From: Clostridiales bacterium
GTDB taxonomy: Bacteria; Bacillota; Clostridia; Lachnospirales; Lachnospiraceae
Direction: 5' to 3'
Assembly: GCA_012839295.1 (NCBI GenBank)
Contig: DUNO01000017.1
Span: 1 to 64,000 of the forward strand
Length of the DNA: 64,000 bases
In this document: positions 1 through 64,000 of the stretch, piece by piece
How positions within the stretch are numbered: the first letter of the stretch is position 1
Layout: each line of letters opens with the position of its first letter
Translations under genes and position numbers: made by a program
Notes under the pieces: generated by a model
Databases searched by the model: none
What the model was told of the DNA's origin: nothing
The model's input: the letters and a program-made list of their open reading frames with translations, nothing else

Positions 1-90
1 AATGAACCATAAAACAGCCTATCGCCTTTTATATATTCTTTATTTGCCCGCGATTGCGGTTCTTCCTATCTATATCGCGACGTGCCGCGC

Positions 91-981
91 TCAGCCTTTA
101 ACACCTCCCAACGTCACCCCTTTGACAAAATATTTCTGCACAAATGGATAGATACAAAGGATGGGTAAGGTGCCGACAATAGTGACGCAATACTTAACCA
201 GGTTGGTCGTATAATCAGCCTTACTTAGCGCATCGGAACCACTCAGTATCTTTCCTGTATCGTTTTGGACAAGGATCTCCCTCATAAATAGCTGCAGGGG
301 CCACAGATCCCTTCTTTTCGTAAGGTAGATTGAAGCCGGGAACCAGGAATTCCATTGCTGTACAATGTTAAACATGACAATTACAGCGATTGTCGATTTA
401 ATCAATGGAACGAGTATCTTGATCATAATGGTCAAAGGCCCTGCCCCATCGATTTTAGCTGATTCCTCATAGCTGTTTGGAAGTTGCTCAAAAGCAGATT
501 TCATCATAATAATGTAGAAGGCGTTAATCACTCCCGGAATAATCACTGCTACGCTATGGTTAATCATGCCCAGCATTTTAATGATCATGTAGGTTGGAAT
601 CAAACCACCGCTAAACATCATTGTAAACAGGATCATAATTGTGATTGGTGCCTTTAGCTTCATATTCTCCCGGCTGATGGTATACCCTGCTAAGACCGTA
701 AGTGTGGTGCCTAAAATTGTAGTGATCGCCACATAAAACAAGGTGTTCATATATCCGGTGATAATATTAGCATTTTTAAATACGAGCTGGTATCCTTTCC
801 AGGTTATGTCACCAAGGGGCTTAAGAAGCAATCCCTTTGCTGCCATAAGCGCCCTGGGGTCACTGACCGATGACATCAATACATGCCATAGGGGTGCTAC
901 GCAGGCGATACAGAGTAAAATCATAAACCCATAATTTAATATATTGAAAACAATTCTGCTAAACGATACTTTCTCTATCAT
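91..981 (-). CDS. Carbohydrate ABC transporter permease (LplC/YtcP type)
   Basis: Inner-membrane permease subunit of a CUT1-like sugar ABC importer (296 aa). About six hydrophobic segments are visible, and the cytoplasmic EAA loop that contacts the ATPase reads YEESAKIDGAG near residues 154-164. The C-terminus LGGVKG is typical of this subgroup. The ATG has a GGAGG site ten bases upstream. It is the third gene of a minus-strand operon: binding protein, LplB-type permease, this gene. No ATPase is present in the window, as is usual for this family, which borrows a shared MsmX-type ATPase (family knowledge). The 90 bases beyond its stop, up to the window edge, hold no gene I can support; an ATG at 8-10 on the minus strand could begin another gene. 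Confidence 0.93.
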   Translation of the reverse strand: MIEKVSFSRIVFNILNYGFMILLCIACVAPLWHVLMSSVSDPRALMAAKGLLLKPLGDITWKGYQLVFKNANIITGYMNTLFYVAITTILGTTLTVLAGYTISRENMKLKAPITIMILFTMMFSGGLIPTYMIIKMLGMINHSVAVIIPGVINAFYIIMMKSAFEQLPNSYEESAKIDGAGPLTIMIKILVPLIKSTIAVIVMFNIVQQWNSWFPASIYLTKRRDLWPLQLFMREILVQNDTGKILSGSDALSKADYTTNLVKYCVTIVGTLPILCIYPFVQKYFVKGVTLGGVKG

Positions 982-1077
982 TTCTTACTTTCCTCCATCG
1001 TACCTACTTATCTATAAAACTGGCTATGGTCGCTTTAACGAAAAACTCATAATCCGCTTTGCTACTTACCTGGGAAG

Positions 1078-2022
1078 CTATATAACCGAATGCTCTGCGT
1101 ATTTTCTGCTGATCGCATTAGAGACAAGAAGCAAGGTAGTACCTACAAGCGAATTAAACAGGCCAACTGCAGCTGAGTAACCATATTGGGCCTTTTCAAG
1201 ACCCATTCGCTGGACATTCGTGCTGATTACATCGGCGGTCTCATAGATACTGGGATTATATAGCAACAGGATTTTCTCAAAGCCTACGGTCATAATCAAA
1301 CCGCATCTTAGAATCAACATTGTTACAATGGTAGGCAGGATACCAGGAAGCGTTACATGCCATGCACGTTTGAGCCTCCCTGCCCCATCGATTGCGGCTG
1401 CTTCATATTGCTCCTGGCTTACCCCTGAGATAGCGGCGATATAGATAATCGAGCCATAGCCAAGACCCTGCCATAGATCTGATAGCAGGTTGATTCCCCA
1501 GAAATAACGGGGATTCAGCAGGAGGTTCTGGCGTTCCAGACCAAGCTTCACAAGCATATTTGTGATGATGCCGTTGGAAGATACAAAATCAATAACCAGG
1601 CCGCAGATAACTACTGTTGATACGAAATAAGGCATATAACTGAGTGTCTGCACTGCCTTTTTAAAGAAGGTTCTGTGAATTTCATTGAGTAATAATGCGA
1701 AAATAATGGACATAGGGAAGCCCACCGCAAGCCCTAACAGGCTGATGGCAAAGGTATTGCGAAGGATTTGAAAAAAATCCGGAGCAGTAAAGAACTGAAT
1801 AAAATTGTCTAATCCTACCCACTTACTTCCAAAGAATCCTTTTACAGGATTAAAATTCTCAAATGCCATAATTAATCCACCCATCGGAAGATAATTAAAT
1901 ACAAAAAAGTAGATGACGATCGGTAAAGCGATCAGATAGATTCTCCAGTTCATCTTAAAATCTCGCTTCCAGGAGGTTTTTACCACCCTGGGAGCCTTAT
2001 TCAATTCTTTGTTTGCGCTCAT
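1078..2022 (-). CDS. Carbohydrate ABC transporter permease (LplB type)
   Basis: Partner permease of a sugar ABC importer, an inner-membrane protein with about six membrane segments and an EAA loop reading YEAAAIDGAGRLKRA. I start it at the ATG at 2022 (MSANKEL). The in-frame ATG 12 bases upstream is part of the sequence ATGGAGGAAAGC, so its GGAGG is the ribosome site for the inner ATG. It lies between the binding protein (99 bases upstream) and the second permease (96 bases downstream), so the three form one transcription unit. Substrate unknown; an oligosaccharide is likely from the neighbouring hydrolases. Confidence 0.93.
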   Translation of the reverse strand: MSANKELNKAPRVVKTSWKRDFKMNWRIYLIALPIVIYFFVFNYLPMGGLIMAFENFNPVKGFFGSKWVGLDNFIQFFTAPDFFQILRNTFAISLLGLAVGFPMSIIFALLLNEIHRTFFKKAVQTLSYMPYFVSTVVICGLVIDFVSSNGIITNMLVKLGLERQNLLLNPRYFWGINLLSDLWQGLGYGSIIYIAAISGVSQEQYEAAAIDGAGRLKRAWHVTLPGILPTIVTMLILRCGLIMTVGFEKILLLYNPSIYETADVISTNVQRMGLEKAQYGYSAAVGLFNSLVGTTLLLVSNAISRKYAEHSVI

Positions 2023-2040
2023 GCTTTCCTCCATAACTAT

Positions 2041-2082
2041 AAGCCAGGGTCTAGGTACTTAAGTTTCCCCATACCCCGGCTT
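2041..2082 (-). other. Stem-loop between binding-protein and permease genes
   Basis: Arms AAGCCAGGGT (2041-2050) and ACCCCGGCTT (2073-2082) pair with one internal mismatch. The hairpin sits in the gap between the binding-protein stop and the permease start. No strong U run follows on the minus strand, so transcript stabilisation or partial attenuation is more likely than full termination (inference). Confidence 0.5.
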
Positions 2083-2121
2083 TTTCTATATCTGCATCAA
2101 TGGATTTATGTGCAGGGTATT

Positions 2122-3852
2122 CTATCGATTCAGATAACGGTCATATGCTGCCTGCTGGATTGCTATATTTTCTTCAATACCATAGGCTTTTAACTGATTT
2201 TTAAAGGTTTCCCAGGTTGTCTCATTTAATGTTTCCGTTCCAAGGATGAATTTAAGCACTGCAGCATTGACATAATCATCAATATTTGTTTGGTTACTTG
2301 TATAGGTATCATCCTCCTCTGTCGTTCTGCTAAGGGAGGTTGGCAGATTCTTTGAAGCTTCATCATAGGTATACCAGATGGCACTCGCTTCTTTATTGAG
2401 ATCTGAATTATTCTCTACTTCATATATATTGTATCCTAAGCCGGGAAGCCGGTTTCCGCCAAAGGCATCAAAGCCAGTTAAGGTTCCTCCTGCATTTGAC
2501 AATATCTTATTATACTGGAAGGTTCCGTTTTCATCGAAGGAATAGGTTCCCTCCTCTAAGCCATTCTTTACATAGATGTCATCTCCAGCGGAACCATGCT
2601 CCTTATCCAGTCCGTAATTCCTTAGCATTGCTCCTTCCTCTGAATATAAGAAATCTATGGTCGCAAGAAGTCTTTCCACATCTTCACATGCAGTAGTGAC
2701 TACATATTTAGTCACTGATTCATAAAACTTTGTATGCATCCTGTTGGGTGCGTTTGTGATGCCATTTGCCGCATCCAATGGATTCTTAAGTGCACGGATG
2801 TCCACGTTAAGGCCATAGTCAGGCATGGACAAGGCAGTACCCAGCTGATTGTTTATTCCAAACCAGATACCCGCTGCACCGCCGTAGGTAAGGGAGGTGT
2901 TTGGAAGATAAAACATATCATTTGTCCTGCTGGCAAAATCCTTATAAATATAGCCAGCCTTATACCACTCATTCATCTTTTTTAAGTAGTTATAATAGCC
3001 ATCATCCATCGGTCCATATTTAACTGTACCATTATCCAGGTAATAGCTGATGGACGTCCCGAAGGAGCTTATTAATTCGTCACTCGGGAAATATCCGACG
3101 GCTGGTAGGATAAGTACAGCATAATCCGCCATCCCGGCTGCTTCAAAGTATTGCTTCATTAATGGCAGCATATAGTCCCAATCCTCTATTGTGGTAGGCT
3201 CCGGGTTACCGCTTGGGAATACGACATTGCCTCCGGTCATGGTCTCCAAAATATCCCGGCGGTATACCATTCCGCCCCACATCGATCCATCCTGTATATT
3301 ATAGGCTCCAAGGGACAGAATCTTGCCGTCATCCGTATATGTACTCTTACGGTAGTTCTCATCTTCTAACAGCTTTGAGAGGTTTGGCATATAGTCCAGA
3401 TAATCAGCGATATCTATGATAATACCATCATCATAAAGCTGGCTGATAGACCCGGTATATTGTGTAACATCGATCATGTCCGTATATTCCCCGGTTCCAA
3501 ACATAAGATTCAGGGAATCCGTTTCAGTTCCTACTGCAGGCTGTTGGCAGTCCAAGGTCATATTAAATCTCTTGTTAAGGTACTGCAGCACAGGATTGTC
3601 ATTGTAGCTGCTGTAATAGTCATTGGGGCTTGAAAACAACCAATAGGTGAACTCGGCAGGCTCCGAAAAATCAACCTCTTTTAATTCCTTTGCCCCTTCT
3701 GTCGGGGTTCCTTCTGTCGATGTCCCTTCTGTTGTGGGCTTTGCTGTCGAACCATCCGTTCCCGGCTTGTCTGATTTCTTGCAGCCAGCCAGTGAGCTGA
3801 TAGCAAGGGACATGCATAAGAGTATTACTAATACTTTTTTCATACGTTCCAT
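2122..3852 (-). CDS. Sugar-binding lipoprotein of ABC importer (LplA type)
   Basis: Extracellular solute-binding protein (576 aa) that captures the sugar and hands it to the two permeases encoded downstream. A type II signal peptide ends in SLAGC, with the lipidated Cys at residue 24, followed by a Thr/Glu/Pro-rich linker to about residue 57 and then a long periplasmic-type binding fold typical of COG1653/LplA proteins. The ATG follows GAGGAGG by six bases. Its last 64 residues are about 69 percent identical (44/64 by eye) to the truncated fragment at 18366-18665, so the genome once had a paralogue. The promoter region upstream carries the shared element at 3965-3993. Confidence 0.93.
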   Translation of the reverse strand: MERMKKVLVILLCMSLAISSLAGCKKSDKPGTDGSTAKPTTEGTSTEGTPTEGAKELKEVDFSEPAEFTYWLFSSPNDYYSSYNDNPVLQYLNKRFNMTLDCQQPAVGTETDSLNLMFGTGEYTDMIDVTQYTGSISQLYDDGIIIDIADYLDYMPNLSKLLEDENYRKSTYTDDGKILSLGAYNIQDGSMWGGMVYRRDILETMTGGNVVFPSGNPEPTTIEDWDYMLPLMKQYFEAAGMADYAVLILPAVGYFPSDELISSFGTSISYYLDNGTVKYGPMDDGYYNYLKKMNEWYKAGYIYKDFASRTNDMFYLPNTSLTYGGAAGIWFGINNQLGTALSMPDYGLNVDIRALKNPLDAANGITNAPNRMHTKFYESVTKYVVTTACEDVERLLATIDFLYSEEGAMLRNYGLDKEHGSAGDDIYVKNGLEEGTYSFDENGTFQYNKILSNAGGTLTGFDAFGGNRLPGLGYNIYEVENNSDLNKEASAIWYTYDEASKNLPTSLSRTTEEDDTYTSNQTNIDDYVNAAVLKFILGTETLNETTWETFKNQLKAYGIEENIAIQQAAYDRYLNR

Positions 3853-3951
3853 TTTTGTCCTCCTCTTAAAATATAATTTATTGGGGATATTTAAGGGTTT
3901 GTTATACTATCCACTCACCTTGATATACATTTTATACATATCCTGCAGTTT

Positions 3952-3993
3952 CATATATTATATTTCTGTTATTTTTTACAGATTTTCAACCTT
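3952..3993 (-). promoter_or_regulatory. Activator-like promoter element, copy D
   Basis: Read on the minus strand, AGGTTGAAAAT is followed by CTGTAAAAAATAACAG and then an AT-rich -10 region (TATAAT or TATATG alternatives at 3952-3962). It matches five other promoters in the window (7.66, 13.29, 13.90, 20.26 and 40.18 kb). It lies about 100 bases upstream of the binding-protein start. No good -35 box is present, which fits activator dependence (inference). Confidence 0.55.
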
Positions 3994-4024
3994 AATGTTC
4001 ATAGTTATGATTATAAAATTATAA

Positions 4025-4070
4025 GGGAAAAGGGCTTCCTATGTTTTTACCATAGAAAACCCTTTTCCTT
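4025..4070 (-). terminator. Terminator after permuted GH3 gene
   Basis: Arms GGAAAAGGG (4026-4034) and CCCTTTTCC (4060-4068) with an inner CTATG/CATAG stem. It lies 16 bases past the stop of the GH3 gene on the minus strand and is followed by a T-rich stretch. Confidence 0.7.
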
Positions 4071-4083
4071 TATAACATCCATC

Positions 4084-6726
4084 CTACGCAAAGCGTACGA
4101 AGGTTTTTATCATCCAGGCCACATTCTCCTGAAGGCGGGCAAGCTCAATGGTGCCCTTGTTAACGCCTTCAATAATTTGCCTTGTATAGGTATCGTCAAG
4201 TGACCCGGGTGTGATCCAGCAGTTACCCGCCTGTACCATTTCAGCAACATCAACAGTATCATAGGATGTCCAGTCCGTCATGACGAAACCATCAAAACCA
4301 TTTTCTTCCCGGAGCAAGCCAAGGATAAGCTCCGGATCTGAGGCTGTCGGCTGCCCGTTGCAGGCGTTATAGGCTGTCATAACAGATGCGGGCATATGCA
4401 CCTCCATGGCAATTTCGTAGGTTTTAAAATATATTTCCCGAAGTGCCCTCTCCGTGATAATGCTCTGGTTTCGCTTTCTGCTGGATTCGCAGTTATTTGC
4501 TATCAGATGCTTGATGCAGCTGGCCACACCTGCTTCCTCCATGCCCTTGCTGTAGAAACCGGCCATCATTCCCGACAGGTACGGATCCTCTGAGAAGTAT
4601 TCCGGCTGCCTGCCGTTTAGGGGATTCCTATGGATGTTCTGGGCTGGAGCCAGGATCATGGGCATTCCAAGCTCCCTTGCTTCCTCTCCAATCACTCTTC
4701 CGACCTCTGAGGATAATTCCTTATTAAAGGATGCACAGATCGTTACGCTGGAGGGAAATCCAATATTTGATTTTTTCAAATTCACTCCGCTATTGCCATC
4801 GGATACAGGAAAATGAGGCAGATGATAGCCTTCCACCTGATAGATGCTTCCGGCTTCTCCGACACCCTCCATACCCCAGCCTGAGGAGGCGCATACGGAA
4901 ATTCTGGCTAACTCCTCCACGCTCATCTGTGCTACAAAATCTTCCGCTAAGGATGGATCTTTCTTTACATCCTCATAGCTGATTCTGGAGGATGGCTTCC
5001 TTCCATCAAATTTGGGCTCATAATTTTTGCGTTTTTGAAACGGCAGAAAGCTGTGAACGCCTTCCTTTACACCAGAACGCTCCCCCTTCGGCCAGGTGCC
5101 CTCAAAATCCCTTTTTGATAAAGCCTTAGGCGGCTCCTGGGGAACCATCAGGTTTGTTACCTTTTTGATGGTTTCCGTTTCGTCAATACTAAAATGCCCG
5201 CACTCCGGCGCATCGATCTGATTCCCGGCATAGATGATGTATTTCCCTGCCTCCATGATATAAGAGGCTGTTTCCTCACAATAGGAGGTCAGGTGCTTTT
5301 TCGGTATTTCTACCTGGAAGCTTTGGCTCTCCTTTGGCTGCAGCTCCCCCGTCTTTTCAAAGGCTACAAGCTGGCGTTCCGGCTTCTCCAGCTTGCCCTC
5401 CGGCTGTCCTACATATACCTGTACTACCTCCTTACCGGCAATGCTTCCGGTATTGGTAACATTAATATCCATGGTAATTCCAAATTGGGGGTCATACTTC
5501 ACATTCTCTGCCCTGACGGAGAAGGTAGTGTAGCTTAAACCAAATCCAAAGGGATATGCCACAGCCTTGTTAAAGGTTGTAAAATAACGGTAGCCAACAT
5601 AGATATCCTCTTCATAGCAGGTATCAAGGTAAATATCAACCTCTGCATTCAGACGCGGCTTATCAACACAGTCGTAAAAATTACGGCTGGAGGGATTATC
5701 GAAATAATCCAGCGCCCAGGTATCCGGAAGCTTGCCGGAGGGATTTACCTTGCCGGACAGGACATCCAGTAACGCCGGACCTGCCAGCATGCCCCCAAAT
5801 CCTGAATAAACCAGGGCATCCACGCCATACCTCGATGCAAAGGTAACATCAATCGGATAGCCCACATTCAGTATTACAACCGTATGCTTAAACTCCTTTG
5901 TCAGCGTCTGGAGCAAGGCCTCCTCCTGATCTGAAAGATAATACTCTCCCTTCGCTGTTGAGTTGTCCATGTTCTCCCCGGTTCCCCTGGTAATAACCAT
6001 AAGGGCGGTGTCTGATTTCTCCTTTGCCCTGTCTAAGGCCATCCGATCCGGAATCCTGTCTTCATCACAGTGATAGAATTGAACCAGCTCTTCGTTTAAG
6101 GTAAAATCCTTGCTCTCCCTGACCGCCTCCACCAGGTCAATGGTATAGCGTGGGTTGATTTTCCCCGCACCTACGGCGCTCACGCGGAACTGAAGAACCC
6201 CTTTTCCAAATAGATTTAACTCCATTCCCGGCCTAAGGGGCAAAATACCTCCTTCGTTTTTCAGCAGAACGATGCCTTCCTGGGCTGCCTGCAGGGCAAC
6301 CGCCTCATGCTCCTGGTACTTCGCTTCAGGGCTGACCCTATCAATTCCCTTTACAATAAAATCCTGTGGATTCATCCTGTTTCCATCGGTGTCTGTAAAT
6401 CCTTCCACATGGAGGCTGTATTCCTTGGAATACTCCGTAACAAAGCCTCTTAAGTGAACTCCCAACACCCACATATTCCCCATAATCTCCATATGCTTTA
6501 GTACATATCTGGGAAGGGGCTTACCATCCAGGGTAACCTGTCCTTCTATGGAGGGATCCATGGGCTTTGCAAACATCATCAGCATGCATCCGGAAAAATC
6601 ACGGTCCAGCATATAATAGAGCCCATCCGTATCATGAAAATCATATACTAAGGGACCCATTCCAAAGAGCAATGGCTTATCTTCCTTTCCCCTGGGTAAT
6701 TGTGCAAAAAAATCATTCTGATCCAT
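4084..6726 (-). CDS. Glycoside hydrolase family 3, circularly permuted domain order
   Basis: A GH3 beta-glycosidase-like protein of about 880 aa with reversed domain order. After an N-terminal region of about 135 residues of unclear fold, the GH3 C-terminal alpha/beta domain comes first (about 140-370, with QEGIVLLKNEGGILPL and YPFGFGLSYTTF). The FnIII-like domain follows (about 400-500), and the catalytic TIM barrel is last (about 580-880). Barrel motifs include NIHRNPLNGRQPEYFSEDP, CIKHLIANN and MTDW, whose Asp (about 818) is the expected nucleophile. No signal peptide, so cytoplasmic. The ATG at 6726 directly follows a TTG that could also serve. Reversed GH3 order is known from Ruminococcus albus and Butyrivibrio fibrisolvens beta-glucosidases (family knowledge). 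Substrate unknown. Confidence 0.9.
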   Translation of the reverse strand: MDQNDFFAQLPRGKEDKPLLFGMGPLVYDFHDTDGLYYMLDRDFSGCMLMMFAKPMDPSIEGQVTLDGKPLPRYVLKHMEIMGNMWVLGVHLRGFVTEYSKEYSLHVEGFTDTDGNRMNPQDFIVKGIDRVSPEAKYQEHEAVALQAAQEGIVLLKNEGGILPLRPGMELNLFGKGVLQFRVSAVGAGKINPRYTIDLVEAVRESKDFTLNEELVQFYHCDEDRIPDRMALDRAKEKSDTALMVITRGTGENMDNSTAKGEYYLSDQEEALLQTLTKEFKHTVVILNVGYPIDVTFASRYGVDALVYSGFGGMLAGPALLDVLSGKVNPSGKLPDTWALDYFDNPSSRNFYDCVDKPRLNAEVDIYLDTCYEEDIYVGYRYFTTFNKAVAYPFGFGLSYTTFSVRAENVKYDPQFGITMDINVTNTGSIAGKEVVQVYVGQPEGKLEKPERQLVAFEKTGELQPKESQSFQVEIPKKHLTSYCEETASYIMEAGKYIIYAGNQIDAPECGHFSIDETETIKKVTNLMVPQEPPKALSKRDFEGTWPKGERSGVKEGVHSFLPFQKRKNYEPKFDGRKPSSRISYEDVKKDPSLAEDFVAQMSVEELARISVCASSGWGMEGVGEAGSIYQVEGYHLPHFPVSDGNSGVNLKKSNIGFPSSVTICASFNKELSSEVGRVIGEEARELGMPMILAPAQNIHRNPLNGRQPEYFSEDPYLSGMMAGFYSKGMEEAGVASCIKHLIANNCESSRKRNQSIITERALREIYFKTYEIAMEVHMPASVMTAYNACNGQPTASDPELILGLLREENGFDGFVMTDWTSYDTVDVAEMVQAGNCWITPGSLDDTYTRQIIEGVNKGTIELARLQENVAWMIKTFVRFA

Positions 6727-6775
6727 CAATCTTATCCTACCTTTTCTATCTTATTTTTATGCTAAATCATATTTT

Positions 6776-6965
6776 TGATTCGAGCGTCAAAAGTCTTCAT
6801 TATACTTGGCAATGAATAAGGGTGCATATATATTCATATGGCGCAGACCGGCATCTTGGGATTGCCTGCATTTGGCAATCACTGGATGGTAAGGCAAGTC
6901 CAGATGAATATATATGCACCCTTATTCATTCAGAACTCTAAATCTGACTTTTGACGCTTGAATCA
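6776..6965. repeat. Long imperfect inverted repeat (about 190 bp)
   Basis: Outer arms 6776-6795 and 6946-6965 match in 19 of 20 positions (core GCGTCAAAAGTC). Inner arms 6811-6837 and 6904-6930 are a perfect 27-bp inverted repeat (core AATAAGGGTGCATATATATT). A third small stem, GATTGCC/GGCAATC (6860-6866 and 6874-6880), sits in the centre. The element fills almost the whole gap between the isomerase gene and the permuted GH3 gene and would fold into one long hairpin in either strand's RNA. It has no coding capacity. It could be a MITE-like non-autonomous element or a structured intergenic RNA. Confidence 0.85.
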
Positions 6966-6974
6966 TTTTTTATA

Positions 6975-7547
6975 TTAAACCGTTTCTGGCTTATCCATTA
7001 ATTCTATGGGATAATCCCCTAAGCGCTTTACCTCAAATCCATTTCTTTTAAACTCCTCATAGTCAAAGGTATCAAGCTCATCACAGGCAAGCTTATGGAA
7101 TTCATAGAAATTAGGCCACCACTCATATCCATCCCCTAAGCTATGCTCCAGGAATGCATCTGCAATGTCTTTTCCCATCTGTGGAGCAACATAAAAGGCT
7201 CCCATTGCCAGGACATTTACGCCATTTCCGGTAATTGCCCTTAATGCTGCGGGAACGCTTTCTACAACTCCTGCGTGTACTCCAGGGCATTTACTCGCAG
7301 CAATATGTATTCCCATTCCAGTTCCGCAGAACAATAATGCCCGTTCAAATTCGCCTTCTGTAATTTTAGCTCCTACCTTTAAGCCGATACGGTGGAACAT
7401 CTCCGGATCCTCATCATCCGCCGACCTTACCCCAATATCAGTAACCGTCCACCCCTTCCTTTTTAAATGCTCCACCACTACTTCCTTTAATGGAAAGCCT
7501 GCAAAATCTGCACCTACGAGAACCTGTTTGTCCTTTACTGTTTTCAT
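6975..7547 (-). CDS. RpiB/LacAB-family sugar-phosphate isomerase
   Basis: A cytosolic aldose-ketose isomerase of the ribose-5-phosphate isomerase B / galactose-6-phosphate isomerase family. The N-terminal motif VGADFAGFPLKE and the active-site segment LLFCGTGMGIHIAASK (Cys 74) are clear. At 190 aa it is longer than a typical RpiB of about 150 aa, the extra length being a C-terminal tail. AAAGGA precedes the ATG. It lies between the GPH symporter and the permuted GH3 gene and has its own shared promoter element about 110 bases upstream. Substrate could be a pentose phosphate or another sugar phosphate released by the neighbouring hydrolases; the sequence does not settle this. Confidence 0.88.
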   Translation of the reverse strand: MKTVKDKQVLVGADFAGFPLKEVVVEHLKRKGWTVTDIGVRSADDEDPEMFHRIGLKVGAKITEGEFERALLFCGTGMGIHIAASKCPGVHAGVVESVPAALRAITGNGVNVLAMGAFYVAPQMGKDIADAFLEHSLGDGYEWWPNFYEFHKLACDELDTFDYEEFKRNGFEVKRLGDYPIELMDKPETV

Positions 7548-7658
7548 CGCTACATCCTTTCTGGCATTTCATTGCCCAACACGTTAGGTATTATGAATTC
7601 CAATTCCTACAAACTACAATATTTTCTATATTAATATCTTAAGGTATCCTGCAGGGGG

Positions 7659-7700
7659 TATATACAAAAAATCTGCTGTTTTTTATATATTTTTAAACCT
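7659..7700 (-). promoter_or_regulatory. Activator-like promoter element, copy B
   Basis: On the minus strand AGGTTTAAAAATATATAAAA runs into AACAG, then eight bases, then a TATATA -10 box (7659-7664). It drives the isomerase gene that starts at 7547. Same layout as the copies at 3.96, 13.29, 13.90, 20.26 and 40.18 kb. Confidence 0.55.
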
Positions 7701-7727
7701 AAGATGTAACATCGCCTGGGGAATACC

Positions 7728-7757
7728 AGTGTGCTGTCACATGTGAGGCAGCACACT
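7728..7757 (-). terminator. Hairpin at the end of the GPH symporter gene
   Basis: Perfect nine-base arms AGTGTGCTG (7728-7736) and CAGCACACT (7749-7757) overlap the stop codon of the symporter. No clear T run follows on the minus strand, so it may be an inefficient terminator or a 3' stabiliser. Confidence 0.5.
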
Positions 7758-9135
7758 AGTCACGGCCTTCGATTAAATCCCGGGCAATTCTTTCATGCTG
7801 CTTTTCTGTGTCGCCGAGCCATAGGGAAGCCAATGCCAGAATACCTGCGATGGCTGGGAGCAGGCTCATCAGCAGCCGGATCCCCATCAGCGCTGTCCCG
7901 GATTGCTCTACGCCTGCCTGGTACCCGAAGGTCGTCAGCAGGATCCCGACAACCACCCCTGAAAAGGCAGTACCTGCCGTGCCGATAAAGCTATTCAGGG
8001 AGCTCATGAATGCACCTACATTCATCCCCGTCTTCCACTCCGTATAATCAATGGCATTGGGCATCAGGGTACCTTGGGCAGGTGTTGATAATCCGTTGAA
8101 AAAGTTGCTGATGAATAAAAGAAGAATATATACATATATCCCATAGCTCCTGGCAGGAATTACAAAAATCAAAGCGGAGGTCGTAATCGCGACAATCGTG
8201 GACATCACCAGGTTGTTCCTAAGCCCGATCCTTTTTGTAAGCATTGGGCTTAGCATTGCGCCAATAAATAGCCCTACCATCGTTAAAAGCCCCACCTGCG
8301 CCATCAGATCCGGCTTCAGCAAATAATATTTTAGATAATGCATGGATACGGAGGACCGTAAGCCCGTTGAAAGGTTGATGGATAAGGATAAAAGAAAAAC
8401 AATCACCGCCGTTTTATTATGGAAAACTGCCCCCAGCATTTGCTTTATGGTGTATCCAGAGGAATGGGCACGCTTTAATGGCGGATATTTTTCTTTTAAT
8501 ACTGCTGCTTGAAGCAGGGCTATCAAAATGGCAAAGGCCGCAAAAATTGCCATGGTCATGCGAAAGCCCTTCGCCTCATTATCACCTCCCAGTATCCGCA
8601 CAAAAAAGGGAGTACCGGATACCGCAATCACTGACCCGCTTACTGCAAATATGTAGCCCAACAAGCCCATGGACATTCGATCCTCCGTATTCTTGGTCAG
8701 CAGTGGCCCCATGGCACTTTTTGGCACGCCTCCAATGGAGCAAAATATGCTGTAGAGGAAATAGGTAATAATGATATAGACATATACCCCTGTCCTTCCC
8801 ATATCCCATGTGGTGAAGGTCAGGAATCCAAATAATGCGGTAGGAATTCCCATAATGATATAATAGGGCCTGTATTTTCCCCAGGGCGTCGTGGTTTTAT
8901 CTACGAATATCCCAAAGGCCGGAGCGGCAATGGCTGAAATGATACGGACCACTAAGAAAATTGTTCCTACAATGGCTGCATTGATTTTCACAACATCTGT
9001 GTAGAAGTAAAGTAAAAATGTCTGCACCATCAGTAAATCCATGGCAGCAGTCATGCCGCCGGAGCATGCCACTATTCTTTCAAACAATGACATTCTATTC
9101 TGCTCTTGATTCTCTCTTGATTTTTTACTCTTCAT
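7756..9135 (-). CDS. GPH-family glycoside/pentoside/hexuronide cation symporter
   Basis: Sodium- or proton-coupled sugar or glycoside importer of the MFS_2 (GPH) type, 459 aa with about twelve membrane segments. Diagnostic stretches include the early GIFVDKTTTPWGKYRPY loop. It follows the GH78 rhamnosidase by 36 bases on the same strand, so the pair probably imports rhamnosylated glycosides and trims them inside the cell (inference). The ribosome site before the ATG is weak (AAAG), consistent with translation coupled to the rhamnosidase gene. A hairpin overlaps the stop codon. Confidence 0.9.
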   Translation of the reverse strand: MKSKKSRENQEQNRMSLFERIVACSGGMTAAMDLLMVQTFLLYFYTDVVKINAAIVGTIFLVVRIISAIAAPAFGIFVDKTTTPWGKYRPYYIIMGIPTALFGFLTFTTWDMGRTGVYVYIIITYFLYSIFCSIGGVPKSAMGPLLTKNTEDRMSMGLLGYIFAVSGSVIAVSGTPFFVRILGGDNEAKGFRMTMAIFAAFAILIALLQAAVLKEKYPPLKRAHSSGYTIKQMLGAVFHNKTAVIVFLLSLSINLSTGLRSSVSMHYLKYYLLKPDLMAQVGLLTMVGLFIGAMLSPMLTKRIGLRNNLVMSTIVAITTSALIFVIPARSYGIYVYILLLFISNFFNGLSTPAQGTLMPNAIDYTEWKTGMNVGAFMSSLNSFIGTAGTAFSGVVVGILLTTFGYQAGVEQSGTALMGIRLLMSLLPAIAGILALASLWLGDTEKQHERIARDLIEGRD

Positions 9136-9171
9136 CGGCTTTTCTTTATCAGCTGGACAGCCAAACCTTTC

Positions 9172-11763
9172 TCATTTAAAATTATATTTCCCACAACCAA
9201 TTTCGTGAATTCTGCCATCAGGAAGGATTACCCTGGCCCTTGTATTGCAGGGGATTTCACAGGCAAATTCATAGCCCTCCGTCCCCTTTTGCCAGCTCAC
9301 CTTTACCAGGCCGTAGATGCTCTTATGCTCCGCGGCGACGTAGTTAAGTGTTCCTCCTGGAACCGGGCGGATTTCAAACTGGTTTTCTGCGATGACACGA
9401 ATTCCTGCAGCCGTATGGAACAACCATTCACAGAAGGAGCCAGGGGCATAGTGGTTACGGCTCGCCTCCCCATCCCAGTTTTCCCATATGGTGGTAGCAC
9501 CTGCGTTCACTTGTGCCAGCCAGCCCGGAGTTTCCTCATTTTCCAGCATTTTGTAGGCGATATCGCTGTGCCCGGCATCACTCAGCATGGTGAGCAAAAA
9601 GGATGTTGACAGAAAGCCGGTTCCTACCCGGTATCTGTAGCTCTTTACCGCCTGGGTAAGGCGCTCCTGGACACGCCTTTTGATTTCGCCGTCCAACAGC
9701 CCCAGGGCTAAAGGACGGACTAATTTCGCCTGTCGGTCCGTATCGATGGTTCCATCCTTTAGAAACAGCCAATTATATGCTTTTTTTGCCCCCTCTGCAT
9801 ATTCCTGGAAGAGCTCTTCATCCTCTGGCTTGCCAAGGCAATGTGCAATCTCCGCCAGAGCCGACATGGTATAGTGAAGATAGGCCGTGCACTCCTCCGT
9901 ATGGAGGGATTTTACATCCACCTTGTTAGCCTGGAAATCCTTGGGTTCCAGCCATTCTCCAAGATGTGTTCCTTTTTCATAGGTATATTGATGGAAGGGA
10001 TTCATCTCAGCATCTTTCTTATTCTTGTGCCCGGTCTGCCTGATTAGGTATTCGCTGCATCTTTTCATCATGGGATAACAATCCTGCAGGATGGCCTCGT
10101 CACCATAAATTTTCCAGTAGCGGTAGGGAATCAAAATTGCTGCATCCAAAAACCCTACGCTTCCACCCGTTCCATTATATAGCATATCTCCGCCCTGATA
10201 GGGTGCCACTGCAGAGATCTTGCCATTCTTATACTGGTTATCACTCAAATCGATGAGCCACTTCCGAAAAAAAGGTGCCGTATTCATAAAATAGGTTCCG
10301 GTACGGAAGAAGACCTGGGCATCCCCTGTCCACCCCATACGCTCCCTGGTAGGGCAATCCGTAGGAACATCCAGATAATTCCCCTTCATGCTCCAGATGG
10401 TATTCTCTACTACCCGGTTAATCTTATCATTGGAGCAGGTAAAGGTTCCTATTTGTTCCAGGTCAGAATAAACAGCTATGGCATAAAACTGGGAAGCGTC
10501 AAACTCGACATCTGTTTCGATCTCTGCATAACGAAAGCCAAAGACTGCAAAGGAGGTCTTATAATGGTCGTCGTCCCCGCTGCAGAAAAACTCTACCTCC
10601 TGCTTAGGTGTAAGAACCGTCTCTCCTATGAGGGGATTCTTATCCTTTCCCATCATAAGCAGCATAAATTTAGCATTCGTATAATTCTTGGCTGGCTTAA
10701 CATGCTGGAAATTCTTCTGGGTCAATTCTCCGTTTTCATCCAGAATTTCTCCCAGCCTCAGCTTAATTTCCTGGCCTTTCTGTCCCTTCACTGTAAACTC
10801 AATGATTCCGGCAATATTCTGGCCAAAGTCCAGAATTTTTTTACCGCTGGGTGACACTATCAAGTTAGCCCGGAACCGTTCTTTTTCACGTATTTCCACG
10901 TTGTTTGAGGCAGTTGGAACCAGCTTTTCAGTAGTTACCCTTGCCTTCTTATTATAGGAGGGTGTCCTGTCCGCCTCATAGATTTCCCCATCCTTTAAAT
11001 CCGCAAAGCGTATGGGGCCGTCATTGCTCCAGGCAAAGCTGCCGTCACTGCACACGGTTTTGACGCTTCCATCCTCGTAGACAATCTCAAGCTGGCTAAG
11101 GAGCTTCGTCTCCTTGCCAAATACGCCGGTAAGGCCAAAGCATCCGATGGAGCCACGGTACCAGCCGTCTGCAAGCTGTATTTCAAAACGGTTCTGGTAC
11201 TGCAGCATGGAGGTTACATCATAGGCCTGGTACTGGATGCGGAACCGGTAATCCGTACAGCCCGGCGCAAAGGAAAAGCTCCCTATCCTTTTGCCGTTTA
11301 ATTTTGCTTCATAGAGCCCGCAAGCGGTAATATAGAGGCGGGCTCTTCTTATATTCTCTTTTGCAGTAAAGGACTTTGAAAAGCAATCCACCGGGTAACG
11401 GTGGTCTTTTTTCGGTTTATAATTGCCGGTAATCCATTCCGCCTTCCAATCCTCTTTTTGGAGCAGACCCATTTCAAAAAAGGATTCGCTCCATTCCCCC
11501 TCCACATCATTCTCATCCCAGAGCTTTACCTTCCAGTTGATAATATCACGGCTGCCCAAGAGCTCCCCTTTATATTTTATATGTGTCATCCTGTCTGATA
11601 CTATTTTATTGCTGTCCCAGATTATGGCACCGGAACGCATTGCGAGGATCTGGTACGCCGTCTGTTTCAAGCCCCCTTCACAATTCCAATAAAATCTGGG
11701 CTCCCGAATATCGATCCCCAATGGCTCCGTCAGGTATTCCGTTTGTAATCTAATCGCTTTCAA
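9172..11763 (-). CDS. GH78 alpha-L-rhamnosidase
   Basis: Inverting alpha-L-rhamnosidase that removes terminal rhamnose from glycosides or oligosaccharides. The protein of about 863 aa has N-terminal beta domains (ADGWYRGSIGCFG; LDFGQNIAG; KLRLGEILDENG), then the (alpha/alpha)6 barrel with the family signature DCPTRERMGWTGD near residues 470-482, and a late Glu in TIWENWDGE near 760. These are the regions holding the catalytic acids in GH78. No signal peptide. I start it at TTG 11763 (KAIRLQTEYL) because AAGGGAGAG lies seven bases upstream; the TTG 18 bases further out lacks such a site. Its promoter carries the paired TGTTGGAA operators, and the GPH symporter is downstream. Confidence 0.92.
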   Translation of the reverse strand: MKAIRLQTEYLTEPLGIDIREPRFYWNCEGGLKQTAYQILAMRSGAIIWDSNKIVSDRMTHIKYKGELLGSRDIINWKVKLWDENDVEGEWSESFFEMGLLQKEDWKAEWITGNYKPKKDHRYPVDCFSKSFTAKENIRRARLYITACGLYEAKLNGKRIGSFSFAPGCTDYRFRIQYQAYDVTSMLQYQNRFEIQLADGWYRGSIGCFGLTGVFGKETKLLSQLEIVYEDGSVKTVCSDGSFAWSNDGPIRFADLKDGEIYEADRTPSYNKKARVTTEKLVPTASNNVEIREKERFRANLIVSPSGKKILDFGQNIAGIIEFTVKGQKGQEIKLRLGEILDENGELTQKNFQHVKPAKNYTNAKFMLLMMGKDKNPLIGETVLTPKQEVEFFCSGDDDHYKTSFAVFGFRYAEIETDVEFDASQFYAIAVYSDLEQIGTFTCSNDKINRVVENTIWSMKGNYLDVPTDCPTRERMGWTGDAQVFFRTGTYFMNTAPFFRKWLIDLSDNQYKNGKISAVAPYQGGDMLYNGTGGSVGFLDAAILIPYRYWKIYGDEAILQDCYPMMKRCSEYLIRQTGHKNKKDAEMNPFHQYTYEKGTHLGEWLEPKDFQANKVDVKSLHTEECTAYLHYTMSALAEIAHCLGKPEDEELFQEYAEGAKKAYNWLFLKDGTIDTDRQAKLVRPLALGLLDGEIKRRVQERLTQAVKSYRYRVGTGFLSTSFLLTMLSDAGHSDIAYKMLENEETPGWLAQVNAGATTIWENWDGEASRNHYAPGSFCEWLFHTAAGIRVIAENQFEIRPVPGGTLNYVAAEHKSIYGLVKVSWQKGTEGYEFACEIPCNTRARVILPDGRIHEIGCGKYNFK

Positions 11764-11832
11764 GCTGCACTCTCCCTTCAATTGTTTTATGATCGTCCAA
11801 TTGTTTTATCATTGTCCAATAGTTCAAACACA

Positions 11833-11907
11833 TGTTGGAACTTCTGATTTATATTATAATACGATTAACAAATGTATCAACCATCAAAATTACACCATGT
11901 GTTGGAA
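11833..11907 (-). promoter_or_regulatory. Promoter with paired TGTTGGAA operators (GH78)
   Basis: On the minus strand a -35 TTGATA (11875-11880) and a -10 TATAAT (11853-11858) are 16 bases apart. TGTTGGAA sites (plus-strand reading) flank them at 11833-11840 and 11900-11907, 67 bases apart. The proximal site is extended as AACACATGTTGGAACTTCT. The same arrangement occurs upstream of GH43 (18.2 kb) and the esterase (61.0 kb). A plus-strand promoter is also possible because TATAAT at 11855-11860 lies 17 bases after ATGTTG. Confidence 0.65.
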
Positions 11908-11910
11908 TCT

Positions 11911-11958
11911 TAAAAAGAAGGGCTGTGCATATAATATAAATTATAGGCAACAGCCCTT
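11911..11958 (-). terminator. Terminator of the PocR-AraC gene
   Basis: Arms AAGGGCTGT (11918-11926) and ACAGCCCTT (11950-11958), followed on the minus strand by CTTTTTA, a good intrinsic terminator 39 bases past the regulator's stop. It isolates the regulator from the GH78 promoter. Confidence 0.8.
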
Positions 11959-11996
11959 GGACAGAGATCAATACATTATCCATTGGTCCCATATCC

Positions 11997-13214
11997 TTAT
12001 TTAGTTATCTTCACCTTGTCCCTGTATTGCTTCGGCGTTATGCTCATCGCCTCTTTGAACACTGCATTAAAATGGCTTTGGGAGCTATAGGATAATTTTG
12101 TACTGATCTCTACGAGGGAAAGATCCGTATATTTTAATAAAAACTTGGCTTCCTTCACCTTGACCTTTTTAATATAATCAACAACTGCGATGCCTGTTTC
12201 CTGCTTAAAAATCCGGGATAGGTACGTATGGCTGATTCCCAGGTGGTCCGCAATCACTGCAACACTTATATTCTCATTGGCATGGGCTTTGATATACTCA
12301 GAGCATTGGTTGACATATGGGGAATAGCTGCGGATTCTGCTCACTTCCTTGACCCTGTTTGCAAATTCGTAAAACATATGCTCAACAATTCCCTGGTCGA
12401 CAGACCGGCTCATGCTCTCAATCTGGCGGATGAAAATATCTGCCAGGGAATATGCCACCTCGCTGTTAAGCCCTCCGTCCATCGCCGCCCTGGAAGCCAA
12501 CGCAATGCCAACAATATATAGGTTCTTCATATTCCTCAGCTCATTACCAGAACATAGAAGCCCCATATTAACCTTGACACCGCTATAGAGCAATTCCTTT
12601 AGTTTATCTGTTGCCCCTATTCGAATGCATTCCCATAGGTACCGCTCGTATTGATAGCTGCCATGCTCCTCAACCCCTGGAAATCCACTGGAGGATTCCT
12701 CCTCCAGCGAGGGGATTTTTTCTATTTTTGCCTTACTGGCAATGCGGATGGATTTCTCATTTACTTCAGCATCATATAAATAACTGTTTGCCAGCCGGAT
12801 GATTCTGATATATTCGTCGTAGGAATAACAGGGTATGTCATTGCGGTAATGCAAAAAAAGCATCTTCCCCGTATCGTCTGCATCCATTTTATCAATTTCA
12901 TCAATCAATATTTTTTCTGATAAACGGTAGCTATAAAAGGGACCGACTGCAATGCATCCGCGTAGGATATCTCCGTCAATAATCGGGAGCGCTATGATTG
13001 TAACGGCGATCTCACTAATGCTGATATGGATCTCTTTTTCTTCCAGGCACTGGCGAACAACATGCTTTGTATCCTCAAGATAACAGTGCAGATGCTCCCC
13101 TTGTAAATTATGTGATAAAGCTTTGACCTCCCCATCAATATCATAAAACGCCGCAACCACTTGATAACCGGCTGAAATCATTTTACATAGCTTGGTGACA
13201 AAATCCAGATTCAT
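11997..13214 (-). CDS. AraC-family regulator with N-terminal PocR sensory domain
   Basis: Transcription factor with a PocR-type ligand-sensing domain at the N-terminus (about 1-160, DFVTKLCKMISAGYQVVAAFYD, then RQCLEEKEIHISIS) and a double-HTH AraC DNA-binding domain at the C-terminus (about 300-406, ending SITPKQYRDK). PocR domains bind small molecules in other regulators (family knowledge); the ligand here is unknown. The ATG at 13214 has GGAGGGATATTG upstream. Its own promoter has the element shared by six promoters in the window, so it is a good candidate for the activator that reads that element, with autoregulation (inference). It ends in its own terminator. Confidence 0.88.
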   Translation of the reverse strand: MNLDFVTKLCKMISAGYQVVAAFYDIDGEVKALSHNLQGEHLHCYLEDTKHVVRQCLEEKEIHISISEIAVTIIALPIIDGDILRGCIAVGPFYSYRLSEKILIDEIDKMDADDTGKMLFLHYRNDIPCYSYDEYIRIIRLANSYLYDAEVNEKSIRIASKAKIEKIPSLEEESSSGFPGVEEHGSYQYERYLWECIRIGATDKLKELLYSGVKVNMGLLCSGNELRNMKNLYIVGIALASRAAMDGGLNSEVAYSLADIFIRQIESMSRSVDQGIVEHMFYEFANRVKEVSRIRSYSPYVNQCSEYIKAHANENISVAVIADHLGISHTYLSRIFKQETGIAVVDYIKKVKVKEAKFLLKYTDLSLVEISTKLSYSSQSHFNAVFKEAMSITPKQYRDKVKITK

Positions 13215-13275
13215 CAATATCCCTCCCCAGGAAAAGAAATAGACCTATTTGAATAGTATCAAGTAATTCCGCTAT

Positions 13276-13315
13276 ATTATATCATGATTTTGTTATTTTT
13301 TATATTTTTTTGCAC
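13276..13315 (-). promoter_or_regulatory. Activator-like promoter element, copy F
   Basis: On the minus strand GTGCAAAAAAATATAAAAAA and TAACA are followed nine to ten bases later by a TATAAT -10 box (13276-13281). It sits about 65 bases upstream of the PocR-AraC start. It shares the TATAAAAAATAAYA core but lacks the AGGTTG start of the other copies. Confidence 0.5.
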
Positions 13316-13431
13316 TGACGAGGAAAAACATACAAATAATATTCTCAATATTCCCATACATTAGTTGAAGATGCTTTATAAATACTGATCTATAGCCATT
13401 GGATTCCCTTGATACGCTACTTTCACCGCTC

Positions 13432-13803
13432 CTACTGTAAAACGGCCCTGCCATATTCAAAATTCTTATGGTAGCTGATTACCTCAATGATTCCGGGTTG
13501 ATATAAAACCTCAAAAATCGCATGATTGTCTGCGCCGGCTCCAATATTCTTTCTGCCATAGCTTTCACCATTTACGAACAGCTCTACTTCGCTTTCATCA
13601 GCCAGTATAATGATTGTTGCCTTTAATCCTTCCTTTCCCGGAAAATTCCAGCTTGATACTGTAATTGGATCAAGCTCACAGACGGATATTCCTTCTGGGA
13701 TGCTCTCACCGGGTGGTAATACCCGGATCATCGGATCTTTACCTGCGCAGTTACTGAGATATGTCTTGATATTCATACCAGAATGGATTCCTTTTCGTTT
13801 CAC
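13432..13803 (-). pseudogene. Remnant of a GH2 beta-galactosidase C-terminus (DUF4982-like)
   Basis: A 123-aa reading frame beginning at GTG. Residues 50-123 (SSWNFPGKEG, SEVELFVNGESYGRKNIG, FEVLYQPGIIEVISY, GRAVLQ) match the DUF4982-type domain near the C-terminus of many GH2 enzymes. The catalytic barrel and sugar-binding domain that normally precede it are absent. The first 45 residues resemble the join region only weakly. It has a weak G-rich ribosome site and an intact shared promoter element upstream, so a short product may still be made. I read it as the leftover of a deletion that fused a promoter to the tail of a GH2 gene; a genuine small stand-alone domain protein is the alternative. 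Confidence 0.65.
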
Positions 13804-13888
13804 TCTCCCGCTCCCCCCTTTGCTTTGATGTGTAAATTTTTGGCTTCTATTATGACTATACCATCATTTTATCGTTTTATTTACAGGG

Positions 13889-13930
13889 TTTATACAAAAT
13901 ATCTATTATTTTTTATAGTTTTTTAACCTA
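13889..13930 (-). promoter_or_regulatory. Activator-like promoter element, copy C
   Basis: On the minus strand TAGGTTAAAAAACTATAAAA with AATAATAG, then eight bases, then TATAAA (13889-13894). It precedes the GH2 remnant and has the same spacing as copies A, B and E. Confidence 0.5.
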
Positions 13931-13951
13931 AAAGGAAATTAACTTAAACAC

Positions 13952-13980
13952 TTGTTGGAATTTAGGTTTTCTACTATAAT
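13952..13980 (+). promoter_or_regulatory. TetR gene promoter with operator over the -35 box
   Basis: -35 TTGTTG (13952-13957), 17-base spacer, -10 TATAAT (13975-13980). The -35 box lies within AACACTTGTTGGAATTT, the same site found around the GH78, GH43 and esterase promoters. A repressor bound here would block RNA polymerase, which points to autoregulation by the TetR protein (inference). Confidence 0.65.
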
Positions 13981-14047
13981 GCTATTAGAAGGCATGCCAG
14001 CTAACCGCCGGCCACTAATTTGTTCTTTTAAATAATGGAGGATTTTA

Positions 14048-14620
14048 ATGAGTAAACCGAGAAATCAGTATTATAAAAACACGGATAAGAAAATACAGAA
14101 CGCAATGCTAGAGCTTCTCCAAACCAAGGAGATCCATAAAATCACCGTGAATGATATTTGCAGCAAAGCGGAAATTAACCGGTCAAGCTTCTATGCCCAT
14201 TACGAAAACATCTATGACCTGATGGAGAAAATGGAGAAGGAAATAGAGCTTGGGGTTGTAGAAATATATAAGAATTCTGATATCAGCTTGGATAACTTTT
14301 TTTCAGAACGGCGGGAGGAATATCTTGCTATCATGATCCGCTTTATTGGGCAGCACAGGGATTTTTACCGGGCTTACATGAAGCTCCATCCTAGTAATGA
14401 TATCGTAAGCTCCATGAGATTGCTGCTTGAAACTGGGAGCCGTCCCTACTTTGATCTGCTGGGACTGGAATCAGAGAAGGATATCATTTACCATCTCACC
14501 TTTTTTAACAAAGGCATGATGTCAGTCATCCAATACTGGATCGATACCGGCTGTGAGGAGACCCCGGAATATCTCTCGAACCTAATTTGGAAGGGCATAA
14601 CGGATTTAGGAAAAAGATAA
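14048..14620 (+). CDS. TetR/AcrR-family transcriptional regulator
   Basis: A 190-aa regulator with an N-terminal TetR helix-turn-helix (about 10-55, KITVNDICSKAEINRSSFYAHYENIYDLMEK) and a C-terminal ligand or dimerisation domain of the type found in dihydroxyacetone-kinase-like TetR relatives. GGAGG lies seven bases before the ATG. It is one of the few plus-strand genes here. Its promoter -35 box overlaps a TGTTGGAA site that is duplicated around three distant hydrolase or esterase promoters, so this protein is my first candidate for the repressor of that group. Effector unknown. A bidirectional terminator follows. Confidence 0.9.
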   Translation: MSKPRNQYYKNTDKKIQNAMLELLQTKEIHKITVNDICSKAEINRSSFYAHYENIYDLMEKMEKEIELGVVEIYKNSDISLDNFFSERREEYLAIMIRFIGQHRDFYRAYMKLHPSNDIVSSMRLLLETGSRPYFDLLGLESEKDIIYHLTFFNKGMMSVIQYWIDTGCEETPEYLSNLIWKGITDLGKR

Positions 14621-14623
14621 GTG

Positions 14624-14649
14624 GAGGGTGTTGCAAGGGCAACACCCTC
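14624..14649. terminator. Bidirectional terminator
   Basis: Perfect 11-base arms GAGGGTGTTGC (14624-14634) and GCAACACCCTC (14639-14649) with a 4-base loop, between the convergent TetR (+) and GH3 (-) genes. It lies three bases past the TetR stop. T runs are weak on both sides. Confidence 0.75.
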
Positions 14650-14655
14650 TCAGCT

Positions 14656-17031
14656 TTAAACTGTCTGGATATCAACATCCGCTACAAAGCCTCTTTTTGT
14701 ACCATCAATAACCAGGCTGTCCTTTATACGGCAAATCCTTTCAGCACGGATATCCTTGGAGGACGCAGCGATTTTCAATGTAATATCACCCTCTTCTACA
14801 ACCCATCTCATATCCTGGTCCAGGAAGGCTGTCTGATCCGTCCGCATAGTGAACATAACCTTTCTGGATTCCCCAGCCGGTATAAAAATCCGTGCAAATC
14901 CAGCCAATTCCAAACCAGGTCGGAGCATAGAGGCATATTCATCCGTGAAATAAAGCTGCACCACCTCTTCCCCTGGCCGGTTCCCAGTATTTGTTACTGT
15001 TACTGATGCTTTTATCACTCCAGCTGCTGTTGTTTCTTCATCCACCATAAAATCACGGTATTCAAATTGGGTATAGCTGTATCCCTCGCCAAAATACCAT
15101 AATGGCTCCTGTATGCCGTTGGAAAAGGAGTTGAAGCCAGGATTCCTCTGGTCCGCTGTCATAAGGTTGCCACGCTTGGAGGATGCGTACATGGGGATCT
15201 GTCCGGCATGCTCCAGGGCCGTCACCGGCAGCCGTCCGGCTGGGTTATAGTCTCCAAAAATCACATCAGCTACTGCACTGCCCCCTGTTTGTCCCGGGCA
15301 CCAGGCTTCCAGAACTGCATTGGCATGATTCTTGGCATACAAAGAAGAGATCGGGCGCGTATCGCCATGTACAACCACGACAGGTGTTCCTGTCTCACAA
15401 AGAGCCTTAAGGAGCTCCTCCTGGACGCCTGGCAGTCCTATCTTTGTGCTGTCCCGCCCTTCACCGGAGGTACAGGGCTCTCCCCAGCCATATTTTCCGC
15501 CGGCAGCAAAAATCACCGCATCGCTATCCGAGGCTAAGGCTATGGCTGCCCCGAAGGCGCTCCTGTCATCTCCGGCAATATCACAGCCTTTTTCATACAA
15601 GACAGTTGTATCAGGGCATTTTTTTGCTATTGCATCGAATATGGTAGGAGTTATTCGTCCCAGCATAGCCTCCAGCATGGGCTCCAGCTGTTCTGATTCT
15701 TTTTTTACAGAGCTGTTTGGATAATATTCCTCTGCTTCCCCACCCATATTGATGCCGATCCCTTTTAACAGGCCGCCCATGCTCATCTCCAAACCGGCGG
15801 GTGCCGTATATCCCCCAAACATCATGCGGATGCTGTCAGCCCTTGGGCCTATCACTGCAATCTTGTCCAATTCCTTCGACAAAGGTAACATACCGTCGTT
15901 TTTCAATAGGACTATGGATTCCCTTGCCAAACGGATGCTTTGTGCTTCATTGGAAGCATCCCTATATACCTCAGGAATCAAATCTGCATGGGGATAGGGA
16001 TTTTCAAATAGCCCCATCTTGAACTTTAAGGTAAGGATACGCAGAACTGCCTGGTCTATTTGCTCCTCTTTCACCCTGCCGGACTTTACTGCGTCGTAAA
16101 GGCAGGGATATGTCTCCGGGTTTTGGCACTCGATATCCATGCCTGCGTTAAAGGCACGCGCAGCTGCAGCTTCCCTCGTGCTTTCTATTCTTTTTTCCAT
16201 CAGCTGGATAACCGAGCCGTAATCAGACACGGTTACTCCCTGAAACTTCATCTCTTCACGTAACAGTCCTGTCAGAATGGATTTTGAGGCTACTACTGGC
16301 TCGTTGTCCGGTGCTGCGTAGGAGTTCATGACCGTCTGCAGGTCGCCGTCTGTGATTGCGGCCTGAAAAGGCTTTGCATATGCTTCCCTGAGATCCCTTG
16401 GTGAAATTGCGTTGGATGCGCTATTATATCCGCCTTCTCCCATAGCATACCCCAGGAAATGCTTGCCGGTGGCACTGACCCCTTCCGTCAGCTCCTTACC
16501 TTGAAGTCCTTTTACGAATGCAGTGGACATAGCCGCACATAAGGTAGGATCCTCACCATAGGTTTCCCCCATGCGTCCCCATCTGGGATCCCGTGCCACA
16601 TCCATCACGGGGGAGCATGCCCTGCGTATGCCGACAGAGCGCATTTGCTCCTGTATGATCCCAGTCATTTCAAAGACAGCCGGAGTGTTAAAGGTTGCGG
16701 CCAGCCCAATTGCAGAGGGAAATGAGGTTGCCCCTGGGCTGATTAAGCCGGAAACAGCCTCCGCCTGGAGCACGGGCGGGATTCCCCCTGTCTTCTCCAT
16801 GACGGCATCTATGATTCTCCGGTTGACAGAAGCTATGTCCTCCGGTGTCTGCGCCATGCTTGCAGACAAAACCTCTCCTACCCCGTCAGGATAATCTTCC
16901 AGGGTCTGCTTTGGATCCCCTGTAAACATTTTGCACATCAGCTGCCCGATTTTTTGTGACAGGGTAAGCCGTTGCAGGAGATCCCTGGCCCTTTCCTCCG
17001 GCGGCAGATTCACGTTTTTATAATCCTCCAT
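14656..17031 (-). CDS. Glycoside hydrolase family 3 (BglX/xylosidase-like)
   Basis: Retaining beta-glycosidase with normal GH3 order, 791 aa. The TIM barrel is at about 15-330 (ARDPRWGRMGETYGEDP, GKHFLGYAMGEGG, nucleophile Asp 270 in VSDYGS). The alpha/beta domain is at about 370-620 (ESIVLLKNDGMLPL) and the FnIII-like domain is last (TNTGNRPGEEVVQLYF). No signal peptide, so it acts inside the cell on imported oligosaccharides. The motif set is closest to BglX-like beta-glucosidases and beta-xylosidases; the sugar cannot be fixed by eye. AAGGAGAAGG precedes the ATG. It follows a GH43 gene by 15 bases and shares its promoter, so arabinoxylan- or xyloside-type substrates are plausible (inference). 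Confidence 0.92.
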   Translation of the reverse strand: MEDYKNVNLPPEERARDLLQRLTLSQKIGQLMCKMFTGDPKQTLEDYPDGVGEVLSASMAQTPEDIASVNRRIIDAVMEKTGGIPPVLQAEAVSGLISPGATSFPSAIGLAATFNTPAVFEMTGIIQEQMRSVGIRRACSPVMDVARDPRWGRMGETYGEDPTLCAAMSTAFVKGLQGKELTEGVSATGKHFLGYAMGEGGYNSASNAISPRDLREAYAKPFQAAITDGDLQTVMNSYAAPDNEPVVASKSILTGLLREEMKFQGVTVSDYGSVIQLMEKRIESTREAAAARAFNAGMDIECQNPETYPCLYDAVKSGRVKEEQIDQAVLRILTLKFKMGLFENPYPHADLIPEVYRDASNEAQSIRLARESIVLLKNDGMLPLSKELDKIAVIGPRADSIRMMFGGYTAPAGLEMSMGGLLKGIGINMGGEAEEYYPNSSVKKESEQLEPMLEAMLGRITPTIFDAIAKKCPDTTVLYEKGCDIAGDDRSAFGAAIALASDSDAVIFAAGGKYGWGEPCTSGEGRDSTKIGLPGVQEELLKALCETGTPVVVVHGDTRPISSLYAKNHANAVLEAWCPGQTGGSAVADVIFGDYNPAGRLPVTALEHAGQIPMYASSKRGNLMTADQRNPGFNSFSNGIQEPLWYFGEGYSYTQFEYRDFMVDEETTAAGVIKASVTVTNTGNRPGEEVVQLYFTDEYASMLRPGLELAGFARIFIPAGESRKVMFTMRTDQTAFLDQDMRWVVEEGDITLKIAASSKDIRAERICRIKDSLVIDGTKRGFVADVDIQTV

Positions 17032-17046
17032 AACCTTCTCCTTCTC

Positions 17047-18135
17047 TTATATAAAATCCTCTAATTTCCATTCGTCATACCATTCGATAATAGGCCTGTC
17101 CCCGTCAAATCTGACCGGCAGCCACACATAATCTGCCATGGCTGTATTGCAGTTATCGATTTTGATCTTCCGTTTGACCTTTTTCTCCTTGCGTATCATC
17201 TCCTGCACACGCTCCTTGGAAATGAACCTGGCAAGGTTTTTCAGGGATTTTTCATATTGGTCCATATAGGGCTTGGAAGCATCCTTTACCAATTTCATGT
17301 CCGGCAGCCAACGATCCCCCATGGCAATGTATAAATCCGTACCCACAACATTGAAGATCTCGCTGATCTGGCTGCCATAGGAGGTCCGTGTCTCATCCTT
17401 GGGGTGCAGATCCCCAAGCTCTGTAAAGGGACCGAGGTAGCCGCCTCCAACAGCAACCTCAGAAGGATTGGGCTTGTAGCCGGTTATCCCGGAGGTGACC
17501 AGATAATGCTTGCCCTTCCGGATGAAATGCACCGGTGCTTCCCTCGCATAGGGTGGAAAATCCCGTTCATAATGCACGGTATAGTTCTCCGACACGGACA
17601 GGTAATCATCGGTCAGCTCGGCGCTGATGATGCTGGTATGTATCTTATCAAAATAATAATACGCCTTCCCTGTAACGGCATCCTTGCTCAGGTAGAAATC
17701 CCCGGCGCTCATTCCATAAGGCCGGTACCCTGTTTTCACCAGGGTATATGGCCCAAGGAAGCTGTCCGCAGTATAGATCGTGACGGTTTGGATGTTGTTA
17801 TGCCCCATAATTTTAAGCCAGCAGACATACTTTCCGGTTTTATCGTTGAAGAGGATATGGGGTCTGTCCATCAAGGATGTCGGGTGTACCGGTGAGGATG
17901 GATCCTCCTCGTCAGGGGCTATGAGCAGCCCCACATCCTCCCAGTTATACAGGTCTGTGGATTGATAGCAGCGTACTCCCCAATGCCAGATGTTCTTACC
18001 CTTTGTAGAGAACTCTTTGTTTTCGCCGTACCAGTAATAGATGCCATCAAGATAGTAAATTCCGCCGGCATGTGCCTGGATCCGCTTCCCTTGCGTATCA
18101 TACATGGGCCTGCCTGGGGTAAATGAAGATACCAT
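17047..18135 (-). CDS. Glycoside hydrolase family 43 protein
   Basis: Five-bladed beta-propeller hydrolase of the GH43 type (362 aa), in a subgroup whose N-terminus reads AHAGGIYYLDGIYYWYGENK followed by YQSTDLYNWEDVGLL. Such enzymes usually cleave beta-xylosides, alpha-arabinofuranosides or beta-galactosides (family knowledge). I start it at ATG 18135 (MVSSFTPGRP) because AGGAGGGAAC lies just upstream; the longer frame from 18177 has no comparable site. It has no signal peptide. It is the first gene of a two-gene operon with the GH3 at 14656-17031 and is driven by a promoter flanked by paired TGTTGGAA operators. Confidence 0.85.
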   Translation of the reverse strand: MVSSFTPGRPMYDTQGKRIQAHAGGIYYLDGIYYWYGENKEFSTKGKNIWHWGVRCYQSTDLYNWEDVGLLIAPDEEDPSSPVHPTSLMDRPHILFNDKTGKYVCWLKIMGHNNIQTVTIYTADSFLGPYTLVKTGYRPYGMSAGDFYLSKDAVTGKAYYYFDKIHTSIISAELTDDYLSVSENYTVHYERDFPPYAREAPVHFIRKGKHYLVTSGITGYKPNPSEVAVGGGYLGPFTELGDLHPKDETRTSYGSQISEIFNVVGTDLYIAMGDRWLPDMKLVKDASKPYMDQYEKSLKNLARFISKERVQEMIRKEKKVKRKIKIDNCNTAMADYVWLPVRFDGDRPIIEWYDEWKLEDFI

Positions 18136-18197
18136 TATGTTCCCTCCTATTTGTAAATTTTCTTTCTGATCTATCATTATTCCTAAAGTTTATACAC

Positions 18198-18275
18198 TTG
18201 TTGGAACTTCTGTCTCATATTATAATGGATTACCAGCGCTTATATCAATCATCAAAAATAGAGAATCTGTTGGAA
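18198..18275 (-). promoter_or_regulatory. Promoter with paired TGTTGGAA operators (GH43-GH3)
   Basis: Minus-strand -35 TTGATA (18243-18248) and -10 TATAAT (18219-18224), 18 bases apart. TGTTGGAA sites at 18199-18206 and 18268-18275 are 69 bases apart. The proximal site is extended as ACACTTGTTGGAACTTCT, as at GH78. Plus-strand TTGTTG (18198-18203) and TATAAT (18221-18226) are 17 bases apart, exactly as in the TetR promoter. Confidence 0.65.
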
Positions 18276-18317
18276 TTTATCCGCTCTTTATACGATTATC
18301 CAGCATCATACTACAGC

Positions 18318-18353
18318 GAAAGAGAGATTGCTTGAGCTTCAACCTCTCTTTTC
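18318..18353 (-). terminator. Terminator after binding-protein remnant
   Basis: Minus-strand stem GAGAGGTTG / CAATCTCTC with a short loop, located just after the stop of the truncated binding-protein frame. It probably was the original gene's terminator. Confidence 0.55.
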
Positions 18354-18365
18354 CTGTACTGGCAA

Positions 18366-18665
18366 CTATCTCTTCATATAACGTTCATATGCTGCTTGGT
18401 TAATTGCGATATTTTCATCCACACCCAAGGCTTTCATCTGTGTTTTAAAGCTTTCCCAGGTTGTTTTGTTTAATTCTTCTGTTCCCGTGATAAATTTAAG
18501 GATCATGGAATTTAAATAATCATCTATATTAGACTGGTTGCTTGCAAATGTATCATCCTCATCTGCTGTTCTGGTAATTGATGCCGGCAATTTATTAGAA
18601 TCCTTCGGACTGGCCAGGCAGACGTTGTAATCCAAGATTCTCCATTCACTAACCGTTCCGCCCAT
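18366..18665 (-). pseudogene. Truncated ABC sugar-binding protein (C-terminal fragment)
   Basis: A 99-aa frame whose last 64 residues (from EDDTFASNQSNIDDY to AAYERYMKR) match the C-terminus of the binding lipoprotein at 2122-3852 at 44 of 64 positions by eye. The signal peptide, lipobox and about 80 percent of the protein are missing. Only 21 bases separate it from the stop of the GPH symporter upstream. The first 22 residues align poorly. I read it as the 3' end of a deleted importer operon; no permease genes remain beside it. Confidence 0.85.
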
Positions 18666-18686
18666 AAGCCCGCGAACATCAACATA

Positions 18687-20159
18687 TTATCCCTTTATTG
18701 TACTTTTTTTTGCCGCAATGGCTGCTTTCATCTCAGCACGTACTTCATTTGTGATGGGATATTTGCGATAAATAAGAATAGCGATGAAGCACAACACTGC
18801 AGGAACTAGTCCAGAGACAAGCATAAAGTTGTTTAGCATGCCTGGAATTGCAGATAAATCCCCAAGGAAAGCTCCTGTTTTTGAATCGACACTATATCCA
18901 ACAATCACTAAAACAAATCCGATTAAAGAAGCAGACAATGCACCTTGAAGTTTTTCAAGTAATCTTGTAGCAGCAGCAACCATTCCACTTTTGCTATCGC
19001 CAGAAATATAAAGGTTATAGTCCATTGCTTCCATGCTAAGAGACATAGCAGGAATATTAAGCAGGCCAACTCCGAATTGGATCAGGAACTGGACAATAAC
19101 ATAAATTGTAATGTTTGTTTGCAGTAAACCAACCAATTGTAAAATATACATTACTAGGCACATTACAGAAGTAATGACCAGGCTAACCTTTAATACTTTT
19201 ATAGCAGAACCAAGTTTTTTAATTAGGAATGGACTGAGCATTGCAGCGCCGAGAATTGGAATTAACTGCATTAAGCCCATCATGCCCGCGAGCATACCGT
19301 ATTTTGCATTATCTACTTCGCCCGTTACAAAATCAGCACAATATGCCCATTTTATATAATAGGAACCTGTTGCAAACAAAAGTGTCCAAACAAAGCCAAC
19401 AAAAAGTGCTGCTGATAAAACAACTTGAAGCGGTTTGTTTTGCTTTATCATTCTGAAAAAATCTTTGAAACTAATTTTAGAGTCATCCTGCTCTTTAACG
19501 CTTGATTTACCTTCTTTTATAAGAAGAGTTCCAAGAATAGAGATAATTGCGATTGGAAGGATCCAAATAATTGTTGTAATACCAAATGATTTATGTAAAT
19601 CATTAACGCCGGCGTTAACAGCCATAACCGATGAGATAAAAAAGCTCATCGGAACAGCAATGACTGTACCTACAACACGTGCCCAAGTCAATAAACTCGA
19701 ACGGACAACATCGCTGTCAGAAACTGTTTGGATAAGTGCAATGTTCGCAAAAAAAGAAGTCCCAAAATCGTACGCTAAATAGAACACCAAAACCCATATT
19801 GTTACAAGCACCGGACTTCCCGTAAAGCTTTTTGGTAAATTGAAAAGTATAATGATTGACAGCGCCGTTATAATTGTAGAGTTTAAACAGAACCTTCTAT
19901 ACTTACCAAACTTTGTTGTTTTAGCGCGATCCATAATCATTCCTTGTAACGGATCGTTAACTGCATCTACAATACGTCCTATTAAAAGAACAACTGTTGC
20001 GAGTGATGCCCCCCACGCGCCAAGACCCGCATAGTCTGTTAGGTATAGCATAAACGTAGATGTCATTAACGCTGCCCCGGCAACATTCATCATTGCCATT
20101 GACCCTGCTCCAAATTTTGTTGCAAAATTATTTGGATAAACCTTTTTTTCTCGTGCCAT
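18687..20159 (-). CDS. GPH/MFS_2 sugar-cation symporter
   Basis: Importer of the glycoside-pentoside-hexuronide type, about 490 aa with twelve likely membrane segments. Typical GPH loops are present (VDAVNDPLQGMIMDRAKTTK, KYRRFCL). I start it at ATG 20159 (MAREKKVYPNNF) with GGAGG seven bases upstream; the 27 residues of the longer frame are intergenic. Hand counts of a few lines give about 30-42 percent GC against about 55 percent in the nearby GH3, hinting at a different origin. Its promoter bears copy E of the shared activator-like element. Substrate unknown. Confidence 0.88.
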   Translation of the reverse strand: MAREKKVYPNNFATKFGAGSMAMMNVAGAALMTSTFMLYLTDYAGLGAWGASLATVVLLIGRIVDAVNDPLQGMIMDRAKTTKFGKYRRFCLNSTIITALSIIILFNLPKSFTGSPVLVTIWVLVFYLAYDFGTSFFANIALIQTVSDSDVVRSSLLTWARVVGTVIAVPMSFFISSVMAVNAGVNDLHKSFGITTIIWILPIAIISILGTLLIKEGKSSVKEQDDSKISFKDFFRMIKQNKPLQVVLSAALFVGFVWTLLFATGSYYIKWAYCADFVTGEVDNAKYGMLAGMMGLMQLIPILGAAMLSPFLIKKLGSAIKVLKVSLVITSVMCLVMYILQLVGLLQTNITIYVIVQFLIQFGVGLLNIPAMSLSMEAMDYNLYISGDSKSGMVAAATRLLEKLQGALSASLIGFVLVIVGYSVDSKTGAFLGDLSAIPGMLNNFMLVSGLVPAVLCFIAILIYRKYPITNEVRAEMKAAIAAKKSTIKG

Positions 20160-20245
20160 AATTTTTCCTCCAATTTTTAATTCGTCACCAGAATAAGTGA
20201 CATTTTTAAATATTCCAGAACGATTATAGCTGTCTACCAAACCAA

Positions 20246-20286
20246 TTTATATTGATTTTCTATTATTTTTTACATATTTTCAACCT
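20246..20286 (-). promoter_or_regulatory. Activator-like promoter element, copy E
   Basis: On the minus strand AGGTTGAAAATATGTAAAAA and ATAATAG, then eight bases, then TATAAA (20246-20251). It lies about 90 bases upstream of the symporter start. It begins only 18 bases beyond the phosphatase stop codon. Confidence 0.55.
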
Positions 20287-20303
20287 GAAATCCATCGAAC
20301 TGC

Positions 20304-21044
20304 TTAATCCAAAAATTTTCCACACAGCTCCTTACGCTTCCCGTCAATCAGCCCCACATGATCGAAGTAATTCTCAAAGGTTCCATATGTCTTTAAAATT
20401 TCATCCAAGGCTGCATTCAGGTAGTCCTCATGGGGATAGAAAAATGCATTGATATTTTCTTGCTTAAATGAAGCATCCATGCCCTGATGGGTATTCTCCG
20501 TCTGATACCTTTGAAGCAGCCTGTCCACAAATCCCACGGAAAGCATATAATCCTCTACTATTGTCTTCTTCGGCACTCCTAAGGCGATTAGGATCAAGGC
20601 ACAGATGATGCCGGTACGGTCCTTGCCACCCACACAATGAATCAGCAGCGGAAAATTCTCTTCGTCTAAAAGCACCTTAAAGAATTTGCCGCAATGGGGA
20701 CTGCGCACAAAATTACGATAGGTATGATAGGAAAATTCCCTTACCTTCTCCAAGTCCTTTAACACATCCAGCTGGAAATCATTTTCCTCCGTCAATGGAA
20801 AATTAAAATACCTGCAATTCTCCATCACCTCTTCATTTAATGCCCCAACCTCCCAATCGGACCTCAGGTCACAGATGGTCCGGATCCCTAAGCTCTGGAA
20901 GCATTCCAGGTTTTCTGGTTTAAGGCCTTTTGGTTCCGCCGAACGGTATATCATCCCCCATTTCACTCTCCTACCGTCCACTGTTTCATATCCGCCTAAA
21001 TCGCGGAGATTTAGCTCATAATTGATTATTTTCTTTTTCTCCAT
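20304..21044 (-). CDS. Tyrosine-protein phosphatase (Y_phosphatase3 / PTPLA-type)
   Basis: A 246-aa cysteine-dependent phosphatase. The P-loop HCVGGKDRTG (Cys 137, Arg 143) fits the CX5R signature, and the N-terminal NLRDLGGYETVDGRRVKWGMIYRSAEP is the standard opening of bacterial tyrosine or dual-specificity phosphatases of this family. Relatives act on phosphotyrosine or phosphoinositides (family knowledge); the target here is unknown. No signal peptide. Its start is three bases from the stop of the upstream AraC gene, and the GGAGG ribosome site lies inside that gene's end, so the two are translationally coupled. Its place among sugar genes suggests a role on a phosphorylated sugar or regulator, which is only inference. 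Confidence 0.9.
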   Translation of the reverse strand: MEKKKIINYELNLRDLGGYETVDGRRVKWGMIYRSAEPKGLKPENLECFQSLGIRTICDLRSDWEVGALNEEVMENCRYFNFPLTEENDFQLDVLKDLEKVREFSYHTYRNFVRSPHCGKFFKVLLDEENFPLLIHCVGGKDRTGIICALILIALGVPKKTIVEDYMLSVGFVDRLLQRYQTENTHQGMDASFKQENINAFFYPHEDYLNAALDEILKTYGTFENYFDHVGLIDGKRKELCGKFLD

Positions 21045-21047
21045 AGC

Positions 21048-22079
21048 TTACGCCTCCAAATTCTCAAAGGGATTATTTTCTTTTCTATATTCTGCCGGTG
21101 TAGCCTTGTAGGTTTTATGAAAAATACGATAGAAGTATGTAATATTGGAATACCCTACCTCATTCGCGATTTCTTCAACCGGTGTACTGGTGTGGATCAG
21201 CAAGCGGCAGGCCTGCTTTAACCTGGCCTCCTGTACGATATGATTAAAATTAACACCAAGTATTTTCTTAAGGCTGCGGCTTAAATAGCTTGGGTTAAAG
21301 TGGAACCTCTCTGCAACTTCATTTAAGGTTACTGTCTGGCAATGCTCCTGGATGTACTGCAGCATCTTCGTTATCTTATTATGATGAAATAAGGGGTCAT
21401 ATTTCCTGGACATGTCCTTCTTATATGACCTTAACATTTCGGTGAAAATCAAGCTCAGATAGTATTCTACATTCCTTTCATAAAAAAGCTCTTTATTATA
21501 ATATTCGCACATCGCTTCCTGCATCAAGCGATGGATTCTTTCTTCCCCGGCAGTCCGGAATATGATGTAATGGGAGCTTTCTTTCTGGTTTTGGAGCGCT
21601 TTTGAAAAAAAGCTTAGCAAGATATCATTATCCTCTAAATTCAAAAAAAATGTATAGTCAAAATAACTCTTCCACATCATACAGTTAATGATGATGTCGT
21701 CCTCGCCACAGTATTCTATCTTTTGTATCACATTCGTATCCAGCAGGCAGATATCTCCCTGTTCTAACATAAAATATTCGTCATTAATCCATTGGATACA
21801 CCGTCCTGAATATACATACACCAGTTCAATAAATGGATGCTTATGCTCTATGCCATACAAAAACCGCTCATGCTTGATAAAGCTGATCCGTTCCTTAAAG
21901 GCCAAGATCTGGGGCAGATACGCTTTCTTTTGCGCTTCATGTTTTAAATATTCCTCTATATGGTCAAGGTCGCTATAGCTAATATATTGATTATCAGGGG
22001 CAACTTTTACCTTCTTGAGGGCCAGCTCTTCCCTTGGGGAATGCCCCCTCAAAAAGGTGTCTAATTTATATCTGTCCAA
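21048..22079 (-). CDS. AraC-family transcriptional regulator (cupin sensor)
   Basis: Regulator with an N-terminal cupin-like sugar-sensing domain (about 60-150, KHPFIELVYVYSGRCIQWINDEY, LEQGDICLLDTNV) and a C-terminal AraC double HTH (about 245-340, LNEVAERFHFNPSYLSRSLKK, IANEVGYSNITYFYRIFHKTYKATPAEYR). I start it at TTG 22079 (DRYKLDTF), because AAAGGGG lies eight bases upstream; a GTG at 22130 is possible but has no ribosome site. It is cotranscribed with the tyrosine phosphatase and lies next to the GPH symporter, which it may control. It is the second candidate reader of the shared activator element. Confidence 0.88.
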   Translation of the reverse strand: MDRYKLDTFLRGHSPREELALKKVKVAPDNQYISYSDLDHIEEYLKHEAQKKAYLPQILAFKERISFIKHERFLYGIEHKHPFIELVYVYSGRCIQWINDEYFMLEQGDICLLDTNVIQKIEYCGEDDIIINCMMWKSYFDYTFFLNLEDNDILLSFFSKALQNQKESSHYIIFRTAGEERIHRLMQEAMCEYYNKELFYERNVEYYLSLIFTEMLRSYKKDMSRKYDPLFHHNKITKMLQYIQEHCQTVTLNEVAERFHFNPSYLSRSLKKILGVNFNHIVQEARLKQACRLLIHTSTPVEEIANEVGYSNITYFYRIFHKTYKATPAEYRKENNPFENLEA

Positions 22080-22281
22080 ATTACATCCCCTTTCTGAAGC
22101 AAGTGATCGAAAATACAACATAGGTTCCACGCTACAATTCCCAGTAAATATTTAACCGGTCCCTGCTTCGTGAAACCTATATTTAGTTTATCTTATCCTG
22201 CTATTCCTGTAAACACTTTGTCTTTTAACGTTATTTTATTTCTCTTGCCAACTTGCCAATGATAATTATACTCTAACGTTA

Positions 22282-24162
22282 TTAATCATCAAGCTGTACG
22301 TCCATGATTTTTGCCATGATTCTTGCAATATCCGTATTATCCTGGTAACCGCCCAGCCAATCTGCATTTACCCCAATCGCAGTAAATGGAACCGTCTCCG
22401 CTGTATGTGACTGAGATCCCCAATTGATCCTGGTATAATAGGATAAAATTGGTGAAATAGCCCAACCAGTATAACCGAACATGTATCCACCCACATAGGG
22501 TTCAATCATAGAATCAGGGGTTCCTGGAGGAAATACGGACCTTAAAGCGTCCATGGACATCTCAAGGGTTTCAAGGTTCCTCCGGTCAATCGTCGCTTTT
22601 TCCTCGCTGCTTAACTTAATATGCCAGGCATCCTCGACCCCTTTATAAATGCTCTTCGGATCCTTTTGGAATGCACTGATAACCGGAGCCACAGAGCTCT
22701 TGATCTTAGTGATTGGTTCAAAATTAAGGCTGTAGGTATTATTACTTAAAGACAAGCCTCCTGTTTCATGATCAGCGCCAACCACAATCAAGGTCTCGTT
22801 AGGATGCTTCTCATAGAACCTTACTGCCACCTCCACTGCTTTATCAAAAGCCAGCACCTCCTGGATGACGGATGCCGTGTCATTATTATGGGAGGCTTCA
22901 TCTATCTTCCCGCCCTCACACATTACAAAGAATCCGTTTTCATTCTGCGAAAGAACCTCAATGCCTGCACTTAATAATTGATATAATTCAGGTGTCTGCC
23001 TTTCGGCTGCATTCATCTGATCAATTTCATCCGCAAAGAAACCATCTGCATATAAGCCTAAGACACGGTCTTCCTTTGAAAAATCAGTGTTTTCAAAATC
23101 ACTGATGCTAGTTAGGACTTTATATCCCTTCTTTTCGAATTCCTTTGTTAAATCCAGGTCATCCTTACGGCTTCCCCCCCGTGCTTTGGGCAGAAAATAT
23201 TTTAAACCACCGCCTGCTAAATAATCGATATCCCGGGCAAAATATTGGGATGCGATTCCCGCCTCATCAGCACGGTCCATGGTATGGGCAGCAAAGGTTG
23301 CAGGTGTCGCATGGGTAATGGTAACCGATGTGATCAGGCCCGTTGCCATTCCCTTCTCCTTAGCAGCCTCCAGCAATGTCTTATACTCCACTTGTCCCGT
23401 CACATCCGTAGAAATCATAAAGGAATGTGTCTTATGCCCTGTTGCAAGGGCGGTACCAGCTGCCGCTGAATCCGTAACAAGGCTGTTAAGGCTATGGGTA
23501 GCAACATTACTGAGGACAGGAAGCCGGTTCATGGCCAGCTGCAGATTAGGCTTTCTCGTGACATACTGCTGATAATACTCCGCCAAGGCTCTATGGGATG
23601 CTCCCAGGCCATCACCAATTAAGTAGAAGACATATTTGGGCTTTCTTAAGGCATCCTCTAATTTAATCACATAATCGATTGCCTCGCCATAAGTGATAGG
23701 ATCCTTCCCTGTAAATACAGATCCAGAAGACAATACCTTCATATTCCTAAGGGTCTCTACTGCTTTTTTAGCACCCTTGCCTATGGTATAGTCATCCGAA
23801 TATGTAGTAGAGGCTGTATCCACCAGAACAAGCTTATAAGCCCTTGCTAACATTAATGCCGCATCCTGGCGCGTCAGCTTCCCCTCCGGTGATACTCTGT
23901 TATCCACTCCGCGCAGATAACCTGCTTGTTTAGCGATGCTTAAATCCTTGGAATACCACTCTGCCGGCTTTACATCACTAAATGGTACTTCTGCCAATTC
24001 GGTTAGCTCAAGCTCACGATTTAATATTGCTGCAAACTCAGCCCTTGTCAGCACCTTGTTTAAACGGTAAGTATCTTGTTGCCGTGCATAGCTGATGTTA
24101 CTGGGTATTAGCATGGTAAAGACTAAAGCTAATACCGTCAATCCTCGTACTATCTTTTTCAT
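22282..24162 (-). CDS. Alkaline phosphatase with N-terminal SLH domains
   Basis: Secreted phosphomonoesterase anchored to the cell wall. Signal peptide (MKKIVRGLTVLALVFTMLIP) ending near residue 26, then SLH motifs at about 36-112 (LTRAEFAAIL, FSDVKPAEWY, GKLTRQDAALML) plus a degenerate third to about 170. The alkaline phosphatase domain starts at about 176: metal-binding Asp 184 in LIGDGLGASH, catalytic Ser 232 in VTDSAAAGTALATGHKT, and GADHETGG further on. I start it at ATG 24162 with AGGAAAGGG upstream. It probably stands alone as a transcription unit. Role: release of phosphate from extracellular esters. An 8-bp inverted repeat at 24188-24211 lies right before the gene and may be an operator. 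Confidence 0.92.
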   Translation of the reverse strand: MKKIVRGLTVLALVFTMLIPSNISYARQQDTYRLNKVLTRAEFAAILNRELELTELAEVPFSDVKPAEWYSKDLSIAKQAGYLRGVDNRVSPEGKLTRQDAALMLARAYKLVLVDTASTTYSDDYTIGKGAKKAVETLRNMKVLSSGSVFTGKDPITYGEAIDYVIKLEDALRKPKYVFYLIGDGLGASHRALAEYYQQYVTRKPNLQLAMNRLPVLSNVATHSLNSLVTDSAAAGTALATGHKTHSFMISTDVTGQVEYKTLLEAAKEKGMATGLITSVTITHATPATFAAHTMDRADEAGIASQYFARDIDYLAGGGLKYFLPKARGGSRKDDLDLTKEFEKKGYKVLTSISDFENTDFSKEDRVLGLYADGFFADEIDQMNAAERQTPELYQLLSAGIEVLSQNENGFFVMCEGGKIDEASHNNDTASVIQEVLAFDKAVEVAVRFYEKHPNETLIVVGADHETGGLSLSNNTYSLNFEPITKIKSSVAPVISAFQKDPKSIYKGVEDAWHIKLSSEEKATIDRRNLETLEMSMDALRSVFPPGTPDSMIEPYVGGYMFGYTGWAISPILSYYTRINWGSQSHTAETVPFTAIGVNADWLGGYQDNTDIARIMAKIMDVQLDD

Positions 24163-24187
24163 AACTGCACCCTTTCCTATAGATATC

Positions 24188-24211
24188 ACAAATGTTATTC
24201 GTTACATTTGT
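24188..24211. promoter_or_regulatory. Inverted repeat upstream of alkaline phosphatase gene
   Basis: Perfect arms ACAAATGT (24188-24195) and ACATTTGT (24204-24211), 8-base spacer, 26 bases upstream of the start codon. Looks like a dimeric repressor site. It is not a recognisable Pho box. Confidence 0.45.
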
Positions 24212-24279
24212 TATTATATGAAATCCGATGCATTATTTTAGTGACTAAAATTGACTTAGCCTATGACCTTATTTTACTT

Positions 24280-26532
24280 TTAACTGTTCAACATCGTAAT
24301 CATTTCTTCCAACTGCTCCATGCTAATTGCTCCAAAACCGGCCAGACTGCCTAATGGCATCTCAAGCATCATAACCTCCATCATTTTTGCTGAGCCCTCG
24401 CCGAGGCTGTCCGTCTGCTCCGGCTGGCTTCCAGTCGTTGACTGCAGGAGCTTTTCCATGAGTGCCCGTCCCTTGGCGGTTTTCTTAAGCGTACCCACGG
24501 GGGAAAGGACTGTATAATGGAAGGGTATTTCTATGCTGCCCTGTACCTCTATAGGCGAGGCTAAGCGGATGTCCCGGCTGGAGGCACCGATTTCTATCCG
24601 GAACATACCGCTCTCTACAAACCAGTCATGAATCTTCGGTTCATAGTAGGCAAAGCTTCTCTTGTCAAGCTGGAAGGTAACCTCTTTCTCTTCTCCCGGT
24701 GCAAGCGCAACCTTGGTAAACCCTTTTAATTCCCGGATCGGGCGCCCTACACTGCTTTCCTCATCCCTGACATATAGCTGTACTACCTCTTTTCCTGTAT
24801 GTTCTCCTGTATTTTTAACTTTACAGGAAACTGTCAAAAGCTCATTGTCTGCCATGCTGTCCTTATTCAGCTTTAAATCACTATACTGGAATTTCGTGTA
24901 GGACAGACCGTAGCCAAAGGGAAACAGTACCTCCATTTCCTTTTTATCATAATAACGGTATCCAATATAGATTCCTTCCCGGTATTCTACAATGCCATCC
25001 TCTCCAGGGAAATTCAGGTAGGATGGATTATCCGACAATTTGATGGGCCAGGTCTCAGCCAGCTTGCCGCTTGGATTTTCCTCTCCGTAGAGCAGCTTCA
25101 CGGTTGCCTCACCGACACCCTGTCCTCCAAGGTACATGCACAATACACCCTTTACCTTGTCAATCCAGGGTAGTGCCATCGGTGCACCTCCGTGCAACAC
25201 TACAATTGTATTGGGCTGAACCGCTGCCACTGCCTCGATGAGAATATTCTGGTTTGCCGGCAGATCGAGAGTATCCCGGTCAATTCCCTCTGTTTCAAAA
25301 TCATTTGGGAGGCCTGCAAATACCACTGCAACGTCTGCCGCTTTCGCAGCTGTGACAGCTTCTTTCACCAGCTCTTCATCACTTAAGGTGCTTTTTGCAT
25401 GGTAGCCTTGCGCATAAGTAATATTTTTATCCTCAGCGGCTTCCAGGGCGCTTATTACATGACTTGTATTAATATAACTGCTTCCGCTGCCTTGGTAGCG
25501 GGGGGCTTTCGCAAAGTCACCGATGAAGGCTGCCTTCGCAGATTCGGACAATGGAAGTACCTCATCATTTTTCAAAAGTACTGCGCACTGTGCAGCTAAC
25601 TGGGCGCTTAGTTCAGCACATTTTTCACGTTCAATAACAGAGCCCTGTTTACGGTTTTCTTTATAATCCAGCGCAAACTGCAGCATATTTCCTACGGCAG
25701 CATCCAAATCCGCCTCATCCAGCTCACCGATTTCGATTGCCGCAAGGATTTGTTTGCTTTGTACATCATAGCCACCCGGCATAATCAAGTCCAGGCCTGC
25801 CGCAATTCCTTTTGCAGGGTCTTTTCCAGCACCCCAATCGGTCACAACAAAGCCCTCAAATCCCCACTTGTTTCGTAAAATACCGGTAAGGAGTTCCTTA
25901 TTCTCTGAACAAAAGGTTCCGTTAATACCATTATAAGCGCACATTACGCTGCGGGCCTTTCCCTCTTTTACTGCCTCTTCAAAGGCTGGCAGATAGATTT
26001 CATATAAAGTTCTGTCGTCCATATTGGAGGAGCCGCTCATACGATGGGTTTCCTGGTTATTGGCCGCGAAATGCTTTACACAGGCCCCAATCCCTTTTCC
26101 CTGCAGGCTTTTTATGTAAGACGTAGCCAGCTTTCCGGCAAGGTATGGATCCTCGCTGAAATACTCGAAATTGCGTCCGCAAAGTGGACTGCGCTTCATA
26201 TTCAGCCCAGGTCCTAAAAGCATCCCCACATCCTCGGCCTGGCACTCATCACCAAGAGCCTCGCCGAGCCTTTCCAGCACCTCACAGTCAAAGCTGGCAG
26301 CGAGGGCGGATGCCGTTGGGTAGCATACTGTTTCAATGCTTTTATTAATTCCCATATGATCCCCTTCGCCTTCCTGCTTGCGCAGTCCGTGAGGTCCATC
26401 ACACATCATTACCGATGGAATTCCCAGCCGCTCCACAGCCTTCGTGTGCCAAAAATCCGCACCAGAGCATAGGGATGCCTTTTCCTCCAGCGTCAATTGG
26501 GTTAATAACTCCGAAATATGTTTCTTCATCAT
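24280..26532 (-). CDS. Glycoside hydrolase family 3 beta-glycosidase
   Basis: Standard-order GH3, about 750 aa. Barrel motifs: MCDGPHGLRKQ, NMKRSPLCGRNFEYFSEDP, CVKHFAANNQE, and nucleophile Asp 232 in VVTDWG. Then an alpha/beta domain (CAVLLKNDEVLPL, IDRDTLDLPANQ) with the acid/base region, the PFGYGLSYTKF link and a FnIII-like domain (about 570-640), and a short helical tail. I start it at ATG 26532 because GGGAG is five bases upstream; the longer frame is an extension into the gap. No signal peptide. It is the last gene of the locus that begins with the binding protein at 32566, 54 bases after GH43. The closest paralogue in the window is 42765-45041. Confidence 0.93.
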   Translation of the reverse strand: MMKKHISELLTQLTLEEKASLCSGADFWHTKAVERLGIPSVMMCDGPHGLRKQEGEGDHMGINKSIETVCYPTASALAASFDCEVLERLGEALGDECQAEDVGMLLGPGLNMKRSPLCGRNFEYFSEDPYLAGKLATSYIKSLQGKGIGACVKHFAANNQETHRMSGSSNMDDRTLYEIYLPAFEEAVKEGKARSVMCAYNGINGTFCSENKELLTGILRNKWGFEGFVVTDWGAGKDPAKGIAAGLDLIMPGGYDVQSKQILAAIEIGELDEADLDAAVGNMLQFALDYKENRKQGSVIEREKCAELSAQLAAQCAVLLKNDEVLPLSESAKAAFIGDFAKAPRYQGSGSSYINTSHVISALEAAEDKNITYAQGYHAKSTLSDEELVKEAVTAAKAADVAVVFAGLPNDFETEGIDRDTLDLPANQNILIEAVAAVQPNTIVVLHGGAPMALPWIDKVKGVLCMYLGGQGVGEATVKLLYGEENPSGKLAETWPIKLSDNPSYLNFPGEDGIVEYREGIYIGYRYYDKKEMEVLFPFGYGLSYTKFQYSDLKLNKDSMADNELLTVSCKVKNTGEHTGKEVVQLYVRDEESSVGRPIRELKGFTKVALAPGEEKEVTFQLDKRSFAYYEPKIHDWFVESGMFRIEIGASSRDIRLASPIEVQGSIEIPFHYTVLSPVGTLKKTAKGRALMEKLLQSTTGSQPEQTDSLGEGSAKMMEVMMLEMPLGSLAGFGAISMEQLEEMITMLNS

Positions 26533-26586
26533 TTTTTCTCCCTTCCTATATTTATATGATTTATATGGAATCATCAATTGGTCAAC

Positions 26587-28413
26587 CTATATCGCCGCTT
26601 GAGTAACCTCACCCTCCGTAATGCCCGCCTCGTTGAAGGCATCAACGCGGACATAATATTTTCTGCCCTTCACCAAAGCGCCAATCCTCTGGGCATCCTT
26701 CCCCAGGATCATGTAGCTGTGGTACAGCTTGTCAGGCTGGTGTCCCCATAGAATGTTATAGCCCACTGCATTACAGCCTTTCCCTGCATTTTCAACCGTG
26801 ATCTCCATGTCCAGATCTCCTGTCCGTACTGCCCGGAAAACAGGCACTGCCGGCTTTTCTCCGGTACCAATACCAAATACCCTGAGACCTGAAATGGCAG
26901 CCGGCTGCCCATAGGGCACTTCCAGCACAAAGAGACGCAGGAAACGTAGCATTACGCCCTTCTCCCACACCATAAAATCATGGGAAAGGTCTGACTGGGC
27001 CTGGGACTTATCCTCTATCAGGAAATACTCCTCCCCGTCTACAGAGCCTTCCAGATACCAGCGAGTCATAACGGCTGCCTCCTCGATGTAGCGTGCCTGA
27101 TCCGTTTCTGAACGGATCCTGCCGGGAACGGGAATCTCTATCTTGTCGTCCGCAAAGTTGACCTGTACCGCACGGACGTCACAGGGCTTGCCCAAATCCA
27201 GCTCCAGCCACTGCCCGGGGCTGGCATCAGCTGCCCTCCACCAGGTCTGTACATTTTCATCCACAGCCAGCTCCGGTTCCTTTCCTTCCTCAAAGGAAGA
27301 GGCCTTCACCGGCTTTTTGAAGCTCAACAAATACCAGTCCGGATTTCTCCAGGGATCCTGTGCACTGCCCTCCACGCAGATGGGCCAGGTGCCGTAACGC
27401 TGATTGCAGAAAAGATCGCCCTCTGGGTCAAATCCGGCAGGCCATAGCCCTACACGGCGTTCACAGGTATAATTCTTGCTGATACGCATGGTAGCCGTGT
27501 GCCAGAGATTCCCATGAACATCCTCCATGGTAGATCCATGGCCTGCTCCAGGGAAAAAGCCTCCGGGCGCATAGGAATAAGGATTATTCCTTGCCAGCTC
27601 AAAGGGTCCCAGGGGAGAATCACTGACATAGACGCCGTCCCCGTAAATATTGTATTCCGTCCCTGCAAATGCGTATTGCAGATAATACACTCCATTGTGC
27701 TTGTCCATCCAGGCTCCCTCAATATAAGGCCGGTTACTTAAGAAGGCTCTTACCTTGGGGATCAAATGCTCCGGAAGCTCTACGCCCGCCTCCTTGGACT
27801 GCTCCATCATCGCCTGGAATTTAATCTCCACCTCTTCCTCCGGGCAGGGCATGACGGTATGATCCTCCCCGATACGCTCAAAGCCCTTGGTCAGTGCATC
27901 TCCAAAAATCAGCTCCTTCGGCTCCCCTACAGGGTGCATGGTCACCGGATCCAGCTCCACGCCCCAGATGGGAGTAGTATTGTCGCAGCCCCAGTAAAAA
28001 TAGGCTCTTCCGTCATGGTCCACAAAGAGATGGGGATCCCAGAAGGGGAAGCTTCCCGCAATCTCTTCATAGGGGCCGTTTACCACATCCTTTGTACGGT
28101 AAAAGCTACAGTTTTTCGTGGCTGCAGACGCAGAAAAATAGACATACTCCCCCATCACCCGTACATCCGGCGCATAATCGTAAAGAGGCAGAGTGTCCGG
28201 CAGCCTGTGGTTTTCCCAGTGCACCAGATCCTCGGATACCCATACCCCCAATGTCATGGAGGCAAACAGATAATATTTTCCCTGATAGCAAATCAGGGAG
28301 GGATCCGCTCCCTCCCTGCCTACTTGAAGCACATCACTGTGCATGACGGTATTAAACTGATACCGATAATTTACGTTGATTGGATTACAATAATATTTCC
28401 TTTGATTATTCAT
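26587..28413 (-). CDS. GH43 with discoidin (F5/8C) and FnIII-like domains
   Basis: A 608-aa enzyme. GH43 propeller at about 30-330 with the catalytic triad readable as Asp 37 (GREGADPSLICYQGKYYLF), Asp 126 (WDPHLFVDHDGRAYFYWG) and Glu 232 (IEGAWMDKHNGVYYL). A discoidin-type carbohydrate-binding domain follows at about 365-515 (WWRAADASPGQWLELDLGKPCDVRAVQVNF) and an FnIII-like domain at 530-608. No signal peptide. Likely a beta-xylosidase or alpha-arabinofuranosidase of the cytoplasm (inference). The ATG has GGGAGG and overlaps the last 8 bases of the DUF624 gene (ATGAATAA), so translation is coupled. GH3 follows. Confidence 0.9.
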   Translation of the reverse strand: MNNQRKYYCNPINVNYRYQFNTVMHSDVLQVGREGADPSLICYQGKYYLFASMTLGVWVSEDLVHWENHRLPDTLPLYDYAPDVRVMGEYVYFSASAATKNCSFYRTKDVVNGPYEEIAGSFPFWDPHLFVDHDGRAYFYWGCDNTTPIWGVELDPVTMHPVGEPKELIFGDALTKGFERIGEDHTVMPCPEEEVEIKFQAMMEQSKEAGVELPEHLIPKVRAFLSNRPYIEGAWMDKHNGVYYLQYAFAGTEYNIYGDGVYVSDSPLGPFELARNNPYSYAPGGFFPGAGHGSTMEDVHGNLWHTATMRISKNYTCERRVGLWPAGFDPEGDLFCNQRYGTWPICVEGSAQDPWRNPDWYLLSFKKPVKASSFEEGKEPELAVDENVQTWWRAADASPGQWLELDLGKPCDVRAVQVNFADDKIEIPVPGRIRSETDQARYIEEAAVMTRWYLEGSVDGEEYFLIEDKSQAQSDLSHDFMVWEKGVMLRFLRLFVLEVPYGQPAAISGLRVFGIGTGEKPAVPVFRAVRTGDLDMEITVENAGKGCNAVGYNILWGHQPDKLYHSYMILGKDAQRIGALVKGRKYYVRVDAFNEAGITEGEVTQAAI

Positions 28414-29035
28414 AGAAACCTCCCTTTTTCTGTTCTAGCTTGTCAAACACCCTTCTCCAAAGATATGCACCGATATATCCGAAGATACCCATCCCAAAGA
28501 AGGCAAATATAATCATTAACGGCACGGACACATAGAAGCCGTAGCCCATGCAGACCAATAAGATGAGCAGTGCTCCACTGTAAGGCAGATACCCCAGTGC
28601 CATACGGAAGGAGCCGGCAAGGGTTTGCCTCAAGGTGGAAGGATACCAAACCAAATAGTAGAATACCAGCTGCAGGGCTAGCAGCAATACGATCAACACA
28701 GCAAAGAACAGCCCGGCTATAAGAATTCCCGCCCAGCTTCCCATTCTGACAAAGAAAAAGATATCACCACCGATCAAGATCAAGGCTGCCACAAACAGGA
28801 GCCATACTGCTGTCGCTTGTTTAAAATGTGTTAAAAAGGCTTTAAAAAAGCTCTGGAACAGATACCCTTCCTCGTCCCGCACAAGCCGAAGCATCACGCT
28901 GCTTAACGCAGCGGTAGCAGCTCCCGCAGTAAAGAGCGGAAGGCTGCACAGCAGCCAAAGGAGGCTGAGCACCGCCCCCTGGCATACCTTGGTCATTAGA
29001 CGAAAAAAAGCGTTATCCGGGCTAAAAAAAGACAT
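28406..29035 (-). CDS. DUF624 membrane protein (YesL-like)
   Basis: A 209-aa integral membrane protein with about five hydrophobic segments. N-terminal FFRLMTKVCQGAVLSLLWLLCSLPLFTAGAATAAL is the usual DUF624 opening. Such proteins are regularly encoded in LplABC/YesMN-type polysaccharide loci (as YesL in Bacillus); their function is not established. GGAGG lies before the ATG. It is located between the second permease (24 bases) and GH43 (8-base overlap), so it is part of the transporter operon. Confidence 0.9.
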   Translation of the reverse strand: MSFFSPDNAFFRLMTKVCQGAVLSLLWLLCSLPLFTAGAATAALSSVMLRLVRDEEGYLFQSFFKAFLTHFKQATAVWLLFVAALILIGGDIFFFVRMGSWAGILIAGLFFAVLIVLLLALQLVFYYLVWYPSTLRQTLAGSFRMALGYLPYSGALLILLVCMGYGFYVSVPLMIIFAFFGMGIFGYIGAYLWRRVFDKLEQKKGGFYE

Positions 29036-29059
29036 ATTGATACCTCCGTCTGCTGCGAC

Positions 29060-29947
29060 CTATTCTTTCACTGCTCCTGACATCATACCTGCTACAAACC
29101 ACTTCTGGAAGAAGGGATATAGAAGCAGGATGGGCATAATACCGACCACTGCAATTGCCATACGTATCGTCGTGGAGGGCATATCTGCCGCGGTAAATGC
29201 GGAGCCCACATTGTTTTGCTGCAGGTATTTTACGTTTTCATTCATGTTGTTAAGCAGGGTCTGGATGCTCTGCAGCTTGCTATTGGCTGACAGATAATAT
29301 AAGCCGTTCTGCCAGTCGTTCCAGTACATCAGCGCCACGGTCAGTCCCACCGTAGCAACCATGGGAAGGGACAGCGGTACCACGATCTTAAAGAAAATAG
29401 CGGTATGCTTCGCACCGTCGATCTTGGCAGCCTCCAACAGCGCGCCAGGGATCGTGGTCTCAAAATAGTTTCGGAACATCATGACACTGTATGCGTTCAT
29501 CAAAAGGCCAGGAAGCAATAGCCCGAAAATCGTGTTCTTGATATGAAAAACCTGCGTATATACGATATACGTCGCAGTCAAGCCGCCGTTAAAGAGCATG
29601 GTAAAGGTCAGGGCAAACAAAATAACGCTCCGTCCGGGCAGCTCCTTGCAGCTCAACACATAAGCCAGCATGGAGGAAATGACCACGCTGACCACAGTTC
29701 CGGTTGCGGTAACGAAAATCGTCACCAGATAACTTCTGCCGATGGTCGTCCACTGCTCCAGGATATAACGGTATGCGTCCACTGACCAGCTCTCAGGAAA
29801 ATAGCTATACCCGTTTCTAATAGCGGCACCCTCCTCTGTGAAGGAGCCGATTACCAGAAGAACAAATGGAGCAACCGCCAGAAAAGCGAGAACCGCCATC
29901 AATACATGTCCTACGGCTCCCCACCTCTTATCACTTTCTGTAATCAT
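29060..29947 (-). CDS. Carbohydrate ABC transporter permease (LplC type)
   Basis: Second permease of the 24-33 kb sugar importer (295 aa), about six membrane segments and an EAA loop (LEAAKIDGAKHTAIF) near residue 160. AGGAGG six bases before the ATG. It starts 15 bases after its partner permease. The ATPase is not encoded here. Confidence 0.93.
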   Translation of the reverse strand: MITESDKRWGAVGHVLMAVLAFLAVAPFVLLVIGSFTEEGAAIRNGYSYFPESWSVDAYRYILEQWTTIGRSYLVTIFVTATGTVVSVVISSMLAYVLSCKELPGRSVILFALTFTMLFNGGLTATYIVYTQVFHIKNTIFGLLLPGLLMNAYSVMMFRNYFETTIPGALLEAAKIDGAKHTAIFFKIVVPLSLPMVATVGLTVALMYWNDWQNGLYYLSANSKLQSIQTLLNNMNENVKYLQQNNVGSAFTAADMPSTTIRMAIAVVGIMPILLLYPFFQKWFVAGMMSGAVKE

Positions 29948-29962
29948 CTTCTTACCTCCTGT

Positions 29963-30886
29963 CTAGAATAATGCATCGTCTTTGCTGAATTTACGCATCA
30001 GCGTATTGGCTGTCAGGATCAGGACAAAGCCCACTGCGGACTGGTATACGCCCGTTGCGGAGGACATGGTGATGTCTCCCAGCTTCATAAGAGCCCGGTA
30101 GGAATACACATCGATGGTGGTCGTTACCGAATACAGCGACTGGGATCCCATGGGAATCTGATAGAACAGGCCGAAATCCGAGTAGAATATCCTTCCTATG
30201 GAAAGCATGGTCATCATGATGATAACCGGCCTCAGCATCGGAAGAGTTATATAGCGGACTTTCTGCCACTTGGTGGCACCGTCCACGGTAGCCGCCTCGT
30301 AGTAGGATGCATCGATTGCCAGAAGTCTTGCCGTATACATCAGAAGGCTGTAGCCCATTCCCTTCCATATGTTCACAAAGGTCAGGATATATGGCCAGTA
30401 TTTCGGCTCAGAATACCAGGCAACGGCCTCCTTCCCGAACAGCTTCAAAAGTGTATTATTGATAAAGCCCGTCTCACTGCTCAGATAAGAGTAAGCAAGA
30501 TAGCTTACAATTACCATACTCATGAAATAAGGGATCAGTACGGCAGACTGATACACCTTGCGCGCCATTTTATTCCGCACCTCATTAAAGAGAATCGCCA
30601 CCGTCAGGCCAAATACCATACCTACCACAATGAACAGCAGATTATAGAGTATCGTATTGCGGGTCATTATCCATGCATCAGAGGTGGCAAAAAGGAATTT
30701 GAAATTCCTTAATCCTACAAAATCACCGCGGAATACTCCCTTGCTGTAATCCAGCTCCCGAAATGCCAGCTGCATTCCGTAAAGAGGCATATAATTGTTG
30801 ATAATCAGATATGTCACAGCCGGTAATGCCATGATATAAAGGGGGATAAATTGCTTCCAGCCTGTCTTTTTTTTCTTCGTTTTCAC
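29963..30886 (-). CDS. Carbohydrate ABC transporter permease (LplB type)
   Basis: First permease of the 24-33 kb importer (307 aa). About six membrane segments and the EAA loop YYEAATVDGATKWQK. It starts with GTG at 30886, supported by GGAGG six bases upstream. It lies between the binding protein (with a strong hairpin in the gap) and the second permease. Confidence 0.93.
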   Translation of the reverse strand: MKTKKKKTGWKQFIPLYIMALPAVTYLIINNYMPLYGMQLAFRELDYSKGVFRGDFVGLRNFKFLFATSDAWIMTRNTILYNLLFIVVGMVFGLTVAILFNEVRNKMARKVYQSAVLIPYFMSMVIVSYLAYSYLSSETGFINNTLLKLFGKEAVAWYSEPKYWPYILTFVNIWKGMGYSLLMYTARLLAIDASYYEAATVDGATKWQKVRYITLPMLRPVIIMMTMLSIGRIFYSDFGLFYQIPMGSQSLYSVTTTIDVYSYRALMKLGDITMSSATGVYQSAVGFVLILTANTLMRKFSKDDALF

Positions 30887-30926
30887 GCTGCACCTCCGTC
30901 TTCAATCTTGTGAAAATACGTGAAGC

Positions 30927-30949
30927 GGCAGGCAGTAAGCCTGCCTGCC
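30927..30949 (-). other. Stem-loop between binding-protein and permease genes
   Basis: Perfect nine-base GC-rich arms GGCAGGCAG (30927-30935) and CTGCCTGCC (30941-30949), 5-base loop. There is no U run after it on the minus strand. The position matches the hairpins of the two other ABC operons, so it probably stabilises the upstream transcript or attenuates the permeases (inference). Confidence 0.6.
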
Positions 30950-30997
30950 ATCTTACATTTAATGCTTTTTATTCTTACTGTACAGTCAAACTGTCGC

Positions 30998-32566
30998 CTA
31001 TTTAGCAGCAACCCATGCGTCCATCTGGCTCTGCATCTCATCGATCACGGTCTGCAGACCTGCAGCCATCATCTTCTCTTCCCACTTAGGTATCTCTGTT
31101 ACAGGATCTACAGTGCCGTTGAAAATCGGCAGCATATACTCATCACTCACTGCGGTCACGCCTGCAACCTCTGTCTTCACGTTGGCAGGGTTGAAGTTGA
31201 AGCCGTATGCCGGAGAGAGCTCAACCTTCCAGGATAACAGAATCTCCGTGTACTCCTCCGGAGTCGTTGCATCGGAGAGGTCGATATCCCCCTGTCTGAT
31301 GTATTGCTTAAAGAAGTCACCGAACATTGGCCAGTAGTTCTGATAATTTTCGTTCATACTATTATCAATAGCACCATTCTCCAGAACCTTATAGTGTACA
31401 TCCTCTACGCCGTTCATCATCAGGTTGGCGATATCTGCACTGGCGTAGCACAGATTCAGGAACTGGATTGCTTTGTCCGGGCGCGCACAAGAAGAAGCAA
31501 CGCCCCAGAGGATCAGCTGGTCATCTGAAGTAGACAGAAGAGGACGTTCGTCATGAATTCTGACCGCATAGCTCCACCGGTCACCGGATGCCGGCTGAAG
31601 AGAATTCGCTGCTGATGCCAGGCACTTGCCGGTCTGCAGTCCCGCTGCACCACCATCCTGATCCGTCAGTACATCCTTTGAAATATAACCCTTCTCGTAC
31701 CACTCTCTCACCTTCGCACAAGCGGCAATCACAGATTTCTGTTGGGTAATGGGAATCACCTTAAGTTTTCCGTCTGCCTGTTCCTCCAGCGCTACACCAC
31801 GGGTACCAAGCGAGTCATAGTAATCCGCCAGCGTGCCAGCGATTCCGCCGCCGGTGGTCTCAGGCATAACACTGATTACATTGGGCTCCTTTTCTTTCAT
31901 CATATCAAAGACAGCTTCCAAATCCTCCAGCGTCTTGATGCTGTTAGGATCAATATTATATTTATCACAATACTGCTTTGAAATGTTAAAACCATTCTCA
32001 TTCTTTCGAAGGTTTCTGTTCTGTGCGATTGCGTAGGTATGTCCATCATATTCTCCCGCGCTTATCATATCACCCAGCACTTCCTTAATATCGCTGCCCC
32101 ACTGATCCACATAATCTTCAATGGGCATCAGCATATTGTTGTTGGCAAACTCAGCCAGATAGCTGCTGCCGGGGAACAGGATCATCAGATCCATCTTCTC
32201 CTGGCTGGATGCCTTCAGGGCATAGATGTTAGCCAGGCTGAACAGGCTGACTGCCTCCAGCTTCACCTTACAGTTAATCTCCTTCAGGGTGATCTCGTTC
32301 AGCTTTTCCTCAATCATCGCCAGGTCAGGCTGTGCCTCACCGAGAACTGCATAGCACACATTCAGGGTGTAGGGATCCTCATCGAAATCAATGGCTGACG
32401 CCTCAGTCTCGCTGCCGCTCTGTTCCTCACCGCCGGTCGGCTCCCCTGCTTCCTGAGATGCATCCCCACTCTGTGCATTGTCTGGTGCAGGTGTTTTTTT
32501 GTTGTCACATGCTACCAAAGACATGAGCATCGCCAGGCATAATAATACGCTAATTAGCTTTTTCAT
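30998..32566 (-). CDS. Sugar-binding lipoprotein of ABC importer
   Basis: Extracellular solute-binding protein (522 aa). Signal peptide MKKLISVLLCLAMLMSLVAC with lipidated Cys 20, then an acidic Gln/Glu/Gly-rich linker to about residue 60, then the binding fold. AGGAGG precedes the ATG. It is the first gene of the operon that continues with two permeases, DUF624, GH43 and GH3. Its promoter carries 21-bp-spaced direct repeats that suit a YesN-type regulator, whose gene lies just upstream. Confidence 0.93.
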   Translation of the reverse strand: MKKLISVLLCLAMLMSLVACDNKKTPAPDNAQSGDASQEAGEPTGGEEQSGSETEASAIDFDEDPYTLNVCYAVLGEAQPDLAMIEEKLNEITLKEINCKVKLEAVSLFSLANIYALKASSQEKMDLMILFPGSSYLAEFANNNMLMPIEDYVDQWGSDIKEVLGDMISAGEYDGHTYAIAQNRNLRKNENGFNISKQYCDKYNIDPNSIKTLEDLEAVFDMMKEKEPNVISVMPETTGGGIAGTLADYYDSLGTRGVALEEQADGKLKVIPITQQKSVIAACAKVREWYEKGYISKDVLTDQDGGAAGLQTGKCLASAANSLQPASGDRWSYAVRIHDERPLLSTSDDQLILWGVASSCARPDKAIQFLNLCYASADIANLMMNGVEDVHYKVLENGAIDNSMNENYQNYWPMFGDFFKQYIRQGDIDLSDATTPEEYTEILLSWKVELSPAYGFNFNPANVKTEVAGVTAVSDEYMLPIFNGTVDPVTEIPKWEEKMMAAGLQTVIDEMQSQMDAWVAAK

Positions 32567-32613
32567 ATCCTCTTTTCCTCCTTCTTTTTTTCCTCAGAAC
32601 TGCTTGCAGGTTT

Positions 32614-32677
32614 ATTATATACCAGATTTTTTTAAACCCGGTACACATTTGCCGACCTTTCTTTTGCATTTCCCGAC
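32614..32677 (-). promoter_or_regulatory. Binding-protein promoter with 21-bp direct repeats
   Basis: On the minus strand GTCGGGAAATG (32667-32677) and GTCGGCAAATG (32646-32656) are direct repeats 21 bases apart. A TATAAT -10 box lies downstream at 32614-32619. There is no good -35 box, and the proximal repeat covers the place just upstream of it. The two-turn spacing is what an AraC-type double-HTH response regulator dimer would bind. An inverted repeat GGTTTA/TAAACC surrounds the -10 region. Confidence 0.6.
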
Positions 32678-32704
32678 TTCTTAAGGCCCACAGCCCTCTC
32701 CCCT

Positions 32705-34291
32705 TCATGGCTGCTTTGATTTCCACTTCTGGGGTGTCATTCCGGTCGTCTTTGTAAAGCTGCGTGTAAAGCTGGAATAATTGTAGTATCCCACTGCTGC
32801 CGCCACCTCCACAAGAGTCCAGTCCGTGTGGTGGAGCAGCCATTTTGCCCGCTCCATCTTCCGCTGTATCACGTAACGGCTTATGGAGATCCCTGTCTCC
32901 TTTTTAAAGATTCTGTTCAGGTAATCGGCATTCAGATGTACCTGCTCCGCAAGCTTCTCCACATGCAATTCATCCCCCAGATGCTTCTCCACATAGCCCT
33001 TAACCTGTTCTATGGTGTGGGGAGGCCCTGCCTCATCCCATTCATATGCCTGAATGATTTCCAGAATGTAATCGAGCCATGCAAGCAAATCCTCCGGGGA
33101 ATCTCCTGTCTTGACCAAAAGGCTGCGGTTCTTTTTCAGGTTGATCACATTGCTTAAAAAAATCCCATGGTTGTCGGCAAAACCCTTCAGCATATAATAG
33201 ATACCCATATAAAACTGCTTCAGGAAATCCTCGTCCAGCTTAAGCTGCCTGCGGTATTCTGCCAATGTCTGGCGAATCTCCCCGATGATTTTTGCGTAAT
33301 CACCCTGGTACTTCAAAAAACGGTCCGTAATAAACTCTTCATAAAGAAAGGTTTCCGCAAGTGGCATTGACCGCTCTGCATATAAAAATTCCTTATAAAA
33401 AAAGACATTATTAATGTCTGCCACCATCAGGCGTTCCATCTGCTCCGGAATCTCATACAGGCTCACTACCTCGCCCGCCAAGCAACAGATAGGCATGTTC
33501 AGGAAACGGTCCGAAGCCTCAATCAGCCTTCTGCCGCATTCCGGCAAGAGCTTCCCCAGAATTTCCTCCTCTTCGCTGCTTTGCAGAGTCACTACCACCA
33601 AAAGCTTTTCCTCGGACAGCGGCATCAGCTCATGGTGCAGAGGCAGCTCCTGCAGAATTTCCTCCGCCACATTGCGAAGCGCAAAACCAAAAAGCTTCCG
33701 GTCGCTGCTCCCAAGAATCTCGGAGAACTGCCCGGGACTGACAAGCATTGAGAGAAATTTCCCATCCAGGGATATATCAAGCTGCGCGCGTTTTAAATAC
33801 ATATTAATACCCTGTTTCTCAACAGAGACCTCACCCAGAAAGAGTGCATGCCAGAACTGCTTTTCCAACGCTCTCTTTCCGCTTTCCAGATAGCTGCTGG
33901 CCTGATTCCTCTGTCTGTCCGCCTTCACCTTCTCCGCCCCGCGGCGGAGCACTTCCTCCAGATGTTCCATGTCCAGAGGCTTTAGGATGTATTCCAGGCT
34001 TCCCAGGCTGAGTGCCTTCTGCGCAAAAGTAAAGTCTGCATGGCAGGTCATAAAGATGCAACAAATCCCCGGCTTGTTCTCATTAATCCATTTTAACAGA
34101 TCCAGGCCGGTGCCCTGGGGCATCTCAATATCGCATAGGAGCACATCAACCGAATGCTGCCCGATCTGGGCAATTGCCTCCGGCATACTTTGGGCCACAT
34201 ATCTGTTTTCATAGGGAAGCCTGTCCCAGTTTACTCCCAACTGCACTGCTTCTATTGCACTGATTTCATCATCTACGATCAAAAGATTCAT
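32705..34291 (-). CDS. Response regulator with AraC-type output (YesN-like)
   Basis: Two-component response regulator (about 528 aa). Receiver domain at 1-120 with phospho-acceptor Asp 54 (VDVLLCDIEMPQG) and the acidic pocket VDDE near the start. A long middle region of unclear fold follows, then an AraC double HTH at about 425-528 (LHVEKLAEQVHLNADYLNRIFKKE, GMTPQKWKSK). The ATG at 34291 gives MNLLIVDDE, matching the second regulator here; a GTG at 34312 is possible, and neither has a strong ribosome site. The cognate kinase is divergent rather than in the same operon. It probably activates the adjacent binding-protein operon. Confidence 0.92.
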   Translation of the reverse strand: MNLLIVDDEISAIEAVQLGVNWDRLPYENRYVAQSMPEAIAQIGQHSVDVLLCDIEMPQGTGLDLLKWINENKPGICCIFMTCHADFTFAQKALSLGSLEYILKPLDMEHLEEVLRRGAEKVKADRQRNQASSYLESGKRALEKQFWHALFLGEVSVEKQGINMYLKRAQLDISLDGKFLSMLVSPGQFSEILGSSDRKLFGFALRNVAEEILQELPLHHELMPLSEEKLLVVVTLQSSEEEEILGKLLPECGRRLIEASDRFLNMPICCLAGEVVSLYEIPEQMERLMVADINNVFFYKEFLYAERSMPLAETFLYEEFITDRFLKYQGDYAKIIGEIRQTLAEYRRQLKLDEDFLKQFYMGIYYMLKGFADNHGIFLSNVINLKKNRSLLVKTGDSPEDLLAWLDYILEIIQAYEWDEAGPPHTIEQVKGYVEKHLGDELHVEKLAEQVHLNADYLNRIFKKETGISISRYVIQRKMERAKWLLHHTDWTLVEVAAAVGYYNYSSFTRSFTKTTGMTPQKWKSKQP

Positions 34292-34337
34292 ATCTATACC
34301 CGTGCCTTTCACTTTTTCGACAACCTACAACTATACA

Positions 34338-34366
34338 TTGACAGGATCAACTTTACTTTCTATAAT
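34338..34366 (+). promoter_or_regulatory. Sigma-A promoter of the sensor kinase gene
   Basis: Consensus TTGACA (34338-34343), 17-base spacer, TATAAT (34361-34366), 43 bases upstream of the kinase ATG. It is a strong constitutive-looking promoter, unlike the regulated ones nearby. Confidence 0.75.
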
Positions 34367-34409
34367 TGACTAAACTAACTAGAAAAACGCTTTTTGAAAA
34401 GAGGTTTCT

Positions 34410-36095
34410 ATGAAAAATAATCATTTGCGCTATATTCCCAATTCCATCAGCTTCAAGCTGCTTTTATCAATCTGCCTCTGTGTCGTTCCAATGGTAGCGT
34501 TGCTAATTTATAATAACCAGCAATCCCACAACGTGCTGCTGTCACAGGTTGACAGCACCCACCGCAACATGCTTCAGATATACACTGTCCAGCTGGACAG
34601 CCAGCTGAATTCGGCTTCCTCTTATCTTGCCAACCTCGCCCTCTACGAAAACGACCCACAAATTATCGCGCTCAGTGGAAGTGAATCTGCCGTTAAGCTG
34701 GCGACTATGCGCGTTAAAAACGATATGGATGACCGTATGCTCACCAATAATTTTCTTGATGGATATTTCCTCTGGGTGGAGGAGAAAAGTGGGTATGTGA
34801 CCTTTTATAACTGTGTGAACCCCTTACATCCGATCACACCGGGAGATGATTTAAAAGCTTTTATCAAAGAACAGGCCATTTCGGAGGGCACGAATTTTTC
34901 CTGGCAGTTCCGCCACTTCCGCAATAAGGACTATTTGTTCCTGATCGTTGGGAAGGATGGTATCTACACCGGCGCTTACATAAGCCTGGATAACCTGATA
35001 TCTGAATTTGAGCCCAGCGATGTCCCCGGAAGTCATTTGGCAATCATCCCTCCCGCGGATGAGGCCTCCTATCTGCTCTCACTCCCGGAAGGCATCCAGA
35101 GCATTGCTGTCCGCTCCGAAAGTGCCGACCTGCTTATGATGGAACATTTCTCCCGCAATGAAATTACAAAGATCCTGCCCCTGATGCAGCAATATTCCTG
35201 GCTGATTTCCACCCTGTTGTTTCTGCTGGTGATCGTCTTACTTGTATTGGTAAAACACATTGTGACAGATCCCCTCATCCGCCTGGTAGCAGCCATGCAC
35301 CATATTGAGGATGGTAACCTGGATTACCGGATGCCCCCTGAGCATGCATCGGTGGAGCTCGCCCTGGTGAGCTCTACCTTCAACCAGATGATTGGGGAAA
35401 TCCAAAATCTGAAGATCAATATTTACGAGCAGCAGTTGAATGTCCAAAAGGCTCAGCTGCGCAATCTTCAGCTGCAGATCAAGCCCCACTTCCTGATTAA
35501 CTCCCTGAATATGGTATACAACCTTATGGGAACCAGCCAGATCCCCCTTGCCCGCAAGCTGATCCAGCACTCCATCGACTTTTTCCGCTATATGGTACAC
35601 GTGGATGAGCACCTGGTTCCGCTACATGCTGAGATCAATCATGTGAAGGCCTACTTAGACATCCAGTCTGTCCGCTACCAGGATCAGTTTATCTATTCCC
35701 TGGAGGTGGATCCCACAATCAGCGATATGCTGATTCCTCCCGTGCTGATCCAGGGCCTGGTGGAAAATTCCATGAAATACGGGCTTTCCCTGGATTCCAT
35801 TTTGAGGATCGACATACGGATTACTGCCTTTGAAAAAGAGTACTTCCCCTATGCCAGGATTGAGATTTCCGACAGCGGATCCGGGTTTTCAGAGGATATC
35901 CTTGAAAAACTGAACGCCGGGAAAAAAATCCTCCGTGAGGACGGTTCCCATATCGGTATCCACAACATCACCCAGCGCCTGCGTTTCCTTTTTGGCGACA
36001 ATGCCAGCTGGGAATTCAAAAATCGTAATGGTGCCGTCAACACCATTACGATTCCCGCTACCTTTTCAGACACTGCCCTGGATTCACCTGACTGA
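34410..36095 (+). CDS. Sensor histidine kinase (YesM-like)
   Basis: Membrane sensor kinase of the LytS/YesM class (561 aa). First membrane segment at about 17-35, extracellular sensor region to about 262, second segment at about 264-285, HAMP linker to about 340, then the His-kinase domain with phospho-acceptor His 360 in IKPHFLINSLNMVYN. The ATP-binding domain follows, with LIQGLVENSMKYG and ISDSGSGF. GAGGT precedes the ATG. It is transcribed away from its presumed partner regulator and converges on the DUF5060-type hydrolase. It likely senses a sugar, directly or via the binding protein (inference). Confidence 0.92.
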   Translation: MKNNHLRYIPNSISFKLLLSICLCVVPMVALLIYNNQQSHNVLLSQVDSTHRNMLQIYTVQLDSQLNSASSYLANLALYENDPQIIALSGSESAVKLATMRVKNDMDDRMLTNNFLDGYFLWVEEKSGYVTFYNCVNPLHPITPGDDLKAFIKEQAISEGTNFSWQFRHFRNKDYLFLIVGKDGIYTGAYISLDNLISEFEPSDVPGSHLAIIPPADEASYLLSLPEGIQSIAVRSESADLLMMEHFSRNEITKILPLMQQYSWLISTLLFLLVIVLLVLVKHIVTDPLIRLVAAMHHIEDGNLDYRMPPEHASVELALVSSTFNQMIGEIQNLKINIYEQQLNVQKAQLRNLQLQIKPHFLINSLNMVYNLMGTSQIPLARKLIQHSIDFFRYMVHVDEHLVPLHAEINHVKAYLDIQSVRYQDQFIYSLEVDPTISDMLIPPVLIQGLVENSMKYGLSLDSILRIDIRITAFEKEYFPYARIEISDSGSGFSEDILEKLNAGKKILREDGSHIGIHNITQRLRFLFGDNASWEFKNRNGAVNTITIPATFSDTALDSPD

Positions 36096-36138
36096 TTGGC
36101 AAGCAGCAAGTCCACCTAGGGGGCTTCCTTTCTGTTTC

Positions 36139-37656
36139 TTACATGCGCACTGCAAGAAGTGCAATTCCCTCTTTTCCGGGAAGCTCCACCTCAACCGTTC
36201 CATTCACGCCCTCAAGGGCTGTTTTTCTTGTCATCTCCCAAACGTCAATCACCTCTATTTTATACTTTCCCGTATCGGGAAGCTCCATGGTTCCTTTTCC
36301 GGCACACATGCGTTCAAAATATTTAATAAATATTTCATCCCCATAATGCCCGCTGATATTCCGGAAGGATGCAACCAGCCTCTCCAGGTCCTCCTTCGGC
36401 AATCTTGCAATCGCCTGGAACATGGGGTTATCCGTAACTCCCGGTATCTCCTGCCCCTTCATTTGCTCCATCATCTCAGGATCCGGGCTTTTTCCGTCGT
36501 CTAAGTAAGTGACCGGCCCAGGGAATGAGTACAGTAATTCTTTTAAAAAGCCTATCCTTGCCGGACTTTCTCCCTTTAAGGTGCCACCCTTGCTCCACCA
36601 TAAAATTTCTTCCTCATTTACAAAGGTTTCCCCATGGGTACAGTATCCTCCACAGACACAGGCAGTCCAAAAACGGTTTACCATCTCAAAGGCCGAAAGG
36701 TTTCCCCAGGACTGTGCGGTATTTCCCTCGTAACCACATTCATCATAGATAACCGGTTTATTGTACTTCTTTGTCCATTTCTTCACTTCCTCCACATTCT
36801 TGTCCTGAATGCAGACATGGGTTGTTTCTGGATTGGCAAAATCCCAGAACCGTATAAAATTATGGTTGCTTAAGAGATGTCCATAGGGATCATGGGCAGC
36901 AATATATCTCGCAAATTCTTTCCAGCAGTCCATGGATTTATCCAACAGGTCATATTCATTGGCGAGGCTCCACCAGAGATTGGGGAAGGCCGATAAACGC
37001 CTTGTCGCATAATCTAAGTATACCAGGCAGTCTTCCCGGGGAAGGGTGGCAAAGCCCCATTTATCATAGGGATGAAAAAGGATCAGGTCTGCCTCGATTC
37101 CCATCTTTCCCAGCTCGGCCAGCCTTTGCTCCATCGCATCCCAAAACACAAAGCATGGGCGGTGCACGTCGAACTTACCCTCTGTCTTTTCAAATGCAAA
37201 ATATTCCGGGTCGTTATGATTGTAATCAAAATGCTTTGGAAAAACACAGAAACGCACTTTATTGAAGGGAGACCTGCTTAAGGTTCCCATCGTCTCATCG
37301 GTGAGGGCTTTTTCCTGATGGAGGAGCGCATAAACAGTGGTTCCAAAGGGTAAATACATGGTTCCATCCTCGTGCTGAAAATGTGTCCCATTTGCTTTTA
37401 CCATTCCATGGCCATCCCTTGAGGCTTCACACAGCTCCTCCCCTGATGCCTCTATGATTCCACTCACCTTCCATTGGTACAGTCCGGCTTCCCTTGGATA
37501 AAACCGCACCTTATAGACACCACCCCCGGCATAAAAGCCCGGTACAGAGATGCTCACACCATCCTTTGTAAATACCGCATTAAGGTCAACTAAAGCCTGG
37601 GAACCCACCGGCTCCCCGGCATGGAAGCTTAATTCCATCATCTGATATTGTTTCAT
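36139..37656 (-). CDS. DUF5060/DUF5605-type TIM-barrel glycoside hydrolase
   Basis: A 505-aa predicted glycosidase. N-terminal beta domain of the DUF5060 kind (about 8-85, GVYKVRFYPREAGLYQWKVSG), a TIM barrel (about 95-400) and a C-terminal beta domain (about 430-505). Two carboxylates sit where clan GH-A enzymes have them: Glu 234 in WWSLANEYD (after the strand 4 Asn) and Glu 306 in PVIYDECGYEG. Start at ATG 37656 after AGAGGT; the 8 residues upstream are not needed. No signal peptide. The activity is not assigned. It is the last gene after the GH3 at 37718-40087, 61 bases away, and probably shares its promoter. Confidence 0.8.
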   Translation of the reverse strand: MKQYQMMELSFHAGEPVGSQALVDLNAVFTKDGVSISVPGFYAGGGVYKVRFYPREAGLYQWKVSGIIEASGEELCEASRDGHGMVKANGTHFQHEDGTMYLPFGTTVYALLHQEKALTDETMGTLSRSPFNKVRFCVFPKHFDYNHNDPEYFAFEKTEGKFDVHRPCFVFWDAMEQRLAELGKMGIEADLILFHPYDKWGFATLPREDCLVYLDYATRRLSAFPNLWWSLANEYDLLDKSMDCWKEFARYIAAHDPYGHLLSNHNFIRFWDFANPETTHVCIQDKNVEEVKKWTKKYNKPVIYDECGYEGNTAQSWGNLSAFEMVNRFWTACVCGGYCTHGETFVNEEEILWWSKGGTLKGESPARIGFLKELLYSFPGPVTYLDDGKSPDPEMMEQMKGQEIPGVTDNPMFQAIARLPKEDLERLVASFRNISGHYGDEIFIKYFERMCAGKGTMELPDTGKYKIEVIDVWEMTRKTALEGVNGTVEVELPGKEGIALLAVRM

Positions 37657-37717
37657 TTGGTTACCTCTTTCCTCATTCATTATCGACCAGTATCCTTTTA
37701 ACCCTTGCTGATTTCTC

Positions 37718-40087
37718 CTACAGTGTTCCTAATTCTGCATATAATGCCTGCAGCATCTCATTTAGCTTAACTGCATCCGCCATCCGGGAAATCAATGTCA
37801 TGCCAAGGAAGTCTGAGAGCGTGTTATAAGCCATCATAGCCATAGCCTCTTCCCCGGCCGAACTCATCATGTTGTTCGTATATTTATCGATTACGGCAAG
37901 CGCTTCAGGACTTCGGAAGATTTCTATCATAAGGCTTTCACCGCCCAGCTTATAGGCATTTTCCCCTTCCACCGTTAAAGGAGCCTCTGCAAAAATATGC
38001 GCTGAAGAGGTACCGATGGAAAGCTTATGTTCTCCTACCGGCTGGATCCAGGCCTTTTTCTCAATGTCATAATAAGCCAGGGCATCTTTCTTGATGGTGA
38101 CCTGAACCTCTTTTTCTTCTCCCGGTGAAAGGGTGACCTTTGCAAATCCTGCCAGCTCCTTAGCCGGACGCAGTACATGGGGCTTTACCTCGGTTGAGTA
38201 CACCTGGATCACCTGGCTGCCCGTCCTGGAACCCTTATTTTTCACCCGTACCGGAACCTGGAAGGCCTCCGCCACCCTGACATCCAGGCGGTAGCTATCC
38301 TGCAAAAGCTCCTCTTCAAATTCTGTATAGCTTAAGCCATAGCCAAAGGGATACATAACACCGAGCTTACGCTTTTCATAATTTTTATATCCCACGAACA
38401 GGCCCTCGCCGTAATAGACATCATTATGCTCTCCCGGGAAGTTCGGATAGGACGGTGTATCCTCAATACGGAGGGGAAAGGTTACCGGAAGCCTTCCCCC
38501 CGGGCTTGCTTCTCCGCAGAGGAGCTTGGCTGCTGCAACACCGCCCATGCAGCCCGGGATAAAAATCGAGAGCACGCTGTCCGCATAATCAATCCAGCTC
38601 CTCATATCGATAGGGCCTGCCACATTTAGGAGTACTACCGTCTTTCGCCCTGCAGCCTTTGCCTCCTTTAGAACCTCAGTCAGGCGTAGCCTGTCCTCTT
38701 TCTCAATGTCCATCTCCCTGCGGTCAATATTTTCCCCAGCAGGTGCCGTTACGGTATACACCACCACATCTGCACCCTCCATGGTTTCATAGGTCACAGA
38801 GGATGACAGCTTTTGGTATTCATCAAACACATTGCTATGCAGCCCTGTTTCTACAGCAGTAGATCCAGTGCCGCATTCCATAAACTCCTTACTGCGCCTT
38901 CCGTAAAAGGTTACCTTTTCGTCCCTTGACAATGGCAAAACCTGATTTTCATTTTTCAAGAGAACAGAGCCTTCTACTATTGTCTCATAGGCCGTCTGCT
39001 TTAGCTCATCCAGATCATAACGGAGCGGGGTTTTCTCCTGCTCCTCTCTGAGCCAGACAATGGTCTCCAACAGCTTCTCCACACGGCAATCCAATACCTC
39101 TTCGGAAAAGCTGCCAGCTTCAATTGCCGCCTTTACCCCGCTCATATCGTTTGGCCCGCAAAGGATCAAATCCATCCCTGCATCTAAGGACTTTTCCTTA
39201 TTTTCCTTCACCGCGCCCCAGTCACAGACTACAAGGCCTTCAAAGCCAAACTCCCCTCTAAGCCAGTCTGTCATAAGCTTTTTGCTAAAGGATGTAAATT
39301 CACCATTAATGGCATTGTAGGCAGTCATAACGGACTTTACATTCCCTTCTTTGATCGCAGAAATGAAGCCCCTGGCATAAAGCTCCCGCAGAACACGCTC
39401 AGATACATGGGTATCCTTTGTATTTCGATTGGTCTCCTGGTTATTTGCAAGGTAATGCTTCGCACATGCGCCGGTACCGGTTCTTTGTATCCCCTTTACT
39501 ACCGCTGCTGATACCTCGCCTACCAGCTGCGGATCCTCCCCGTACATCTCATAGCCTCTGCCGCCGAGGGGATCCCTGGAGATATCCACATTCGGTCCCA
39601 TACAAAGATCCACTCCTGAGGAGCGGAGCTCCCATCCTATGGCGGTTCCTACCGTCTCAGCCTGCTCCGGGTCAAAGGCAGCTCCTATATTGATACCGGA
39701 GGGGAAGCTCATGAACTGCTTTCCCTTCGGCCTGAACCGTTCAATACTCGCAATCAGGCTTAATATGTCAGCATCCTCCCTGTATCTCTCTTTTGCTTCC
39801 TCTAAGTCCCCATAATTTAATTTGGAGAGCTCCCTATACTGAGTATATATTTTCTGTTGGATATCCTGGCGTCCCTGCTTTTGCATTGTAGAAATGAAAT
39901 CCAAGACCATCTGTGCACCGTTAACTCCGGTCGCTCCATCGAGCAAATAGATCGAGGGGATGTCCATATCCTCAATTGCCATCGTATGGCATGCTGTATA
40001 TTCTCCTACCAGGTTCAGCTTTTCATCTAGGGTAAGTTCCTTTATTACATTTTTAATGGATTTTTTATCTGTTAATTTTGTACGCAT
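37718..40087 (-). CDS. Glycoside hydrolase family 3 with an insertion in the barrel
   Basis: Standard-order GH3 (789 aa). Barrel at about 15-340: MYGEDPQLVGE, CAKHYLANNQETNRN, and nucleophile Asp 289 in VVCDWG (Cys where Thr or Ser is common). Alpha/beta domain at about 370-590, link MYPFGYGLSYTEF, FnIII-like domain, then a helical tail of about 70 residues. Between YLLDGATGVNG and FPSGINIGAAF lie about 70 residues rich in charged helix (YREDADILSLIASIERFRPKG region), longer than in the paralogues here. GGGAGG before the ATG. No signal peptide. Its own promoter bears element A, so it can be expressed apart from the genes upstream. Confidence 0.92.
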   Translation of the reverse strand: MRTKLTDKKSIKNVIKELTLDEKLNLVGEYTACHTMAIEDMDIPSIYLLDGATGVNGAQMVLDFISTMQKQGRQDIQQKIYTQYRELSKLNYGDLEEAKERYREDADILSLIASIERFRPKGKQFMSFPSGINIGAAFDPEQAETVGTAIGWELRSSGVDLCMGPNVDISRDPLGGRGYEMYGEDPQLVGEVSAAVVKGIQRTGTGACAKHYLANNQETNRNTKDTHVSERVLRELYARGFISAIKEGNVKSVMTAYNAINGEFTSFSKKLMTDWLRGEFGFEGLVVCDWGAVKENKEKSLDAGMDLILCGPNDMSGVKAAIEAGSFSEEVLDCRVEKLLETIVWLREEQEKTPLRYDLDELKQTAYETIVEGSVLLKNENQVLPLSRDEKVTFYGRRSKEFMECGTGSTAVETGLHSNVFDEYQKLSSSVTYETMEGADVVVYTVTAPAGENIDRREMDIEKEDRLRLTEVLKEAKAAGRKTVVLLNVAGPIDMRSWIDYADSVLSIFIPGCMGGVAAAKLLCGEASPGGRLPVTFPLRIEDTPSYPNFPGEHNDVYYGEGLFVGYKNYEKRKLGVMYPFGYGLSYTEFEEELLQDSYRLDVRVAEAFQVPVRVKNKGSRTGSQVIQVYSTEVKPHVLRPAKELAGFAKVTLSPGEEKEVQVTIKKDALAYYDIEKKAWIQPVGEHKLSIGTSSAHIFAEAPLTVEGENAYKLGGESLMIEIFRSPEALAVIDKYTNNMMSSAGEEAMAMMAYNTLSDFLGMTLISRMADAVKLNEMLQALYAELGTL

Positions 40088-40171
40088 TTGCTTCCTCCCT
40101 CATGATCCCCACTGCTCCAAGCATTTGGGAGCAGATTTCCTCTTTCATATTATATTTGTTTAACTGGATGC

Positions 40172-40212
40172 AATATATAAAAAATCCATTATTTTTTATA
40201 TATTTTCAACTA
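40172..40212 (-). promoter_or_regulatory. Activator-like promoter element, copy A
   Basis: On the minus strand TAGTTGAAAATATATAAAAA and ATAATGG, then about eight bases, then TATATA or TATATT (40172-40179). It lies about 90 bases upstream of the GH3 at 40087, and its far end touches the stop codon of the permuted GH3 gene. Confidence 0.55.
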
Positions 40213-42768
40213 AACCTGTATTCCTTCTATCCATTTTTCATAGGACGGCGAATTCATAACGAAGTAAAGAAGATGTGCTGCTGCCTCCATCAACTGCTCC
40301 TTGCTTACCCGCCCCTCTCTGTAGCCTTGAAGAACCTGTTTGATAACCGGAGGGCCTCCCGGCATGATTACATCATTACCTGCCGCAACCGCATCAGCAC
40401 CATCCACTGCAATGTCCATATCGCCCCAGTCAGTAACAACCACGCCTTTAAATCCCCACTCATCCCGCAGTATTTTTGTACAGAGGTCATGATTGCCGCC
40501 AGCTAAGGTACCGTTGATCTTATTGAAGGATGTCATAATCGTAGTAATCGGGCAATTTTTAACGATGATCTCAAAGGGCTTTAGGTACAATTCCCTCGCT
40601 GTACGCTCTGATACGATAGAATCTGCCGCATCTATGGATAGACGGGAGGATCCCCTGCGGTAGGTTTCCTGTTCATTAATAGCAAAATGCTTCGGGCATG
40701 CCGTTACTGATGAATTTTCCGCCACCCCCTTGCAGATATATAGTCCGCAGATTCCCGTTACAACCGGGTCTTCTGAGAAATATTCATAATTTCTGCCGCC
40801 AAGAGGATTACGGTGCAGATTAATGGCTGGAGCAAGCCAGCTATCTACCTCTAGCTGCTCAGCCTCATAGGCTGTGGCAGCGCCAAAGGCATAGAATAAA
40901 TCCTTGTTAAAGCTGCAAGCCATAGTCATTCCCGTTGGCCAAGCAGTCAGTCCCACGCTGGCTGGGCCATCCTTATAGCATGCGGATGGAATGCCATATT
41001 TAAGCAGTGCAGGCGATACATAGCCCATCATTCCGGTCTTGTGGGTTTTCATGGCTATATCAGTACCATCCTCATACTGAATGGTGGCTACCGCCTCTGA
41101 TCCCATACCGCCAAAGGGTAACCCTGACCCGTATCCATTGGCCAGAACCGCCAGCTCTTCAATCGACATCTGTGAAAGGAATTGATCCATGGTCACTACC
41201 CCATTCTTCACATCAGCCAGCTTGCTTTTTACCGGCTCTGCCGGCTGCGTCTTAACCACCGGAGACACTGCATTGGTCCTGATGTCTGAATTGGTTAGCT
41301 GGATACAAATAGCACGCTCCATCTCCTCCTGCTCTTTGCTATAGGTAATTGGTGAGCAGCCCTTCGTAGTAAGAAAATCAATCTTGCCGCGGTTTGCCTC
41401 ATGGATGGAGAGCGCATTGCTCAGCTGTTCACAAAGAATGGTTTCCTCCACTGCCAGGCCGCCTGCAATATGCGTATTTCTAGAGCTTACACCTGCGCGG
41501 ATATAATATGTTCCCGGCTCAAGAATCCACGCAGCCTGCTCCTCATCATAGGAAGCCATGTCTGAGGCGGAAAATGAAACTGTAACCCGCTCCTTCTCTC
41601 CTGGTGCCAGCAAGCCGGTTTTTTCACAGCCAAGGTAGGACTGATACGGCTTCTCCAAGGCTCCCCGGGGTGCGGATACATAGATCTGCAGTGTCTCTTT
41701 TCCACAATATTCCCTTGAAAGATTCGTTATGACGGCTGAAACTGAGATACTTCCCTCCTGCTTTTCCAGCTTAAGATCCGAAACTGAGAATTCAGCATAA
41801 GAGAGCCCATATCCAAAGGGATAAATTACGTCCTTGCCAAAGGAATCAAAATAACGGTATCCCATATACAGCCCTTCGCTATACAACGTCACAGGGCTCT
41901 TCGCAAAGCCAAGGCTTCCATTTGCAGCTGCATCCAGGCCATAATGCTTATATTCCAGGATGCTGTCAGGCTGATCCTTATCGTAGCTAAAATTATGTGC
42001 CGTCGGATAGGCTCCATATGACCCTGCGATGGTGAATGCCAGCTTCCCGGAAGGGGTTGCCCTTCCTGCCAGAAGCTTTGCCACCGCTGCCGGCCCTTGC
42101 TCACCAGGCGTTCCCATAAAAAGGACTGCCAGGATATTAGGGTATTTAAAAATCCATGAAACATCTATGACACCATTGATATTTAGCAGCAGGACTACCT
42201 TTTGAAAGGATTTGCAGACAGAATCAAGCAGCTCGGTTTCACCGGGCAGCAGCTCATAATCATTTTTAATTCTGCGGTCGCATTCCTCACCTCCGGTATT
42301 CCTTCCCAGAACGATCAATGCAGTATCTGTCTCGGCCCTTGCTTTAAGCATCAATTCGTCGGATACCCTTAACTCCTCCACCTGTGCATGGTACCGGCCA
42401 AAGATCTCGTAAATGGCGCCGCTCGCCACCAAATCCACCCCAGAAGCTGCCAAATCCATCAATTCCTTGAACATCCCACCGTCTTCTTCCTTCTCCATGG
42501 TCGATTGGTAGAAGCTGTGTAGCTCCGAGGCTGGAAAGATACCCTGCTTCTCGCATTCCTGGGTGATGGTTGGAAGTTTAAGCTCCTTAGTGGATGCGCC
42601 AGAGCCCATGCCGCCAAGATTCGGTTTATAGCATGCCCTCCCAAAAAAGGCGACCCTTCCTCCTTTGATGGGCAGGCACTGTGCTTCATTTTTTAACAGC
42701 ACGGCAGATTCACCTGCTATTTTATTTGCCAGCTTAATCCTGGCTTCTTCTGATGCGTATGGATTCAA
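40210..42768 (-). CDS. Glycoside hydrolase family 3, circularly permuted domain order
   Basis: Second reversed GH3 in the window (852 aa). The protein opens directly with the alpha/beta domain (ESAVLLKNEAQCLPIKG at about 20) and runs through VIYPFGYGLSYAEF to a FnIII-like domain (about 360-430). The catalytic barrel is last (about 530-852) with NLHRNPLGGRNYEYFSEDP, CPKHFAINEQETYRRG and nucleophile Asp 780 in VVTDWGDMD. Compared with the copy at 4084-6726 it lacks the 135-residue N-terminal region. Start is TTG at 42768 with AGGAGG nine bases upstream, and this TTGA overlaps the stop of the GH3 upstream, so they are translationally coupled. No signal peptide; substrate unknown. Confidence 0.92.
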   Translation of the reverse strand: MNPYASEEARIKLANKIAGESAVLLKNEAQCLPIKGGRVAFFGRACYKPNLGGMGSGASTKELKLPTITQECEKQGIFPASELHSFYQSTMEKEEDGGMFKELMDLAASGVDLVASGAIYEIFGRYHAQVEELRVSDELMLKARAETDTALIVLGRNTGGEECDRRIKNDYELLPGETELLDSVCKSFQKVVLLLNINGVIDVSWIFKYPNILAVLFMGTPGEQGPAAVAKLLAGRATPSGKLAFTIAGSYGAYPTAHNFSYDKDQPDSILEYKHYGLDAAANGSLGFAKSPVTLYSEGLYMGYRYFDSFGKDVIYPFGYGLSYAEFSVSDLKLEKQEGSISVSAVITNLSREYCGKETLQIYVSAPRGALEKPYQSYLGCEKTGLLAPGEKERVTVSFSASDMASYDEEQAAWILEPGTYYIRAGVSSRNTHIAGGLAVEETILCEQLSNALSIHEANRGKIDFLTTKGCSPITYSKEQEEMERAICIQLTNSDIRTNAVSPVVKTQPAEPVKSKLADVKNGVVTMDQFLSQMSIEELAVLANGYGSGLPFGGMGSEAVATIQYEDGTDIAMKTHKTGMMGYVSPALLKYGIPSACYKDGPASVGLTAWPTGMTMACSFNKDLFYAFGAATAYEAEQLEVDSWLAPAINLHRNPLGGRNYEYFSEDPVVTGICGLYICKGVAENSSVTACPKHFAINEQETYRRGSSRLSIDAADSIVSERTARELYLKPFEIIVKNCPITTIMTSFNKINGTLAGGNHDLCTKILRDEWGFKGVVVTDWGDMDIAVDGADAVAAGNDVIMPGGPPVIKQVLQGYREGRVSKEQLMEAAAHLLYFVMNSPSYEKWIEGIQV

Positions 42769-45041
42769 TGATATGTCCCTCCTGGTATCCCGTTTATTTT
42801 ATCTATTACCGCCACCAATTCTTCCATCTTCATATCCTTATTAAAAGATAATAAAGAACGGAGCGGTATCTCATCCATAAAGGAAGACATTACGTCCGGA
42901 GTCATAGCCCCTTCTTTTTTTTGCCCGTCAGCCTCCGCCTCATTGCCGCCGAACAGCGTTTTGAAGCAATCCTGTATAATGGCTGCCGCTTCCGGATATC
43001 CCATCATTTGCCCCATCGGAGTATGCACGCTGAAGCGCGGCCTTTTCCTGGAAGTCGACCTTACATGGATCCTTTTCTCTAACAAAATATCTGAGGCGGA
43101 TGCGCCAATCTGAATTTGATAATCTCCTGTCGAGACATGCCATTCATGGAATGTCGTATTCCAATAGGCAAAGGCGCGTTTATCCAGCTTGAATACAACT
43201 TCTTTTGACTCTCCCGGAGCCAAATTTATTTTATCAAAGGCACGGAGTTCCCGTTCAGGCCGGATGATCCCCTGGGTCTTTCCCGATACATAAAGCTGTA
43301 TTACCTCTTTGCCTTCAAACTTCCCCGTATTTGTAACAGTAACCTTAACGGCTACTGCCTCCGTATCGTCCATCTCATCTTTATCAAGGGTAAGGTCTGA
43401 GTATGAAAATTTCGTATAAGAAAGTCCATATCCAAATGGGAAAAGTACCGGTTTTTTCATTGTCTCATAGTATCTATAGCCAACCAATACCCCTTCCCGG
43501 TAAAGGACGTCATCATTTTCTACATCATAGTATGGATAAGTAGGTGTATCCTCGATTCTTAACGGGAAGGTTTCAGCAAGCCTGCCGCAAGGGTTCGCCT
43601 CTCCGTATAGCAGGTCCGCCGTGGCAAGCCCCACCGCTTCTCCTCCCAGATATACCTCTAAAACAGCCTTTACATTATTGATCCATGGCATTGCCACTGC
43701 AGAACCGTTATGGAGAACTATGATTATGTTTTGCTGTATTTTTGCAATTTCCAGAATCAAAGCCTCCTGATCCTTCGGAAGATTTAATGTCTTTCTGTCA
43801 ACGCCCTCCGATTCATCTGCCTCCGGAACACCTGTAAAAATAACGACCTTATCTGCCTTTGCCGCAGCTGCTGTTATCTTATTTAATGCTGCTTCCTTTC
43901 CGTCCGGTTCCTCCATAAAGGAGACATTTTCCTTCTCCTTCATAACCTCCCAGGCCCCGGATACTTTATAAGGCTTGATGTGGGAGCTGCCGCCTCCCTG
44001 GAATCTTGGACTTTTTGCATAGTTACCAATAACCAGTATTTTTTCATCATTATGTAATGGCAAAATCCCGTCTTCATTTTTTAATAAGACAGCACATTCA
44101 CGTGCTATTTTTCTAGTGACCTGGTGTCCTTCTTCAAAACTATAAGCTACATCCTGATTGCGCCCTTCCTGATACCTGAATATAATATTCAGAATACGCT
44201 CCAGAGCCCGGTCAATTACCTCTTCCTCCAGCCTGCCCTCTTTTATCTGCTCAAGGATTCTCTTGACATAAGCTTCTGACGGGCCAGGCATCACAAGATC
44301 CATTCCGGCTCTCAGCCCATCCCCAGGATCATTACATGCGCCCCAGTCCGTCATCGTGTAACCGTCAAATCCCCATTCCCCCCTTAGTATATCCGTTAGG
44401 TAAGTCTGGTTCTCGCAGGCGTAGACCCCGTTCACCCGGTTATAGGAACCCATGATTGTCCATGGCTTTCCTTCGGTTACGGCATATTCAAAATTTGCAA
44501 GATAGATTTCACGCATGGTGCGTTCATCCACCACGGAATTGCTTGTAAAACGGAACCGTTCCTGGTTATTCGCCAAAAAGTGTTTTGGGCATGCTCCTAC
44601 ACCCTGGCTCTGCAGGCCCTGAATCATGCCGACAGCAAGCTTGCCACTCAACAGGGGATCCTCTGAATAATATTCAAAATTCCTGCCACAAAGAGGTGAG
44701 CGCTTAATGTTCATTGCCGGCCCCAGCACAGTGCTGATTCCCTCGGCCTGTGCTTCACGGCCATATGCACTTCCCATATACTCAGATAATTTGGGGTCAA
44801 AGCCTGATGCCAGTGCGCATCCTGCCGGATAGCATATCGCAGTTTTGCTTTCATTCAATCCAAGGTGGTCAGCTGCCTGCTCCTGCTTCCTAAGTCCATG
44901 GGGGCCATCCGTCACCATAACCCTGGGAATGCCCAGGCGCTCCAGCCCCTGCAAATGCCAAAAGCCCTGTCCCACACAAAAGGAGGCTTTTTCCTCTAAC
45001 GTCATCTTACCTGTCATATCCTTTATTTCATCACGGCTCAT
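42765..45041 (-). CDS. Glycoside hydrolase family 3 beta-glycosidase
   Basis: Standard-order GH3 (758 aa) very like the one at 24280-26532. Barrel with VTDGPHGLRKQEQAADHLG, NIKRSPLCGRNFEYYSEDP, CPKHFLANNQERFRF, and nucleophile Asp 232 in YTMTDWGACNDPGDG. Alpha/beta domain with CAVLLKNEDGILPL, FnIII-like domain at about 570-650, and a short tail with a MMGYPEAAAIIQD helix. No signal peptide. GGAAG before the ATG. It starts 56 bases after the permease gene and its stop overlaps the permuted GH3 start by 4 bases, so it belongs to the importer operon that begins at 48601. Confidence 0.93.
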   Translation of the reverse strand: MSRDEIKDMTGKMTLEEKASFCVGQGFWHLQGLERLGIPRVMVTDGPHGLRKQEQAADHLGLNESKTAICYPAGCALASGFDPKLSEYMGSAYGREAQAEGISTVLGPAMNIKRSPLCGRNFEYYSEDPLLSGKLAVGMIQGLQSQGVGACPKHFLANNQERFRFTSNSVVDERTMREIYLANFEYAVTEGKPWTIMGSYNRVNGVYACENQTYLTDILRGEWGFDGYTMTDWGACNDPGDGLRAGMDLVMPGPSEAYVKRILEQIKEGRLEEEVIDRALERILNIIFRYQEGRNQDVAYSFEEGHQVTRKIARECAVLLKNEDGILPLHNDEKILVIGNYAKSPRFQGGGSSHIKPYKVSGAWEVMKEKENVSFMEEPDGKEAALNKITAAAAKADKVVIFTGVPEADESEGVDRKTLNLPKDQEALILEIAKIQQNIIIVLHNGSAVAMPWINNVKAVLEVYLGGEAVGLATADLLYGEANPCGRLAETFPLRIEDTPTYPYYDVENDDVLYREGVLVGYRYYETMKKPVLFPFGYGLSYTKFSYSDLTLDKDEMDDTEAVAVKVTVTNTGKFEGKEVIQLYVSGKTQGIIRPERELRAFDKINLAPGESKEVVFKLDKRAFAYWNTTFHEWHVSTGDYQIQIGASASDILLEKRIHVRSTSRKRPRFSVHTPMGQMMGYPEAAAIIQDCFKTLFGGNEAEADGQKKEGAMTPDVMSSFMDEIPLRSLLSFNKDMKMEELVAVIDKINGIPGGTYH

Positions 45042-45096
45042 CTGTATCTTCTTCCTTTCTCAATCAATATTATAACCCCCCGCATACATTGCGGGC

Positions 45097-45993
45097 TCAG
45101 CCCTTCACGCCCCCCAGTGTAATTCCCTTGATAAAAAAGCGCTGGATCCATGGATATACAAGAAGCACAGGGATCATTCCTATTACGGAAATCGCCATCC
45201 GGATCCCTTCTGAGGGAATATCCACAGCCCCTTGTGATGCCCCTGACAGGCTTTTATTGGACAGCAGGAATTGCAGGTTTTGCTGCATACGGTTTAACAG
45301 ATTTTGAATGCTGAACAAATCCGTCTTGGTTGAGATATAGACATAACCATTGTTCCAATCATTCCAGTATGCCATTCCCGTAAATAAAGCGATCGTTGCA
45401 ATGATGGGTACTGCCATGGGCAGCGCTATCCTTGTGAACTTTAGAACTTCATTTGCCCCGTCTATTTCTGCCGCTTCCAATATTTCATTGGGCACTCCGG
45501 TGAAAAAATAGCTTTTTACCAGCATTACATTGAAGCCGTTCATAAGCAGATTTGGCAATAAGAGCCCGAAAAATGTATTCTTAACATGTAAGATATTTGT
45601 ATAAACCATGTAGGTTGGTACCAGACCCCCATTAAACAGCAAGGTAAAAACCAATAGAAAGGTGATAACCTTTCTTCCCGGAAGGTCAGTTTTTGATAGT
45701 CCGTATCCTAAAAGCATTGTCATCGTAGTACCTAGCAAGGTGCCGGCTGCAGTGAGCGTAATGGACACTCCATAAGCCTTAAAAATCTTGCTTCCATTGA
45801 TTAAAATATACCGGTAGTTTTCGATGGACCACTTTGCCGGGAAGAAGGAATAGCCATTTCTAATCAAGGTTGTATTGTCTGTAAAAGAAGATGTCAGCAA
45901 TAATATCATTGGGACCACTGCCAGAATTGATAATATAATCAAAAAAATATGTGAAAAAATTCGAAACGCTTTTTCACTATGAGATTTCTTCAT
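45097..45993 (-). CDS. Carbohydrate ABC transporter permease (LplC type)
   Basis: Second permease of the 37-49 kb importer (298 aa), about six membrane segments, EAA loop LEAAEIDGANEVLKF, C-terminus LGGVKG. AGGGAGG before the ATG, 15 bases after the partner permease. Confidence 0.93.
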   Translation of the reverse strand: MKKSHSEKAFRIFSHIFLIILSILAVVPMILLLTSSFTDNTTLIRNGYSFFPAKWSIENYRYILINGSKIFKAYGVSITLTAAGTLLGTTMTMLLGYGLSKTDLPGRKVITFLLVFTLLFNGGLVPTYMVYTNILHVKNTFFGLLLPNLLMNGFNVMLVKSYFFTGVPNEILEAAEIDGANEVLKFTRIALPMAVPIIATIALFTGMAYWNDWNNGYVYISTKTDLFSIQNLLNRMQQNLQFLLSNKSLSGASQGAVDIPSEGIRMAISVIGMIPVLLVYPWIQRFFIKGITLGGVKG

Positions 45994-46007
45994 TTTCTAT
46001 TTCCTCC

Positions 46008-46964
46008 CTAAAATAATGCGCTTTCCTTACTTTTTCTGCGGACAATCAGATTTGACCCCAGGATCAGGATAAAGCCGACAATCGATTGATAAAACCCTGA
46101 TGCAGCAGAGGTTGCAATATTGCCGCTCTCCAGTAAGCCCCGGTATATATAAGTATCAATTGTATTGGTAACAGGGAATAAAGCGCCTGAATTCTTGGGT
46201 ACCTGGTAAAATAGCCCAAAATCAGAATTAAAGATCCTGCCGATGCTGAGCAGCGTCATCATAATTACTGTTATTTTCAATAAAGGCAGGGTGATATGCC
46301 CGATTTGCTGCCATTTGCTGGCTCCGTCAATGGCTGCTGCCTCATAATAGGCCCGGTCAAAGCCTAAGACTGTTGAAAGATAAATAATACAGCTATAGCC
46401 CACGCTTTTCCAGGCGTTTACAAATACAAGAATGAAGGGCCAGTATATTTTCTCAGAATAGAATGAAATTTTTTCTCCTCCGAACCACTGTATCACCTGA
46501 TTGATTAAGCCCTGGTCTGTGCTCAAGAATGCATATACCAAATAAGACAGGATTACCGTAGACAAAAGATAGGGCAGTAAAATTGCACTTTGGTAAATCT
46601 TTTTTAGTTTACTTGTCAATTCACTTAAGATTATGGCTATTACAACACTGAGAGTTGTATTAACAACAAGGAAGGCCAGATTGTAGAGAATCGTATTCCG
46701 TGTGATATACCATGCATCATTTGCAAATAAAAATTTGAAATTCTGTAAGCCGGCCCATGGACTCCCAAAGATTCCTTTTCCTGCATTATAATTCTTAAAA
46801 GCAACCATCATGCCCGGTAATGGAACAATGTTGTTCAACAACAAATAAAGTAACCCGGGCAGCATCATGATATAAACAGGCATATATTTCTTTATCAGCT
46901 TAAAGGTTTTTCTTTTTGGCCTGCTGTTTTTGTTTGTTTCTGTCTGAAATGTCGTATCTTTCAT
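46008..46964 (-). CDS. Carbohydrate ABC transporter permease (LplB type)
   Basis: First permease of the 37-49 kb importer (318 aa), about six membrane segments, EAA loop YYEAAAIDGASKWQQ. AAAGGGA precedes the ATG. A perfect 17-bp stem-loop lies between it and the binding-protein gene. Confidence 0.93.
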   Translation of the reverse strand: MKDTTFQTETNKNSRPKRKTFKLIKKYMPVYIMMLPGLLYLLLNNIVPLPGMMVAFKNYNAGKGIFGSPWAGLQNFKFLFANDAWYITRNTILYNLAFLVVNTTLSVVIAIILSELTSKLKKIYQSAILLPYLLSTVILSYLVYAFLSTDQGLINQVIQWFGGEKISFYSEKIYWPFILVFVNAWKSVGYSCIIYLSTVLGFDRAYYEAAAIDGASKWQQIGHITLPLLKITVIMMTLLSIGRIFNSDFGLFYQVPKNSGALFPVTNTIDTYIYRGLLESGNIATSAASGFYQSIVGFILILGSNLIVRRKSKESALF

Positions 46965-46995
46965 AAGAATGTCCCTTTCATTTATATCACGCTCA

Positions 46996-47034
46996 CAAGA
47001 AAGGAGCCAAATGATTGATTTGGCTCCTTTCTTG
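46996..47034 (-). other. Perfect 17-bp stem-loop between binding-protein and permease genes
   Basis: Arms 46996-47012 and 47018-47034 are perfectly complementary (core AAAGGAGCCAAAT), with a 5-base loop. The minus-strand sequence after it lacks a U run, so an RNA-stabilising or attenuating role is more likely than termination, giving more binding protein than permease (inference). Confidence 0.75.
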
Positions 47035-47044
47035 CATTTAGCCT

Positions 47045-48601
47045 TTAATTAGCTGTGATATTGTTTGCGGCAGCCCACTGGTCTAACTGTTTCTGTTTCT
47101 CTGCAATATAAGTGTCTAACCCTGCGTTCTTCATTCTGGATACCATTTCTGCAATCCCTGTCGCCGGATCCAAGAAACCATATTCCACCTGGTACCTATA
47201 CTCTTCATACACATTATTTAAAGCGGTAAGCTCGGAAGAGACAGATGAGCTGTCAAAGGAAAATCCCATTGCAAGACTTTTGATGGCACCGTCGTTAAAA
47301 GCCTTTGTTTTCTCCCAGACATCAGCCTCATCACCCTTCCAAACACCTACTATGAATTCGTTTTGCATAAATGGCAGAACATTTGGATGATAAACCGTAG
47401 TGGCATCCTCTCCCTCCGGATAGGTAAAGAACCCGTCTTGATCCACTACATAATCCTTATCTTCAATTCCATAGCACAATAAATTCTCTAATACCGGGTT
47501 TGTATAAAACTCATTCATAAGCTTCATTGCAGCTTCCGGAACCTCCGTATTTGAATTGATCATCCAAGGCATATCTGCAAATGAGCCGCTGGGAAGAATA
47601 TACTCCTCCTGACCCTCAACCGAAAAAATTGAGATTGCCCTTCCATTTGAGGTGCTCTCCTGCAGTATAATGCCCGGCTTTAGGCCAAGGGCGTAAGCCA
47701 TTGCTGCTCCAGAGGGAATTAAGGTCGTACTGCCAGCAGAATCTGTCAAAGCATCCGGTGAAATATAACCTAGCTGGTTCCATTTATAAAGCCGGTTGCA
47801 CTGCTCAAAGTATTCCTCCGTCTCGAACAGGTTTGTAAGGGTCAGGCTATTCTCAGGATCCATCAAAACGCCATACCAATCCCCGCCAGGATAATCACAG
47901 GGGATGTTCGTTCTTGCTGCCGGCTGGGTTACAAAAACTGTTTTATCCGGGTATGCTTCATGCAGGTGTGCAAAAATGTCATCAAGCTCTGCCTCTGTAA
48001 TTTTGTTAACTTCATTCGGGTTATAGGTATATCCGATCTTATCCAAATATTCATTGACGATGGCATATCCCTTTGGCGCAGCATAATCCCTGTTCTGGGG
48101 CATCCCATAAAGCCTGCCATTCACCCTGCATCCGTTAAGATAGTCACCCATCGTATCTATGATGCCCTGTCCATACGTCTGAATCAGGTCATTTTGTTCT
48201 AAATCCAATGCATAACCATTGTTAACCATGGAGGAAAAGCTCATTCCAAGGCCGCTGAACAGATCCAGGTGCTCACCGCCGGACAGCATCAGGGGAATTT
48301 GCTGTGTATAAGAGGCCGGATCCATAATATTAATATCTACTTCAACCCCGATGCTATCCCTTGTTATAGCATTGATGGCCTCCTCAACCGCCCTCGTATT
48401 CTCTTCTGACGGGATAACAAATGCCAGAAATGACATTACTACCTTGTCAACCTTCTCAACCTTATCAGCCTTTTTTTCCTCCCCAGTAGTGCCTTGGGGT
48501 TCCTGGTCGTTGCTTTGATTGCCTTTACTGTTTGAAGCACAGCCGGCAAGTGCGACGATCATCATAACTACACTTAATAATAACGCAATACTCTTTCTCA
48601 T
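47045..48601 (-). CDS. Sugar-binding lipoprotein of ABC importer
   Basis: Extracellular solute-binding protein (518 aa). Signal peptide with lipobox ALAGC (Cys 21), a short Asn/Gln/Lys-rich linker, then the binding fold. GGAGG before the ATG. It is the first gene of an operon continuing with two permeases and the GH3 genes. The promoter upstream has 21-bp-spaced direct repeats, and the divergent kinase/regulator pair lies next to it. Confidence 0.93.
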   Translation of the reverse strand: MRKSIALLLSVVMMIVALAGCASNSKGNQSNDQEPQGTTGEEKKADKVEKVDKVVMSFLAFVIPSEENTRAVEEAINAITRDSIGVEVDINIMDPASYTQQIPLMLSGGEHLDLFSGLGMSFSSMVNNGYALDLEQNDLIQTYGQGIIDTMGDYLNGCRVNGRLYGMPQNRDYAAPKGYAIVNEYLDKIGYTYNPNEVNKITEAELDDIFAHLHEAYPDKTVFVTQPAARTNIPCDYPGGDWYGVLMDPENSLTLTNLFETEEYFEQCNRLYKWNQLGYISPDALTDSAGSTTLIPSGAAMAYALGLKPGIILQESTSNGRAISIFSVEGQEEYILPSGSFADMPWMINSNTEVPEAAMKLMNEFYTNPVLENLLCYGIEDKDYVVDQDGFFTYPEGEDATTVYHPNVLPFMQNEFIVGVWKGDEADVWEKTKAFNDGAIKSLAMGFSFDSSSVSSELTALNNVYEEYRYQVEYGFLDPATGIAEMVSRMKNAGLDTYIAEKQKQLDQWAAANNITAN

Positions 48602-48627
48602 AATCCTCCACCTTTCTTATTTCCTTT

Positions 48628-48654
48628 CAATCAAGAGGCCATCCCTCCTGATTG
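48628..48654 (-). other. Leader stem-loop upstream of binding-protein gene
   Basis: Arms CAATCAAGAGG (48628-48638) and CCTCCTGATTG (48644-48654) pair with one wobble and a 5-base loop in the 5' leader. It could protect the 5' end or regulate translation; no known riboswitch fold was recognised. Confidence 0.45.
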
Positions 48655-48660
48655 ATTTTC

Positions 48661-48723
48661 ATTATAAAGAACCGGCTCTATAAAAGAAATAACATTTCTG
48701 AGGTTAAATAGAACGTTTTTGAG
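48661..48723 (-). promoter_or_regulatory. Binding-protein promoter with 21-bp direct repeats
   Basis: Plus-strand AACATTTCTGAG (48691-48702) and AACGTTTTTGAG (48712-48723) are direct repeats exactly 21 bases apart. A minus-strand -10 TATAAT lies at 48661-48666, 24 bases from the nearer repeat. This is the same architecture as at 32614-32677 but with a different repeat sequence, as expected for a second, specific YesN-type regulator. Confidence 0.6.
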
Positions 48724-48845
48724 AACATGCTCCACTCTGCTGCTCCTCCCTTTACAACGCTTCATATTAATTATATACTGTATTCGTAGCAATACGGATA
48801 AGACAGCTTTGCAATCATTGCAGCAATTCAAGGAGGCCATGCAGC

Positions 48846-50591
48846 ATGCAGTTAACAGGTAAGAACTATTCTTTAATACACAGAATAACATCTGTGTGCA
48901 TTATCATATATTGTGCCCTTTTATTGCTTATGCTTCTTAATAATGGTTATACAATCAGTGTTATGCGGCAGAATACCTACAACCAGCTGCATGACATGCT
49001 TGTTCAGGAAAACCGTCAGATTACAACCGTCCTTAACAAAACCAGCTCCTATCTTGCTTCATTTTCACTTAAGACCGCAAATCTGTCCACCGTTGAAATG
49101 TACCGCCAGGACAGCAATTATTATACGGCATTATATAAGCTAAAGACCGAATTAAGCAGCACTCTGACTTCTATGTCACTGATTCAGGGACTGTTCATCT
49201 TTCCCACAAGCAGCCAACAATTTATCCACGCTTTTAAAAGTATTTCCGATGAGACCGCCGCCCATAACCTGCGGAGCCAATTCCGTGCTGCCTATCAGAC
49301 CGGTTCCCTTGACCAATATGTAAGCAGATATTGGTACCCGGTTCAGTTTGATGGCCACTATTACTTGGTCCATGTCCTCAAAATCGGAAAAAGCTACATC
49401 GGTGCCTGGACTGATTTTGGCAAAATATTATCATGCATTGAGGATACTCCCTCGCTCAAGCCAACGGCTCTGTATATCTATCAAAAGGATCAGATTTATG
49501 ATATCAATTCAGAAAAAACAGATTATATTATCAGCCTGCCGGATACCGACAAGAAGATAAAATCCTTATATCTTGACCACTATTATTGGGTGGTAGGGGT
49601 AGCGTCACCATATACAAAAGAGGGAGGGATTTATTTGCTCGTACGGTACAGTGAGGTTACGCAGCGTCTGGCGGCAAACTATATCTTTGTGTTTATAATC
49701 AGTACTATTTTTCTTGGGATAGCCCTAGCCGCCATCAGAGTAATCCGGATTTACCTTGGCCGCCCCTTAAGTAAGCTGCAAAATTCGCTGACTTCCCTGC
49801 GCAATGGGGATTTTTCCATACGGCTTCCGGAAGAGGAGGCCTGTAATGAATTTGCCGACGTTAATTCCGCTTTTAATCAAATGGTCGAGCGTATCGAGAA
49901 TTTGAAAATCAGCATTTATGAGGAAAAGCTGGTCCAGCAAAAAACGGAAATGCAGGCGTTAAAAAATCAGATCGCTCCCCATTTCCTGATTAATTGCCTG
50001 AATGCGATCTATCATATGGCTGCCGCTAAAAAAAATGATGAAATACAGGGCATGACCGTTTTTCTTGGGGATCATCTGCGTTATGCCCTCGCTGATGTCT
50101 CTACGGTTTTACTGCAGGAGGAACTTGATAAGGTCCGTAATTATGTAGCCCTCTCCAAAGCACGCTTCCCTGGTTGTATTGAACTTTTTCTTAATATCCC
50201 GGAGCACCTGTCAAATGTCGTAATATTACCGATGATTTTACTGTTCCAGGTTGAAAATATTATTAAATATGAAGTGGTCAATGGTGAGATTACAGAAATC
50301 CATATCGATATTTATACGGAAAACAGGGATGAAAATAAAATGCTCCACCTCTGTATATGGGATACCGGCAATGGGTATGCGCCGGAAATACTGTCACAGC
50401 TAAGGGATAAGAAAATGCTAAGCCAATCAACCGGGCACAACATCGGAACCAGGAATACCTACCAGCGCCTTCATCTCATGTATGGAAATAACTTTTCCTT
50501 GCAATTCTCCAACAGGGAAAATGCAGGGGCACAAATTGATATATGCATTCCTTACCAGGAAGCCGATAAAACAAAGGAGAGCTTGCCATGA
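48846..50591 (+). CDS. Sensor histidine kinase (YesM-like)
   Basis: Membrane sensor kinase (581 aa). First membrane segment at about 14-34, extracellular sensor to about 275, second segment at about 280-300, HAMP linker, phospho-acceptor His 379 in IAPHFLINCLNAIYH, then an ATP-binding domain (LFQVENIIKYEV, IWDTGNGYAPEI). In the N-box the usual Glu-Asn is kept as VENIIKYE. GGAGG lies nine bases before the ATG. Its stop overlaps the regulator's start by 4 bases. It is divergent from the binding-protein operon it presumably controls. Confidence 0.92.
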   Translation: MQLTGKNYSLIHRITSVCIIIYCALLLLMLLNNGYTISVMRQNTYNQLHDMLVQENRQITTVLNKTSSYLASFSLKTANLSTVEMYRQDSNYYTALYKLKTELSSTLTSMSLIQGLFIFPTSSQQFIHAFKSISDETAAHNLRSQFRAAYQTGSLDQYVSRYWYPVQFDGHYYLVHVLKIGKSYIGAWTDFGKILSCIEDTPSLKPTALYIYQKDQIYDINSEKTDYIISLPDTDKKIKSLYLDHYYWVVGVASPYTKEGGIYLLVRYSEVTQRLAANYIFVFIISTIFLGIALAAIRVIRIYLGRPLSKLQNSLTSLRNGDFSIRLPEEEACNEFADVNSAFNQMVERIENLKISIYEEKLVQQKTEMQALKNQIAPHFLINCLNAIYHMAAAKKNDEIQGMTVFLGDHLRYALADVSTVLLQEELDKVRNYVALSKARFPGCIELFLNIPEHLSNVVILPMILLFQVENIIKYEVVNGEITEIHIDIYTENRDENKMLHLCIWDTGNGYAPEILSQLRDKKMLSQSTGHNIGTRNTYQRLHLMYGNNFSLQFSNRENAGAQIDICIPYQEADKTKESLP

Positions 50592-52150
50592 ATATTCTAA
50601 TCGTAGATGACGAAGCCCTAAGTGTTGATGGAATTGCTGCTTCACTACCCTGGGCAGAGTTAACCATACAAAATGTTTATAAAGCTTATAGCATGCAACA
50701 AGCGCAGAAGGTATTTATGGAACAGAGGGTTGATATTTTACTCTGCGATATTGAAATGCCCCGTGGCAGCGGAATCGAACTGATGGAATGGATCCGCAAC
50801 CAGGGCTATGAACCCGTCTGTATCTTTTTGACATCCTACTCCAGCTTTAATTATGCTTCAAGCGCAGTACGTCTCCAGATGTTTGATTATGTATTGAAGC
50901 CTTGTGAGTATTCCAAGCTGACAGAAATTATAAGAAAAGCCGTAACCAAAGCAACCGAAAGCTATGACAAGCGGGAAAAAGAAATACGGGGAAAATATTG
51001 GGATGACGACTATTATAACAGGCTATCTAATTTCTGGGACAGGCTTCTCCAAGGATATATTTCTGCAATTGATTCCCTCATACACCGTGAGCTTGAATTC
51101 AGGCACCTGGATACCTCCTTGTTAAGGGATCAGTACTATTTATTCCTGCTACAAGTAATCCCCCACGGGAAAATGCAGGACTGGCAGGATAATTCATGGA
51201 GCTATGCGATCCATAATGTAATAGCGGAGCTCTTCCATAATCCTCCCGTATTAATTTGGGACACTGCTTTTATTGTCATTTTACCATCAGGCTCTTACAT
51301 AGACCTGGATGATTTTGGTAAGGCGTGTATCAACCTTGTAAACACCCTCGGTACAATTATCCCCGCCAATTTTCAAGGGTATTATGCACCCAAATGCTCT
51401 ATGCAGGAAGCAAACCAAAGGATACGAGCCCTAAAGAAGGATTCCCATGAGAGGTTTTCTCCGCAAAATGCTATTTTTCAATTAGGAAAGCGATATACTC
51501 CACGGGCTACTCCAAGCTTTTCAGACGAACGTTGGCAGGATGCCTTGCTTACGAATCATCCTAATGTTATTAGCGATGATATTAAATGTTTTCTTGCTGC
51601 CCCGGCTCCATATCAGTATATTGACAGACAGCTGCTATACTCCATTTATCATCAATTGCTCAAAGTGATATATCGTGTACTGGACCGGCATGATTTATCG
51701 GCACAACAGGACTTCCTGGTGCAGTCAAATAAAGCGGAAAATGATATCTGCTGTTCTATTCACAGCTTTTATCAATGGGTTCAGGAGACTTCTGAAAAAA
51801 CTGTCCAGCTAATATCAGAAAAGAAATTATCAGCATCTGTTATGGATACCTTAACACAGTATATCCGCTCCAACCTGAATAGCGAATTAAACAGGATGGA
51901 GTTAACTAAGGTTGTACACCTTCACCCGGATTATCTGTCTGCAATGTTCCGTAAAAATATGGGGGTTTCACTTTTAGAATATATCACAAGGGAGCGCATT
52001 CGGGAAGCGAAATCATTACTGCTGTCGACAGACATGCCGATCAGTGAGATTGCGATCCGAACAGGTTTTCAGACGATTTCCTATTTTTCCAAGCAGTTTA
52101 AAAAGCATGAGAATATGACACCGTACCAGTATAGAAAAAGGATAAGGTGA
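50588..52150 (+). CDS. Response regulator with AraC-type output (YesN-like)
   Basis: A 520-aa regulator. Receiver domain at 1-120 with VDDE near the N-terminus and phospho-acceptor Asp 54 (VDILLCDIEMPRG). A middle region of unknown fold, then an AraC double HTH at about 415-520 (MELTKVVHLHPDYLSAMFRKNMG, ISEIAIRTGFQTISYFSKQFKKHENMTPYQYR). AAAGGAG precedes the ATG, which overlaps the kinase stop (ATGA). It probably activates the operon at 36-48.6 kb through the 21-bp repeats. Confidence 0.93.
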   Translation: MNILIVDDEALSVDGIAASLPWAELTIQNVYKAYSMQQAQKVFMEQRVDILLCDIEMPRGSGIELMEWIRNQGYEPVCIFLTSYSSFNYASSAVRLQMFDYVLKPCEYSKLTEIIRKAVTKATESYDKREKEIRGKYWDDDYYNRLSNFWDRLLQGYISAIDSLIHRELEFRHLDTSLLRDQYYLFLLQVIPHGKMQDWQDNSWSYAIHNVIAELFHNPPVLIWDTAFIVILPSGSYIDLDDFGKACINLVNTLGTIIPANFQGYYAPKCSMQEANQRIRALKKDSHERFSPQNAIFQLGKRYTPRATPSFSDERWQDALLTNHPNVISDDIKCFLAAPAPYQYIDRQLLYSIYHQLLKVIYRVLDRHDLSAQQDFLVQSNKAENDICCSIHSFYQWVQETSEKTVQLISEKKLSASVMDTLTQYIRSNLNSELNRMELTKVVHLHPDYLSAMFRKNMGVSLLEYITRERIREAKSLLLSTDMPISEIAIRTGFQTISYFSKQFKKHENMTPYQYRKRIR

Positions 52151-52165
52151 GCTTAAATCTTACAT

Positions 52166-52203
52166 AAAAAGGAGCTGTCCACTAAAGCTGACAGCTCCTT
52201 TTT
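52166..52203. terminator. Bidirectional intrinsic terminator
   Basis: Perfect 14-base arms (52166-52179 and 52190-52203, core GGAGCTGTC) with a run of five A before and five T after, between the convergent regulator (+) and sulfatase (-) genes. It works for both strands. Confidence 0.9.
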
Positions 52204-52226
52204 ATTGCAAAACTACATTAGGTTTC

Positions 52227-53723
52227 TTACCCTTCAATTCCAAGCCTGGGATAAAGCTCCTTTGGCGCATCGTTTTTTCTCATATATTCCCCAATATAGC
52301 TAACCATTCGCTTTGTTACCTCATCATCTATAATTTCCTTGCCCTGGTGTGGGTCATTTTCCAGATCAAAAAGCTTTGTCCCAAATGCTGTAGTATCTCC
52401 CATCCTGTTTGCCGCCTTTATTTTCAGCACTTTGCATCCCTTTGTAAAGGTAAAGGGATCCGCCAGCTCCAATTCCTGCAGCTCAGATGGCTGGAACATC
52501 TGCCTCATATGGGTCGGCATTAATGTATATTCATATACGGGCATATCAGGATTAGCTGCTGAATGCATATATACATACCTGCCGTCAGTTACATTTACCT
52601 GGCTGCCATGATACCCAAAAATCGCATAATCCCTAATCGGTTCATCCCTTTCTGCAACTTGGTAAAGCGGCTTTCCTTCCATATCCTTTGGTATGTCAAG
52701 TCCAAAAAACTCAAGTAATGTAGGGGCTATATCGATGGTTTGGACAAGCGCCTGGCGTTTACTTCCTGCAAATTTACTTAACCTAGGATCATAAAGATAA
52801 AAGGGCACATGTGCAATTTCGTTATAAACCGGCATGGTTGTCTTTCCCCACCAGCCATGCTCCCCCAGCAGGAAGCCATGGTCGGTGTTAACAATCAGCA
52901 TCGTATCCTTCCATAAATCGTACTTATCCATTAAATCAAGTATTTTCCCCAGATATCTGTCACACTTGGATAACAATGCGGCGTATTCATACCTGACATG
53001 CTGTACTGTCTCTTCCTCCTCCATGGCAGGTGCATAAGGAGGCCAGTCAGCTTCCGCATCTCCCACAAAATGATGGGGATATAAATCCTTATCCGGCTTC
53101 AAGGAGTAAAAAGGTTCGTGGGGATCAAAGGTTTCAATCTGTAAAAACCAGTTGTCTTCCTTATGGTTCGTTTCAATAAAACCGATTCCATTTTCAAAGG
53201 TTACTGCCTGTGAGGTCTTCTCTTCCGTAGCCATATGATTGCGGTTAATCACATCCTGGGCAAGCATTGTCGTATATGCCGGATATGCGAGCATATCCTT
53301 TTTTCTAATAAATACTGTGTCCCTATCGTATTGATAGGATAAATCCGCCTTCCAGGGATCCCCCTCCTGGCCTCTGGTAATCTCCCAGGATGAGTACCTG
53401 GTATGGTAGGTCGCTCCCCCATCCTCCCAATAATGCTGGTGGTCACTTACTAAATGAGTATAGATTCCATTCTTTTTTAAAATCTCCGGCATGGAATCAT
53501 CAAAGGGCTCCATGGGCCCCCAGCTCCTATGCAGGAAATTGATACGCCCCGTATGCAGCTCGCGTCTGGCCGGCATGCACGGCATACTGCCCACATAACA
53601 GTTTTCAAACTGTATACTTTTTTCTGCCAGCCGTTTAAAATTTGGTGTGATTGTCCAATCACACCCGTAGGTTTCAAGCATCTCTCTATTTAACGAATCA
53701 TACATAACCATAATTGCTTTCAT
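52227..53723 (-). CDS. Cys-type sulfatase
   Basis: Sulfatase of the alkaline-phosphatase fold (about 498 aa). The formylglycine signature is Cys 49 in CMPARRELHTGR, so it needs a formylglycine-generating or anaerobic radical SAM maturase; none is encoded here. Metal-site regions: MVMYDSLNREML at the start and NTDHGFLLGEHGWWGK later. No signal peptide, hence cytoplasmic. I start it at ATG 53723 because AAGGAGGA is seven bases upstream; the 12 residues before it are intergenic. A LacI-type operator lies 40 bases upstream. It likely desulfates a sugar brought in by the GPH symporter at 56565 (inference). Confidence 0.92.
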   Translation of the reverse strand: MKAIMVMYDSLNREMLETYGCDWTITPNFKRLAEKSIQFENCYVGSMPCMPARRELHTGRINFLHRSWGPMEPFDDSMPEILKKNGIYTHLVSDHQHYWEDGGATYHTRYSSWEITRGQEGDPWKADLSYQYDRDTVFIRKKDMLAYPAYTTMLAQDVINRNHMATEEKTSQAVTFENGIGFIETNHKEDNWFLQIETFDPHEPFYSLKPDKDLYPHHFVGDAEADWPPYAPAMEEEETVQHVRYEYAALLSKCDRYLGKILDLMDKYDLWKDTMLIVNTDHGFLLGEHGWWGKTTMPVYNEIAHVPFYLYDPRLSKFAGSKRQALVQTIDIAPTLLEFFGLDIPKDMEGKPLYQVAERDEPIRDYAIFGYHGSQVNVTDGRYVYMHSAANPDMPVYEYTLMPTHMRQMFQPSELQELELADPFTFTKGCKVLKIKAANRMGDTTAFGTKLFDLENDPHQGKEIIDDEVTKRMVSYIGEYMRKNDAPKELYPRLGIEG

Positions 53724-53762
53724 GACTAATTCCTCCTTGTAGCATTGAATTGAGTTCATTTA

Positions 53763-53776
53763 TGCAAACGCTTTCA
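53763..53776. promoter_or_regulatory. LacI-type operator upstream of sulfatase gene
   Basis: TGCAAACGCTTTCA resembles the TGAAAGCGCTTTCA palindromes at 58.0 kb with two or three changes. It lies between the LacI gene stop and the sulfatase start. It probably allows internal control of the last gene. Confidence 0.6.
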
Positions 53777-53794
53777 AATCTGTCAATTCTTAAT

Positions 53795-54829
53795 TTAAAC
53801 TAGTATTTTTACGGAGCCCCTGTCCAGATATTTGGGCAGGATATTCTTCGATCTTTCCTTTACCTCTTTCTCCTGCAATGTACTTATCACTTTTTTTGCG
53901 ATATCCTCACCCATCTGCATCGCAGGCACATAATAACAGCTTATCTGTGGGAACAGCATGGCACCCTCCCCCACAGCATGTTCAACAGCCATGAGGGAGA
54001 TATCCTCTGGAATATTCAGATTTAGCATTTTTAGTGCGCTAATTGCTTTTGCTGCGTCATCCGCACCGCTACAGATAATCCCTGTGCATTTTTCCTGCTT
54101 GATATAAGCTTCTAAAATCCCCATTAATGCTTTTACCGTTAAGCTGGCTCTCTCTAACACAAATAGTGTAAGGGACAGCCCCTCATATTTTTCTTCTATG
54201 GAAGCCTTAACGCTAAGCATTGTCTGAAACTTATGCTTATCAACTAATGCAAAGACCTTCTTATGTCCAGCCATATAATATTTTTCCGCCATGCTGTACA
54301 TATAAGTTTCATATTGTGCGTATACATTGAGGCCCGATTCATGGAATTTCTGCCCGATGTAGCCGACGGGAAATCCCTCTTCGATAATGTTTGCCAAAGA
54401 AAGCTCCAGCCTGGTATCTGAAATAAGGCTAACGACAATTAACCCGTCGATTTTATTCTGCTTTACATAATCCCAGAACCGGGGCTTTCCATCATCATAC
54501 TTATAATAAGCCTCCACTTCATTAATGAGCACCAGGCTGTAATCACCACTGCCACAGATCGCCTTATCGATTCCTCTTAGGCATTCCAATATATAGCCGT
54601 TACTGAACATTGTTGTCCCTAAGAAAGGCGAATAAACACCTATTAAGCCTGAGGTCTGCATTGCAAGCCCACGCCCAAACTGGCTCGGATGGTAATCATA
54701 GTATTCCATTGCCTCCTTGATCGCCATCACTTTACTTTCTTTGACACCTGCAGAATTATTAATTACTCTTGAAACTGTTGAAATAGATACTCCCGCCCTT
54801 TTTGCGACATCATAAATAGTGTATTTCAT
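53795..54829 (-). CDS. LacI-family transcriptional regulator
   Basis: Repressor with an N-terminal LacI HTH (YTIYDVAKRAGVSISTVSRVINN) and a periplasmic-binding-like effector domain (344 aa). I start it at ATG 54829 (MKYTIYD) with GAGGTG five bases upstream; the 7-residue extension is not typical for LacI proteins. It sits between the two sulfatase genes, downstream of the GPH symporter, and near-palindromic operators TGAAAGCGCTTTCA occur at the symporter promoter and a variant before the second sulfatase. Local control of the whole unit, induced by a sulfated sugar, is the likely role. Confidence 0.92.
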   Translation of the reverse strand: MKYTIYDVAKRAGVSISTVSRVINNSAGVKESKVMAIKEAMEYYDYHPSQFGRGLAMQTSGLIGVYSPFLGTTMFSNGYILECLRGIDKAICGSGDYSLVLINEVEAYYKYDDGKPRFWDYVKQNKIDGLIVVSLISDTRLELSLANIIEEGFPVGYIGQKFHESGLNVYAQYETYMYSMAEKYYMAGHKKVFALVDKHKFQTMLSVKASIEEKYEGLSLTLFVLERASLTVKALMGILEAYIKQEKCTGIICSGADDAAKAISALKMLNLNIPEDISLMAVEHAVGEGAMLFPQISCYYVPAMQMGEDIAKKVISTLQEKEVKERSKNILPKYLDRGSVKILV

Positions 54830-54870
54830 TTGCACCTCGATCAATTTCAATTCTTGTATTAGATTAATTA

Positions 54871-54899
54871 ATAATACTGCATATGATCTGCTCTGACAA
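54871..54899 (-). promoter_or_regulatory. Promoter of the LacI gene
   Basis: Minus-strand TTGTCA (54894-54899), 17-base spacer, TATTAT (54871-54876). The sequence around the -10 (CAGTATTATTAA) is the same as in the symporter promoter at 58.1 kb. It overlaps the gap after the first sulfatase gene. Confidence 0.6.
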
Positions 54900-54909
54900 G
54901 GGATTCCCC

Positions 54910-56529
54910 TTACTTTTTCTTGTTTTCCTTCATAAGAAGCCCAACCGCATAGGGGATTACCTGCCCGATTGGCATTCCCTTTCTGATCTGCTCCTTGACC
55001 AGTTCCTCGTGCTGGGGTGGGCAGAAGCTCCTGGCAATTCCCCAGATATACTCTTTTGCAAAACGGCTGTCAAAGGTTCTGGGTACAATATCACAGGTTG
55101 CCTGATACCATTTCAGCATAGCTGTTTTTAGTGATTGTACCATGTCAGAATTCTTATTGTCCTCATAAATATTGAAGCGTTCTCCAGGGTCAGCCTCCAG
55201 GTCATAGAACTCATTTCTTCCAGAAAGGCGTTCCACATATTTATATCTTCCATCAAATATCATGGTTCCTTTTTCGTGGGCTTCCGGGTCGGACTGGGCC
55301 ATTTTCTTTGCCCAATAATCACCCTCTTTCTTAGGATGGCCTCCCTGTCCTTCCGAGTGGCATTCATCGCACTGGAATTCATGGGCAAGGCGTCCTCCCT
55401 CGCAAAATGCATAATCCCGTACCTTATTCTCCCTGTTTTCTATCACCTTACGCAGGCTGATCCCAAAATGGTCATGAGTTGGCTCTACCTGAGCATAATC
55501 CATGGCTGTTGCATAAAAATCCACAAGCTCAACAATGCTTTGCGCGTTTCCGGGATCCACCTTTTCATCCTTGGGAGGCTTGATTAACAGAGGAACCTTT
55601 GTCAGGCAATCTTCAAAGGAATTCTGTGCCTTCTCAGGCAGCCCGAAGTCTCCTGCAAAATCCCCATGGTCGGATAACACAAAGATTGCGCTGTCATCAT
55701 AGATCCCGGCTTCTTTTAAGGCATCGCAGATTTTCCCAAAGATATCATCCACCTTAGCACACTGGGCCAAATAGATGGCCCTTAATTCCTGCCAGGCTTC
55801 TTCGGCAAAATCATCCATGCCCACATAATGATGGAGCGTTTCGATCATTTTGCTTTTCCCCTTTGTTTCCTCCAGCTTTACACGGGGTTTCATCTTGCTT
55901 TTCTGGATTTTATCATAATATTTCTGTTCTACCATATAAGGTGGATGAGGGTTCACAAGCCCTAAAAACAAACACAATGGTTTATCCTCTACAGGATGCA
56001 GAATCCGTTCAATTGCCGCCCCGGTATCCTGCATGTCCTTGTCCTTGTCAATTTCCTTCACACCCTTGAAATGGGAATAAGGATACTTTTCCTCCTTCTG
56101 GTGGGACATCCCTCCCAGCATTTCAGGAGACATGAGTTCGGCCGGCTTTGATACGTCATAATAATAGATTTCGTCTGCATGGCTTTCCACAAGGCCTTCT
56201 ATCTGGCCTGCCACCAGATCATTGCGGCTGTTCATCCACACATAATATCCGGCATTCTTTAATTCCTGGAACAGGCTGGTTTCATCCTCATGCAGTAAAT
56301 GCGCCATCGTACGGTGCCCCCTCACATGGGGATAAAGCCCGGTAGAGAAGCTGCACCGGCTTGGCACACAGACTGGATTTTGGCAATACGCATTTTCAAA
56401 GGATACTGCCTCCGTCCTGGCAAACCGATCCAGATGGGGGGTATATGCCGCTTCATTTCCCATGTGTCCCATTGTGTCCCACCGCATTTCATCAGGATTA
56501 ATAATAATGATATTAGGTTTTCTCCCCAT
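54910..56529 (-). CDS. Cys-type sulfatase
   Basis: Second sulfatase (539 aa). N-terminal NIIIINPDEMRWDTMG with metal-binding Asp, formylglycine Cys 54 in CVPSRCSFSTGLYPH, and the later VLSDHGDFAGDFG metal site. No signal peptide. Start chosen at ATG 56529, eight bases after AAGGAG; a GTG nine bases upstream is less likely because it lies too close to that site. It follows the GPH symporter by 35 bases, so the two are cotranscribed. Different from the neighbour at 52227 in length and sequence, suggesting two sulfate positions or two sugars. Confidence 0.92.
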   Translation of the reverse strand: MGRKPNIIIINPDEMRWDTMGHMGNEAAYTPHLDRFARTEAVSFENAYCQNPVCVPSRCSFSTGLYPHVRGHRTMAHLLHEDETSLFQELKNAGYYVWMNSRNDLVAGQIEGLVESHADEIYYYDVSKPAELMSPEMLGGMSHQKEEKYPYSHFKGVKEIDKDKDMQDTGAAIERILHPVEDKPLCLFLGLVNPHPPYMVEQKYYDKIQKSKMKPRVKLEETKGKSKMIETLHHYVGMDDFAEEAWQELRAIYLAQCAKVDDIFGKICDALKEAGIYDDSAIFVLSDHGDFAGDFGLPEKAQNSFEDCLTKVPLLIKPPKDEKVDPGNAQSIVELVDFYATAMDYAQVEPTHDHFGISLRKVIENRENKVRDYAFCEGGRLAHEFQCDECHSEGQGGHPKKEGDYWAKKMAQSDPEAHEKGTMIFDGRYKYVERLSGRNEFYDLEADPGERFNIYEDNKNSDMVQSLKTAMLKWYQATCDIVPRTFDSRFAKEYIWGIARSFCPPQHEELVKEQIRKGMPIGQVIPYAVGLLMKENKKK

Positions 56530-56564
56530 AATGGCCACTCCTTCTTTCTTTACCTATAACACCT

Positions 56565-57971
56565 TTATTCGCTGGCTGCAGCGGCATTATCTGCGGCTGA
56601 TCTCTCATTCAGCTCTGAGCGGATCTGCTGTATCATCTTGTTATCAATGTTGTAGAAAATAATCGCCAGTGCAGATATTACAGTAAGAATTGTCGGTAAT
56701 CCGAAACGCAGGAAAACAATAGTATCCTTTACCGCAGCGGTCGGTTCAACATTGGCTATAAACCCGGCTAATCCCATAATAAAGCTTGCCAGGAATCCTC
56801 CCAAGGCTGTTCCAAGCTTGTTTGTAAAAGTCAATGAAGCTGTAATTGTGCTATTTCCCCGTAAACCATATTTCCACTCGGAATAGTCTACACATTCCGG
56901 CAGCATGGACCAGCCGAGATTTGAAGGGAAGCGTGAGAAGAAGCTGGTCCACCCCAATGCGACACAAAGGACTGTGGCTGTAGCATTCGGCTGAAACCAT
57001 AGAACTATTAATGAAAGCACACTGATTAAATCACATATAATATAAATCAGCTTCTTGCCAAATCGTTTGGCCAATGGAGGCATGATAAATATAACTACTA
57101 CTGAAGCAATAATAGATATAAATGAGGTTATCATAACCAGATCCATTCTATTTAAAATGTATTTAAAGTAATACACATTCACTGCTGCGGAAACCGCACC
57201 TCCAAGCAGAATACAGAAGAAGGATACCAACAGGGATATTAGGGGACGATTTTTAAAAATTATTTTAAGCTGGTCGGAAATTTTGACCTTAGTTTCCTTC
57301 GTCACCTCAGGTAATGTGGAAAGATTATCATATCTCTTGGCACTTGAAGCACAAATATAAAAGGATATTGCAATGATAATACCGCACATAGCACCAAACC
57401 AAGCCCATCCAATCCGTCCGCCTCCACAGGCCTCAACGATATTTAAACCAAAGCTGGTTATAACTAGCTGGGCGATAATTCCCATTCCCTGCTTTAATGA
57501 GACGATGACATTACGCTGATTGGGATCCTGCGATATAACCGGCGTAAGGGAATGATAAGGAATATTGGCAAAATCTGAAAAGGTTGAGTAAAGGATATAT
57601 GTAACATATACATAAATTATCTTAGCGCTTTCACTTAGCTCCGGTGCATAGAATACTAAGAAGGTAAAGAGACCCAGTAACGGGGCACCGATAATAATCC
57701 ATGGACGGTAACGTCCCAAGCGGGTACGGGTACGATCTCCTAATATACCCATCAGCGGATCGGTAACGGCATCAAAAATACGGGTAACAAGCATTACTCC
57801 TGAAACAACAAGGGCTGAAATTCCCATGACATCCGTATAAAAGTAATTCAGATAAGTCATCATTAGAATAAAGGGAATGTTCGATCCCAATCCGCCAAAG
57901 GAATAGCGGATTATTTCTGAGGTTGTAGCTTTTTGAAACTTGTTGCTTTGACTCTTTCCATTGCTTTTCAT
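56565..57971 (-). CDS. GPH-family sugar-cation symporter
   Basis: Importer of the MFS_2 type (468 aa), about twelve membrane segments, with MGILGDRTRTRLGRYRPW as the typical loop between segments 2 and 3. AGGAGG before the ATG. It is the first gene of the sulfatase unit and probably imports a sulfated mono- or oligosaccharide (inference). The promoter has two LacI palindromes downstream of the -10 box. Confidence 0.9.
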   Translation of the reverse strand: MKSNGKSQSNKFQKATTSEIIRYSFGGLGSNIPFILMMTYLNYFYTDVMGISALVVSGVMLVTRIFDAVTDPLMGILGDRTRTRLGRYRPWIIIGAPLLGLFTFLVFYAPELSESAKIIYVYVTYILYSTFSDFANIPYHSLTPVISQDPNQRNVIVSLKQGMGIIAQLVITSFGLNIVEACGGGRIGWAWFGAMCGIIIAISFYICASSAKRYDNLSTLPEVTKETKVKISDQLKIIFKNRPLISLLVSFFCILLGGAVSAAVNVYYFKYILNRMDLVMITSFISIIASVVVIFIMPPLAKRFGKKLIYIICDLISVLSLIVLWFQPNATATVLCVALGWTSFFSRFPSNLGWSMLPECVDYSEWKYGLRGNSTITASLTFTNKLGTALGGFLASFIMGLAGFIANVEPTAAVKDTIVFLRFGLPTILTVISALAIIFYNIDNKMIQQIRSELNERSAADNAAAASE

Positions 57972-58019
57972 AAAATAGAATCCTCCTAATTATATTTGTC
58001 GGTAATTCTTCCGACATTT

Positions 58020-58035
58020 TTGAAAGCGCTTTCAA
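58020..58035. promoter_or_regulatory. LacI operator, promoter-distal copy
   Basis: TTGAAAGCGCTTTCAA is a perfect 16-bp palindrome located about 50 bases before the symporter ATG. Its centre is 54 bases from the second copy, which allows looping or cooperative binding. Confidence 0.8.
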
Positions 58036-58074
58036 CATTAAACAAAAAAATTCGGCCGTAAAGTTTTCTTATTC

Positions 58075-58088
58075 TGAAAGCGCTTTCA
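58075..58088. promoter_or_regulatory. LacI operator, promoter-proximal copy
   Basis: TGAAAGCGCTTTCA, a perfect 14-bp palindrome about 16 bases downstream of the symporter -10 box, in the place where a bound repressor would block transcription. Confidence 0.8.
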
Positions 58089-58103
58089 ACCATTAACAAT
58101 TTA

Positions 58104-58132
58104 ATAATACTGTATAATATCTTCTGTGGCAA
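58104..58132 (-). promoter_or_regulatory. Promoter of the GPH-sulfatase unit
   Basis: Minus-strand TTGCCA (58127-58132), 17-base spacer, TATTAT (58104-58109). The gene-free stretch 57972-58402 (431 bases) holds this promoter, the two LacI operators, the divergent promoter of the HTH gene, and otherwise AT-rich sequence without other recognisable signals. Confidence 0.65.
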
Positions 58133-58347
58133 TTGCTATTATCTACAAAATATCCAATTATATTTTGGTGTTTTTTCACAATCATCCTGGCTATCAGCAC
58201 CTTGCATCATAGGTATATGGTCTTTGACTTCTAAGCTTATCGGGCTTTTCGGATTCAGCATAAACTTAATGAGTATATTATACACGTTTTTAATATATCA
58301 CTGATATTTTTTTGATTATTTTATAAACCTTTTTGAGTATGTTCGTA

Positions 58348-58376
58348 TTGACAGCATCATACCATTCATGTATAAT
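58348..58376 (+). promoter_or_regulatory. Sigma-A promoter of the HTH-Uma2 pair
   Basis: Consensus TTGACA (58348-58353), exact 17-base spacer, TATAAT (58371-58376). It lies 26 bases upstream of the HTH gene start. It looks strong and constitutive. Confidence 0.8.
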
Positions 58377-58402
58377 GAAATCCGAAAAGGAGTGAACATT
58401 AT

Positions 58403-58633
58403 ATGTCAGTAACGGATAAAGTAAAGGCTTTACTATCCATCAAAGGTAATAAAAATATAGAGCTTGCACAATACTTAGGAATAACACCGCAGTCGTTGCA
58501 AAATAAATTTAATCGCGGAAGTTTTTCAGCTGAGGATCTGATCAAGATAGCTGATTTCCTAAGTTGCTCCTTGGAATTCAGTATTGATGATAAGCAGAAA
58601 ATCGTTCTTAGTATGGAAGACATCAGAGAATAA
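58403..58633 (+). CDS. Small helix-turn-helix protein
   Basis: A 76-aa Xre-like DNA-binding protein. Residues 5-60 form a helix-turn-helix (NIELAQYLGITPQSLQNKFNRGSF, then EDLIKIADFLSCSLEF). AAAGGAG before the ATG. It is 44 bases upstream of the Uma2-type gene on the same strand and probably cotranscribed from the strong promoter. Small HTH genes next to nuclease-fold genes are sometimes regulatory partners, but no toxin-antitoxin family was recognised. Confidence 0.85.
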   Translation: MSVTDKVKALLSIKGNKNIELAQYLGITPQSLQNKFNRGSFSAEDLIKIADFLSCSLEFSIDDKQKIVLSMEDIRE

Positions 58634-58677
58634 CACGAAAGAAGCATTATCAAATGAAAAGGAAAGGAAGTGTTATA

Positions 58678-59226
58678 ATGCCATTACCACAGGAAAGAAA
58701 ATATACCGAGGATGATTACAACAACCTGCCGGAAGATGTCCGAGCTGAACTTATTGACGGGCAGATTTATTATCAGGCGGCGCCAAGCCGTATACATCAA
58801 AAGATACTAATGGAATTGGCGGGAACAATCAGAGATTACATTCGTTCCAATGATGGCTCATGTGAGGTCTACCCTGCTCCATTCGCTGTTAAATTGAATG
58901 AAGATAGCAGTAGTATAGTCGAACCAGATATAAGCGTTATATGCGACACTGGCAAGCTTACAGACAAAGGGTGTACTGGTGCGCCAGATTGGATCATTGA
59001 AATTGTATCCCCTGGGAATTCTAGTCATGATTATATTGTAAAGCTGGGCTTATATAAGGCCACAGGAGTAAGAGAATACTGGATTGTGAATCCGCAGGCT
59101 AAGTCTGTTCTGGTATACTACTTCGATGAAGTAAACCTTGTCCCTAAGTCATATACCTTCAGGGATGAAGTAAAAGCGAATATTTATGATGGTTTGATTA
59201 TTGATCTTTCTACAATTAACATATGA
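58678..59226 (+). CDS. Uma2-family PD-(D/E)XK nuclease-fold protein
   Basis: A 182-aa protein of the Uma2 (DUF820) family. The opening RKYTEDDYNNLPEDVRAELIDGQIYYQAAPS, then VEPDISVICD, then GAPDWIIEIVSPGNSSHDYIVKLGLYKATGVREYWIVNP match the family's restriction-endonuclease-like core, with acidic residues in PD and EIV. I start it at ATG 58678 (MPLPQERKYTE) because AAAGGAAG is just upstream. Function is not established for the family; a role in mobile or defence processes is often suggested. It stands apart from the sugar genes. Confidence 0.87.
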   Translation: MPLPQERKYTEDDYNNLPEDVRAELIDGQIYYQAAPSRIHQKILMELAGTIRDYIRSNDGSCEVYPAPFAVKLNEDSSSIVEPDISVICDTGKLTDKGCTGAPDWIIEIVSPGNSSHDYIVKLGLYKATGVREYWIVNPQAKSVLVYYFDEVNLVPKSYTFRDEVKANIYDGLIIDLSTINI

Positions 59227-59286
59227 GGCACCGTATGCGCATACATGGGTATATCTCTGCTGTAGAGCCCCATCTCCTCCCCAGAT

Positions 59287-59358
59287 CCCTAGCCTTAGGG
59301 TTTCGCCAACATTGGGAAGAATGTTGCGTAATAATAATGGCGGGAAATTCTTCCCGCC
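59287..59358. other. Cluster of three stem-loops in a convergent gap
   Basis: Three small hairpins in a row: CCCTA/TAGGG (59287-59291 and 59296-59300), CAACATT/AATGTTG (59307-59313 and 59320-59326), GGCGGGAA/TTCCCGCC (59339-59346 and 59351-59358). They lie between the convergent Uma2 (+) and esterase (-) genes. No T run clearly marks any as a terminator. The wider gap 59227-59395 contains no gene I can support. Confidence 0.55.
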
Positions 59359-59395
59359 TACGGTGGTCCAAAGAGTTTACACCCAGACCATATTT

Positions 59396-60949
59396 TTACT
59401 GCTCCTTCCATTGCATCAAAAATGGCTTTGCCGGAATATCAGCCTTGTTATATAAATTAACTTGATAATATCCGGTCTTAGCAAATTCAACCGTTACCTG
59501 CTTTGCCTGCTCAAATTGTTCCGATGTGATGATAAGCTGGTCTCCCTCAATCCTTAAGCCGATATTATTGACTTCCGTATCATCAACGGAAATCCGGATG
59601 GCATTCAGGGAATTCCCTTCCATATGTAATCCCTCTCCATGCAAAAACGAGACAATTACCACCCGCCCCTTCTTCTTTATCGACTTAGCTTCCGGCGCAT
59701 CGCTTAGGATATCTTCCCCATACACTTTGTTCCTTGCACATAAAGCCAATCGGTGCCCTACCGGTTTTTTTCTTTTTGGATGAATATCATATTCATCGCC
59801 AACATCTGAGATGGAGATCATATAGCTATCCTTAACCGTTTTGCTTACGGCCTCCTGCTGCTCACGCACAATGATAAATTGATCACCTGTGGAATTCATC
59901 CACTGGCCAAATGGAGGCAATTGAACAAATAGAAATGGCAGATCATCCTTCCAGTCCCTGCGCCAGCATTCGATCATCTTGGAAAATAGCTTTGTATATA
60001 GGCCAGCCTTCGCCGCATCATTTTCTCCCTGATACCAAATTACACCCTTTGATGTGTACCCTGATATCCGGCTTAACATCATTTTATACAGACCGGAAGG
60101 ACGGTTCTCACTATTTGGGCCAACCGCTGCATAATTTTCTGCATAAAGCTTATCTTGCTCCGGCGATGATGTTGTTTGTCCTGATGCGCTGACTAGCTCT
60201 TGAATCATTTCCATGGAATTGATGGAATTCCTCATTAAATAATCCATAATTTTTTTCGACTCCGGCATTTCTTTTCCTTGCCGTATTATCTTATTAATCC
60301 TATAATATTGTTCCAGATCCAGCTTAGTCTCCTGTGCCTCATAATCCGTCAGATAGGAGCTTAACTCTTGATCAGCGGCTAAATATTCTTCTTCAATCCA
60401 CGCTGAAGCAGACGTCCCACCCCAGTTACAACCCACGATGGCTACAGGTACTCTTAATTCTTTTCGTAATTCCATCGCAAAATAAGTTCCTACCGCTGAA
60501 AATTCAGAAGCATGAGCTGGTTGGAGGGTGAGCCATTTATCCCACTTGGAATCATCCTTGAAGCCTTCCTCGCGCTCTCCCTCAAAAGCATATTTTGCTA
60601 CATCATAATATCTAACGTGGTCATCGTCTGCATTTGCAATCACAGCATCTCCTTCCACATCGTATCTTAGGAAGAATTCCATATTGCTCTGCCCACCGGC
60701 AATCCATACTTCACCAATATCTACCCGCTCTAACACTACGCTACCTATCTCCAGCTTGACATTCTCTGCTGCCTCCTGTGCCGGAAGAAAAAATTCAAAG
60801 GATCCCTTAGGAATATCCTCACAAGCGATAAGGTGACCATCTATTTTTATCTTAATCTCCTCAGCTGAATCACTTTCTCCCCAAAACCTGATCGGCTTTT
60901 GTCTTTGTAATGTCATACCACTTTGGAAAATATCGGCCAGCTTAATCAT
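59396..60949 (-). CDS. Sialate O-acetylesterase-like SGNH hydrolase
   Basis: Carbohydrate esterase of the sialate O-acetylesterase type (517 aa). N-terminal beta domain (FQSGMTLQRQKPIRFWGES), then the SGNH core with nucleophile Ser 88 in IAGGQSNMEF, block GCNWGGTSASAW, and WYQGENDAAKAGLY; the catalytic His region lies near GDEYDIHPKRKKPVGHR. A C-terminal beta segment follows. No signal peptide, so it deacetylates imported substrates. GGAGG before the ATG. It stands alone, driven by a promoter with paired TGTTGGAA operators like GH78 and GH43, hence part of the same response though 40 kb away. Confidence 0.9.
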   Translation of the reverse strand: MIKLADIFQSGMTLQRQKPIRFWGESDSAEEIKIKIDGHLIACEDIPKGSFEFFLPAQEAAENVKLEIGSVVLERVDIGEVWIAGGQSNMEFFLRYDVEGDAVIANADDDHVRYYDVAKYAFEGEREEGFKDDSKWDKWLTLQPAHASEFSAVGTYFAMELRKELRVPVAIVGCNWGGTSASAWIEEEYLAADQELSSYLTDYEAQETKLDLEQYYRINKIIRQGKEMPESKKIMDYLMRNSINSMEMIQELVSASGQTTSSPEQDKLYAENYAAVGPNSENRPSGLYKMMLSRISGYTSKGVIWYQGENDAAKAGLYTKLFSKMIECWRRDWKDDLPFLFVQLPPFGQWMNSTGDQFIIVREQQEAVSKTVKDSYMISISDVGDEYDIHPKRKKPVGHRLALCARNKVYGEDILSDAPEAKSIKKKGRVVIVSFLHGEGLHMEGNSLNAIRISVDDTEVNNIGLRIEGDQLIITSEQFEQAKQVTVEFAKTGYYQVNLYNKADIPAKPFLMQWKEQ

Positions 60950-60975
60950 GATTCTCCTCCTTCAAATCAAAACAC

Positions 60976-61050
60976 ATGTTGGAACTTCTTATTTTATTAT
61001 AATACTTAAGAATCACATATCAACCACCAAAATCATGAAAAATGTTGGAA
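60976..61050 (-). promoter_or_regulatory. Promoter with paired TGTTGGAA operators (esterase)
   Basis: Minus-strand TTGATA (61018-61023), 16-base spacer, TATAAT (60996-61001). TGTTGGAA sites at 60977-60984 and 61043-61050, 66 bases apart. The near site is extended as AACACATGTTGGAACTTCT. The region around the -35 (TTTTGGTGGTTGATA) resembles the GH78 promoter (TTTTGATGGTTGATA). Confidence 0.65.
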
Positions 61051-61109
61051 TCTCTGCAAACTAATGATATCAGCAACCACATGACATTAAGGCTGGCAGG
61101 CAAACAGCA

Positions 61110-61898
61110 TTATCCATTCAGCTGCTTAAGAATTCCATGCTTTGTTTCATAGCGATTATGCCATACATGATCCGGGGATTCTAAGACATCTGGAGTTGGT
61201 TCATCATCTGCGTAAACGACAGGTCCCCAGATCAAATCCAAGATATGCCAGGATCTTGCCCCTGCTTGAAGTATCGATGACCTGCAAGTTGCACAATAAA
61301 CTACCACCGGATAATTTTCTAAGGTTTCTACACGCCGCTGCATAACCTTCTTAGCCACCTCCGGATTCACCGGATCCACCATGCCTCCGAAGCCACAGCA
61401 CCTTGTTTTGCCTTTGGAATATCCGGATTCTACATATTTATAACCCAGCTCTGTCAATATCCACCGAATTCCGTCTTGGAGCGCAGTCTCATTCCGTGTG
61501 GTGCAGGAGTCATGGACCGTAAACACCATGTCACTACCCTTAGCCTTTCCCCTTAGCTCACTCGGAATACCTATCAAGGGTAAGATTTCCCATAACGAAT
61601 GTGATTTTGTCCTGCTTTCCCCATCAAAGGTAGCTTTGCAGGTTGGACATGCGAGGATCATTTCTTGAATATTTACATCCTCCATATCCTTCTGAAGATC
61701 AGCAAACCTTTCTTTAAAAAGATCATATTGGCCAACCGATTTTGTTGGTCTGCCACAGCACTTAAGCACTGTAGAAAATTCAGGAAATACAGAGTTTAAA
61801 TAAGCCGTAGTCTTAATAACAGCCTCTGGATTGTAGGATGATAAGCTGCAGCCAGGCATGAAGCCATAGTGTTTGTTTTTATCAATTACTGTTTCCAT
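61110..61898 (-). CDS. HdrB-like (CCG-domain) Fe-S protein
   Basis: A 262-aa protein with two cysteine-rich CCG domains as in heterodisulfide reductase subunit B and related oxidoreductases. First set: Cys 17 (MPGCSLSSYNPEA), CC 47-48 (LKCCGRP), CPTC at 84-87; second set: VHDSC, RCCGFGG, YCATC. Such domains bind an unusual 4Fe-4S cluster and often pass electrons to a flavoprotein partner (family knowledge). Start at ATG 61898; it overlaps the upstream flavoprotein gene by 17 bases, strongly linking the two. Physiological substrate unknown. Confidence 0.88.
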   Translation of the reverse strand: METVIDKNKHYGFMPGCSLSSYNPEAVIKTTAYLNSVFPEFSTVLKCCGRPTKSVGQYDLFKERFADLQKDMEDVNIQEMILACPTCKATFDGESRTKSHSLWEILPLIGIPSELRGKAKGSDMVFTVHDSCTTRNETALQDGIRWILTELGYKYVESGYSKGKTRCCGFGGMVDPVNPEVAKKVMQRRVETLENYPVVVYCATCRSSILQAGARSWHILDLIWGPVVYADDEPTPDVLESPDHVWHNRYETKHGILKQLNG

Positions 61899-63777
61899 TA
61901 TTACACCCGTCCCTTTCATTTTTTGATGACCTATCCAAAAAGTGAACAGGCCTTAATAAATAGTTTGGAAGTGACTTTTCTTCAAACTTTTTACCTCCGC
62001 AAACTTTAGTTGTAAACAGCGCAGAGAAGCCAAGGGTCTGGTGTATTTTAATTGCCCTATGTCCTTTCAGTGGCGATTCGCCGTCATTGGCTGTGACAAA
62101 GTCCTTCCGTGAGTCCATAAATGTATTTTTCATAGGCAATTGCAGAGGACATACGATGGTACAGTTATCACAATCGTTACATGAGTAGGCCAACAGCGTA
62201 TCCAGCTTTCCTTCCTCCACCAGAGGCTCCAGGATTTCCTTCGGACAGCTTCCGAACTCATTCATCATGATACATTCCGTCATGCATAGCTTACACTCGC
62301 ATTTTAAACAACGGGAGGCCTCTTCTACCGCCTGTTCCTCGGTAAATCCTAAATCTATCTGGTTAAAGTCCTTGATCCGCTCCCGGACAGGCCTCAGGTT
62401 GTTATGCAGCCTGGGTTTGTCTTCGGTTCCTTCCGGCAATGGTATCTCTAATTTCGTTTCATAGGCCCATTCATGCTTTAAATCCCTGTCTTCTTTCAGA
62501 TCTCTTTCATTTAAATAACGATCCATACTGATGGCAGCTTTTCTGCCCAGGGCCATAGCCTCCACTACGATTGTTCCGCCGGCTGCATCCCCGGCAACAA
62601 AGACATTCTCTATGCTTGTAGCAAGTGTTTCAGGATCTGTTTGATATCTGCCACCCCCAATTTGGGCAATAGAACCGCCGGTAATATCCTCCACCAGCTG
62701 TCCGGTAGCCATAATTACGGTATCTACTTCAATTAACCTTGTTTCTTCTTCATAGCTGGGGTTAAACTTACCATTATCGTCAAAAATTGATTTTACTTTT
62801 TGAATCCTAATAGCTCCTACTGCCCCATCATCTTCTAATATCTCCACAGGCCCCCAACCAAAATTACAAATAACGCCCTCTTCCAGCGTTTGATCCGTTT
62901 CTTCCTTGCAGGCCGGCAAAGTTTCCAGTGTTTCTAAAGAGCACTGATAAACCTCCTCTGCTCCTATTCTCAAGGACGAACGGGCGCAGTCCATGGCAAC
63001 ATCTCCACCACCAATGATCATGATCCGTTTGCCTGCTCCAGAAAACTTTCCCGTAAGGCTTATTTCTTTTAAGTACTCCGTTGCGGGATATACCCCGTCT
63101 GTACTATTACCCGGCATCGAAACAATATTACCCTTATGGGCTCCATGTGCCAGCAACACAGCATCATACTTCTCCCTTAATTCCTCCAGGGAAATATCTT
63201 TTCCGATTGTTACTCCCATTTTAAAATGAATGCCCAGTTTATCCAAATAGCTGTATTCATAATCTATGATATCACCAGGCAGTCTATATTCCGGAATACC
63301 TACACGCAGCATCCCTCCAACCATGTCCAGCTTTTCATAAATTGTCACGGAATGACCCGCTTTTCTTAAGTCTATGGCTGCCTGTGCCCCGGCAGGTCCG
63401 GCACCAACAATAGCCACATGCTTTCCGGTATCTTCACCAGTTGTCAAATCCCAAATGGACTCATGATCTGCTTTTTCTGCTGCAAAACGCTTCAGGGCTG
63501 CGATTGAAATTGGCTGACCGTATTCCGCTTCTCTTCTACAGACACTTTCACAGGGATGGGCACAGATCCTGCCTAAGGTGTTAGGCAAAAACACCTTCTC
63601 CCTTATTACTTTGACTGCCTCAACATAATTTTGCTCAGCAATCAGATTTACATATCTTTTTGCGTCCGTACTCATAGGACACCGGCTCGTACAAAAAGAA
63701 TCCTCTAGTCCCATACATTCATTCACTATCTTTTCCGCATTATGAATAACGCTTTCGCTAAATTTGACCGAGTTCAT
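61882..63777 (-). CDS. FAD/NAD(P)-dependent oxidoreductase with Fe-S domains (GltD/HdrA-like)
   Basis: A 631-aa flavoprotein. N-terminal Fer4_20-type cysteine region (Cys 21, 29, 33, 72, 76, 80), FAD-binding VAIVGAGPAGAQAA at about 121, EKLDMVGGMLRVGIPEYRLP, a second dinucleotide fold IIGGGDVAMDCA at about 258, and a C-terminal ferredoxin-like region with CLKCECKLCMTEC and CNDCDNCTIVCP. It resembles glutamate synthase small-chain relatives joined to electron-transfer proteins. AAAGGG before the ATG. Overlap with the HdrB-like gene suggests an electron-transfer complex, possibly for reductive chemistry on a substrate handled by the cut-off gene upstream. No dedicated glutamate synthase large subunit is seen. 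Confidence 0.9.
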   Translation of the reverse strand: MNSVKFSESVIHNAEKIVNECMGLEDSFCTSRCPMSTDAKRYVNLIAEQNYVEAVKVIREKVFLPNTLGRICAHPCESVCRREAEYGQPISIAALKRFAAEKADHESIWDLTTGEDTGKHVAIVGAGPAGAQAAIDLRKAGHSVTIYEKLDMVGGMLRVGIPEYRLPGDIIDYEYSYLDKLGIHFKMGVTIGKDISLEELREKYDAVLLAHGAHKGNIVSMPGNSTDGVYPATEYLKEISLTGKFSGAGKRIMIIGGGDVAMDCARSSLRIGAEEVYQCSLETLETLPACKEETDQTLEEGVICNFGWGPVEILEDDGAVGAIRIQKVKSIFDDNGKFNPSYEEETRLIEVDTVIMATGQLVEDITGGSIAQIGGGRYQTDPETLATSIENVFVAGDAAGGTIVVEAMALGRKAAISMDRYLNERDLKEDRDLKHEWAYETKLEIPLPEGTEDKPRLHNNLRPVRERIKDFNQIDLGFTEEQAVEEASRCLKCECKLCMTECIMMNEFGSCPKEILEPLVEEGKLDTLLAYSCNDCDNCTIVCPLQLPMKNTFMDSRKDFVTANDGESPLKGHRAIKIHQTLGFSALFTTKVCGGKKFEEKSLPNYLLRPVHFLDRSSKNERDGCNNGNSN

Positions 63778-63923
63778 AAGTTTCACCCTTTCCTACTTGA
63801 TAAATATTCTTTTTAGCAGCCACAACAGGAACAGACTTTGATATTTATTTCACATTTTCCTATAAAAAAATATCTGATGAGGATTAGCTCCCCGATCAAT
63901 GTTGTAGGCCTTCATTCATCAAA

Positions 63924-64000
63924 TCAATTTTCCCAAAAATTATAGTTGTCACTTCCCTCAGGCTTCATATTACGCTTTTCCGCTTCTGTTCTTAACATTG
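63924..64000 (-). CDS. Partial CDS, C-terminus only
   Basis: The frame open to the window edge ends MLRTEAEKRN then MKPEGSDNYNFWEN and stop at 63924-63926. Too short to name. It is on the same strand as the flavoprotein gene, 146 bases upstream of its start, so it may be the first gene of that unit. The gap 63778-63923 has no recognised signal apart from an AT-rich GATATTT/AAATATC pair. Confidence 0.5.
   Translation of the reverse strand, partial: MLRTEAEKRNMKPEGSDNYNFWEN

What the first reader, a model, noticed from the sequence alone, without database searches (positions are those of the whole stretch)
11833..61050. A shared promoter module with paired TGTTGGAA sites at three distant loci
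GH78 (11833-11907), GH43-GH3 (18199-18275) and the esterase (60977-61050) have the same layout: TTGATA -35 and TATAAT -10 (spacers 16, 18, 16), a conserved TTTTGRTGRTTGATA-like stretch at the -35, and a TGTTGGAA site on each side, 66-69 bases apart. The downstream copy is extended to ACACWTGTTGGAACTTCT in all three. The match extends far beyond chance and defines a regulon linking rhamnosidase, propeller hydrolase and esterase, so they likely act on one decorated substrate. The two sites around each promoter suggest looping repression.
Basis: partly seen in the sequence, partly recalled or inferred. Interest (0 to 1): 0.72.

Follow-up and report, generated by a model that had tools for sequence, protein, structure and literature searches.

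The report
TetR-controlled promoter set for sugar-cleaving enzymes
The look-alike promoters are real: they carry what look like the binding sites of a TetR-type regulator encoded between them, which probably switches a small set of sugar-degrading genes together, and the same site-plus-regulator pairing recurs in many other Clostridia, where it mostly serves other genes.

Summary
The three promoter modules are real and far from chance. The exact site pair occurs four times in the 6.36 Mb genome: the three reported and a fourth before a GH43 gene at C16:85070. The reversed-pattern control has none. A decayed fifth lies near C16:101534-101620. (1) The downstream box is an 18-bp near-palindrome, TTCCAACA-WG-TGTTTRAA. 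At two mismatches or fewer it occurs only at those four promoters and once over the -35 of a tetR gene inside the window (14048-14620). (2) In other genomes the upstream element (TTCCAACA-N12-TTGRTGRTTG) sits beside a divergent TetR gene at 60 of 80 held loci, usually with a second operator 68-69 bp away (49 of 58). (3) The window TetR is, of the TetRs found in this genome, closest to those TetRs. Best explanation: a TetR regulon, probably repressor-controlled. A TetR-like repressor of Saccharopolyspora is known to bind TCAACA-n2-TGTTGA (PMC6346578, passages), much like this palindrome. A shared substrate is plausible, not shown. Looping is untested. The conserved TTGATGATTG beside the -35 is unexplained.

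The parts
14048..14620 (+). tetR gene (190 aa, TetR_N + TetR_C_8), proposed regulator
   Evidence: Pfam; best of the 7 own-genome TetRs found to the HMM of operator-linked TetRs, 138 bits against 83 for the next
13943..13960 (-). operator-like site at the tetR promoter, TTCCAACAAGTGTTTAAG, overlapping its -35
   Evidence: 1 mismatch to the 18-mer; one of five genome sites at 2 mismatches or fewer; -35 TTGTTG 13952-13957, spacer 17, -10 13975-13980
11823..11840 (-). P1 downstream operator O1 TTCCAACATGTGTTTGAA, about +7 to +24 if transcription starts 7 bases after the -10
11853..11880 (-). P1 core promoter: -35 TTGATA 11875-11880, -10 TATAAT 11853-11858, spacer 16
11881..11907 (-). P1 upstream element O2: TTCCAACA-CA-TGGTGTAA (11890-11907) plus TTGATGG (11881-11887)
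9172..11781 (-). P1 target: GH78 alpha-L-rhamnosidase; followed by GPH symporter 7756-9135, LacAB/RpiB isomerase 6975-7547, GH3 4084-6729, solute-binding protein 2122-3852 and two ABC permeases (operon extent not shown)
   Evidence: Pfam and NCBIfam
18189..18206 (-). P2 downstream operator O1 TTCCAACAAGTGTATAAA
18219..18275 (-). P2 core promoter (-35 18243-18248, -10 18219-18224, spacer 18) and O2 element TTCCAACA-N12-TTGATGATTG
17047..18177 (-). P2 target: GH43-like protein, then GH3 14656-17031
   Evidence: Pfam
60967..60984 (-). P3 downstream operator O1 TTCCAACATGTGTTTTGA
60996..61050 (-). P3 core promoter (-35 61018-61023, -10 60996-61001, spacer 16) and O2 element TTCCAACA-N12-TTGGTGGTTG
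59396..60949 (-). P3 target: SASA-type carbohydrate esterase
   Evidence: Pfam

Best explanation
The modules are promoters of a TetR-family regulon. The regulator is the TetR_C_8-type protein encoded at 14048-14620. As a dimer it binds the 18-bp near-palindrome TTCCAACA-WG-TGTTTRAA just downstream of each start site (about +7 to +24) and the related upstream element TTCCAACA-N12-TTGRTGRTTG, which ends in the -35. Without a small-molecule inducer it blocks transcription of GH78 (probably with its GPH transporter), GH43-GH3, the SASA esterase and a GH43 gene outside the window. It also represses its own gene through one operator over the tetR -35. An inducer from the substrate (a glycoside, its sugar or its aglycone) would release it. 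The layout descends from a compact self-regulated module found in many Clostridia and some Bacilli, in which tetR and one target are transcribed divergently between two operators. In this genome the target promoter is found at scattered loci on one contig while tetR kept one operator. Shown: the sites, their genome-wide exclusivity, the TetR-site pairing across genomes and the conserved geometry. Inferred: binding, the repressing sign, the inducer, the ancestry and the shared substrate.
For: Four exact modules and a decayed fifth, all on one contig; controls empty. The 18-mer at 2 mismatches or fewer occurs 5 times in 6.36 Mb: four target promoters and the tetR promoter. A second operator, not part of the pattern, is present in 54 of 58 such loci (7.7 expected from shuffles), 49 at offset 68 or 69. 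Chosen by protein similarity alone, 15 of 29 TetR homologs carry the element upstream (0.13 expected; 0 of 116 control stretches), 12 of the 15 closest. The window TetR scores 138 bits against the operator-linked profile, the next own paralog 83; recognition helices nearly agree (INRSSFYAHY, VNRSTFYAHY). The G184 TetR is divergent to an MFS_2 transporter beside GH78 genes, spacer 17, offset 68. The TetR-like repressor SACE_5754 needs TCAACA-n2-TGTTGA and footprints on AAATCAACACTTGTTGAATTA (PMC6346578, passages).
Against: No binding or expression data here. In the window the right half of the upstream palindrome is lost in P2-P5, yet the TTGRTGRTTG beside it is kept; a plain TetR operator does not explain that. 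The window TetR is only 39% identical to its nearest hit; its pairing with G184 has modest support (93/80) and the wider group (85/72, 17 rows) also holds two own paralogs and rows without the motif; several branches are long. 3 of the 15 closest homologs and 11 of the 14 weaker ones lack a clear element. The nearest named family, DhaS, is annotated as an activator. An AraC-type gene lies between P1 and tetR, and two AraC-type genes lie in the G184 cluster. No other sampled genome shows these glycosidase targets with near-exact sites.
Confidence: 0.83

Rival explanations
1. The AraC-family protein encoded at 11997-13217 binds TTCCAACA and TTGRTGRTTG as two direct half-sites 21 bp apart, overlapping the -35, and activates the promoters (class II type); the downstream site is a third half-site.
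For: The AraC gene lies directly upstream of P1. The gap between TTCCAACA and TTGRTG is fixed at 12 bp and the latter abuts the -35. The G184 cluster also has AraC-type genes. AraC and LacI types are the usual regulators of glycan loci in related Firmicutes (PMC5320581, passages).
Against: In other genomes the element sits beside TetR genes (60 of 80); no frame similar to the window AraC lies within 500 bp of any of the 80 sites and 3 within 2 kb. The downstream site is an inverted repeat. A genome-exclusive copy is in the tetR promoter and no exact TTCCAACA lies in the stretch just before the AraC gene.
Confidence: 0.06
2. The TetR is mainly an activator, like DhaS of Lactococcus: bound at the upstream element next to the -35 it recruits RNA polymerase when its ligand is present, while the +7 operator tunes or represses.
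For: Nearest curated family is DhaS, annotated as an activator (TIGR02366, 50.7 bits, cutoff 129); nearest solved chains include a DhaK-regulator homolog and DhaS. TTGATGATTG is kept next to a poor -35 (mostly TTGTTT) in relatives.
Against: The promoters in this genome are near consensus (TTGATA, TATAAT). The best-conserved operator here lies over the early transcribed region and the tetR site overlaps its -35, both repressor positions. A TetR-like protein with a very similar operator represses (PMC6346578).
Confidence: 0.14
3. Looping repression: two dimers on either side join and trap the promoter in a loop of about 67 bp. This is a sub-case of the TetR explanation.
For: Both sites are conserved at near-fixed spacing here and in many other genomes.
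Against: Spacing follows the promoter spacer in 47 of 54 loci (7 exceptions). 68 bp is about 6.5 turns of 10.5 bp. TetR proteins usually act as dimers without a tetramer contact (recalled). In the divergent layout each operator already has its own blocking position.
Confidence: 0.1
4. Chance or a recent duplication of one promoter region.
For: The bare TGTTGGAA is only about twice its expected number in the window; the spacers of P2/P5 and P1/P4 are partly alike.
Against: Zero control hits for the pair in the genome; flanks between modules are unrelated; conservation with TetR genes in other genera.
Confidence: 0.01

Closest known systems
SACE_5754 (TetR-like repressor, Saccharopolyspora erythraea; PMC6346578, passages seen)
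   Same: Footprinted on AAATCAACACTTGTTGAATTA and GTTATTCAACATGCGTTGAAAACT; TCAACA-n2-TGTTGA is needed for binding; represses three target genes directly. The operator core and the 2-base gap match the palindrome described here.
   Different: Distant actinomycete; its targets are not glycosidases; its protein was not compared with this TetR; no promoter with two flanking sites or TTGATGATTG was seen in the passages read.
DhaS (TetR family, Lactococcus lactis dha operon; TIGR02366, PDB 2iu5; homolog 4mk6)
   Same: Nearest curated family and among the nearest solved structures by sequence.
   Different: Score far below the family cutoff (50.7 against 129 bits); no dihydroxyacetone kinase domain among the proteins scanned here; operators placed as for a repressor; targets are glycosidases.
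Divergent self-regulated TetR systems (e.g. tetR-tetA, recalled)
   Same: Regulator and target divergent with two palindromic operators between them is the common layout in the relatives found here.
   Different: Here the target promoter exists at four or five scattered loci, and a non-palindromic TTGATGATTG block is conserved beside the -35.
Gram-positive polysaccharide utilization loci (gpPULs; PMC5320581, passages seen)
   Same: Glycosidases, transporter and a regulator clustered; one gpPUL there lists a TetR (Ros-8).
   Different: [quoted passage not shown] here one TetR appears to control several separate units.
Bidirectional pseudo-symmetrical promoters (PMC12825309, PMC10268837; starts of abstracts in the listing)
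   Same: In the relatives the TATTATACTATAAT-like -10 region can be read as a -10 in both directions (by eye sequences).
   Different: P1-P5 are not next to tetR; I saw no gene divergent from the same -10 but did not test for one.

Membership tests
TetR-family regulator with cognate operators | TetR_N HTH and TetR C-terminal domain in the regulator | tested here: met
   PF00440 25.0 bits (cutoff 24) and PF14278 37.9 bits (cutoff 26.1)
TetR-family regulator with cognate operators | Inverted-repeat operator overlapping promoters of targets and of the regulator gene | tested here: met
   18-mer near-palindrome at four target promoters and at the tetR -35, nowhere else at 2 mismatches or fewer
TetR-family regulator with cognate operators | Regulator-site linkage across genomes | tested here: met
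   60 of 80 pattern-selected loci; 15 of 29 protein-selected loci
TetR-family regulator with cognate operators | Direct binding, and release by a ligand | not testable with these tools
   needs gel shift or footprinting
DhaS (TIGR02366) | Score above the curated cutoff | tested here: not met
   50.7 bits against 129
DhaS (TIGR02366) | Linked dihydroxyacetone kinase genes | tested here: inconclusive
   no such domain among the window and contig proteins scanned with Pfam; not every ORF was scanned
AraC-controlled promoter | Sites linked to AraC genes in other genomes | tested here: not met
   0 of 80 sites within 500 bp of a frame similar to the window AraC, 3 within 2 kb
Loop-forming repressor pair | Helical-phase constraint between the sites independent of the promoter | tested here: inconclusive
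   offset follows spacer length in 47 of 54 loci, but the range is too narrow to decide

The most novel reading that the evidence does not exclude
A widespread, apparently undescribed TetR subfamily in Clostridia recognises a composite element: an 18-bp palindrome plus TTGATGATTG abutting the -35. It acts as a dual activator and repressor on a bidirectional promoter. In this lineage it was rewired from a one-target self-regulated switch (small membrane or phasin-like protein, alcohol dehydrogenase) into a multi-locus regulator of plant-glycoside breakdown.
Probability: 0.2. Interest if true: 0.65.

Novelty: new variant of a known kind. Interest (0 to 1): 0.5.

Why it matters
It names a specific regulator for a set of separate glycosidase and esterase genes and gives an operator that can be searched for, so a regulon can be read from sequence. 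It also shows a regulator-operator pair kept across many Clostridia while its targets differ (membrane or dehydrogenase genes elsewhere, glycan genes here and in G184), a clear case for studying how regulons are rewired. In the rows listed by my full-text searches (several lists were cut) I saw no paper on this site with this TetR group; one TetR-like regulator with a very similar palindrome is known in an actinomycete (PMC6346578). Most subscription papers are not in that library.

Tried and rejected
The AraC gene at 11997-13217 was considered first as the regulator because of its position; it was set aside once the family hits proved to lie beside TetR genes and no AraC-like frame lay near the 80 sites. 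Isolated matches to GTTCCAACAWGTG elsewhere in the genome: at 2 mismatches or fewer the short pattern gives 166 hits against 150 in the control, i.e. noise; of nine one-mismatch copies outside this contig seven lie in stop-free frames of 333-613 codons. The 18-mer at 3 mismatches is also at background (26 hits in all at 3 or fewer against 21 control hits). Eight of the 13 non-own hits are taken as chance: no TetR frame was found in their 3-kb loci. Of 80 loci, 16 have neither the TetR nor a usual target and are taken as chance. The other 8 genomes of G184's genus gave no match to the window TetR at E 1e-12. A DhaS-related hit (PMC12647141, passages) concerns another regulator.

2 of 60 loci were too short for the second-operator count. 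The profile used the 55 of 60 TetR frames over 150 aa. The profile was seeded with the window TetR and four others, all four from loci first found by the motif. Three of the 15 protein-selected positives (G192, G085, G194) had already been found by the pattern. Of the matches only 29 non-own loci were held and tested. In some searches one of these (L236) was read at the wrong place; read rightly it still lacks the element, so the count stands. The tree used 66 rows, about half of the pattern-selected TetRs, and one own paralog (L068) was not recovered. No structure prediction was run.
Full report
Check of the observation. The three modules are present as described, on the minus strand, upstream of GH78 (9172-11781), GH43-GH3 (17047-18177, 14656-17031) and a SASA-type esterase (59396-60949). 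-35 TTGATA and -10 TATAAT have spacers of 16, 18 and 16. The 8-mer alone is weak (7 against 3.0 expected), but the pair occurs only 4 times in the 6.36 Mb genome and never in the reversed control. The fourth is at C16:85070-85143, about 250 bp before a GH43 gene (C16:83176-84810; Pfam Glyco_hydro_43 and GH43_C2). A fifth, decayed copy lies at about C16:101534-101620; downstream of it are a frame broken early and a GH3 C-terminal piece.

The downstream site extends to TTCCAACA-WG-TGTTTRAA, an imperfect 8-2-8 inverted repeat at about +7 to +24 (start site assumed 7 bases after the -10). At 2 mismatches or fewer it occurs five times in the genome: at P1, P2, P3 and P4, and at 13943-13960; the decayed P5 copy is outside that limit. 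The 13943 site overlaps the -35 (TTGTTG 13952-13957, spacer 17, -10 13975-13980) of a gene at 14048-14620 encoding a TetR-family protein. The upstream site has the same TTCCAACA (TCCCAACA in P5) followed, always 12 bp later, by TTGRTGRTTG running into the -35 (TTGTTGATTG in P5); its own right half is a recognisable repeat only in P1. Flanks are unrelated between the modules (20-34% identity), while the 14 bases before the -10 range from 21 to 71%, so the elements are old or selected rather than recently copied.

Which regulator. A search of 299 genomes of the family (own included, 298 genera) with TTCCAACA-N12-TTGRTGRTTGATA at up to 2 mismatches hit 14 including this one; the control gave none. 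Of the 13 others, five hits (G192, G194, G085, G250, G271) lie beside a TetR-like frame and a divergent gene (in G250 the frame is short); the other eight have no TetR frame in their loci. In 60 of these 80 a TetR gene lies within 200 bp of the site and in all 60 it is divergent to the promoter. Four more have a usual target gene; 16 have neither. No frame similar to the window AraC lies within 500 bp of any of the 80. The second operator was not part of the pattern, yet a CAACA-NN-TGTTG core with at most 3 of 10 mismatches is found downstream in 54 of 58 (7.7 expected from shuffles), 49 of them at offset 68 or 69. Turned round, taking TetR genes by protein similarity alone, 15 of 29 homologs have the long element within about 260 bp upstream, against 0.13 expected and 0 of 116 control stretches; 12 of the 15 closest and 3 of the 14 weaker ones have it. 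Of the seven TetRs found in the own genome the window TetR is by far the closest to the operator-linked proteins (138 bits against 83 for the next), and its recognition helix is nearly theirs. In a tree of 66 rows it pairs with the G184 TetR (93/80) in a moderately supported group of 17 (85/72) that holds 11 operator-linked TetRs but also two own paralogs and two further rows without the motif; the motif label needs 5 changes against 16.7 in shuffles, and several branches are long.

A relative that also sits with rhamnosidase genes. The closest TetR outside the genome (G184, 39% identity) is divergent to an MFS_2 sugar transporter that is followed by the C-terminal part of a rhamnosidase; on its other side lie a full GH78-type rhamnosidase and a PfkB-family kinase; two AraC-type genes are also in the stretch. 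Its promoter has diverged half-sites but the same geometry: AAACAACA-CA-TGTTTATA upstream, ATGATGGCTG at +20, spacer 17, -10 TATAAT, and a second site at offset 68. It was scored as 'no motif' by the strict rule.

Independent precedent. In Saccharopolyspora erythraea the TetR-like repressor SACE_5754 was footprinted on AAATCAACACTTGTTGAATTA, and TCAACA-n2-TGTTGA was needed for binding (PMC6346578, passages). This is nearly the palindrome seen here, with the same 2-base gap, in a distant phylum. I did not compare the two proteins.

Likely mechanism. In the common divergent module each operator has two positions: O1 over the early transcribed region of the target and over the -35 of tetR, O2 upstream of the target's -35 and in the early transcribed region of tetR (by eye on sequences). 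A TetR dimer at O1 would block the target directly and close the tetR promoter, giving self-limited repression released by a ligand. In this genome tetR keeps one operator and the target promoter occurs at four intact loci. The sign (repressor) is inferred from operator positions, near-consensus promoters and the SACE_5754 precedent. The kept TTGRTGRTTG, even where the O2 palindrome has decayed, suggests a further contact there, by TetR or another protein; that is not explained. Looping is not required: spacing follows promoter spacer length in 47 of 54 loci.

Functions of the targets. GH78, GPH symporter, LacAB/RpiB-type isomerase, GH3, a solute-binding protein and permeases follow P1; GH43-like and GH3 follow P2; an esterase follows P3; GH43 follows P4. 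A plant glycoside or hemicellulose/pectin side chain containing rhamnose and pentoses would fit, but the inducer is unknown. In the 64 credible modules the targets differ: small membrane and/or phasin-like proteins (labels by eye) in 50, an alcohol dehydrogenase in 8, both kinds in 1, unclassified in 5. So the regulator-operator pair is widespread and the glycan targets look like a local acquisition; none of 33 congeners has the module.

What is known. NCBIfam's nearest model is DhaS at 50.7 bits, cutoff 129, and the nearest solved chains include a DhaK-regulator homolog and DhaS. In Roseburia/E. [quoted passage not shown] Searches for the site strings and for TetR with GH78, GPH or Lachnospiraceae terms listed, besides PMC6346578, no paper that I could see to be about such a site; several lists were cut.

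Noticed in passing
C16:101534-101620 (L043) with 100888-101337: Decayed fifth copy of the module before a GH3 C-terminal piece: operators and target appear to be decaying together.
   Followed up: partly
window 13432-13803 (-): Short ORF whose only Pfam match is DUF4982, possibly the tail of a lost larger glycosidase, between the AraC and tetR genes.
   Followed up: partly
80 loci L071-L150; e.g. L074, L075, L121: A widespread divergent module in Clostridia and some Bacilli: TetR_C_8 regulator with a small membrane protein, often also a phasin-like repeat protein (label by eye, no Pfam match), or an alcohol dehydrogenase. I saw no description of it in the listings.
   Followed up: partly
own genome C55:397512 (L066, position 1344): A paralogous TetR gene has a similar palindrome (CAACACCTGTTG) before a TATAAT upstream of it, so related TetRs may use related operators.
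   Followed up: no
G271:C1 (L063, between 9423 and 9543): A more distant TetR, divergent to ABC transporter genes, has the same module with TTCCAACA, TTGTTGGTTGATA, a -10 and a downstream ACAACAAGTTGTTG.
   Followed up: partly
Murimonas intestini L145 / G250 (L062): The TetR frame beside an intact-looking site and dehydrogenase target is short (79 aa found), possibly a broken regulator gene.
   Followed up: no
window 4084-6729 and 40210-42768 (-): GH3 proteins with the C-terminal domain ahead of the N-terminal catalytic domain (permuted order), one in the putative P1 unit.
   Followed up: partly
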